DNA of 35,116 nucleotides from Lachnospiraceae bacterium (GTDB lineage: Bacteria > Bacillota > Clostridia > Lachnospirales > Lachnospiraceae): NCBI GenBank assembly GCA_017436865.1, contig JAFSCH010000097.1:1-35116 (forward strand), given 5' to 3'. The position numbers and the translations under genes were made by a program. Shown here one piece after another: positions 1 through 35,116 of the stretch; the stretch's first letter is position 1; every line of letters starts with the position of its first letter. The notes below the pieces were generated by a model. It worked only from the letters and a program-made list of their open reading frames with translations. It was not told the origin of the DNA and made no database searches.

Positions 1-49
1 CAGAGGACTGAAAATCCTCGTGTCACTGGTTCGATTCCGGTTCTGGGCA
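1..49 (+). tRNA. tRNA-Phe (GAA), 3' part
   Basis: The window opens inside a tRNA. The anticodon stem GAGGA/TCCTC encloses the loop CTGAAAA, giving anticodon GAA (Phe). A T-arm with stem ACTGG/CCGGT and loop TTCGATT follows, then the 3' acceptor strand TCTGGGC and discriminator A. The D-arm and the 5' acceptor strand lie upstream of the window. No CCA is encoded after the discriminator base. Confidence 0.9.
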
Positions 50-170
50 TTTTTTAATTTATAAAAAAGAATATGAATATAGTAAACGTTAGATATAAAT
101 TTGATGCAAAACAATGTAATTTTATGTTACTGAACGGAGTGGGCAGTAATAATTTTATAACTAAAATAAG

Positions 171-200
171 AAAAAACACGGTATATATCGTGTTTTTTTT
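171..200 (+). terminator. intrinsic terminator after the tRNA
   Basis: The arms AAAAAACACG and CGTGTTTTTT pair around a short AT loop and end in a run of eight T. The site probably ends the upstream tRNA transcript; it precedes the promoter-like sequence of the next gene. Confidence 0.75.
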
Positions 201-210
201 ATACGATGTA

Positions 211-224
211 TGTTATACTATAAT
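211..224 (+). promoter_or_regulatory. extended -10 promoter element
   Basis: TGTTATACT (211-219) has the TGn extension of a sigma-A -10 box, and TATAAT occurs at 219-224. No good -35 is visible. It lies about 55 bases before the HD-domain gene and after the terminator, so it is the likely promoter for that gene. Confidence 0.4.
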
Positions 225-276
225 GGTTATTTTAAGGGTATTTCAGTTATAATAGGAAAGGTATATCATTAATAAA

Positions 277-750
277 ATGTATAATAAAGAAATAGAAGAA
301 TATGCAAAAGACATATTAGAATCTGATAATTTTCAAATGACAAAAAAACATATACAACATGGAACAATGACAGTATATGAACATTGTATCAATGTAGCAA
401 AGACTAGTTTGTGGATGCGAGATAAGTTGGGTATCCAATGTGACAATAGAGATTTGGTTCGAGGAGCATTGTTACATGATTATTTTTTGTATGACTGGCA
501 TATAGGAGAAGCGAAGAATCCTTTACGGCTTCATGGTATTTTTCATCCGGGTATTGCATTAAAAAATGCAAAAAAGGAGTATGAGCTTACGAAGAGACAG
601 GAAGATATTATTTATCGACATATGTGGCCATTGACAATTTTACCTCCGACTTGCCGTGAGGGGTGGCTTGTAACATGTGCGGATAAGTATTGTTCACTTA
701 TGGAAACTCTTCATTTTCATCAGGGAAGCGTAGAAGAAGTATTGGATTAA
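277..750 (+). CDS. HD-domain phosphohydrolase-like protein
   Basis: This 157-residue soluble protein is a small HD-superfamily metal-dependent phosphohydrolase. The metal-site pattern is visible: H36 in TVYEHC, the HD pair H67-D68 in LLHDYFLYDW, further histidines H90 and H115 (YRHMWP), and the late Asp D136 in TCADKY. No signal peptide or second domain is present, and the substrate cannot be told; relatives cleave nucleotides or other phosphoesters. The start is uncertain. The ribosome site AGGAAAGG (254-261) is 15 bases before the ATG but ideally spaced for an in-frame ATT at 268, so a three-codon extension is possible. The gene stands alone between a terminator and the pyk promoter region. 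Confidence 0.75.
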   Translation: MYNKEIEEYAKDILESDNFQMTKKHIQHGTMTVYEHCINVAKTSLWMRDKLGIQCDNRDLVRGALLHDYFLYDWHIGEAKNPLRLHGIFHPGIALKNAKKEYELTKRQEDIIYRHMWPLTILPPTCREGWLVTCADKYCSLMETLHFHQGSVEEVLD

Positions 751-775
751 ATAAATATTGTACAAAAGGGAATGA

Positions 776-817
776 TTATGTAATTATTTAGATATGAAAT
801 AATTACATAACTATAAT
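776..817 (+). promoter_or_regulatory. AT-rich palindrome next to a -10 box upstream of pyk
   Basis: TTATGTAATTATTT (776-789) and AAATAATTACATAA (797-810) form a perfect 14-bp inverted repeat with a 7-base spacer. There is no T-run after it, so it does not look like an intrinsic terminator. TATAAT follows at 812-817, two bases from the right arm. An operator overlapping the pyk promoter is the simplest reading, but this is inference; the -35 is weak. Confidence 0.4.
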
Positions 818-871
818 AAGGGGAGGGTTACATAGAAGTATTTTCATTAAAAGAAAGGATTATTGTAGTTA

Positions 872-2284
872 ATGAGAAAGACAAAGATTATTTGTACGAT
901 AGGACCAGTTTCTGAAAATGCAGAAATGTTAAAAGAGCTTTTACTGGCTGGTATGAATGTTGCTCGTTTTAATTTTTCACATGGAGATTATGAGGAGCAC
1001 AGAGCAAAGTTTGAAAGATCTGTTAGGATTGCAAAAGAGTTAAATCTTCCACTTGCTACTATGATGGATACAAAAGGACCAGAGATTCGTTTACGTGATT
1101 TCGAAGGTGATAAAGTCTATCTAGAAAGTGGACAGGAATTTATATTAACAACAGAGGAGATTATGGGTACTTCGAAGAGAGCATCCATAACATATAAAAA
1201 TCTGAAAAATGATGTACAGGTAGGAAAGACTTTATTAATTGATGACGGTTTAATTGAGTTATTGATTAAGGAGATTACAGAGACAGAGATTATCTGTACT
1301 GTTATAAATGGTGGTTATGTTTCTAATCATAAGGGAATTAATGTACCTGGAGCAATTCTTTCCATGCCATATATAAGTGATATAGATAAGCAGGATATTT
1401 TATTTGGTGTTAAGATGGGATATGATTATCTGGCAGCTTCCTTTGCAAGAAATAAGGATGATATCGAGGAAGTAAGAAAGCTGATTGCGGACAATGGTGG
1501 TCGTATGAAGATTATTGCCAAAGTTGAGAATATGCAGGGTATTGATAATCTGGATGAAATATTGGAAGCATCTGATGGGATTATGGTTGCCAGAGGTGAC
1601 ATGGGAGTAGAAATTCCTATGGAGGAAGTTCCTATTATTCAAAAGATGATGATTAAAAAGGCTCTGAAAAAGGGAAAGGTTGTTATTACAGCAACACAGA
1701 TGTTAGATTCTATGATTAAGAATCCAAGACCAACAAGAGCAGAAACAACAGACGTTGCAAATGCGATTTATGATGGAACATCTGCCATTATGTTGAGTGG
1801 TGAAAGTGCGGCTGGTTCTTATCCAATAGAAGCAGTAAAGACAATGTCTAGAATTGCACAAAGAGCAGAGCAGGATATCAATTATGACTCCAGACTTTTA
1901 AAGAGAAATGATGAAGAAAAGGAAGATATTACAACTGCTATTTCGCATGCATGCTGTACGATGGCTATGGATTTAAAGGCATCTGCAATTATTACAGTTA
2001 CAATGGAAGGTTTTACAGCAAGTATGGTTGCAAGATATCAGCCTACTTGTCAGATTATTGGTTGTACAACAGATGAAACCGTATATCGTCAGTTAAGTCT
2101 TTTATGGGGAGTGAAACCTTTGTTGATCGAAAAGGCTGACAATGCAGAAATGCTTTTTGAAACGGCTGTAGAAGCATGTAAAAAAGCAGGATTAATACAT
2201 GAAGGAGAACGAGTTGTATTAACAGCAGGAGTTCCATTAGGAATTTCTGGAAAAACAAATATGATTCGAGTGGTTGAGGTATAA
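872..2284 (+). CDS. pyk: pyruvate kinase
   Basis: Pyruvate kinase converts phosphoenolpyruvate and ADP to pyruvate and ATP in glycolysis, in the cytoplasm. At 470 residues it is the short type, without the extra C-terminal PEP-utiliser-like domain of Bacillus pyruvate kinase. The N-terminus MRKTKIICTIGP and the NFSHG motif are typical. The active-site signature IIAKVEN (K is the catalytic lysine) lies near residue 215, followed by MVARGDMGVE and by TQMLDSMI with PRPTRAE. The ribosome site AGAAAGGA (852-859) is 12 bases from the ATG, rather far, but the conserved N-terminus supports this start. The gmk-like gene begins 8 bases after its stop, so the two are probably co-transcribed. Confidence 0.97.
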   Translation: MRKTKIICTIGPVSENAEMLKELLLAGMNVARFNFSHGDYEEHRAKFERSVRIAKELNLPLATMMDTKGPEIRLRDFEGDKVYLESGQEFILTTEEIMGTSKRASITYKNLKNDVQVGKTLLIDDGLIELLIKEITETEIICTVINGGYVSNHKGINVPGAILSMPYISDIDKQDILFGVKMGYDYLAASFARNKDDIEEVRKLIADNGGRMKIIAKVENMQGIDNLDEILEASDGIMVARGDMGVEIPMEEVPIIQKMMIKKALKKGKVVITATQMLDSMIKNPRPTRAETTDVANAIYDGTSAIMLSGESAAGSYPIEAVKTMSRIAQRAEQDINYDSRLLKRNDEEKEDITTAISHACCTMAMDLKASAIITVTMEGFTASMVARYQPTCQIIGCTTDETVYRQLSLLWGVKPLLIEKADNAEMLFETAVEACKKAGLIHEGERVVLTAGVPLGISGKTNMIRVVEV

Positions 2285-2292
2285 ATAGAGAA

Positions 2293-2883
2293 ATGGGTAA
2301 GATATTTTGTATCATGGGCAAAAGTGCCACTGGTAAGGATACAATATATAAAAAGATTTTGCAGAATAGTGAACTTAAACTTAGAAGAATTGTATCTTAC
2401 ACGACACGTCCGATTCGTGAGGGTGAAGAGGAAGGTGTAGAATATTATTTTACAGATGTAGAGACGATGCATCAGTTAGAGGAGCAGGGAAAGATTATAG
2501 AATGCCGTGCTTATGATACAATACATGGAATCTGGTATTATTATCTGGTAAAGGATAGCCAGATTGATCTTGCTAACAATGACTATTTGATTATTGGAAC
2601 ATTAGAATCTTATATGAAAATAAGAGATTATTTTGGGAAAAATAAAGTAGTTCCTATTTATATCGAATTAGATGATGGCGAGCGTTTAACGAGAGCTTTA
2701 GAGAGAGAAAAGACTCAGAGTGAGCCTAAGTATGAAGAGATGTGCAGGAGATTTCTGGCAGATTGTCAGGATTTCTCCTGTGAAAAACTGACAGAAGCAG
2801 GAATAAAAAAGTTCTATGTAAATAATGATTTAGAAAAATGTTTACAGGAAATAAAACAAGATATGTTAGCTGATAGAGAATAG
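2293..2883 (+). CDS. guanylate-kinase-like nucleotide kinase
   Basis: The 196-residue protein resembles guanylate kinase (GMP + ATP to GDP + ADP). Features are a P-loop at residues 9-16 (GKSATGKD), then SYTTRPIREGEEEGVEYYF near 41-59, which matches the GMP-binding RxxRxxExxGxxYxF region. The P-loop has Asp16 where Ser or Thr is usual, with Thr next to it, so this may be a divergent paralogue rather than the main Gmk. In Bacillus, thymidylate kinase precedes the yaaR-holB block; here this kinase takes that position. It starts 8 bases after pyk, whose end supplies the GAGGT ribosome site. Substrate specificity is inferred from family only. Confidence 0.75.
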   Translation: MGKIFCIMGKSATGKDTIYKKILQNSELKLRRIVSYTTRPIREGEEEGVEYYFTDVETMHQLEEQGKIIECRAYDTIHGIWYYYLVKDSQIDLANNDYLIIGTLESYMKIRDYFGKNKVVPIYIELDDGERLTRALEREKTQSEPKYEEMCRRFLADCQDFSCEKLTEAGIKKFYVNNDLEKCLQEIKQDMLADRE

Positions 2884-3090
2884 TGTTATTAGTATTCACC
2901 ATGCTTACATATTATTTATTATTTTAGCAATAATGAAATATTTTGTTCGAAGTGAAGGAAAATAGAGTTTTGCATTAGAATGATAAAGACATGAAATAAT
3001 TATATGACTTGAATAAAAAGGGAATTGATAATAAAAGTAGATAATGCAAAAACAGAGTGAATAATAGCATAAGATATAAGGGGTGACAAC

Positions 3091-3531
3091 ATGGAGATCA
3101 AGGTAGATCAGATTCAGCAGGCGATGCCAATAGAGCAACAGCAAAACATACAGCCTACAGATGATACGTTTAAATTTATGCTTGCAAGTAATATAGAGGA
3201 AGCAGCTTTAGTAGATCGATTAAATCTTATGATGGAAGAAATTGTTATGCAGGGCGATAAGATAATAAAGCGCATGGATGTAAAGGATATGCGAAAATAT
3301 CGTTCTTTGATAAAAGAATTCATGAATGAGATAGTGAATCGTTCTCATAAGTTTTCTAGAGAGAATTTTCTTGATAGACGTGGTCGCCATAGAGTATATG
3401 GTATTATTCGTTTAGTTGACCAAAAGCTTGATGAGTTGGCACAAGAGTTAGTAAAAGATGAACGAGATACGATTAGCATTTTGGCTAAGGTAGGAGAAAT
3501 CAGGGGATTATTACTTGATATTTTTACCTAA
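3091..3531 (+). CDS. yaaR: YaaR family protein (DUF327)
   Basis: This 146-residue, mostly helical soluble protein matches the YaaR/DUF327 family in length and in the C-terminal pattern (Lys-Tyr-Arg-Ser near residue 70, then [15 protein letters not shown]). The family's role is unknown; it is typically found directly before holB in Firmicutes, as here. The start has a good ribosome site (GGGGTGA) 6-10 bases upstream. The 15-base gap to holB suggests co-transcription. The 207 bases between this gene and the kinase gene contain no other gene that I can recognise. Confidence 0.85.
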
Positions 3532-3546
3532 ATTTAGAAAAGGAGA

Positions 3547-4578
3547 ATGGATTCTCAAATGGAACAGACACAAACAGAGCAGTTTCAGGAAACAAATTGG
3601 GACTCGGTCGTAGGGCAGGAGCAGATGGTACAGAATCTTGAAAATGCCTTAAAATATAAGAAAATATCACATGCATATCTGTTTCAGGGAGAAAGACTTT
3701 CCGGAAAACGTATGATTGCTGATATTTATGCAAGAGCGCTACAATGTGAGGCAGACGGAGATAAACCGTGTAACCAGTGTCGTTCTTGCAAGCAAGCTTT
3801 AAATGGCAATCATCCGGATATTATCTATGTAGAGCACGATAAGCCTAATGTTATTAGTGTTGACAATATTAGAACGCAGATTAATGGAGATATTGCGATT
3901 AAGCCGTATAGTAGTCCATATAAAATATATATCGTAGATGAAGCAGAGAAAATGAATGTACAGGCGCAAAATGCGTTGTTAAAAACTTTGGAAGAGCCTC
4001 CAGAATATGCAGTTATTATTCTTCTTTCGACAAGGGCAGAAGCAATGCTTCCAACGATTTTAAGTCGTTGTGTCTCCTTGAACACAAAGCCTGTACCAAA
4101 TGATAGAATTAAGCATTTTTTGATGGCAAAGGCTCAGATTCCTGATTATAGAGCTAGCATTTGTGCTTCTTTTGCCAGAGGTAATGTTGGTAGAGCAATC
4201 CAGTTGGCTTCAAATGAAGAATTTGATACAATGAAAGCGGAGGTTTTAAGTAATATGAAATCCATTTTTGAAATGGAGATTCATCAGATGGCAACAGCTG
4301 CGAAAAAGATTACAGAAGAGAAGTTTGAGGTGGAAGATTATCTTGATTTATGCTTTATCTGGTATCGTGATATTTTGTTGTATAAGGCATGTAAAGATAG
4401 AAAGCACCTTGTTTTTCTGGAGGAAATCCGTGATATTGAACGCATTGGAGAGAAATATTCCTATGAAGCAATTGAAAAGATAATTGGAGCGATTGAGCAG
4501 GCTAGAAATCGTATCAAATCGAATGTAAATTTTGATTTAACAATGGAATTATTGTTTATGGAAATGAAAAAATGTTAA
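3547..4578 (+). CDS. holB: DNA polymerase III subunit delta'
   Basis: Delta' is part of the clamp loader that places the sliding clamp on DNA. The AAA+ features are a P-loop-like GERLSGK near residue 40, a zinc module with four cysteines (including CNQCRSC) near 60-85, then DEAEKMNVQAQNALLKTLEEPP near 130-152 and the SRC sensor motif near 175. Length is normal for the family. The first ATG (3547) directly abuts its ribosome site AGGAGA (3541-3546), which is too close. An in-frame ATG at 3559 would be spaced 12 bases from it, so the protein may start four codons later. The gene belongs to the yaaR-holB-ricT-trmN6 block. Confidence 0.93.
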   Translation: MDSQMEQTQTEQFQETNWDSVVGQEQMVQNLENALKYKKISHAYLFQGERLSGKRMIADIYARALQCEADGDKPCNQCRSCKQALNGNHPDIIYVEHDKPNVISVDNIRTQINGDIAIKPYSSPYKIYIVDEAEKMNVQAQNALLKTLEEPPEYAVIILLSTRAEAMLPTILSRCVSLNTKPVPNDRIKHFLMAKAQIPDYRASICASFARGNVGRAIQLASNEEFDTMKAEVLSNMKSIFEMEIHQMATAAKKITEEKFEVEDYLDLCFIWYRDILLYKACKDRKHLVFLEEIRDIERIGEKYSYEAIEKIIGAIEQARNRIKSNVNFDLTMELLFMEMKKC

Positions 4579-4716
4579 TTTTTGGAAAATATTATGTCTA
4601 TGCAAGTTGTTAAAGGATTTGTAAAGTTTGCAGATAAGGGAAAAGAAGGGATATTAATATAGATTGACATGACTTATAAAAGAGAGTTAGTCATAAGAAA
4701 GAGTGAGGTTATAGAT

Positions 4717-5637
4717 ATGGTAAAGGTAATAGGAGTAAGATTTAGAACAGCAGGTAAAATTTATTTTTTTGATCCTTTAAAATTTGATGTAAAAAGAGGA
4801 GATCATGTAATCGTAGAAACTGCAAGAGGTGTTGAGTACGGAACGGTAGTAGGAGATCCCAAGGAGGTAGAGGATGACAAGGTAGTAGCACCTTTAAAGC
4901 CGGTACTTCGTGTAGCAACGCAGAGAGACATGGAGCAGGAAGCCAACAATAAAATTAAGGAAAAAGAGGCCTTTAAGATTTGTTTGGAAAAGATTAAAAA
5001 GCATAAGCTTGATATGAAGTTGATCGATGCAGAATATACATTTGATAATAATAAGGTTCTGTTTTATTTTACAGCGGATGGAAGAATCGACTTTAGAGAG
5101 TTGGTTAAGGATTTAGCTTCTGTATTTAAGACAAGAATTGAGCTTCGTCAGATTGGTGTTCGTGATGAGACAAAGATTCTTGGTGGTATTGGTATTTGTG
5201 GTCGTCCTTTATGTTGTCATTCGCATTTATCGGAGTTTGTTCCGGTTTCTATTAAGATGGCAAAGGAACAGAATCTGTCCTTGAATCCAACAAAGATTTC
5301 AGGTGTTTGTGGAAGACTTATGTGTTGTCTGAAGCATGAAGAAGAGACGTATGAATATCTGAACAAAAAGCTTCCGAATGTTGGTGATTATGTTACTGCA
5401 GATGATGGCTTAAAGGGAGAGGTACACAGTGTTAATGTGCTTCGTCAGCTTGTAAAAGTTATTGTTGAAACAGATGATGAAAAAGAGATTAAGGAATATA
5501 AGGTTGAGCAGCTGAGATTTAAAAAGAGACATCGTAAGGACAAGCAGGAGGGCATGTCAGAAGCTGAGCTAAAGGAACTCAAGGAATTAGAGAAGCTTGA
5601 GAAGCAGGAAGGAAGATCCAAACTGGATGATAACTAA
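4717..5637 (+). CDS. ricT: PSP1-domain regulator RicT (YaaT)
   Basis: This 306-residue PSP1-domain protein matches RicT/YaaT, part of the Bacillus RicAFT complex that acts with RNase Y in mRNA maturation and in sporulation and competence. The conserved Cys-rich segments GICGRPLCC and GVCGRLMCC are present; in Bacillus the RicAFT complex binds iron-sulfur clusters through cysteines. The C-terminus is a charged Lys/Glu-rich tail. The open frame extends upstream to 4669, but the start MVKVIGVRF at 4717 is chosen because GTGAGG (4703-4708) is well spaced and family similarity begins there. It lies between holB and the methyltransferase gene in standard order. Confidence 0.9.
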   Translation: MVKVIGVRFRTAGKIYFFDPLKFDVKRGDHVIVETARGVEYGTVVGDPKEVEDDKVVAPLKPVLRVATQRDMEQEANNKIKEKEAFKICLEKIKKHKLDMKLIDAEYTFDNNKVLFYFTADGRIDFRELVKDLASVFKTRIELRQIGVRDETKILGGIGICGRPLCCHSHLSEFVPVSIKMAKEQNLSLNPTKISGVCGRLMCCLKHEEETYEYLNKKLPNVGDYVTADDGLKGEVHSVNVLRQLVKVIVETDDEKEIKEYKVEQLRFKKRHRKDKQEGMSEAELKELKELEKLEKQEGRSKLDDN

Positions 5638-5647
5638 GGAAGAAACG

Positions 5648-6400
5648 ATGGATAAGGAGACACGTTCTGTAGAACTAAAGGAAAAAGAACGGATTGATGA
5701 CCTGCAAAGAAATGGTTATCGGATTATTCAGAATCCAGAAAAATTTTGTTTTGGAATGGATGCTGTATTACTATCCGGATTTGCCAGAGTGAAAACGGGT
5801 GCGAAAGTGCTTGATATGGGAACGGGAACTGGAATTATTCCGATATTGTTGGAAGGAAAGACAAAAGCATCTCATTTGACAGGCTTGGAGATTCAGGAGG
5901 AAAGCGCAGATATGGCAAGACGAAGTATACTTCTGAATCATTTAGAGGAAAAAATAGATATTGTTACAGGAGACATCAAGGAGGCAGGTAATCTTTTTCA
6001 AGCTGCTTCTTTTGACGTTGTGACGTGTAATCCGCCTTATATGATTGGACAGCATGGAATTGCCAATCCGGATACTCCGAAAGCGATTGCAAGACATGAA
6101 GTATTATGTACCTTGGAGGATGTTATCAAAAATGCAGCTTTGCTTTTAAAGCCAGGTGGGTATTTTTTTATGGTTCATAGACCTTTTCGACTGGCAGAGA
6201 TTATTACGATGATGACAAAATACAAGCTTGAGCCAAAGAGAATGCGACTTGTGCATCCTTATGTGGATAAAGAACCGAATATGGTTTTAATAGAAGGCTG
6301 TAGAGGGGGAAAGTCACGTATGACGGTGGAAAAGCCGCTCATTGTATATAAAACACAAAATGAATATACGGATGAAATATATGAAATATATGGATATTAA
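5648..6400 (+). CDS. trmN6: tRNA1(Val) adenine-N6 methyltransferase (YabB/TrmN6)
   Basis: This SAM-dependent class I methyltransferase of about 250 residues is likely to methylate N6 of adenine 37 in tRNA-Val, by similarity to E. coli YfiC and Bacillus YabB. The SAM motif is VLDMGTGTGIIP near residue 50, and the catalytic NPPY motif lies within VVTCNPPYMIG near residue 125. The start at 5648 has AAGGAAGAA (5636-5644) close upstream; an ATG at 5627, overlapping the end of ricT, is the alternative. The ricT stop overlaps the ribosome site, which suggests translational coupling. The next gene starts within its last 30 bases. Confidence 0.9.
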   Translation: MDKETRSVELKEKERIDDLQRNGYRIIQNPEKFCFGMDAVLLSGFARVKTGAKVLDMGTGTGIIPILLEGKTKASHLTGLEIQEESADMARRSILLNHLEEKIDIVTGDIKEAGNLFQAASFDVVTCNPPYMIGQHGIANPDTPKAIARHEVLCTLEDVIKNAALLLKPGGYFFMVHRPFRLAEIITMMTKYKLEPKRMRLVHPYVDKEPNMVLIEGCRGGKSRMTVEKPLIVYKTQNEYTDEIYEIYGY

Positions 6401-7895
6401 GAAGAAATATGAGAAAAAGAAAATAATGCTGGCTCTTGCAGTCAGCACTTTCTGTTTATTAAATGGATGTCAGGCAAAAGAACAGGAAGATGTTTTAGCT
6501 ACTTATGACGGCGAAAAAATTGAAAAAGAAGTTGCCGAAAGTGAAAATGTATCTTTAAGTAATGAATTAGAGGAAGGAGAATTACAAACAAATCCTCAGA
6601 ATACGAAGAATGAGGCAGATAATGAAATGTTGGAAAATGGTGATTCTGACAAACAAAATGTAATAAAACAAGAAGAAATTGCGACAGGAAGAGAGAGCAA
6701 TAAACCAGCACCGGTAAAGGTTAAGGGAATCTATGTTAGCGGACCAGTTGCAGGAATTGACAGGATGGACGAGCTGATTGCTCTTGTGGATGAAACGGAA
6801 TTGAATGCCATGGTCATAGATATAAAAAATGACGAGGGGCGTATTACCTATAAAATGCAGTCAGAAAAAGTTATCGAGATAGAAGCAGGGATTCGTTATA
6901 TTCCGGATATCGAAGCGCTTGTGCAGAAATGTAAGGAAAAGAATATTTATCTGATTGCAAGAATTGTGGCTTTTAAAGACCCTTATCTTGCAGAAAAGTG
7001 TCCAAATCTTGCTGTTAAGAAAAAAACGGGTGAAATTTTCAAAGATAAGAATGGACTTGCATGGGTTAATCCATATAAAAAAGAGGTTTGGGATTATCTT
7101 ATAGAGGTATCAAAAGAGGCGGCAAAGCTTGGATTTGATGAGATTCAGTATGATTATATTCGTTTTTCAACAGATTTGAAGTCAGATGACTTGGATTTTG
7201 GACCAGAAGCGGAGAATAAGAGTAAGATAGAGATTATATCAGAATTTACACAATATGCATGTGAAGCGCTTGCGGATATGAATGTATATGTATCTGCAGA
7301 TGTGTATGGAACTATTATAGATAATAAGGTAGACCAAAACATTGTAGGGCAGGATTATGTAAAAATGGCTTCTTATCTTGATTATATTTGTCCGATGGTG
7401 TATCCGTCACATTATGGGAATGGTGTTTATGGTATTGAAATACCAGATGCAGAGCCTTATAAAACAGTAAATGCAGCAATGAATGCGGCTGAAAAGGAAT
7501 TAAGTGTTCTACCGGAGGAAGGCAGAGCAATAAACCGTGTATGGATTCAGAGTTTTACCGCGACATGGGTGAAGGGGCATATTACATATGGTCCAGAGCA
7601 GATTCGAGAGCAGATTCGAGGTGCTTATGATGCCGGATTTGATGAATGGATTCTGTGGAATGCTTCTATAAAATACCAAAGAGATTCTTTGTTAACGGAT
7701 GAAGAGGCAAAAGCGGAGCAGGAAATCTGGAAACTGGAAAAAGAGGAAGCAGAGAGATTGGCAGAAGAAGTAGCTAAAGAGGAAGCAGAGAGATTGGCAG
7801 AAGAAGCAGCTAAAGAGGAAGCAGAGAGATTGACAGAAGAAGCAGCAAAGCAGGAAGCAGAGAGTTTGGAAACGGAAGATGCTGTAAAAGAGTAA
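6372..7895 (+). CDS. DUF4015 putative glycoside hydrolase lipoprotein
   Basis: This secreted lipoprotein of about 507 residues has a Lys-rich n-region, a hydrophobic stretch and the lipobox LLNGC, with the lipidated Cys near residue 33. A low-complexity linker runs to about residue 115. The DUF4015 (putative glycoside hydrolase) barrel follows, from VKGIYVSGPVAG to the FDEWILWNA segment, and contains FDEIQYDYIRFSTD, the family's acidic core. The C-terminus ends in 12-residue charged repeats. The start is ambiguous: in-frame ATGs at 6372, 6381 and 6390 all lie near or inside the end of trmN6, without a clear ribosome site. The overlap suggests coupling. This gene is not part of the Bacillus yabB-rsmI order, so it is a local addition. 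The substrate is unknown, though a cell-wall or polysaccharide glycan is plausible. Confidence 0.8.
   Translation: MKYMKYMDIKKKYEKKKIMLALAVSTFCLLNGCQAKEQEDVLATYDGEKIEKEVAESENVSLSNELEEGELQTNPQNTKNEADNEMLENGDSDKQNVIKQEEIATGRESNKPAPVKVKGIYVSGPVAGIDRMDELIALVDETELNAMVIDIKNDEGRITYKMQSEKVIEIEAGIRYIPDIEALVQKCKEKNIYLIARIVAFKDPYLAEKCPNLAVKKKTGEIFKDKNGLAWVNPYKKEVWDYLIEVSKEAAKLGFDEIQYDYIRFSTDLKSDDLDFGPEAENKSKIEIISEFTQYACEALADMNVYVSADVYGTIIDNKVDQNIVGQDYVKMASYLDYICPMVYPSHYGNGVYGIEIPDAEPYKTVNAAMNAAEKELSVLPEEGRAINRVWIQSFTATWVKGHITYGPEQIREQIRGAYDAGFDEWILWNASIKYQRDSLLTDEEAKAEQEIWKLEKEEAERLAEEVAKEEAERLAEEAAKEEAERLTEEAAKQEAESLETEDAVKE
7743..7885 (+). repeat. 36-bp tandem repeat coding for EEAERLAEEAAK
   Basis: Three near-identical 36-base units start at 7743, 7779 and 7815, and a degenerate fourth starts at 7851. 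Each codes for 12 residues of the pattern EEAERLAEEAAK at the C-terminus of the DUF4015 protein. This is strongly helical and would make a charged rod or coiled coil. Copy number is likely to vary between strains. Confidence 0.85.
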
Positions 7896-7903
7896 AAATA
7901 ATT

Positions 7904-8053
7904 GTAACTGTTCAGCAGGAATACGCATTTTACTGCGGATTCCATAGGAAAATGTAGTATGCATAAGTAAAAATCCCTTTACGATGCAAATTTGAATGGA
8001 TTATTGTATCGCATCTTCGATGCCAAGTAATTATGAAGGTACTGGATAATTAC
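7904..8053. repeat. palindromic intergenic element, copy A (MITE-like)
   Basis: The left end GTAACTGTTCAGCAGG and the right end GTACTGGATAATTAC are imperfect inverted repeats. The first internal hairpin is GGAATACGCA/TGCGGATTCC (7918-7943). The second, AAAAATCC..GGATTATT, is degenerate and is followed by an extra small hairpin GCATC-TTC-GATGC. It fills most of the gap between the DUF4015 gene and rsmI. No flanking direct repeat is evident, so this is probably an old copy. Confidence 0.75.
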
Positions 8054-8112
8054 AATGAAATAGGACAAGCGAGAAGTTATATAAGTAATGGTTATAGAGA
8101 GGAATATATCAT

Positions 8113-8964
8113 ATGGCAGGTAAATTGTATTTGTGTGCAACACCAATCGGTAATTTGCAGGATATGACGCCACGCGTTAGAGAGACTTTGGAAGCAGTTG
8201 ATTTGATTGCAGCAGAGGATACAAGAAACAGCATTAAGCTTTTAAATCATTTTGAGATTAAGACACCAATGACGAGCTATCATGAATATAATAAAGTAGA
8301 AAAGGCAAAATATCTCATAGAACAAATGCAGGAGGGGAAAAATATTGCATTGATTACTGATGCAGGAACTCCTGCAATATCAGATCCGGGTGAAGTATTG
8401 GTTGCAATGTGCTATGAAGCAGGAATTACGGTTACATCACTTCCAGGACCGGCTGCTTGTATTACAGCACTTACCCTTTCCGGATTAAGTACTAGAAGAT
8501 TTTGCTTCGAAGCTTTTCTACCGTCAGATAAAAAAGAAAAAAGGGATGTGCTGGAGGATTTAAAAAGAGAGTCTAGGACGATTATTCTTTATGAGGCACC
8601 ACATCATTTAGTGAGAACATTAGAAGAATTGTATGAAGCTCTTGGGAATCGTAGGGTTACATTATGCAGAGAACTCACAAAACGTTTTGAAACAATTCTT
8701 CCGACTACTTTTGAGGATGCATTAGAAATGTATCAGGAGGAGGAGCCAAGAGGAGAATATGTGCTCGTAGTGGAAGGAAAGAGTCATGAGGACTTTAAAA
8801 AGGAGCAGGAAGCGGACTGGCAGTCGATTTCCATAGAGGAACATATGGCTATTTATGAGCAAAAAGGAATGGATCATAAGGAAGCTATGAAACTTGTTGC
8901 AAAAGATAGAGGAATCTCAAAAAGGGATGTCTATCAATATCTTTTAAAAAGTGTTGACAAATAG
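8113..8964 (+). CDS. rsmI: 16S rRNA 2'-O-ribose C1402 methyltransferase
   Basis: RsmI methylates the 2'-OH of C1402 in 16S rRNA using SAM. The N-terminal tetrapyrrole-methylase-like fold is evident from LYLCATPIGNLQDMT, AAEDTR, SYHEYN, the SAM-site stretch LITDAGTPAISDPG near residues 77-90, and SLPGPAA. The protein has 283 residues, normal for the family. GAGAGGA (8096-8103) precedes the ATG at 8113. It occupies the usual place after the trmN6 homologue. The promoter of the next gene lies in its last codons. Confidence 0.96.
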   Translation: MAGKLYLCATPIGNLQDMTPRVRETLEAVDLIAAEDTRNSIKLLNHFEIKTPMTSYHEYNKVEKAKYLIEQMQEGKNIALITDAGTPAISDPGEVLVAMCYEAGITVTSLPGPAACITALTLSGLSTRRFCFEAFLPSDKKEKRDVLEDLKRESRTIILYEAPHHLVRTLEELYEALGNRRVTLCRELTKRFETILPTTFEDALEMYQEEEPRGEYVLVVEGKSHEDFKKEQEADWQSISIEEHMAIYEQKGMDHKEAMKLVAKDRGISKRDVYQYLLKSVDK

Positions 8965-8982
8965 GAGTGGGAATACTATACT
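8954..8982 (+). promoter_or_regulatory. sigma-A promoter for acpP
   Basis: TTGACA at 8954-8959 is followed after exactly 17 bases by TATACT at 8977-8982. The -35 overlaps the 3' end of rsmI. This is the best consensus promoter in the window and sits about 35 bases before the acyl carrier protein gene. Confidence 0.8.
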
Positions 8983-9018
8983 TCGTATTGTCAATCAACG
9001 GAAGAAAGGAGTGTTGAA

Positions 9019-9252
9019 ATGGAAAGAGTATTTGAAATCATTGAGGAACAGTTACATTTAACAGGTGTTCAGATTACAGAAGATTCATCATTTAAGGATG
9101 ATTTAGGAGCTGACTCTATAGATTTAGTTGAATTAGTAATGGCATTTGAAGATGAGTTCGGTGTAGAAGTATCTTACGAAGAATTAGAGAAGAAGGTTAA
9201 GACTGTTGGCGATGCAATCGAGTTCTTAAGAGAGCAGGGTGCTGATATTTAA
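9019..9252 (+). CDS. acpP: acyl carrier protein
   Basis: This 77-residue acidic protein carries growing acyl chains in fatty acid synthesis on a phosphopantetheine arm. The attachment serine is in DLGADSIDLVELVM, near residue 36. AAAGGAG (9005-9011) precedes the ATG at good spacing. The gene is monocistronic: its own promoter overlaps the end of rsmI and a terminator follows its stop. No other fatty acid genes are adjacent, so it may be either the main ACP or a paralogue. Confidence 0.93.
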   Translation: MERVFEIIEEQLHLTGVQITEDSSFKDDLGADSIDLVELVMAFEDEFGVEVSYEELEKKVKTVGDAIEFLREQGADI

Positions 9253-9278
9253 GCAGAGTCTGACATATATGGAATGCA

Positions 9279-9308
9279 AAGAGATCCTAAATAGGGGTCT
9301 CTTTTTTA
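9279..9308 (+). terminator. intrinsic terminator of acpP
   Basis: AAGAGATCC pairs with GGGTCTCTT around a 7-base loop and is followed by a T-run. It lies 26 bases after the acpP stop. Confidence 0.85.
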
Positions 9309-9464
9309 TTCCATAGGAAAGTGCTGTAGCGTAGTGGCAGTTAGACAAGAATTTCGTAAGAAATTCTTGCCAAAGTGCGTGCGCTGGCACGCACTATTTG
9401 TTCTATATTAGTAGTTAGTAATAAATTTGCTATCTGTTTATCAAGAGTACAGGATAGTTACAAT
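9309..9464. repeat. partial palindromic element with two perfect hairpins (copy E)
   Basis: ATTCCATAGGAAA at the left is identical to the middle of copy A, and the right end GTACAGGATAGTTACAAT matches copy A's right end at 16 of 18 bases. The left inverted repeat is missing, cut where the acpP terminator begins. The internal hairpins differ from those of copies A-C: CAAGAATTTC-GTAA-GAAATTCTTG (9346-9369) and AGTGCGTGC-GCTG-GCACGCACT (9374-9395), both perfect. No gene is seen between 9253 and 9512. Confidence 0.55.
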
Positions 9465-9512
9465 ATTTGTAAGAAATAAAGCATAGAATAAATAAAATAG
9501 ATATTTAGGTAA

Positions 9513-10187
9513 ATGAATATGATGAATTATTTATGGGGTGGCATGTTGGTTATTGGTATTGTGTATGGTGCACTTACTGGTAATATGCAGGCAATTACGG
9601 ACTCAGTATTAAACTCTACAAAAGAAGCTGTAACATTAAGTGTTGCTATGCTTGGAATTGTTTCTTTTTGGAGCGGATTGATGGAGGTAGCAGTGGATGC
9701 AGGGGTGATGGAATCCATGATGAGATTGCTAAATCCGTTTTTACATTTTTTATTTCCAAAGATTCCAAGTGGTCATGCGGCATTAAATGCAATAGGTGTT
9801 AATTTTGTTGCTAATATTTTAGGACTTGGCTGGGCAGCAACTCCGGCAGGACTAAAAGCAATGAAGGAGTTGGCACAGTTGGAAAGGGAACGGGGAAATA
9901 AAGCATTTTATGGAGAAGAAATAAGAATTAATAAAAAAGAGGATAACTTGATAGAAAACAGAATTGCAAGTAATGAAATGTGTACTTTTCTAGTTATGAA
10001 TATTTCGTCTTTGCAGCTAATACCAGTTAACGTAATTGCGTATCGAAGTCAATATGGCAGTGTAAATCCTGCAAGTATTATTTTGCCGGGAATAATAGCA
10101 ACATTAATAAATACAGTAGTAGCTGTAATATATTGCAAAATGGTAAGTATTCAGGACAGGTCGAAGAACTTATTGCTGAGACCGTAA
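9513..10187 (+). CDS. spmA: spore maturation protein A
   Basis: This integral membrane protein of about 224 residues belongs to the nucleoside-recognition (Gate) family. SpmA with SpmB is needed for dehydration of the spore core. Typical segments are TKEAVTLSVAMLGIVSFWSG, HFLFPKIPSGHAALNAIG with ILGLGWAATPAGLKAM, and the C-terminal segment PASIILPGIIATLINTVVAV. In-frame ATGs at 9513, 9519 and 9522 are available; AGGT at 9507-9510 best suits 9519 or 9522. Its usual partner spmB is not next to it but 9.1 kb downstream on the same strand. Both look intact, so function may persist from separate transcripts. Confidence 0.9.
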   Translation: MNMMNYLWGGMLVIGIVYGALTGNMQAITDSVLNSTKEAVTLSVAMLGIVSFWSGLMEVAVDAGVMESMMRLLNPFLHFLFPKIPSGHAALNAIGVNFVANILGLGWAATPAGLKAMKELAQLERERGNKAFYGEEIRINKKEDNLIENRIASNEMCTFLVMNISSLQLIPVNVIAYRSQYGSVNPASIILPGIIATLINTVVAVIYCKMVSIQDRSKNLLLRP

Positions 10188-10266
10188 GAGTATGATATAA
10201 GAGTGCAAAAAGCTTATTGAAAAGCAATTCGGAATACTTTTTATATGTTACAGTTATTGTTAAAAA

Positions 10267-10399
10267 GTAACTATTCAGTAGGAATACGCATTTACTGCGG
10301 ATTCCGTGAGAAAATGTAGAATGATTAAGCAAAAATCCATTTGTGAAGCAAATTTAGGATGGATTTTTGCCTGTAATTATGAAGGTACTGAATAATTAC
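10267..10399. repeat. palindromic intergenic element, copy B, with 8-bp flanking repeat
   Basis: This is the clearest copy, 133 bp long. The ends GTAACTATTCAGTA and TACTGAATAATTAC are inverted repeats matching at 13 of 14 positions. Internal hairpin one is GGAATACGCA/TGCGGATTCC and hairpin two is GCAAAAATCCAT/ATGGATTTTTGC. GTTAAAAA lies directly outside both ends (10259-10266 and 10400-10407), as expected for a target-site duplication. It sits between spmA and the promoter of the zinc-ribbon operon. Confidence 0.85.
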
Positions 10400-10417
10400 G
10401 TTAAAAATAATAATAAC

Positions 10418-10446
10418 TTGTATACATTTTAAATAGATGATAAAAT
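10418..10446 (+). promoter_or_regulatory. sigma-A-type promoter of the envelope operon
   Basis: TTGTAT at 10418-10423 and TAAAAT at 10441-10446 are separated by 17 bases. They lie 87 bases upstream of the zinc-ribbon gene and just outside the copy B repeat, so this operon has its own promoter independent of spmA. Confidence 0.5.
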
Positions 10447-10532
10447 TAATAGAATAGCACAAAAATGCTCAGAGAGCGTTAGAACAAAAGAATAATGCAT
10501 ACAAGTGCTTAGAAACTAATGAGGAGGATAAA

Positions 10533-10931
10533 ATGGCAAGCTTTAGAGAATCGTTATCGAAAGGATTAACTACCATAAATGTTAAGACAAATAATTTTAT
10601 GGAAGAGTCTAAGTGCAAAACGTATATTTCAACGTTAGAAAAGGAAATTCGTGATTTGAAATTAAATCTAGGTGATATCATGTATGGAAGCTGGCTTTCT
10701 GGTGAGTCAGATGAAACTGCACTTCAGACAATTATGGAACAAATAAAGCAGAAATACGAAGAAATAGAGCAGCAGAAAAAGATAATGGAACAGCTAACTA
10801 TTTCAGAACAACAAATTCTGGGAACAGGATCAAATGTGCAGACTGGCGCAATGATTTATTGTGCACAGTGTGGTGCACAGAATGCATCAAATTATAAATT
10901 CTGTTGTAAATGCGGAAAAGCTTTAGGATAA
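10533..10931 (+). CDS. coiled-coil zinc-ribbon protein
   Basis: This 132-residue protein has a helical, charged region at about residues 25-100 that is probably a coiled coil, and a C-terminal zinc ribbon of the form YCAQCGAQN..FCCKCGKAL. The two CxxC pairs bind one zinc. There is no membrane segment. GAGGAGG (10521-10527) is ideally spaced from the ATG. It is the first gene of a five-gene cluster coding mainly for membrane and secreted proteins. Small zinc-ribbon proteins of this sort occur next to membrane proteins in Clostridia, but their role is not known to me. An adaptor role on the inner face of the membrane is only a guess. Confidence 0.75.
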   Translation: MASFRESLSKGLTTINVKTNNFMEESKCKTYISTLEKEIRDLKLNLGDIMYGSWLSGESDETALQTIMEQIKQKYEEIEQQKKIMEQLTISEQQILGTGSNVQTGAMIYCAQCGAQNASNYKFCCKCGKALG

Positions 10932-10964
10932 AGAATTTACATAAGAAGAGAGAGGAGATAAAAT

Positions 10965-12923
10965 ATGAAATTTGATCCAATTACAGGGGAATTGATAAAT
11001 GATACCCTGGAGAATGAAGTACAAGAGCAGATTGTACAGAAGCAAGAAAATATGGCTTTTGATCCTATTACAGGGGAATTAGTTTCTAAAAGTGCAGAGG
11101 AGCAGGCTGGAGAAAAAGAAGCTACAGTAGTAGAGACATCTGTAAAAGAGGAAACGGTAATTGTACATGAGCCGGTAAAAGAAGAGACTATAGTAGAGGA
11201 ACATGTGAAAGAGGAATCTGTATTAATAGAACAGACTGTATCAGAGCTACCTCAGTCAGGTGAAGGATTTGATCCAATGACAGGTCAACCAATAGGTCAG
11301 CAGACACAGTCAAGTGGAGGATTTGACCCAGTGACAGGTCAGCCAATAGGTCAGCAGACACAGTCAAGTGGAGGATTTGACCCAATGACAGGTCAGCCAA
11401 TAGGTCAGCAAACACAGTCAAGTGGAGGATTTGATCCAATGACAGGTCAGCCAATAGGTCAGCAGACACAGTCAAGTGGAGGATTTGATCCAATGACAGG
11501 TCAGCCATTAGAGCAGCAGACACAGTCAAGTGGAGGATTTGATCCAATGACAGGTCAGCCATTAAGCCAGCAGCCCCAACAAGAAAAGAAGAGTAAAAAC
11601 AAGATGTTGCCAGTGATAGGTGCGGTTGTTGCAGTAGTAGCTGTATTAGTATTAGTTGTTGGTTTATTTGTTAGTGGAGTATTTTCCGGACCAGCTGGAC
11701 AAATAAGAAGAGCAACCCTAAAAACATTTAAAGAGATGCCTCATTTTGTACAGGATTTACAAGGGCTTAGTATGTTAGCAGATGATAAATATACTCTTGG
11801 GGTAAAGATGACAATGGAAGAGGAGAGTATAGAAGCTGAATTGCGTTCTAAGGCTTCCGAAAAACAGATTTATGCTAAAATAAATGTTGATGATGTTCCT
11901 GAAATGACTCTTCTTGCAGGAATTAATGAAAGCGAAGTAAAGCTTCAGATTCCTGAATTACTTGATCAGGTTTTAGTATATAATTTTAAAGACAAGAATA
12001 AGGGCTATATAACGGAAGAGGCTGACGAAGAAAGTCTTGAAATGATAAATTCCTTATTAGAAGACATAAATGCTGGTAGCATGAAGTCAAAAAAATATTC
12101 TGCAGAACTTTGCGAAGTTTTCTTAAAAGAATTTAACTCTTTAGAATTTGAAAAGGCAGATAAAGAACAGTATCGTGTTGACGGAGAAAAGAGAAACTGT
12201 AAAGGCTACATAACCAAGATCAAAGAAAAGAATGTAGTAAACATCATTGATGGAGTGGAAAAAGTAGTTAATAAGTATATAGATGAGAGCATGAAAGATG
12301 CCTTAGAAGAGTCAGGAGATAGCTTGGAAGATCTCTTTGATGATATGCGTGATGATGTTGAAGATATGGAAGATATTGAGATTAGTTTTTATCTTTATAG
12401 GGGCATGCTTGCCAGCATTAAGATGGAAAATACGGATACAGATGCTACAATGGAAGTATTATTTAAGGGCGGAGATTATCGTGCACAAAATATTGAGCTT
12501 GTAGAAGAGAATGATTATGGTGAGAGTAGCTTTGAAATGAAGGGATCTGTATCTGATTCAACAGAAAAATTCAAATTTATCAGCAATGGTAATAAGGATA
12601 GCGCATTAGAAATTAAGTATGACTATAAGAGCGGAGATTTTGAAGTTCAACAGGATAGTTATACAGATATTGATATAAAGGGAAATCTCAAGAGTTCTGC
12701 TTCTGATCTTGTGGTCAAGTTTGAAAAGTATGAGTATGGATATGATACGCTTGATGGTGCGGAACTGGAGATAACATTGTCTAACCGTGTTAAAATGGGC
12801 AAGTTTAAAGGAAAAGAGTTTGATTTAGGAAATGCTTCAGAAGAAGATATGGAAGATTTTGCAGAGGATCTGGAAGATGCTATGTATGACAATGATTTAG
12901 AAGATTTAATGGAATATTTCTAA
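10965..12923 (+). CDS. membrane protein with FDPxTG repeats and extracellular domain
   Basis: This is a 652-residue protein of unknown function. The N-terminal, presumably cytoplasmic part (residues 1-205) has two FDPITGEL motifs near residues 3 and 32, then an acidic stretch, then six tandem 18-residue units of the form GGFDPMTGQPIGQQTQSS. A single membrane helix follows at about residues 212-236 (PVIGAVVAVVAVLVLVVGLF). The remaining 410 residues would lie outside the cell; they are acidic with alternating short strands and resemble no domain I can name with confidence. The C-terminus is very acidic (EDLEDAMYDNDLEDLMEYF). A good ribosome site lies upstream. It is 33 bases after the zinc-ribbon gene and before the pseudokinase gene, from which an intercistronic hairpin separates it. 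Confidence 0.75.
   Translation: MKFDPITGELINDTLENEVQEQIVQKQENMAFDPITGELVSKSAEEQAGEKEATVVETSVKEETVIVHEPVKEETIVEEHVKEESVLIEQTVSELPQSGEGFDPMTGQPIGQQTQSSGGFDPVTGQPIGQQTQSSGGFDPMTGQPIGQQTQSSGGFDPMTGQPIGQQTQSSGGFDPMTGQPLEQQTQSSGGFDPMTGQPLSQQPQQEKKSKNKMLPVIGAVVAVVAVLVLVVGLFVSGVFSGPAGQIRRATLKTFKEMPHFVQDLQGLSMLADDKYTLGVKMTMEEESIEAELRSKASEKQIYAKINVDDVPEMTLLAGINESEVKLQIPELLDQVLVYNFKDKNKGYITEEADEESLEMINSLLEDINAGSMKSKKYSAELCEVFLKEFNSLEFEKADKEQYRVDGEKRNCKGYITKIKEKNVVNIIDGVEKVVNKYIDESMKDALEESGDSLEDLFDDMRDDVEDMEDIEISFYLYRGMLASIKMENTDTDATMEVLFKGGDYRAQNIELVEENDYGESSFEMKGSVSDSTEKFKFISNGNKDSALEIKYDYKSGDFEVQQDSYTDIDIKGNLKSSASDLVVKFEKYEYGYDTLDGAELEITLSNRVKMGKFKGKEFDLGNASEEDMEDFAEDLEDAMYDNDLEDLMEYF
11265..11577 (+). 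repeat. 54-bp tandem repeat coding for the FDPxTG units
   Basis: Units begin at 11265, 11319, 11373, 11427, 11481 and 11535; the last is incomplete. Each is 54 bases (18 residues). They are nearly identical in DNA, including at silent positions, which suggests recent expansion or ongoing homogenisation. The minus strand of this array stays open for more than 120 codons purely because of the repeat. Confidence 0.95.
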
Positions 12924-12939
12924 GCAGCATAGGAACTAT

Positions 12940-12993
12940 AATTGCCAAAAGGAAGGTAAGGTTATGAAATCCTTCCTTCTGGCAATTTGTTTT
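12940..12993 (+). terminator. intercistronic terminator-like hairpin
   Basis: AATTGCCAAAAGGAAGG (12940-12956) pairs with CCTTCCTTCTGGCAATT (12971-12987), with one A-C mismatch, and is followed by TGTTTTG. It lies between the FDPxTG gene and the pseudokinase gene. It could be a partial terminator that lowers expression of the downstream genes, or an mRNA-stabilising hairpin. Confidence 0.6.
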
Positions 12994-13015
12994 GAAAGGA
13001 AAAGGGAGAGAGAAC

Positions 13016-15250
13016 ATGGATATGAAAAATACAAGTCATTTAAGTGTAAATACAACCTTAGGTAGTAGATATGTGGTAGGCCTTGTTTTAGGAAATAACC
13101 ATCTTGGTCTTACCTATATGGGATATGATAATGTGTTAAATAAAAAAATTGCAATTAAAGAATATTTTCCGGAAGAAATTGCAACAAGAAATGAGAATAT
13201 TGTATCGGGAAAGGATTCTTTTGCGGAGGGATTACAGAAGTTTATTCAGGAAGGTAATATCTTAAAAGCAAAGAAAAGTCTTTCAGGTATTGTAGAAGTA
13301 TTCGATGTACTGGAAGAAAATGGAACTGCTTATATAATTATGGAGTATGTAGAAGGAACAAGTCTTGAGGAAATCGTAAAAGGTGGAAGACTATTTCCAA
13401 TGCAGAGAATGCAAGATTTATTAGAGCCTGTATTAAAGTCTTTATATGAATTACATGAAGCAGGCTTGGTTCACCAAAATATTTCATCGGATAATTTGAT
13501 TTTTACCAATGAAGGAACTTTGAAATTAATTGGATTTGGCTGTCAGGAAGGCATCGTATCGGATAAGTGCAGAGGATATGCGCCAGTGGAACAGTATGAA
13601 AAGCAAGACAATAGAAAACCAAGCATTGATGTTTATGCTATATGTGCTGTTATATATCGTTGCATTACAGGAAAAATCCCTGTAGAGGCATCCAAAAGAA
13701 AGGAACAGGAGGAACTTCTTACTCCGAGTAGCATGGGTATAGAGGTTAGTGAAGTACAGGAAGCTGTTATTATGATGGGACTTTCTATTAAAGCTGAAAA
13801 GAGGCTTCAGGGAATAAAGGCATTGTATCGTGCACTGTATGGTACTGCAATGAATAGTGAGATAAAGGTGGAGACTAGTACAACACCAGTAAAGGAAGAA
13901 ATTAAGGAAAAACCGATAACAGAAAAGGTAATAAAATCAGAAGATAAGAAAGAACCAGTAATAGAAAACACAGCAGAACCAAAAGCTAAGGAAGAGCCGG
14001 CAACAATAAAGCTGGCAGATACACAAGTGTATGAATCACAACAGCCAACACCAATGCAGCAGCCTGTTCAGATGGATGTACAAAAATCTGGAAAAAAGGA
14101 AAAGAAAAAAGGAGCAAATAAAGGTCTTATTATAGGAATTTGTGTTGCTCTTGTATTATTCGTCGTAGTCATTGGTGGAGTGCTTGTGGCATTCAGATTG
14201 TATTCAGGAAAGATTTCAACAAAGTTAATGGTGAACAAGACAACAGAAAATGTAGAAACATCAGAAACAACAGAAACTGTTGTAGAAGAGTCTGTTGCAG
14301 CAGAAAAAGTTAATAAACTTCAAGAGATTAAGGATACACTGGCAAAGAAAGACTATATTGGTGCTATTGATATGGTAACTGCTCTTTCAGATGAAGAAAA
14401 GGCGACTTGCGATGAAACAGAGATAGCATCTGTTTTAAAAGAAGCTGTAGAAGGTGTAAAAAGTTCACTTATTACAGAAATTGATGATTATGTAAATGCT
14501 GCAAACTATACGGAAGCATTTTCTGTTATTACAGATGGCATTACTTATTTTGGCATGCTTGGTGAAAAAGAAGCGCTAGCTGACTTGGCGGATACTCAGT
14601 TCTTAAAAGATAAGGAAAAAGAGGTTCAGCAAAAGCATAAAGACTATTTGAATACAACAGCAGAAAGTTGTGCAAATCAGGCAGATGAAGCAGGTATGGA
14701 AGCGGCTTTAGCGGATTTGGCTTCTTATTTAGAGACAGAGGAGCTGGAAGCAAAGAAAACAAAGTGTTATGGAAAGCTTGTAGTTGCAAAGATGACACAG
14801 ATGAGAAATAATGGTTCGTCTACAGAGGAAATTCTTGCTTTTATTAAAGACAATCTTGCTAAGACAGGAAATAACTGTTGGGTTCTTGAGTTCTGGGATT
14901 ATTATAATACAGTATATGCAATGGAAAGTGGTAAGGGAATCTCAACAGATACAACAATTAAACATGCATCTAAGGAGGGATATCTTTTAGAGTATAGTAA
15001 TACAAAGAATCTCACGAAAGATGATATTAAGCATTTATCAGAGTATGAATTATATCTTTCATTATATGAGATTTATGCTCGTCATGGAAGAGGATTCAAT
15101 GATGCATCTGTAACTTCATATTTTTCTCAGTATGACTGGTATCAGGAAACTACTAGACCGGAAGTATTTGATGAATCAATTTTAAATGAATATGAGAAGT
15201 ATAATAGAGACCTTATTATTGAATACCAATATGAGAAGGGTTATCGTTAG
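13016..15250 (+). CDS. transmembrane Ser/Thr pseudokinase with C-terminal YARHG domain
   Basis: The 744-residue protein has an N-terminal protein-kinase fold (about residues 15-280), a membrane helix at about 370-392, and an extracellular part ending in a YARHG domain that contains the literal motif YARHG plus FSQYDWY. The kinase keeps the ATP-anchoring lysine K48 (IAIKEYFPEE) and the activation-segment motif GYAPVEQY. The catalytic loop, however, reads HQN (H153-N155) in place of HRD, and the metal-binding DFG reads GFG (G173-G175). Both catalytic aspartates are therefore missing and the protein is predicted to be a pseudokinase. The start at 13016 is preferred over an upstream TTG because GGGAGAG lies just before it. 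It is the central gene of the envelope operon. A scaffold or ATP-sensing role is inference. Confidence 0.85.
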   Translation: MDMKNTSHLSVNTTLGSRYVVGLVLGNNHLGLTYMGYDNVLNKKIAIKEYFPEEIATRNENIVSGKDSFAEGLQKFIQEGNILKAKKSLSGIVEVFDVLEENGTAYIIMEYVEGTSLEEIVKGGRLFPMQRMQDLLEPVLKSLYELHEAGLVHQNISSDNLIFTNEGTLKLIGFGCQEGIVSDKCRGYAPVEQYEKQDNRKPSIDVYAICAVIYRCITGKIPVEASKRKEQEELLTPSSMGIEVSEVQEAVIMMGLSIKAEKRLQGIKALYRALYGTAMNSEIKVETSTTPVKEEIKEKPITEKVIKSEDKKEPVIENTAEPKAKEEPATIKLADTQVYESQQPTPMQQPVQMDVQKSGKKEKKKGANKGLIIGICVALVLFVVVIGGVLVAFRLYSGKISTKLMVNKTTENVETSETTETVVEESVAAEKVNKLQEIKDTLAKKDYIGAIDMVTALSDEEKATCDETEIASVLKEAVEGVKSSLITEIDDYVNAANYTEAFSVITDGITYFGMLGEKEALADLADTQFLKDKEKEVQQKHKDYLNTTAESCANQADEAGMEAALADLASYLETEELEAKKTKCYGKLVVAKMTQMRNNGSSTEEILAFIKDNLAKTGNNCWVLEFWDYYNTVYAMESGKGISTDTTIKHASKEGYLLEYSNTKNLTKDDIKHLSEYELYLSLYEIYARHGRGFNDASVTSYFSQYDWYQETTRPEVFDESILNEYEKYNRDLIIEYQYEKGYR

Positions 15251-15263
15251 GAAGGAGTAACAT

Positions 15264-16913
15264 ATGAAAAAGAAGACTTTTGCTGTCATTGTAGTTACAG
15301 TTGCGGTATTGCTTCTTGTGACAGGCATTAGTTTTGCTTTTCTGGTACACCTGAACCAGAACGATACAGAACAAAGAATAGATAATACAGAAGACATAGA
15401 GAAGGATGAAAATCAATCAGAAGAAGAGATATCTACGATTGTTGTAGAATCCGAGGACAGTGAGACAAATCATGTGTTGGAGGAAGCACTTCTCTATGCT
15501 CTTGGTAAGGATAGAGTGCAGGATGCAGTGAAAGCACTTGCGCTTTTGGAAGATATTGCTGACGAAAACATGGATGCACAATTTATGGCAGGAGAAATGT
15601 ACTTGCAAGGAATTGGAACGGAAAAAGATCTTGAAAAGGCAGCAGAATATATCCAAAAGGCAGTTTTAAATGGAAATAGCAAAGCGTATGCAATATATGC
15701 GAAAATGTGTTTTCTTGGAGAGGGTGTTATTCTTCAGGATTATGAAAAAGCCGCAGGAGTGTTTGCAGCGTTAGATGAGAAAAATGGCCAAGCATTAGGA
15801 ACACTTGGTATGATGTATGCATTAGGAATGGGTGTTCCAATAGATTTTGATGTTGCGAATCAGTATCTTGAAGAAGCCGAGGAACTAGGATATGCAAAGG
15901 CAGGTAAATTCCAGACTTTAATACAAGCAAGAGTAACAGGTACAGAAAAGGAATTGCCGGAAATTTCTCAGGAAGGGCTGAAAAAGGGAGAAGTTATTTA
16001 TAAGGATTCTCTAGAGCTTGCAGAAATGGTGCAAGAATATACCAGCCAATTGTTAGAAACGGAGAGTTATGAACGTTTTGAAACAGAGATTGATAAGATC
16101 TTAGCTATGGACATTAATTTGACAACCTTTATTACTATTTTTGGTAAAGAAAACTGGTTGTTTTTACAAAATCCAAATGATGGAGATTCTTACCATGATT
16201 ATATAGGCGATAATGCTTATACAGAGCAAGAGATGGCATCGATTGCTGCTCATTTATTAGAGCAGAAGGCTGAAGTAGAAGCGACAGGTGCAGAGTTTGT
16301 ATTGTTATTGATTCCAAATAAAGAAATTATTTATGCTGAAAAGATGCCAACATATATACAGCGTGTTAGCGAGGAAACGAAAACGGACAAGTTGGTTACT
16401 TATTTAAAGCAAAATACAGATCTCTCTATTATCTATATGAAAGATCAATATAATGCTTATAAGGATACTTATCAGTTATATTATAAAACGGATACTCACT
16501 GTAATATGCAGGGAAGTTTCTTGGCAATAGCGGATTTGCTAAATACCAAATATGGTAAACAGATTATGTTAGAGAATACCGTGTTTGAAGAGCATATGCA
16601 TAATTATTGTGGGGATTTGAGCGTATTGATTGGAAGACAGGATAGATATAATATTGATACGGTTTATTTTTTACCACAGTCTAGTGTATCAGAAGAGCAG
16701 AAAGTAGAAGATTCGCTTATGCTGATAGGAGATTCCTTTAGTGAGTTTCTAAATAGACAGGCATTATATTATTTTAATGGTGGTGTAAATCATGTTATGA
16801 TTATGAATCATAACTATGATTTTTATCAGGCAACAAAAGATAATCTTCAGGATAAGAAAGTGAATTTGGTAGTATGGGAATGTGCAGAACGGTATATCGA
16901 CAGATTAAAATAG
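15264..16913 (+). CDS. membrane-anchored AlgX/AlgJ-like SGNH protein with Sel1 repeats
   Basis: The 549-residue protein has an N-terminal signal anchor (residues 5-29). Sel1-like repeats follow at about 80-215 (AQFMAGEMYLQGIGTEKD, ALGTLGMMYALGMGVPID). A C-terminal domain resembles the SGNH acyltransferase fold of AlgX/AlgJ proteins. The expected catalytic residues are present: D410 and H412 in KTDTHCNMQG, and S491 in LIGDSFSEF. In the known family these proteins O-acetylate exopolysaccharides outside the cytoplasm. AAGGAG lies just before the ATG. It is 13 bases after the pseudokinase gene, and the next frame overlaps its 3' end, so co-expression is likely. No acetyl-donor membrane protein (MBOAT) is visible in the window, so O-acetylation is a tentative assignment. 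Confidence 0.75.
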   Translation: MKKKTFAVIVVTVAVLLLVTGISFAFLVHLNQNDTEQRIDNTEDIEKDENQSEEEISTIVVESEDSETNHVLEEALLYALGKDRVQDAVKALALLEDIADENMDAQFMAGEMYLQGIGTEKDLEKAAEYIQKAVLNGNSKAYAIYAKMCFLGEGVILQDYEKAAGVFAALDEKNGQALGTLGMMYALGMGVPIDFDVANQYLEEAEELGYAKAGKFQTLIQARVTGTEKELPEISQEGLKKGEVIYKDSLELAEMVQEYTSQLLETESYERFETEIDKILAMDINLTTFITIFGKENWLFLQNPNDGDSYHDYIGDNAYTEQEMASIAAHLLEQKAEVEATGAEFVLLLIPNKEIIYAEKMPTYIQRVSEETKTDKLVTYLKQNTDLSIIYMKDQYNAYKDTYQLYYKTDTHCNMQGSFLAIADLLNTKYGKQIMLENTVFEEHMHNYCGDLSVLIGRQDRYNIDTVYFLPQSSVSEEQKVEDSLMLIGDSFSEFLNRQALYYFNGGVNHVMIMNHNYDFYQATKDNLQDKKVNLVVWECAERYIDRLK

Positions 16914-18172
16914 GAGCAGGGATAAAATATATTGCGTTGCTTTTTGTGATTTGTCTTGGTGTGTCATGTGAGAGTCATGCAGAGCCGGTAGAACAAGAGA
17001 TTCTTCTAGAGCAGTTGGCAGAGGCGTTTTCAAAAGGAAATGTTTATGAAGTAATTCCAGATGGAAGCGGTGATTTTACAACGATTCAGGCAGGAGTGGA
17101 AGCGGTAGAGTCAGAGGATACTCTTTTAATTTATCCGGGAGTTTATAACGAAGCGGTAGAAATTTTTAATAAAACAGTTCATTTAATAGGAACAGACAGG
17201 GATAACTGTGTATTACAGTATGAATCTACGGACTACCATAAGGTTCCACTTACTTTTGGAGCAGGAACGGTAGCGAATATGACCATATATGGCTACCATA
17301 CAGGAGAAGAAAAAGAAATAGATAATCTAAATGTAACAAATGATGCATATAACAATGGTACAGTAGAAAGTATTCAGTTATGGCAAATGCTTTTTCCAGG
17401 CTATGCAGTGCATATTGACCAAAATTATTCATACGAAAAAGAGATTTGCATGAAAAATTGCAAAATTGTCTCAAACAATAATCAGTGTGTCGGGATTGGA
17501 AGCCGTGGAAAAAATACGATAACATTTGAAGATTGCGAGTTGATTTCAAACGGTTCGGGTGGATGTATTTATTTTCATAATACACAAAATCAGGAAATGA
17601 GCGGAGAAGCATTTCTGACATTACGTGATTGCGCTTTGAGAAATTATAAGTGTCCATATGTTATGTCTATGCATTCTATGGGTGAGCAAAATCCAGTTTA
17701 TCTGACCTTTCAAAATGTAAAGGTGACAACGGTAGCTTATGAAAGAAAGGGTGCATATAACGATACAAATATGAATGTTGGACTTGATGCGGATGCAAAA
17801 GCGATGATGGGTGAACAGGTTACTTTCTTTAATAAAAAGAAAAGCTTTGATTTTATTGCTTTTGTACGTCAAAAGGTATCAAATAAAGAAGAAGCACCAG
17901 AGCTTCCTGAAGGAGTTACATATTTGGAGATGGTAGAAACAAATCCAGAATATATTAAAAAGGAAACCTTATCGGAAGTGAAAGCAAGAAAGCGTCATAT
18001 CTATGATATATATAATAGTAGTAAGCTTGTTGGAGACGGTTGGTGCGGTCTGGAATACATGTATCTTACACCTGAAAGTTATGGAAATACCTTTGCAGAG
18101 ATGAACTTTCCTGTGTTACCGAATGTAGAAGAAACAGTAACAGAAGAAAGGAATGAAACCCCTATAATGTAA
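16874..18172 (+). CDS. secreted right-handed beta-helix protein (pectinesterase-like)
   Basis: This secreted protein of up to 432 residues has the start typical of pectinesterase-like beta-helices (VIPDGSGDFTTIQAGVEAV, then LLIYPGVYNEAVEI). Parallel beta-helix rungs follow (CKIVSNNNQCVGIG, CELISNGSGGCIYFHN). The classic pectinesterase catalytic residues could not be confirmed. The signal sequence KYIALLFVICLGVSCESHA ends at a likely cleavage site after SHA. The start is a puzzle. The only in-frame ATGs (16874, 16880) lie inside the previous gene with no ribosome site, whereas a strong AGGAG (16912-16916) sits exactly before an in-frame ATA at 16922, right at the signal peptide. It is the last gene of the envelope operon and is followed by a terminator. 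Confidence 0.75.
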   Translation: MGMCRTVYRQIKIGAGIKYIALLFVICLGVSCESHAEPVEQEILLEQLAEAFSKGNVYEVIPDGSGDFTTIQAGVEAVESEDTLLIYPGVYNEAVEIFNKTVHLIGTDRDNCVLQYESTDYHKVPLTFGAGTVANMTIYGYHTGEEKEIDNLNVTNDAYNNGTVESIQLWQMLFPGYAVHIDQNYSYEKEICMKNCKIVSNNNQCVGIGSRGKNTITFEDCELISNGSGGCIYFHNTQNQEMSGEAFLTLRDCALRNYKCPYVMSMHSMGEQNPVYLTFQNVKVTTVAYERKGAYNDTNMNVGLDADAKAMMGEQVTFFNKKKSFDFIAFVRQKVSNKEEAPELPEGVTYLEMVETNPEYIKKETLSEVKARKRHIYDIYNSSKLVGDGWCGLEYMYLTPESYGNTFAEMNFPVLPNVEETVTEERNETPIM

Positions 18173-18177
18173 TAAGG

Positions 18178-18214
18178 AAAATGCGTGATTGCAGTGGTGG
18201 CAATCACGCATTTT
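18178..18214. terminator. bidirectional terminator
   Basis: AAAATGCGTGATTGC and GCAATCACGCATTTT form a perfect 15-bp stem with a 7-base loop. With A at one end and T at the other it can serve both the beta-helix gene (plus) and the LytTR gene (minus), which converge here. Confidence 0.9.
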
Positions 18215-18231
18215 CGTATATTTAAAAAAAA

Positions 18232-18966
18232 TTAAGAAGTGGCTTGCATTCTTTTGTGAAGCAGACGTCTTACTTCCTGATAGTAATGGGAATTGCTAAT
18301 GCTAAGTGTTTCACCATTTATAAGCAAGATTCCTTTTCTGTCATAAGAAAGAATGTATTTTTCATTCACTAGATAGGACTGATGGACACGTATAAAACGA
18401 CAGTTTTTTACACGCAGACTATTTTCCAGTTCATTTAGCCTTCCGTAGAAGGAGTCACTGCCGTTTTTGGTAACCAAACGGACACAGCGACCTTCTGACA
18501 CAAAGTATAAGATGTGATTAAGAGGTGTAGAATGATAGGAGGGTCTGTGGTAATAAGCAAAGGTATTTTTGTCTGAGCTAATTAAATCATACGCTTTGCA
18601 AACACAATTCCATAACTCCTGAAAAGAGTTCGTAGAGGTGCTATAAAAAGGTTGTAATAGAAAAGTATAGTCATTTTCTGCGGAAAGATTGAAAGATTCA
18701 GAATCTTTCACTAAAATAAATATGATAGAGTGCTTTTGTTCCTTCAGAAGTAGAAATGAATTGATAAAAGAAGTAGAAAGAACAGACTCGGAAAAGATAA
18801 TAATATCTGGATAAATGCCGAGTAGCGCATAGTCCGATAAGTCAGCAGAATTACTAATTGCTAAGGTATTAATATCAATGCCTCTTCGTGAAAAGGCTTT
18901 TGTAAATTCCTGTGGCAGGAAATTTAACATAGATTCCTGATGAGAACAAAAAGCAATGGTTAGCAT
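18232..18966 (-). CDS. LytTR-family transcriptional regulator
   Basis: This 244-residue protein has a C-terminal LytTR DNA-binding domain (about residues 138-240), recognised by ILYFVSEGRCVRLVT, FIRVHQSYLVN and GETLSISNSHYYQEVRRLL. The N-terminal 125 residues have the size of a response-regulator receiver (IAFCSHQESM, YPDIIIFSESVL). The usual phospho-acceptor pattern is unclear: the position after PDIIIF is Ser rather than the expected acidic context, so phosphorylation is uncertain. No histidine kinase is adjacent. AGGAG sits 9 bases before the ATG on the minus strand. It converges on the envelope operon and is a candidate regulator of it, by proximity only. Confidence 0.85.
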   Translation of the reverse strand: MLTIAFCSHQESMLNFLPQEFTKAFSRRGIDINTLAISNSADLSDYALLGIYPDIIIFSESVLSTSFINSFLLLKEQKHSIIFILVKDSESFNLSAENDYTFLLQPFYSTSTNSFQELWNCVCKAYDLISSDKNTFAYYHRPSYHSTPLNHILYFVSEGRCVRLVTKNGSDSFYGRLNELENSLRVKNCRFIRVHQSYLVNEKYILSYDRKGILLINGETLSISNSHYYQEVRRLLHKRMQATS

Positions 18967-19007
18967 GGTAAAATACTCCTAAATAATAAAATATAATAAG
19001 AATGTAG

Positions 19008-19063
19008 GTAACCATTCAGGTAGGTCGAAACATTCATGTGTGTCATCTGTTAGAAAGTATAAT
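19008..19063 (+). promoter_or_regulatory. isolated repeat-end-like sequence and a -10 box before the sdaAB stub
   Basis: GTAACCATTCAGGTAGG (19008-19024) resembles the left end of the palindromic element (GTAACTATTCAGTAGG) without the rest of it. TATAAT at 19058-19063 could be the -10 of a promoter for the sdaAB stub and spmB; no clear -35 is visible. Both calls are weak. Confidence 0.3.
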
Positions 19064-19127
19064 GGTACATGTCATAAAATAATATAGGAAATAAGTACTA
19101 ATTTTTGAGGGTTTTTGGAAGCGCGGT

Positions 19128-19283
19128 ATGAATCTGTTTGACATCATAGGTCCAGTTATGGTAGGCCCATCCAGTTCACATACAGCTGGTGCAGTAAAGA
19201 TAGGATATGTAGCAAGAAAGTTAATGGCCCAATCAATAAAGAAAGCTAAAGGAAGAGGCATAGAATATAAGGAATACACATAG
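19128..19283 (+). pseudogene. sdaAB: 5' fragment of L-serine dehydratase beta subunit
   Basis: An ATG at 19128 opens a 51-codon frame starting MNLFDIIGPVMVGPSSSHTA, the N-terminus of the serine dehydratase beta chain (about 220 residues in full). Similarity holds for about 35 residues to ARKLMA; the frame then runs through unrelated residues (KGRGIEYKEYT) to a stop. The rest of sdaAB and the alpha subunit are absent, so this is a deletion remnant. It lies immediately before spmB, at the right edge of the block that separates spmA from spmB. Confidence 0.8.
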
Positions 19284-19314
19284 ATTAGAAAAAAGAATTG
19301 TTTGTAGGATTGAT

Positions 19315-19839
19315 ATGCAGACCAATGTTATGGTTCATTTATCCAATATTATTATTCCGGCACTAATCTTTTATATTATTATGACAGGACTGGCACAAAA
19401 GAAAAATATTTACCAAAGCTTTACCAAGGGAGCAAAGGATGGAGTTGAAACGGTATTTGGAATTCTTCCGACTCTTATAGGTCTTATGGTAGCTGTAGGA
19501 GTGCTTAGAGCATCTGGATTTTTGGAATTCTTGGGAAAATTTTTGGGGCGTTTTTTGGGCAATTTTCCACAGGAGCTGGTATCTTTGTTTATGGTAAAAA
19601 TAGTTTCTTCTTCGGCGGCAACAGGCTTGTTATTGGATATCTATAAAGAGTATGGTACGGATTCGTATGCTGGCCTTGTGGCTTCTTTAGCTGTTAGTTC
19701 GACGGAAACTGTGTTTTATACAATGTCTGTGTACTTCATGGCAGTTAAGGTGACAAAAACACGTTGGACGTTACCAGGAGCGCTAATTTCGACAATGGCA
19801 GGTATTTTGGCTAGCATTTTACTTGCTAAAAAAATGTAA
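19315..19839 (+). CDS. spmB: spore maturation protein B
   Basis: SpmB is the membrane partner of SpmA in spore core dehydration. The 174-residue length is normal, and the family signature is clear: FTKGAKDGVETVFGILPTLI, LMVAVGVLRASG, and SLAVSSTETVFYTMSVYF. There are about five hydrophobic segments. GTAGGAT lies 6 bases before the ATG. It follows the sdaAB stub by 31 bases and is followed by a terminator. The separation from spmA is unusual. Confidence 0.92.
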   Translation: MQTNVMVHLSNIIIPALIFYIIMTGLAQKKNIYQSFTKGAKDGVETVFGILPTLIGLMVAVGVLRASGFLEFLGKFLGRFLGNFPQELVSLFMVKIVSSSAATGLLLDIYKEYGTDSYAGLVASLAVSSTETVFYTMSVYFMAVKVTKTRWTLPGALISTMAGILASILLAKKM

Positions 19840-19886
19840 TTTTATCATGAATCCTATCGCAAAAAAAAGAAATAATTAAAAAAGGG

Positions 19887-19931
19887 AAAACTTTGAAAAG
19901 TTTGTATACATTGATTTTTCAAGGTTTTTTT
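19887..19931 (+). terminator. intrinsic terminator of spmB
   Basis: AAAACTTTGAAAA pairs with TTTTTCAAGGTTTT (one G-T pair) and is followed by a long T-run (19925-19931). Confidence 0.75.
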
Positions 19932-19990
19932 ATTTTGCTATTTTTAATCACTACTAAACAGATAGGAAAAATTCTGCGATAAATGTGCAT

Positions 19991-20033
19991 TGCGGAAATG
20001 TCTTTTTTTTGATTTAATCCATTTGTGACAAAA
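19991..20033 (+). promoter_or_regulatory. promoter and possible 0A box before the Spo0A-like gene
   Basis: TTGCGG (19991-19996) and TTTAAT (20014-20019) are 17 bases apart. Just downstream, at 20025-20033, the minus strand reads TTTGTCACA, which matches the Spo0A-box consensus TTTGTCRAA at 8 of 9 positions. This suggests that the gene may be controlled by Spo0A or by itself. The inference is from consensus only. Confidence 0.4.
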
Positions 20034-20071
20034 TTTAAGTCTTGAGTAAAAGAAATGGAGGCAATAAAAAG

Positions 20072-20584
20072 ATGGGACAAGTAAACGTTATGGAGGTACA
20101 GGATAACGAAAGGGCAATGCGCATGATATGCGATTTGTTAATGAGGAATCAGGGATTTCAGATTATGATTAACATACCTCAAAATGAAGGTCCACAAGAA
20201 ACTGCCATAGAGTCAGTAAAAAATAGAACAACACGCGATTTAGAGAAAGACGTCACAGATATTATTCATGAGATAGGAGTTCCTGCTCATATCAAGGGAT
20301 ATCAGTATTTGAGAGAAGCAATAATGATGTCAGTAGAAGATAGAGAGATGTTAAGTGCAGTAACAAAGATTTTGTATCCAGAGATAGCAAAAAAGTATCA
20401 TACAACATCTAGTAGAGTAGAAAGAGCAATTCGTCATGCTATAGAGGTGGCATGGAACAGGGGAAATATGGATACTTTGGATTCAATGTTTGGTTACACC
20501 ATTAATGTAGGAAAGGGGAAACCGACAAATTCGGAATTTATTGCTTTGATAGTTGATAAGATTCGATTACATTATAGAGAATAA
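20072..20584 (+). CDS. stand-alone Spo0A DNA-binding domain protein
   Basis: The 170-residue protein carries a complete Spo0A C-terminal domain from about residue 55 to the end: [20 protein letters not shown], the helix-turn-helix [38 protein letters not shown]. The phospho-receiver domain of normal Spo0A (about 260 residues) is absent; only about 50 unrelated residues precede the DNA-binding part. It would therefore bind 0A boxes without phosphorylation control. The start at 20072 is chosen because GGAGG (20057-20061) precedes it; an upstream TTG at 20042 is the alternative. It sits alone after spmB, between two terminators. A true spo0A probably exists elsewhere, so this could be a modulator or competitor. 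Confidence 0.88.
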
Positions 20585-20663
20585 AGAAATATAAAAACAA
20601 AAGAAAAGAGTATTATTATTTATTGTGGTGATGACTGTATATAAAAATATAAAGTGTAAAATG

Positions 20664-20697
20664 AAACAGAGCAGGAGTAGATTTTCCTGCTCTGTTT
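20664..20697. terminator. terminator hairpin
   Basis: AAACAGAGCAGGA and TCCTGCTCTGTTT form a perfect 13-bp stem with an 8-base loop, about 80 bases after the Spo0A-like gene. The T-run is short. Confidence 0.75.
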
Positions 20698-20702
20698 ATG
20701 CG

Positions 20703-20753
20703 TTGCATTTCAAGTGAAAATATGTAATACTGTTTGTGAAATCAATTTCACAA
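20703..20753 (+). promoter_or_regulatory. promoter with palindromic operator before the first LacI gene
   Basis: TTGCAT (20703-20708) and TAATAC (20725-20730) are 16 bases apart. Immediately downstream TTGTGAAATCAATTTCACAA (20734-20753) is a palindrome with 9-bp arms around CA, ending a few bases before the ribosome site. This is the expected layout for an autoregulated LacI-family repressor. Confidence 0.6.
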
Positions 20754-20767
20754 CAGGGGTGATAAAA

Positions 20768-21790
20768 ATGAATATTTCAGAGTTTGCACAGAAGGCTGGT
20801 GTATCTAAATCAGCAGTAAGTAGATACTTTAATAAAGGATATTTGAGTGAGGATAAACGTGAATTAATAGAAAGGGCGATTGAAGAAACAGGTTATGCAC
20901 CTTCCATATCTGCACAAAATGTTCGCACAAAAGTAACAAAGCTAATAGGTGTTATTCTTCCTAAGTTGTCAAGTGAGAGTTGTGCACGGATTACGGAAGG
21001 CATAGGTGAAATTTTAAATAAAAAAGGTTATGAATTATTGCTTGTTAATACTTCAAATGATTGTCATAAAGAAATTGAGTACCTAGAATTATTTAGAAAT
21101 AACAGAGTAGATGGTGTTATTTTACTTGCAAGTATGTTTACGGCTATGCATGAAAGAGTATTGCACAAGATGCGAATTCCAGTGGTTATCATAGGACAAT
21201 CACATAAAGGATTTTGTTGTGTGTGTCATGATGATTATGGAGCTTCTTATGCCTTAACAAAGCTTATGCTTGACAAAGGATCAAAAGATCCGGCATACAT
21301 TGGAGTAACGGATGAAGATAAGGCTGCTGGATTGGCAAGACACAATGGTTTTTTGAAAGCTGTGAAAGATTCGGGGATTACAATCTCATTAGAAAGACAG
21401 GTGATAGCAGAGTTTACATTGGATTCAGGTTATGAAAATGCAAAGAGAATATTTGCACAGAAACCTTATCCAGACAGTGTTTTTTGTGCTACAGATACTA
21501 TTGCGGCAGGAGTTATGCTTTATTGTCGTGAAAATAGAATAAAGATACCGGATGAAGTAATGGTTAGTGCAGTAGGAGATTCTATGGTAGGACGGATGTC
21601 TATGGTAACGCTTACGTCAGTACATCTTCATTATAAGACATCCGGGCGTGAAGCAGCGAGAATGCTTTTGGCTTCAATTGATAGTGGGGAACAGATTCCT
21701 CGGACGATGCAGCTTGATTATGAGATAAAAGAGAGAGAATCCACGAAAAGAAATGTGAAACTGTGTGAAACCGATAATTACAACGGATAA
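20768..21790 (+). CDS. LacI-family transcriptional regulator
   Basis: This 340-residue repressor has an N-terminal helix-turn-helix (NISEFAQKAGVSKSAVSRYFN, residues 2-22), a hinge near residue 50-60, and a sugar-binding domain starting LIGVILPK. The open frame extends to 20714, but the start at 20768 is chosen because GGGGTGAT precedes it and family similarity begins there. The helix-turn-helix resembles repressors of sucrose PTS operons. The genes directly downstream are only fragments of fructose PTS genes, so the regulated operon has probably been lost and the repressor may now control targets elsewhere. The operator in its own leader suggests autoregulation. The ligand is inferred. Confidence 0.88.
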   Translation: MNISEFAQKAGVSKSAVSRYFNKGYLSEDKRELIERAIEETGYAPSISAQNVRTKVTKLIGVILPKLSSESCARITEGIGEILNKKGYELLLVNTSNDCHKEIEYLELFRNNRVDGVILLASMFTAMHERVLHKMRIPVVIIGQSHKGFCCVCHDDYGASYALTKLMLDKGSKDPAYIGVTDEDKAAGLARHNGFLKAVKDSGITISLERQVIAEFTLDSGYENAKRIFAQKPYPDSVFCATDTIAAGVMLYCRENRIKIPDEVMVSAVGDSMVGRMSMVTLTSVHLHYKTSGREAARMLLASIDSGEQIPRTMQLDYEIKERESTKRNVKLCETDNYNG

Positions 21791-21794
21791 TAAT

Positions 21795-22043
21795 TGTTAT
21801 ATTACAGAAGGTGCTATTCCATTTGCGGCATCAGACCCGTTACGTGTTCTTCCTGCATGTATTATTGGTTCTGGAATTGCAGGCGCATTATCAGAAATAT
21901 TTCAATGTACGCTGATGGCACCGCATGGTGGAATCTTTGTATTTCCTGTAGTGGGGAATGCAATTGGTTATCTTGCTGCGCTTATGATAGGGACTGTCGT
22001 ATCTGCGGTATTACTAGGTGTATTAAAAAAGAAAGTGTTATAA
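21795..22043 (+). pseudogene. fruA: 3' fragment of fructose PTS EIIC
   Basis: The segment reads CYITEGAIPFAASDPLRVLP and continues through APHGGIFVFPVVGNAIGYL to LLGVLKKK. This is the C-terminal end (about 80 residues) of the fructose-specific PTS permease EIIC, which is normally over 400 residues in an EIIBC protein. Everything upstream is missing, and the fragment begins within 5 bases of the stop of the LacI gene. An ATG at 21765 inside that gene opens the frame, but no functional transporter can result. Confidence 0.85.
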
Positions 22044-22099
22044 ATTTTAGAACGCTTGACATAGGAGCAGACAAGAAGGTAAAATACTTCTCATTAGAA
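22043..22099 (+). pseudogene. ptsI: internal fragment of PTS enzyme I
   Basis: In another frame, starting on the last base of the fruA stop codon, the sequence reads NFRTLDIGADKKVKYFSLE. This matches the internal RTLDIGADK segment of PTS enzyme I. Only about 19 codons remain. The following 60 bases up to the DeoR start contain nothing I recognise. Confidence 0.6.
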
Positions 22100-22163
22100 T
22101 CTCGAAAAAAGCAAATAATAGCAGAAGTTGAGACATCAATCAACAAGAAAGAGGCGTTATGTT

Positions 22164-22658
22164 ATGTTAACAGAAAAACGACAGGAAGAGATAGCTAAGT
22201 TAGTGCAGGAACGAGAAAGTATTACTGTTCAAGAGCTTAAGGAAATCTTTTAGGCATCAGAATCAACCATACGTAGGGATATTACCGCTTTGGATAAAGC
22301 AGGAAAGCTTACAAAGGTATTTGGTGGAGCTATTGCATTGAATGATTCTAGAATTGTGAAGCAGGAATTACCAGTTTGTCAAAAACAGGAGATGCAGATA
22401 AGAGAAAAAATGGCGATTGCAAAATACGCAGCCTCTCTTATAGAAGCGAATGATTGTGTTTATATTGATGCAGGAACAACAACTAGTTGGATGTTGGGGT
22501 ATATCAAAGAAAAAGAGGCTACATATGTTACAAATGCAGTTTCTCATGCTAAGAAACTAGCGGAAGCAGGATTTCATGTTATTCTTATAGGTGGTGAGTT
22601 AAAAGGCTCTACAGAAGCTATTATTGGAGCAGCTGGATATACGTTGTGTAAGCTTTGA
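22164..22658 (+). pseudogene. broken DeoR-family (FruR-like) regulator
   Basis: ATG at 22164 starts MLTEKRQEEIAKLVQERESI, a DeoR helix-turn-helix start. An in-frame TAG at 22251 interrupts it at codon 30. Reading continues after it in the same frame (ASESTIRRDITALDKAGKL, then VYIDAGTTTSWML and GGELKGSTEAIIGAA), so a nonsense mutation is the only lesion there. The frame then ends at 22658, about 165 codons in, where DeoR proteins are near 250. The gene is therefore both nonsense-mutated and truncated at its 3' end. Similarity and neighbours suggest a former fructose-operon regulator. Confidence 0.85.
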
Positions 22659-22699
22659 AGAATAATAGAGAAATTTGAGTAATTAAAAAAGCTATTTGT

Positions 22700-22750
22700 A
22701 TAAATGACATATAATTGTTTGACGTAAGTTCACAATTATATGTCATTTAT
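22700..22750. terminator. long perfect terminator hairpin
   Basis: ATAAATGACATATAATTGT (22700-22718) and its exact complement (22732-22750) form a 19-bp stem around a 13-base loop, followed by TTTGG. It lies after the broken DeoR gene and could end transcription from either side. Confidence 0.75.
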
Positions 22751-22786
22751 TTTGGTAAGAAAAGGCATGATTAAAATTTGCGTTAC

Positions 22787-22906
22787 TTAGATGATTTGAT
22801 TTTTTCCATTTGATTTGGCCTTATATAATCGTTCATCCGCAAGAGGAAACACATCTTCACCAGTAAAAGATGTTGCAATTCCACCGCTCACAGTAATTGT
22901 TATTTG
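22787..22906 (-). pseudogene. C-terminal remnant of a GGDEF diguanylate cyclase
   Basis: On the minus strand about 39 codons read QITITVSGGIATSF, then EDVFPLADERLYKAKSNGKN and a stop. This is the end of a GGDEF domain (the VSGGIA strand and the ADERLYKAKSNGKN helix). The GGDEF motif itself and all upstream sequence are missing, and an in-frame stop precedes the fragment. It is a non-functional relic. Confidence 0.75.
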
Positions 22907-22919
22907 TTAAGTCTATAAT

Positions 22920-22942
22920 TGTATATCAACCGTTTGGCATAA
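22920..22942 (+). promoter_or_regulatory. LacI-type operator, copy 1
   Basis: TGTATATCAACCGTTTGGCA begins a 22-base segment that recurs 131 bases downstream with two differences. The core TCAACCG(T/C)TTG(G/A) is a partial palindrome with a central CG, the usual form of a LacI-family operator. No gene starts directly after this copy; the AT-rich 110 bases between the two copies hold nothing I recognise. Confidence 0.5.
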
Positions 22943-23050
22943 TAAACAAGGTGAAAAGGAGATAAAAATATAAAATAAGCAACAAAAAGAAAAAATAAAA
23001 ATAGCAATATGTACAAAAAACGAGAAAAGAATTCGGTTATATATACAAAA

Positions 23051-23093
23051 TGTATATCAACCGCTTGACATATATTATATGGACTGATAAAGT
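23051..23093 (+). promoter_or_regulatory. promoter with LacI-type operator, copy 2
   Basis: The operator TGTATATCAACCGCTTGACA (23051-23070) overlaps the -35 TTGACA (23065-23070). After 17 bases comes TGATAAAGT, an extended -10 with hexamer 23088-23093. A repressor bound here would block the promoter. This was the promoter of the ABC/sucrose phosphorylase operon, of which only remnants plus the GH32, repressor and fructokinase genes remain. The likely repressor is the LacI-family gene at 26070. Confidence 0.6.
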
Positions 23094-23104
23094 GTAGATG
23101 CAAG

Positions 23105-23118
23105 GTAGCTGTTCAGCA
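23105..23118 (+). repeat. isolated left-end sequence of the palindromic element
   Basis: GTAGCTGTTCAGCA differs from the left end of copy A (GTAACTGTTCAGCA) at one base. No internal hairpin or right end follows. It lies in the presumed 5' leader of the broken sugar-binding protein gene. Confidence 0.35.
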
Positions 23119-23172
23119 AGGAAGGTATTGAATTGGTTGCATTGTGAATTATTAAAAAGTGGAGGAAAAGGT

Positions 23173-23648
23173 ATGAAACTAAAAAAGTATTGGCGGTGTT
23201 TATGACAACTGCAATGACAGTGGGTATGTTAGCAGGATGTGGAGATGGAAAAGAAACAGCAGTGAATGAGCAAACGGAAGCGCAGCAAGCAGAAGTAAAA
23301 AGCGAAGAAACTACACAGACGACAGATGCTATAGAAAATTCTGACTTGTCAGGTGTACAGATTTCTTTTTTAAATACCAAGGGTGAGGTACAGACAGCAC
23401 TGGAAGAAATGGCAGAAGTTTTTAAAGAAGAGACAGGAATCGAAGTTGAGATTCTTGCATGTGGAACGGGTGAATCACCTTATACAAAAGTAACAAGTGC
23501 ATATAATTCTGGTACAGCGCCAACAATGGCAATGCTGGATAACACAGATATCGTTTCATTAGCAGAGGAATATGCGGTGGATTTATCAGCAGAGTCATGG
23601 GTTGCAGATTGTGAAGGTCAGACAATGAGTGTGAACGGAACTATTTGA
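23173..23648 (+). pseudogene. broken sugar ABC transporter binding lipoprotein
   Basis: A ribosome site (GGAGG) and an ATG at 23173 start the frame, but after MKLKK the frame is lost. The A-run at about 23180-23186 appears one base short; adding an A restores a lipoprotein signal leading to MLAGCGDGK. The rest reads as the N-terminal 130 residues of a family 1 solute-binding protein (SFLNTKGEVQTALEEMAEVF, ETGIEVEI, GTAPTMAMLDN). Similarity stops at about 23638, where the sequence joins the middle of a sucrose phosphorylase gene. The gene is thus frameshifted and truncated. The two permease genes expected to follow are absent. Confidence 0.85.
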
Positions 23649-24547
23649 CAACATTATGTCAGCATGGAGCATCCATGATTCGACTAGATGCATTTGCGTA
23701 TGCTACAAAGAAAGCAGGAACAAGCTGTTTCTTTATTGAACCAGATGTATGGGAATTTATAGAAGAATGTCAGGAAATTGTAGCTCCTTATGACGTTACT
23801 TTATTACCCGAAATACATGAGCATTATACCATGCAGACAAGAATTGCAGACAAGGATTATTTTGTTTATGATTTTGCACTTCCTATGCTTTTGATTAATG
23901 CGTTGTATTATGGAAAAACAGAGTACTTAAAGAATTGGTTATCCATTTGTCCAAGAAAGCAGTTTACAACGCTGGATACGCATGACGGAATCGGTGTTGT
24001 GGATGTAAAGGATTTGTTACCGGATGAAGAAATTGAACGTACGAAGGAAGATATTTTTAAGTTTGGGGCAAATGTAAAGAAGATTTATAATACAGCTGCA
24101 TATAATAATCTTGATATTTATCAGGTGAATTGCTCTTATTATTCTGCTTTAGGTGATGATGATGCAGCGTATTTGTTAGCTCGTGCGGTACAGTTTTTTG
24201 CACCTGGTATTCCACAGGTATACTATGTAGGCTTACTGGCTGGTAAAAACGATTTAAAACTTTTGGAAGAAACGAAGGTGGGACGTAATATTAACCGCCA
24301 TTATTATACGACAGAAGAGATAGAGGAAGAAGTAAAGCGTCCTGTAGTAAAAGAATTAATTCGTCTGATGGAATTCCGTAATACACATAAAGCATTTGAT
24401 GGAGCATTTGAACTTGAAACGTGTGGGGAAAAAGAATTGCATATTGTAAGAACATGTGGAGAAGAACGAGCAGAGCTTTTTGCAAATTTTGATACAAAAG
24501 AATTTACAATTACTTATAGTGAGAATGGGACTATAAAAACATTATAA
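23639..24547 (+). pseudogene. 3' part of sucrose phosphorylase (GH13)
   Basis: About 300 codons match the C-terminal part of sucrose phosphorylase, which is normally near 490 residues and converts sucrose and phosphate to glucose 1-phosphate and fructose. The nucleophile segment IRLDAFAY, the acid/base segment LLPEIHEHY and TTLDTHDGIGVVD are intact. The first third of the catalytic barrel is missing. The frame is joined out of phase to the sugar-binding protein fragment. A TTG at 23645 could start translation but has no ribosome site, and the product would lack barrel strands, so it is probably inactive. Confidence 0.85.
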
Positions 24548-24562
24548 ATAAAGGGATTTGCC

Positions 24563-26056
24563 ATGGAAAAAAGAATCGCTATAAAGCAGGAATATTTGAG
24601 CATTCCAATTAAGGTAGGAGAGCGTAATAAGCTTTTTGAGATCTTTATCGAGAAGGAAGATGAGAAAGAAAAACTTTTTGAATTTCAGATACCTATAGGT
24701 GAGACTGGAAAAAACGACTATGTAGGAGACTATGATGTATATTTACCAGTAAAGCAATTTATTGGGCAGACATTAATGCTACAAGGAGATATGCAGGAAG
24801 AGTTTTTGACTGCAGTTAGAAATGTTTCTAATCAGAAACATCAAGAAGAATCTTCACGTCCATTGCTTCATTTTACACCAGAAACTGGCTGGATGAATGA
24901 TCCGAATGGACTAGTATATAAAGATGGAGTATATCACCTTTATTTTCAATACAATCCTTTTCATATTCAATGGGAAAATATGTCATGGGGACATGCAGTA
25001 AGTACAGATTTATTGCATTGGGAACAGAAAGATACTGTTTTATTTCCAGATGAAACAGGAACCATGTTTTCAGGAAGTGGCATCGTAAACGAAAAGGGAA
25101 TGCTCGGGTTGCCACAAGAAGCGCTATTATTCTTTTATACGGCAGCAGGAAGTAGCAATATTTGGAGTAAGGGAAAAGATTTCGGGCAGTATATGGCTTA
25201 TAGTCTGGATGGTGGAAAAACGCTTGTTAAAACAAAGAAAGAAGTGTTAACAAGCGTATGTAAAGAGAATAGAGATCCTAAGGTGTTTTGGCATGAGGAA
25301 AGTAAAGCATATATTATGGTTTTGTGGTTAGAAAAGAATGACTTTGGAATCTTTCGTTCTATAGATTTAGAGAACTGGAATCAAACGGATAAAATTACAT
25401 TAGAACAAGGCTTTGAGTGTCCTGATTTGTTAAAGCTTTTTGACCAGGATGGCAAAGAACATTGGGTTTTCTGGAGTGCTGATGGATATTATTACTGGGG
25501 AGAATTTGACGGATATCAGTTTAAGACAACAGGAGAACGGCAGAAGGCATACATGAATGAAATTCCTTATGCAGCTCAAACATATTCTGGGACAGTAGGT
25601 CGAACGATTCAGATTCCATGGCTTCGTATTCCTAATACAGGGAAAAAATATACAGGAGCAATGGGATTACCAAGAGAACTTAGTGTATTGTGTAGAGAAG
25701 AAGAAAGACTGCTAAGGCAAAAACCAATAAGAGAAATAGAAGAGTGGAAAAAATCACATGCTCATATGGTATCAGAATATATGGATGAGAATATGCAAGT
25801 AAGCGTAATTTGTACGGATGATAAGAAATTTTCTGTTGATAAGAGCAATGCATGTAAAGGAAAGTATTGCTGGAAGATTGATAAGCTAAATGTAGCATAT
25901 GATATGGAAAAAGGTTTCTTTACGGTAGGAAATAAAACACTTATTATACCGCAAAATATAAGGGATTTTTTGTTTATAGTAGATGATGATATCTTTGAAG
26001 TAACAGCAGATTGTGATACAATAGTGGGAGTATTTTTATTGGCTGATCCTGATTAG
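24563..26056 (+). CDS. GH32 beta-fructosidase (sucrose/fructan hydrolase)
   Basis: This 497-residue cytoplasmic enzyme has no signal peptide and releases fructose from sucrose or short fructans. GH32 landmarks are all present: WMNDPNG with nucleophile D113, MFSGSG, the transition-state stabiliser D238 in NRDPKVF, and the acid/base E285 in FECPDL. About 95 residues precede the catalytic propeller and could be a small extra domain. The C-terminal beta-sandwich seems shorter than usual. AAAGGGA lies at an acceptable distance before the ATG. It follows the sucrose phosphorylase fragment by 15 bases and is 13 bases before the LacI gene. With phosphorylase lost, it is probably the remaining route for intracellular sucrose cleavage. 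Confidence 0.93.
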   Translation: MEKRIAIKQEYLSIPIKVGERNKLFEIFIEKEDEKEKLFEFQIPIGETGKNDYVGDYDVYLPVKQFIGQTLMLQGDMQEEFLTAVRNVSNQKHQEESSRPLLHFTPETGWMNDPNGLVYKDGVYHLYFQYNPFHIQWENMSWGHAVSTDLLHWEQKDTVLFPDETGTMFSGSGIVNEKGMLGLPQEALLFFYTAAGSSNIWSKGKDFGQYMAYSLDGGKTLVKTKKEVLTSVCKENRDPKVFWHEESKAYIMVLWLEKNDFGIFRSIDLENWNQTDKITLEQGFECPDLLKLFDQDGKEHWVFWSADGYYYWGEFDGYQFKTTGERQKAYMNEIPYAAQTYSGTVGRTIQIPWLRIPNTGKKYTGAMGLPRELSVLCREEERLLRQKPIREIEEWKKSHAHMVSEYMDENMQVSVICTDDKKFSVDKSNACKGKYCWKIDKLNVAYDMEKGFFTVGNKTLIIPQNIRDFLFIVDDDIFEVTADCDTIVGVFLLADPD

Positions 26057-26069
26057 GAGGTAATGAATT

Positions 26070-27047
26070 ATGGCGACATTAAAGGATGTGGCAAGAGAGA
26101 CTGGGCTGACAGTTAGTACAGTATCCCGCGTATTGAATAATAGAGGATATATCAGTGAACAAACAAGAGAAAATGTATATCGGGCCATGGAAAAACTTAA
26201 TTATCATCCTAATGAAGTTGCACGTTCTCTTTCAAAACAGACAACGAATACCATTGGTGTGATTGTTCCACATATAAAACATCCTTATTTTGCAGAGTTG
26301 ATTAGCAATTTAGAGAGTCAGGCATATCTTCATAAGCATAAAATTTTACTATTTAATTCCCAAGAAAAAAATGAAAAAGAATGGGAATATTTAGAAATGT
26401 GTTCTAGTAATCGAGTGGCCGGCATTATTCTTTGTAGTGGCACGGTAGGGGCTGAAAAATTTACAGGATTAAATGTGCCACTGGTTACAATAGAATGTAC
26501 TTTAGAGAATGGAACAGCTGCTGTTGAATGTGACAATAGACAAGGTGGGAAATTGGCTGCAAAGCATTTGATTGAATTAGGATGTAAGCAGTTAATACAT
26601 ATTAGTGGTGTTCATGGTAACGCTATGCCTGCGGATGATAGAGCTGCGGGATTTTGTGAAGTTTGTAAGCAAAAAGGAGTAGATTATAAAGTAGTTGATA
26701 CAGAAGCAGATCAATATAATAATCTGGAATATCATGAGATATTGGAGAGATTACTACAAGAGAATTCGGATACAGATGGTATCTTTGTTAGTAGTGATTT
26801 GATTGCAGCACAGCTATTGCAAGTATGTAAGAAACTTAATATTTCAGTGCCAGAGAAGTTGAAGATTGTGGGTTTTGATGATGTTAATATTGCATCACTT
26901 ACAACACCGCCAATTACAACGATTCACCAGCCTATTAAGGAAATGGCGAAGATGGCGATAGAGCTATTGATAAGTGCAGGTGAAGGAAATATTGTATCGA
27001 GTCGTACCATATTGCCGGTAGCGCTAGTGAAAAGAGAAACTACTTAG
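26070..27047 (+). CDS. LacI-family repressor of the sucrose/fructan genes
   Basis: The 325-residue protein has the classic LacI helix-turn-helix TLKDVARETGLTVSTVSRVL (residues 3-22), the hinge NEVARSLSKQ, and a periplasmic-binding-like sensor domain starting TIGVIVPHIKHPYF. It resembles ScrR-type sucrose repressors. GGAGG lies 9-14 bases before the ATG. It is co-transcribed with the GH32 gene (13 bases) and fructokinase (12 bases). The paired TCAACCG operators at 22920 and 23051 have the CG-centred form expected for this class. The ligand is inferred from neighbours. Confidence 0.9.
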   Translation: MATLKDVARETGLTVSTVSRVLNNRGYISEQTRENVYRAMEKLNYHPNEVARSLSKQTTNTIGVIVPHIKHPYFAELISNLESQAYLHKHKILLFNSQEKNEKEWEYLEMCSSNRVAGIILCSGTVGAEKFTGLNVPLVTIECTLENGTAAVECDNRQGGKLAAKHLIELGCKQLIHISGVHGNAMPADDRAAGFCEVCKQKGVDYKVVDTEADQYNNLEYHEILERLLQENSDTDGIFVSSDLIAAQLLQVCKKLNISVPEKLKIVGFDDVNIASLTTPPITTIHQPIKEMAKMAIELLISAGEGNIVSSRTILPVALVKRETT

Positions 27048-27059
27048 TTTGGAGAGCAT

Positions 27060-28028
27060 ATGAAAAAGAAATATGATGTAGTTGCATTAGGAGAGTTGTT
27101 AATTGATTTTACTGAGAATGGAATTAGTACGCAAGGGAATTCTGTTTTTGAGGCAAATCCAGGTGGGGCACCTTGTAATGTTCTGGCAATGTTGCAGAAA
27201 TTAGGACATGGTACAGCATTTCTTGGAAAAGTGGGCGATGATATATTTGGACATAGATTATGTAACGTACTTGACGAGGTTGGAATTGATAGAAGTGGAT
27301 TAATAATAGATAGGGAAGTACGCACTACGTTAGCTTTTGTTGAAACAAAACCAGATGGAGATAGGGACTTTTCTTTTTATCGTAATCCGGGGGCAGATAT
27401 GATGCTGCGAGAGGAAGAATTACAGGAAGACTTATTAAAAGAGGCGCGTATTTTTCATTTTGGAACTCTTTCTATGACACATGATCCTGTACGTTTGGCA
27501 ACAAAGAAAGCAATAAAAATTGCGAAGGAAGCAGGAGCAATTTTGTCATTTGATCCTAATTTAAGAGAGCCTTTGTGGGATTTCTTAGAAGATGCAAAGG
27601 AATGTGTGCGAGAAGGATTATCTGTTTGTGATATCCTAAAAATTTCGGATAATGAGATTCAATGGTTTACTGGAAAAGAAGATTACACAGAGGGAGTGCG
27701 AATGATACAGGAAGAGTATAAAATCCCTTTCATTCTGCTCTCAATGGGTAAAGAAGGAAGTCGTGCATATTATAAAGATCGCATAGTTGAAGTAAAGCCC
27801 TTTTTACAAGAAAATACAATAGAAACGACGGGTGCAGGTGATACGTTTGGAGGAGCTTGTCTGCACTATATTTTAGAGCATGGGTTATCTGATTTGCAGG
27901 AAGAACAGCTTAAAGAAATGCTGACATTCGCGAATGCAGCAGCTTCTATTATTACAACACGTAGAGGTGCATTGCGTGTTATGCCAACACAGATAGAAAT
28001 AGAACAATTAGTTCAACGCATGAAATAG
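27060..28028 (+). CDS. PfkB-family fructokinase
   Basis: This 322-residue ribokinase-family sugar kinase probably phosphorylates fructose to fructose 6-phosphate. Features are the N-terminal VVALGELLIDFTENG, the substrate loop NPGGAPCNV, RNPGADMML near residue 120, and the C-terminal signature TTGAGDTFGGA with the catalytic Asp near residue 260. GGAG precedes the ATG by 6-9 bases. It is the last gene of the sucrose operon and is followed by a terminator. Its presence supports a locus that yields free fructose. Confidence 0.93.
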   Translation: MKKKYDVVALGELLIDFTENGISTQGNSVFEANPGGAPCNVLAMLQKLGHGTAFLGKVGDDIFGHRLCNVLDEVGIDRSGLIIDREVRTTLAFVETKPDGDRDFSFYRNPGADMMLREEELQEDLLKEARIFHFGTLSMTHDPVRLATKKAIKIAKEAGAILSFDPNLREPLWDFLEDAKECVREGLSVCDILKISDNEIQWFTGKEDYTEGVRMIQEEYKIPFILLSMGKEGSRAYYKDRIVEVKPFLQENTIETTGAGDTFGGACLHYILEHGLSDLQEEQLKEMLTFANAAASIITTRRGALRVMPTQIEIEQLVQRMK

Positions 28029-28031
28029 CAG

Positions 28032-28084
28032 TCTGGCAGTATATCTATTTTAGTTATATGAGATATACTGCTAGATTTTTTTTG
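28032..28084 (+). terminator. intrinsic terminator of the sucrose operon
   Basis: TCTGGCAGTATATCT pairs with AGATATACTGCTAGA (one G-T pair), followed by a run of T. The 213 bases from here to the next gene are AT-rich and show no further feature that I can support. Confidence 0.85.
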
Positions 28085-28297
28085 GAGTATTAAAAACTGA
28101 CAATAAAACAAGGGTGATTGTACAAAGTGACGAATGACAATAAATAAAAGAAAATAATTATACAAAATATTGTAAAAAAACAAATTATAAGATATCATAT
28201 TAAATATAATAATTGAATTCTGTATTCTTTCGACGGAAAATTAGGAATGTTTAAAGTACATTTTTAATCCAAAAAATGCTTTGAGAGGAGAAATGAG

Positions 28298-29614
28298 ATG
28301 AAAAAGTATTCAAAATTATTTATTGCGTTCTTTTTATGTTTTCTTATGCTGACAGGATGCAATACAAGCAAGGAAGAAGCCAAGGTTTATTATTTGAATT
28401 TTAAACCGGAAGTAGCAGATGTATGGGAAGAAATTGCAGAACTATACACGCAAGAAACTGGGGTGGAAGTAAAGATACTTACGGCACCAAGTAATGGTAA
28501 CGCTCAAGCATTAAAAGCTGAAATTGCAAAAAGGGATGCTCCTACCATTTTCCAAATTAATGGACCAGTGGAATTTGAGGATTGGAAAAATTATTGTGTT
28601 GATTTAAGTGATACAGAATTGTATTCATGGTTAAAAGATAAGAGTATGGCAATATCGGATGAAACAGGAGTTTATGGTATGCCATACGTAGTAGAAGGAT
28701 ATGGAATTATTTATAACGATGCCATTATGCAGAAATATTTCTCATTGGCAAGTAGAAGCACGAAATATAAATCTATGGATGAAATAAATACATATGCCAA
28801 GTTAGAAGAAGTAGTAAAAGATATGACAGAACATAAAAATGAGCTGGGTATTCAGGGGGTATTTGGTTCAACTTCTTTCTTTAAAGGAGAAGACTGGAGA
28901 TGGCAGACACATTTAACAAATCTTCCAATTTATTATGAGTATAAGGATAAAGGGGTAAATGATTTAGAAACTATTGATTTTTCATATGGCAATAATATGA
29001 AAAAAATATTTGATTTATATTTAGATTATTCATGTACTCCTAAGTCAGAAGTTAAGAAAAAAACAGTAAATGATTCTATGGAAGAGTTCGCACTAGGTAA
29101 GTGTGCAATGGTACAAAATGGTAATTGGGCTTGGACACAGATTGCTTCCGTAAGCGGCAATACCGTTACAGAAGACAATTGTAAATATCTCCCAATCTAT
29201 ATTGGAGCAAAGGGAGAGGAAAACCAAGGGCTTTGTATTGGTACAGAGTGCTATATGTGTATTAATAATATGGTGAGTGAGGAATCTCAGCAGGCCTCTA
29301 TTGATTTTATAGAATGGCTTTATAGTTCAGATATAGGTAAAGACTATGTTACAAACAAACTTCAATTCATCACGGTGTTTAATACATTTAGTGATGAAGA
29401 AACACCATCGAATCCGTTGGCAAGACAGGTATCCCAGTATGTTAGTGATGAATCTCTTTCTTCTGTAAGTTGGAATTTTACTACATTTCCTAGTCAAGGA
29501 TATAAAGATAAGTTATCAGAACATTTGCTTATGTATATTAATGGGGAAATGGATTGGAGTGGAGTTAGTAAGTATGTTGTAGACCAGTGGAATGCTGAAA
29601 AAAGTGGAAAATAG
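28298..29614 (+). CDS. extracellular solute-binding lipoprotein (family 1)
   Basis: This 438-residue lipoprotein has a signal peptide ending in the lipobox LMLTGCN (Cys near residue 21). The fold of a family 1 solute-binding protein follows ([57 protein letters not shown]). Such proteins usually deliver sugars to an ABC transporter. Here no permease or ATPase gene is nearby. The next gene, 11 bases on, is a chemoreceptor, so the pair may work as a ligand receptor for chemotaxis. AGAGGAG precedes the ATG. The ligand cannot be told from sequence; its position after the sucrose locus hints at a sugar. Confidence 0.88.
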
Positions 29615-29625
29615 AGGAGGACGCT

Positions 29626-31308
29626 ATGAATAGTAAAGCTAAGGGACTTTCAATTGCAAATAAAGTAACGATGCTAATTGCCTGTACATCTATTACTTTG
29701 ATGGTTGCAATATTGGTTGTAGCATACATAATTAATAGTAAAAATATAATTGAATTATGCGAAAGTTATTTGTATGATACATGTATTTCAGCATCAGATA
29801 CCTTGTATGAAAGCTTTTTTGGAGAAGATGATCTGAGTGAATTACAGGTTCGCTTGGAATATATTTTGAATAACGTTGGTATTAATACGATGGATTCGAG
29901 TACCTGTTATTTAGTTGATTCACAGGGAACATATTTATATGCTAGAGATGATAGTTTATTAGGAACTGTGATTTCCAATAATGAAGTAGTACAAGAGGTA
30001 TTAAATACATTGGCTAATGGTAAGATAACCACAGCAGATGTTCGTCAGTGTGTTGTTGATGGAAAAGAAGTGTATATTTCTTTTATTTGTACCGTAAACG
30101 ATTGGATTTTGGTAGTACAGGCTGATAAAGATGATGTTATGAAGCCAATTACGACTATAAATATCTGGTGTATTTCTATAGGAATGATTTTACTGGTGGT
30201 ATCATTGGTAATTGGTATTATCTTTACACAGATTATCACAAAACCAATCAAGGTATTAACTTCTGTTATTAATGATATTTCTGAACTTAATATGTCTTCA
30301 GATAAGAAGATACCACATACAAAAGATGAGATTGGTACAATGGCACAGGCAGTAGAAACGATGAAAGAAACACTTTCTTCTATTGTTAATGAGTTAAACG
30401 ATATTTCAGGAGTTTTGGTAGATGATTCTAATAGCTTAGCTGAAATTTCGCAAAAGGTTAATGATGCTTCCTCTGAGAACTCAGCAACGAATCAAGAACT
30501 TGCGGCTAGTATGGAAACTACTTCTTCAGCAGCAAATTCTATGAATAATAGAATTCAGAATATCAATTCTACGATTTCAGATGTTGCTGATAAGATAGAC
30601 AACGGAACAGAACTTACGGGACAAGTTATGGAAAAGAGCATTGGCATTAAAGAAACAACGAAAAAAGCCAGTGAAGATACTATTAATCTGTTTGGAACAA
30701 TTCGAGAGTCATCGCAAGAAGCGATTCTTAGGGCTAGAGACGTGGAAAAGATTAATTCGCTTGCCAATACGATTCAAGATATTGCAGAACAGACAAATTT
30801 ACTTTCGCTAAATGCCTCTATTGAAGCGGCAAGAGCAGGTGATGCTGGAAGAGGATTTGCTGTAGTAGCAGATGAAATTTCTAAATTGGCTCATCAGACA
30901 ACGGATACAAGTTCTGGAATCTTGGTTATAGCAGAGCAGGTAAACGAATCCGTAGAAGTTCTTACGGATAGTCTTGTAAAAGTCTTAGACTTTATGAAGA
31001 ATAATGTAATGGGTGATTATGAAGACTTTATTAAGTCCAGTGATGAATATAGTGAAGCAACAGAAACAATTGAGCAGTTTATGAATAGTGCCAATGCGCA
31101 AATTAATGAAATCAGGTCAGATATTAATAGCATTGCAGGAATGATTTCGGGTATTAGTAGTAATATTAGTGAATGTTCTGTCGGAGTAAATGACATAGCG
31201 ATGAAGACAACCGATGTAGTAAGTCTGACGATAGAAACACATGAGAGAACAATGAACTGTAAGAACTTAGCAGAGAAGTTACGTGAGATTACATCAAGAT
31301 TTCATTAA
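29626..31308 (+). CDS. methyl-accepting chemotaxis protein
   Basis: This 560-residue transmembrane chemoreceptor has TM1 at about residues 17-39 and an extracellular sensor region at 40-176 with Cache-like character ([36 protein letters not shown]). TM2 lies at about 177-201, HAMP at about 202-257, and the cytoplasmic signalling coil reaches the C-terminus. The hairpin tip is well conserved ([20 protein letters not shown], then [11 protein letters not shown]). There is no C-terminal CheR pentapeptide. GAGGAGG precedes the ATG. It is co-transcribed with the solute-binding lipoprotein gene and followed by a terminator. Confidence 0.95.
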
Positions 31309-31323
31309 TGAATAAGTATGAAT

Positions 31324-31351
31324 GAGGCAGGATTATCCTGCCTCTGTTTTT
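31324..31351 (+). terminator. intrinsic terminator after the chemoreceptor gene
   Basis: GAGGCAGG and CCTGCCTC form a perfect 8-bp stem with a 5-base loop, followed by TGTTTTT. Confidence 0.85.
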
Positions 31352-31372
31352 CGGCACTTACCATATAAATGT

Positions 31373-31407
31373 TTGGCGTATTGTTTAAAAATACTATAAT
31401 TATAGTA
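31373..31407 (+). promoter_or_regulatory. promoter overlapping a 16-bp palindrome
   Basis: TTGGCG (31373-31378) and TATAAT (31395-31400) are 16 bases apart. The -10 lies inside the perfect palindrome TACTATAATTATAGTA (31392-31407), a possible operator. If used, it gives the transglutaminase gene a leader of about 380 bases containing repeat copy C and a terminator hairpin. Confidence 0.45.
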
Positions 31408-31484
31408 AAATTAATGGAATTATTTGTACAATTAAAACTATTCAGAATAAAAGGATAAAGACCGATATATTATATAGATTGTTA

Positions 31485-31617
31485 GTAACTATTCAACAGG
31501 AAGACGCATTTACTGCGTATTCCGTGAGAAGATGTAGTATGAATAAGCAAAAATCCATTTGCGAAGCAAATTTGGAATGGATTTTTGTATGTAATTATGA
31601 AGGAACTGAATAATTAC
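31485..31617. repeat. palindromic intergenic element, copy C (MITE-like)
   Basis: At 133 bp this copy has the same length as copy B and nearly the same sequence. The ends are GTAACTATTCAACAGG and GAACTGAATAATTAC. Hairpin one is GGAAGACGCA/TGCGTATTCC and hairpin two is CAAAAATCCAT/ATGGATTTTTG. The 8 bases outside each end, GATTGTTA and AATTATTA, agree at 6 of 8 positions, as a decayed target duplication would. Confidence 0.85.
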
Positions 31618-31654
31618 AATTATTATTATAACAGCATAAGGAGATGCTGTGAGT

Positions 31655-31717
31655 ATGCATGGATGCGTTATATTTGAAGGGTATGAGAATGTATTCTATG
31701 CATCGGGCAGAAGATAG
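31655..31717 (+). CDS. possible 20-residue leader peptide
   Basis: AAGGAG (31638-31643) is followed 11 bases later by an ATG opening MHGCVIFEGYENVFYASGRR and a TAG. The stop codon falls inside the loop of the terminator hairpin at 31702-31729. A short translated leader ending in a terminator loop could couple translation to termination. It could equally be chance; no run of regulatory codons is seen. Confidence 0.2.
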   Translation: MHGCVIFEGYENVFYASGRR

Positions 31718-31733
31718 GGGCTGCTCGATTTTT
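31702..31733 (+). terminator. terminator or attenuator before the transglutaminase gene
   Basis: ATCGGGCAG (31702-31710) pairs with CTGCTCGAT (31721-31729, one G-T pair), followed by TTTTT. It sits 55 bases before the transglutaminase start codon, so transcripts starting upstream must read through it. This fits attenuation; no known riboswitch was recognised in the leader. Confidence 0.6.
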
Positions 31734-31787
31734 GAGTGCGTGTTACACATGCTTTAGGGGAGTATAAGAGTCAAAGGAGGACCAATT

Positions 31788-33311
31788 ATGCGGATAGTAG
31801 AGAAACTGCTATACGGTATTGGTGGCTTGCTTGCACTTGTACTTCTTTTTATTTTACTCTGCCACTTCAAACCGGAATTAGCGAAAAATCTTGGAGAGAC
31901 CATTCAGGCAAATGCCAAGGAAACAGAAGAACTTATAACAGAAGAAAAGAAAGAGGAAGATAACTTTGATGTGGCTACGGCGTCGGATGGTTTGGCGGTG
32001 TTGCCGATTGCAAAGGAAATCTATATTGTGCCAACAGAGGACAATTTGGAGATTCCCTTATGGGCAGATGAAAGAAGCGGAATGACTCCGATAAATGTCC
32101 AGGGAACACCGATTACAGAGGAAGAAGTGGAAGAAATACTGGAACAGCTTGGTATAGGAAAGGATGGAAAAGGGCTTTCTTTTGAACAGCTGGTGTATCC
32201 TTATTATCATATGCTGGATGCAACAGGACAAGCTCTATATCGCCAGATATATGCTAATGCAAATGCTTTGATAAAGGATTTTTCTCCTGCGGAAGCAGTT
32301 TCAGCTACTTTATTAAAGAATGCATTTATGGCAGTGGTCAATGATCATCCGGAGCTTTTTTGGGTAAATACGGCATATCAGTATAAGTATGCGCCATCTG
32401 GACGAGTAGCGGCAATCTATCTGTCTTTTAATAAGACAGCGGATAATATTGATATGGCAAAAGGCTTATTTGAGGCTGCAGCAGAAGAGGTTTTGTCGAA
32501 AGCGCAGGAGCTGGATAAGGTTCATGACAAAGAGTTGTTTGTTCATGATGCATTGGTTGATAAGATAACCTACAATAAAGCAGCATCTATGAATCAGAGT
32601 GCATACAGTGCCTTAGTACTTGGTAAAACAGTTTGTGCAGGTTATGCAAGGGCATATCAGTACCTATTACAGAAGCTGGGAATTCCATGTTATTATTGTA
32701 CGGGCTATGCAGGTGAGAATCATGCTTGGAATATCGTGAAACTGGAAGATACTTATTATAATGTAGATGTAACCTGGTCGGATACTAAGCCACAGAATTA
32801 TTTGTATTTTAATGGTACAGATGCTGATTATGCAAAAGACCATATTCGTAGAGATTTAGCAGTAAATCTTCCAGTATGTAATGGAACATTATACCGTTTG
32901 TGTGAGATTGAATATGAGGAGCCGGAGGAACCTGAAAAGTATAAACCTTCAAAGAAAGAGGACATCGATTCTTCAAAAGAAGAGGGAGGACAGCAGGTAG
33001 TTGTACTTCGAACTTTGGAGCAGGTGGGATTTGAGTATGAGGATTTAATTCGTTCTATTCAAGATTACTATGCGGATTGCAGTCAGCAGCTGGTAAAGAC
33101 AAATAGTAAAAATGTAACATTTAAAAATGTGGTAAAGGACGATAAGCTTTGGAAAGAAATTATGAAAAGCTATGAAAAGGGTAATTATGAAAATGCCTAT
33201 ATGAATCGACTTCTTGCAGAGAAGCATTTAAGTGGTGCAAAGCTTAAGGTTACGGGAGAGATGCTTGCAGACGGAAGTTATCTGATTACACATCAAGTGA
33301 TGTTGCAGTAA
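31788..33311 (+). CDS. membrane-anchored transglutaminase-like protein
   Basis: This 507-residue protein has an N-terminal membrane helix (about residues 9-27) and an extracellular body. The papain-like transglutaminase core is complete: C283 in GKTVCAGYARAYQYL, H312 in GENHAWNIV, and D327 in YYNVDVTWSD. Bacterial relatives are usually peptidases or cross-linking enzymes of the envelope; which applies here cannot be told. An acidic and Lys-rich linker at about 385-405 leads to a 100-residue C-terminal part with no recognised domain. AAAGGAGG is ideally spaced before the ATG. The gene is alone, with a long structured leader and a terminator behind it. Confidence 0.88.
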   Translation: MRIVEKLLYGIGGLLALVLLFILLCHFKPELAKNLGETIQANAKETEELITEEKKEEDNFDVATASDGLAVLPIAKEIYIVPTEDNLEIPLWADERSGMTPINVQGTPITEEEVEEILEQLGIGKDGKGLSFEQLVYPYYHMLDATGQALYRQIYANANALIKDFSPAEAVSATLLKNAFMAVVNDHPELFWVNTAYQYKYAPSGRVAAIYLSFNKTADNIDMAKGLFEAAAEEVLSKAQELDKVHDKELFVHDALVDKITYNKAASMNQSAYSALVLGKTVCAGYARAYQYLLQKLGIPCYYCTGYAGENHAWNIVKLEDTYYNVDVTWSDTKPQNYLYFNGTDADYAKDHIRRDLAVNLPVCNGTLYRLCEIEYEEPEEPEKYKPSKKEDIDSSKEEGGQQVVVLRTLEQVGFEYEDLIRSIQDYYADCSQQLVKTNSKNVTFKNVVKDDKLWKEIMKSYEKGNYENAYMNRLLAEKHLSGAKLKVTGEMLADGSYLITHQVMLQ

Positions 33312-33447
33312 AAATAATACCAGTTGTGTTATTTCGCAGAATGGTAATCTACAATACTCCATTAAAAATCGCGTTCAAAAATGGGATTTTTACTTGCTGT
33401 ATCGTAGTACATGGTCAATAAAAACTAATAAAAAACTTAATATTAAC

Positions 33448-33487
33448 AAAAAGCTCTGTATATAGATTAATTATACGGAGCTTTTTG
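33448..33487. terminator. bidirectional terminator
   Basis: AAAAAGCTCTGTATA pairs with TATACGGAGCTTTTT (one G-T pair), with A on the left and T on the right. It lies between the convergent transglutaminase and amidohydrolase genes and suits both. Confidence 0.85.
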
Positions 33488-33565
33488 TATACTACAATGC
33501 TGGAACAGAATAGTTATGAGAAAATAATTCAATAATTGTCTATCAGTAATTTAATAAAATGAATA

Positions 33566-34792
33566 TTATTTGTGTTCCTGAAGCCATCGAAGTGCTGTAT
33601 AGGCATAAACGGCGCTTCCTATGGTAAGAGCATTGTCATCAAACATAACCTTTGGATGATGCAAAGGATATTTAAAGCCTTTTTGCGGCTCACCAGCAGC
33701 TATGGCAAACATAATAGAGGGTACTTTTTGGCTGACATAGGCAAAATCTTCAGAACCTGAGCTTTTGGATGCAGATCCGCTATCGGACATAGCATTGAGC
33801 TGACTTGCTGAGAATGCTTTCTGTGTGCCAAGAAGTTCACGCACAAAGGATAAGGTGCACTGTGCCAGACTGGATTCATTGATTAATACTGGACAGCCAC
33901 TTGTAAATTGGACGGTGGCGGTTGCACGAAAGCTTGTAGCGATTCCTGATGAGATTTCACAAATACGCTTTTTAATATATGCTCTTGTGCTTTCATCATA
34001 AGCACGAAGTGTTCCGCCAAGAGAAGCTGTATCAGGAATGACATTTTCCACGGTGCCTGCGTGAATGGTACCAATGGTTAAGACGGCAGGATCAAAAAGA
34101 AATAGTTCTCTGGAAGTAATTTCCTGTAATGCAATAATAATATGCGCGGCAACTGAAATAGGATCAATTCCTTTATTAGGAGTAGAGCCATGACATCCTT
34201 TGCCTTGAATCTGTATGGTAAAATAATCGGCAGCAGGAGCACTAACACCGCCATCGCATGCAACAATTGTTCCCGTAGGAAGTGGAATGCCTGTCATGAC
34301 ATGCATCATAAGAGCGGCGTCTACAGACGGATTTTCTAGGACACCATGTTCAATCATATCTTTAGAGCCTTCTAACAATTCCTCGGCAGGTTGAAACATT
34401 AACTTGACAGTACCTTCGATTTCATCTTCATGTTCTTTTAGGAGTCTTGCAGCACCAAGTAGCATAGCAGTATGCATATCGTGTCCGCAAGCGTGCATGT
34501 TGTTGTTTTGGGAAGCAAAGACAATATTGGCTTCTTCTTTTATTGGTAAGGCATCCATATCCGCACGAATTAAAAATACTTTTCCTTGCTTTTTGCCTCC
34601 AACAAGTGCGGTAAGACCGGATTTTCCACAGTCGGTGGGAGTATATCCTAGTTTCCGTAACTCTTCTTTGACAAAAGATTTTGTATGAACAAGATCAAAA
34701 CCTATTTCAGGATTAGCATGAAGATGATGGCGGATATCAATTAGTTCTTTTTCTATTTGTTTAGCTCTGATAAGTAGTTGTTCTGGTAACAT
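33566..34792 (-). CDS. M20-family amidohydrolase (N-acyl amino acid hydrolase type)
   Basis: This 408-residue cytoplasmic metallo-hydrolase of the M20D/HipO type cleaves the amide bond of N-acyl amino acids. Metal-site motifs are HACGHDMH (C102, H104 and H107), PAEE near residue 135, MMHVMTG near residue 162 and the late HHPKVMFDDNAL. RHHLHANPEIGF near residue 21 is also typical. The open frame runs further upstream into repeat copy D. The ATG at 34792 is the real start because AAGGAG lies 6-9 bases before it on the minus strand and similarity begins there. It is a single gene with a shared terminator at its 3' side. The substrate is not known. Confidence 0.93.
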   Translation of the reverse strand: MLPEQLLIRAKQIEKELIDIRHHLHANPEIGFDLVHTKSFVKEELRKLGYTPTDCGKSGLTALVGGKKQGKVFLIRADMDALPIKEEANIVFASQNNNMHACGHDMHTAMLLGAARLLKEHEDEIEGTVKLMFQPAEELLEGSKDMIEHGVLENPSVDAALMMHVMTGIPLPTGTIVACDGGVSAPAADYFTIQIQGKGCHGSTPNKGIDPISVAAHIIIALQEITSRELFLFDPAVLTIGTIHAGTVENVIPDTASLGGTLRAYDESTRAYIKKRICEISSGIATSFRATATVQFTSGCPVLINESSLAQCTLSFVRELLGTQKAFSASQLNAMSDSGSASKSSGSEDFAYVSQKVPSIMFAIAAGEPQKGFKYPLHHPKVMFDDNALTIGSAVYAYTALRWLQEHK

Positions 34793-34818
34793 AGAGGTCT
34801 CCTTTATATAGATAAATT

Positions 34819-34858
34819 GTAACTGTTCAGCAGGCATGTGCATTTACTGCGTATGCCG
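34819..34858. repeat. left end of the palindromic element, copy D
   Basis: GTAACTGTTCAGCAGG and the first hairpin GGCATGTGCA/TGCGTATGCC match copies A-C. Compared with copies A and B, the stem pair A-T has become C-G (GGAAT/ATTCC to GGCAT/ATGCC), a compensated change that supports selection for pairing. The second hairpin and right end are not found; a different structured segment follows. Confidence 0.65.
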
Positions 34859-34860
34859 TA

Positions 34861-35116
34861 AGAGCAATTTAAGCCAGTGGCCAATACGGCGAACGCCGCG
34901 ACAACGAGCAACGTAAGTTGCGAGTGGTCGGCATGGCTCATTTGTAGAGTTGCTCTCAATTCTGGGACACAAAGCCTAAGGGTTACTAAATGTCCTCTTC
35001 TGACAGCTTTTATTTGATGTCATTAGAGAACATTAAGAAACTCTAAGACTTTGCTTTACAGAATTGTGACCAACACTCGGACTCCCCTGCTACACTTCAT
35101 TAGGATGAAAAGTTGA
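34861..35116. other. GC-richer structured non-coding segment running off the window
   Basis: No convincing reading frame exists on either strand. Positions 34861-34956 fold on paper as a branched structure: outer stem AGAGCAA/TTGCTCT, then AGCCA/TGGCT, enclosing a hairpin CGGCG-AA-CGCCG and a second hairpin CGAC..GCAAC-GTAA-GTTGC..GTCG. Base composition is clearly richer in GC than the surroundings. I do not recognise the family. It could be a larger relative of the palindromic element, since copy D's left end abuts it, or a structured RNA. Confidence 0.45.

Follow-up and report, generated by a model that had tools for sequence, protein, structure and literature searches.

The window analyzed here, a 35,116-nt stretch of DNA from a Lachnospiraceae bacterium, carries three copies of a short palindromic element on its forward strand: A (150 bp, 7904..8053), B (133 bp, 10267..10399) and C (133 bp, 31485..31617). 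These are the coordinates that a preliminary description had given them, and, as it had stated, all three lie between the main ORFs; the small antisense ORFs that overlap copies A and B are probably spurious. A covariance model scores the copies at 123, 160 and 154 bits, respectively, values that are partly circular since the model was built from A, B, C and their relatives. Copy B, the reference copy, is framed by an 8-bp target duplication, GTTAAAAA, on its left (10259..10266) and right (10400..10407) on the forward strand, and its inverted ends, GTAACTATTCAGTA and TACTGAATAATTAC, agree at 13 of 14 bases. The two internal hairpins previously assigned to each element are also present; on the forward strand of copy B they correspond to core hairpin 1 (10281..10305) and core hairpin 2, with a third helix inside (10329..10370), followed by a 27-bp right-end palindrome (10373..10399) whose final 16 bp agree with the right end of an IS66 element at 15/16 positions. 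Folding of this copy is more stable than expected both as DNA (z -6.5) and as RNA (z -5.9), with 0/200 shuffles folding as well. The flanks agree at 5/8 positions in copy A, in which an extra small hairpin precedes the right-end palindrome (8027-8053), and at 6/8 in copy C.

The window also holds, on the forward strand, a degenerate copy of a second subfamily (10143..10263; E 2e-7), which covers the 3′ end of an ORF (9513-10187), and a truncated copy consisting of the left end and hairpin 1 (34819..34863; E 2e-6), which continues into another repeat family. An extra copy at 33407-33517 is doubtful (E 0.007). Positions 9305-9465 belong to a separate repeat family; the "copy D" for which the preliminary description gave no coordinates may be this repeat or the degenerate copy at 10143-10263.

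Numerous copies with common ends throughout the genome had been named as a sign of mobility, and the results show at least 88 matches in a model search of the host genome and 42 in a blastn search with copy B. The family was matched in 31 of 38 genomes of the host genus, and its folded core in 58/299 sampled genomes of the bacterial family (58 of the 298 genera sampled); the right-end motif also occurs, among the matches listed, in other Lachnospiraceae. The element is short (133 bp), multicopy and devoid of a transposase gene, which it is too small to encode. A blastn search of plasmids with one element and a search of viral contigs with the 27-mer pattern gave no match, and literature searches gave no lead on the element, the listed matches to four end strings having unrelated titles.

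Target duplications show that the family is mobile: an exact 8-bp duplication flanks 22/38 full copies, compared with 0.6 expected by chance, and a duplication of at least 7/8 flanks 29/38 (chance 1.2), leaving nine of the 38 below 7/8. The proposed variation in presence was seen only at the level of species: the element of site A is missing in genome G029, and the place in G000 orthologous to an insertion in G027 is free of the element. Intergenic sequence in G029 and G036 is too diverged for a clean reading of a single pre-insertion 8-mer.

The preliminary description pictured a cloverleaf closed by both ends. This shape is not supported because, in the host copies, covariation is seen in the right-end palindrome and not in the stem formed by the termini: terminal pairing at position 5 fails in 13 of 31 copies, whereas the 27-nt hairpin at the right end is paired in all 31. 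This palindrome, a part of the element absent from that description, is present in 28/30 loci checked, which represent several end sets. The body of the element is a covarying three-helix core, in which 20/23 pairs are compensated in alignment A3 (0/500 shuffles) and 19/23 in a set of 30 loci, one each from 30 genomes (0/500 shuffles), and which also has conserved unpaired positions. One and the same core carries several IS66-like end sets, and it is found under such different transposon ends in many genera. Searching Rfam 15 with the window returned a tRNA fragment only, with no match for the element, and searching it with six related loci and window positions 7850-10450 returned two sub-threshold, unrelated matches each.

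A full transposon with the same ends had been proposed as a target for searching, and IS66 elements with matching ends indeed exist in related genomes. The right 16 bp of a host copy (L024) are identical (16/16) to the right end of an IS66 element in G168; copy B agrees at all but one of these positions, and the left end of B agrees over 14/14. A GTTAC-type element (L292, genome G038) and the IS66 element L212 of genome G018 are identical over 17 and 15 bp, and within G018 itself the element L281 shares 13 and 15 bp with L212. Exact 8-bp duplications flank the IS66 elements L212, L214 and L223; another, in G090 (L356), has clear ends without a duplication. Among 13 IS66 tails fetched from G102 and read inwards, six end in GTAACTGTTCAGTACC and seven in GTAACTGTTCAGAACT; left ends of IS66 in G102 and in the host were looked for and not found. 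The host assembly contains no complete IS66 element with matching ends: its only PF03050 matches are at C41, where the IS66 element was rejected as a partner since its ends do not match. Otherwise, IS66 is seen in the host assembly only as tails at contig ends, agreeing with the right end of the element at 13/16 positions, and a body for these tails was not found in the assembly. Another candidate, a weak IS66 match in CAMWHJ (L190), was set aside because its best Pfam score is for a Mutator-type transposase. The IS66 tail query was detected in 13/299 genomes of the family and both tail and core in two (G000 and G113), with about 2.5 expected, in a co-occurrence test that is weak either way as the query detects close relatives only. 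No core was present among the matches listed for G102, G168 and G090, the sources of IS66 ends. A related IS66 tail occurs in 67 plasmid records, and a search for it in phages gave no match.

Taken together, the many copies, the shared ends, the 8-bp duplications, the element-free sites and the transposons with the same ends support the MITE-like reading of the preliminary description. We consider it very probable that the copies are non-autonomous, IS66-derived MITEs that IS66-family DDE transposases mobilize in trans, and we hold the IS66 explanation less firmly than we otherwise would because the 16/16 match is confined to one right-end variant (copy B being one base off) and tail and core co-occur at about the chance level. 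According to this model, an IS66 transposase would bind the element ends, cut, and insert the element, and we infer such a mobilizing transposase for the host copies. The termini and the small right-end palindrome have been swapped among lineages, presumably to suit different IS66 transposases.

The elements are mostly co-directional with the flanking genes (44:8), as are the 27-bp palindromes (11:2, or 10:3 under a stricter ORF limit); the ratio in other genera is 14:6, alone not significant, and replication direction or purging could be behind this bias. G-U cells outnumber A-C cells across the alignments (16:1 in the MAFFT alignment A1, with 28:8, 13:2 and 4:1 in the others), in counts that come from rows of common ancestry and, for alignments A2 and A4, from alignments fitted to the model. 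Based on the orientation bias and on this excess, the core most likely folds in the sense-strand transcript, and it may represent cargo, a transposition aid, or a buffer for the effect of the element on neighboring genes. The same two features, together with the covariation (20/23 and 19/23 pairs), the conserved unpaired positions and the single core beneath several end sets, would fit a functional cis-acting RNA, a leader or 3′ UTR element that is kept by cells and that IS66 ends just spread. We regard this role as possible but unlikely: the core occurs in a mere 58 of the 299 genomes, perfect duplications point to recent insertion at many sites, and the very high Watson-Crick purity (G-U making up 0.6-2% of cells) is what pairing at the DNA level would also yield. 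A similarly low probability is given to the hairpins acting as DNA, in cruciform or single-stranded form, during transposition or replication, with either this action or template-switch palindrome correction preserving the pairing. Such a role would agree with the scarcity of G-U cells and with a right-end palindrome that tracks the terminus across several end types, whereas the 16:1 ratio among the related rows of A1 speaks against it, and neither the conserved unpaired positions nor the unpaired hairpin 1 columns are expected from palindrome correction alone. Speculatively, and in our view rather improbably, one structured RNA cassette, fitted anew with ends taken from several separate IS66 lineages, could have spread over much of Lachnospiraceae as a mobile cis-acting module kept for its effect on neighboring transcripts.

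The 27-bp remnants carry 8-bp duplications of their own: of 107 right ends evaluated, 15 are solitary and have a duplication of 7/8 or 8/8, compared with 0.6 by chance, and solitary palindromes occur in 27-bp and 26-bp versions. Both observations could suggest minimal elements that transpose on their own, which we think quite unlikely, given that their left side resembles the terminus over only about 8 bp, that they too are biased towards the sense direction (11:2 or 10:3), and that they fit deletions between 3-8 bp repeats, a similar microhomology of 4-7 bp being found at 4/6 junctions of larger deletion derivatives versus 2.3% at random breakpoints. The remnants are most readily accounted for as products of deletion in place, between short repeats. 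Since the inner arm of the palindrome repeats the left terminus, slippage can remove the body, and would leave a 27-bp (or 26-bp) remnant with the 8-bp duplication still framing it. The palindromic sequence, intergenic position and high copy number of the elements also recall the REP-type palindromes that a Y1 (RAYT) transposase mobilizes, an origin that the 8-bp target duplications make extremely improbable, as Y1 transposases are not known to produce target duplications and REP/RAYT elements lack them.

MITEs are usually regarded as decaying relics whose ends are the sole constrained part. In contrast, the ends of this family vary by lineage and the folded middle is kept, so that the role of this middle becomes directly testable. 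The covariance model can be used for annotating gut genomes, and the family provides a natural archive of IS66 transposition and slippage deletion events. REP, BOX, RUP, ERIC and Correia repeats are, like this family, intergenic, palindromic and present in high copy; they have other termini, and duplications that differ or are lacking, a distinction made here by description and not by sequence. The IS66 family (PF03050; NF033517) resembles the element in its GTAA or GTTA termini and 8-bp duplications, as seen in the copies studied here, and in end sequences that are the same for as many as 17 bp, and differs from it in that the element has no transposase gene. When the element was compared with seven IS66-bearing loci by short-word blastn, interior matches did not exceed 16 bp, except for 28-30 bp stretches in L223, which may represent a copy of the element lying next to the IS. 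As far as the accessible part of the source describes them, MITEPsy1 and MITEPsy2 of Pseudomonas syringae differ from this family in their IS5-like (question-marked in the source) or Tn3-like ends, and neither a covarying core nor an exchange of ends is described for them (PMC3189936). According to the same part, they are nonetheless short, non-coding elements with inverted ends matching those of an IS or transposon, and transposition of MITEPsy1 has been observed (PMC3189936).

The three palindromic, MITE-like elements of about 133 bp claimed in the preliminary description were confirmed at 7904-8053 (copy A), 10267-10399 (copy B, our reference) and 31485-31617 (copy C), and blastn found 42 matches to copy B in the host genome, a 4.2-Mb draft of 169 contigs in which the window is C122. 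Because this draft holds some duplicated contigs (C166 is part of the window again, and C77 and C78 have one element in common), loci L015 and L021 were removed before counting. The proposed covariance-model search, run with a full-element model built from 31 copies (R1), indeed returned many copies: at least 88 in the host, a lower bound since every one of the 88 candidates scored, and matches in 31 of 38 genomes from its genus (the host counted as one of them). A degenerate copy (10143-10263) overlaps the ORF at 9513-10187 (Pfam Gate domain) at its final codons and stop, and a truncated element at 34819 continues into another repeat family (34864-35116; 49 host matches, several near contig ends). 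Three records from human faeces, all labelled Bacteriophage sp., also contain copies, at 82% identity; element L269 is covered whole in two of MT836459, MT837311 and MT839789 and to 92% in one.

To assess mobility, we compared the 8 bases on the left and right of 38 full copies; as a control, right flanks were reassigned at random between copies in 1000 rounds. The flanks were exact duplications in 22 copies (shuffled mean 0.6, maximum 4) and agreed at 7/8 or 8/8 in 29 (mean 1.2, maximum 6). Copy B carries GTTAAAAA on either side, and copies A and C, whose flanks match at 5/8 and 6/8, look like old insertions. Presence or absence between relatives, which the description had proposed to check from strain to strain, was seen at the level of species: G029, a relative with a neighbouring gene 88% identical, has neither the element of site A nor the 9305-9465 repeat, and an element of G027 with an exact duplication is missing from the orthologous place in G000, the latter found with 123 joined-flank queries that gave one more cross-species candidate (L110 versus L176, 71%). 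The repeat at 9305-9465 is itself structured (fold z -4.0) and unlike the A/B/C family; its query (9296-9470) gave 21 blastn hits in fetched host DNA, some in overlapping loci. A tandem repeat of 54-nt period (11191-11622) lies inside the ORF at 10965-12923.

The 27-bp palindrome at the right end (10373-10399 in copy B) also occurs apart from full elements. Among the matches listed, 109 exact 27-mers lie in at least 102 loci of 21 named assemblies, 107 of them evaluable: 41 terminate full elements whose flanks agree at 7/8 or 8/8, 4 terminate shorter derivatives, another 16 come with a left end but lack a duplication, 9 have neither, 24 are edge cases (including the 2 unevaluated), and 15, from 8 assemblies, are solitary and flanked by a duplication of their own (chance 0.6, maximum 4 in 2000 shuffles). 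The host adds two imperfect 26-bp GTTAC-type remnants with 8/8 duplications, among 25 such palindromes seen. When six derivatives (53-113 bp) were compared with their best full copy, four had 4-7 bp of junction microhomology, expected at 2.3% of random breakpoints, and two had 0 and 1 bp, the 0-bp case having a poor parent (15 mismatches). Given this microhomology, and since the 24 27-mers examined fit loss of the sequence between two repeats of 3-8 bp, one at the left terminus and one in the palindrome's inner arm, we prefer in-place deletion over independent hopping as the probable origin of the remnants, and we saw no site with both full and 27-bp alleles.

We then analyzed the predicted fold by covariation. 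In 31 copies aligned with MAFFT (A1), the two internal hairpins with compensated stem changes held up, with 98.8% of cells paired and 42 doubly changed cells (0/500 shuffles). A cloverleaf closed by both ends did not: the 8-bp outer stem showed no covariation above shuffles, its position 5 being broken in 13 of 31 copies, while position 5 of the 27-nt right-end hairpin is C-G in 16, U-A in 15 and broken in none. A second alignment (A2), fitted to the model, holds 83 matches found in other genomes, 80 of which are distinct. Compensated changes occur there at 20 of 26 pairs, in 295 cells versus at most 37 in slid controls; the outer ends agree at position 3, where GTAAC and GTTAC types differ, and at position 5 they conflict in 12 rows. 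The core alone, the three-helix body between the ends, has 20 of 23 pairs compensated in 35 rows (A3; 170 cells, shuffled mean 47) and 19 of 23 in 30 rows from 30 genomes fitted to the model (A4; 130 cells). Scanned against Rfam 15, no element contained a match at the gathering score. Searches of an open-access library listed nothing recognisable as this family; as subscription papers and ISfinder lie outside that scope, priority is not established.

A core-only model (R2) matched 58 of 299 genomes (58 of 298 genera) in a sample taken evenly across Lachnospiraceae, with copy numbers that are lower bounds because filters were stricter and 14 candidates were scored per genome. Around one core in each of 30 positive genomes, host among them, the end sets include GTAACTRTTCAGTACC, GTATCTGTTCAGTACC, GTTACTGTTCACTCC and GTAACAGTTCAGCC, with duplications from an optimising search and thus indicative only. 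A palindrome of 24-33 bp, its arms pairing at 7/8 or 8/8 (shuffled sequence 4%), directly follows the core in 28 loci (L373 and L376 are without it), and the arms are not IS66-like in L362 and L378. In Clostridium transplantifaecale, elements L098 and L123 (141-142 bp) carry the same right-end palindrome but have a body not reported by R1.

Orientation was read for 83 full elements with duplications of 7/8 or better, using simple heuristic calls of ORFs of at least 300 nt. Between co-directional neighbours, 44 elements follow the genes and 8 oppose them (p 4e-7); the rest are convergent (10), divergent (7), within an ORF (3) or unusable (11). The ratio was 36:7 with a 450-nt limit, 11:2 or 10:3 for 24 27-mers, 14:6 in other genera (p 0.12), and 14:4 in same-genus and 25:4 in MAG loci, both overlapping the 83-element set. 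This bias could also reflect the direction of replication, or antisense copies may have been purged. In the stems, G-U cells exceed A-C cells at 16:1 (A1), 28:8 (A2) and 13:2 (A3), related rows not being independent, and at 4:1 in A4, not significant. Taking bias and G-U excess together, we lean towards the view that the elements have a role, or are tolerated, as sense-strand RNA.

The ends point to IS66 elements, which have GTAA ends and 8-bp duplications. Such ends and duplications are found in IS66 copies of C. transplantifaecale (e.g., L185, with tttatacc on either side), and IS66 copies L212, L214 and L223 have GTTAC ends with 8/8 duplications; L189, L211 and L219 of their group have no duplication. 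An IS66 tail of G049 is directly followed by CTGAATAGTTAC, and the 13 tails fetched from G102 end, read inwards, in GTAACTGTTCAGTACC (6) or GTAACTGTTCAGAACT (7). G090 has a whole IS66 of the group to which these tails belong (1824 bp; one 487-codon gene, partly masked, that both NCBIfam and Pfam identify as IS66), and no duplication flanks it. The search for a transposon with the same ends, suggested in the description, gave matching ends in related genomes: a G168 tail terminates in GGTACTGAATAGTTAC, matching host copy L024 at 16/16 and copy B at 15/16, and the ends of L212, from G018, match element L292 of G038 over 17 and 15 bp and L281 of G018 itself over 13 and 15 bp. In the host, seven contig ends carry GTATCTGTTCAGAACC, five of them with an IS66 C-terminus, and 3 of its 16 positions differ in the element's right end; a search of the assembly for the body of this IS66 gave only C41 and did not find it. 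An IS66 tail query, which sees close relatives only, matched 13 of 299 family genomes and the core 58, with both in two (G000 and G113), about the chance expectation; within that reach, this speaks against tight pairing of the element with that IS66. The ends match, but because of the chance-level overlap and the missing host body, the partnership is supported for the class rather than for an exact host element: from sequence comparison, IS66 is a well-supported candidate source of the transposase.
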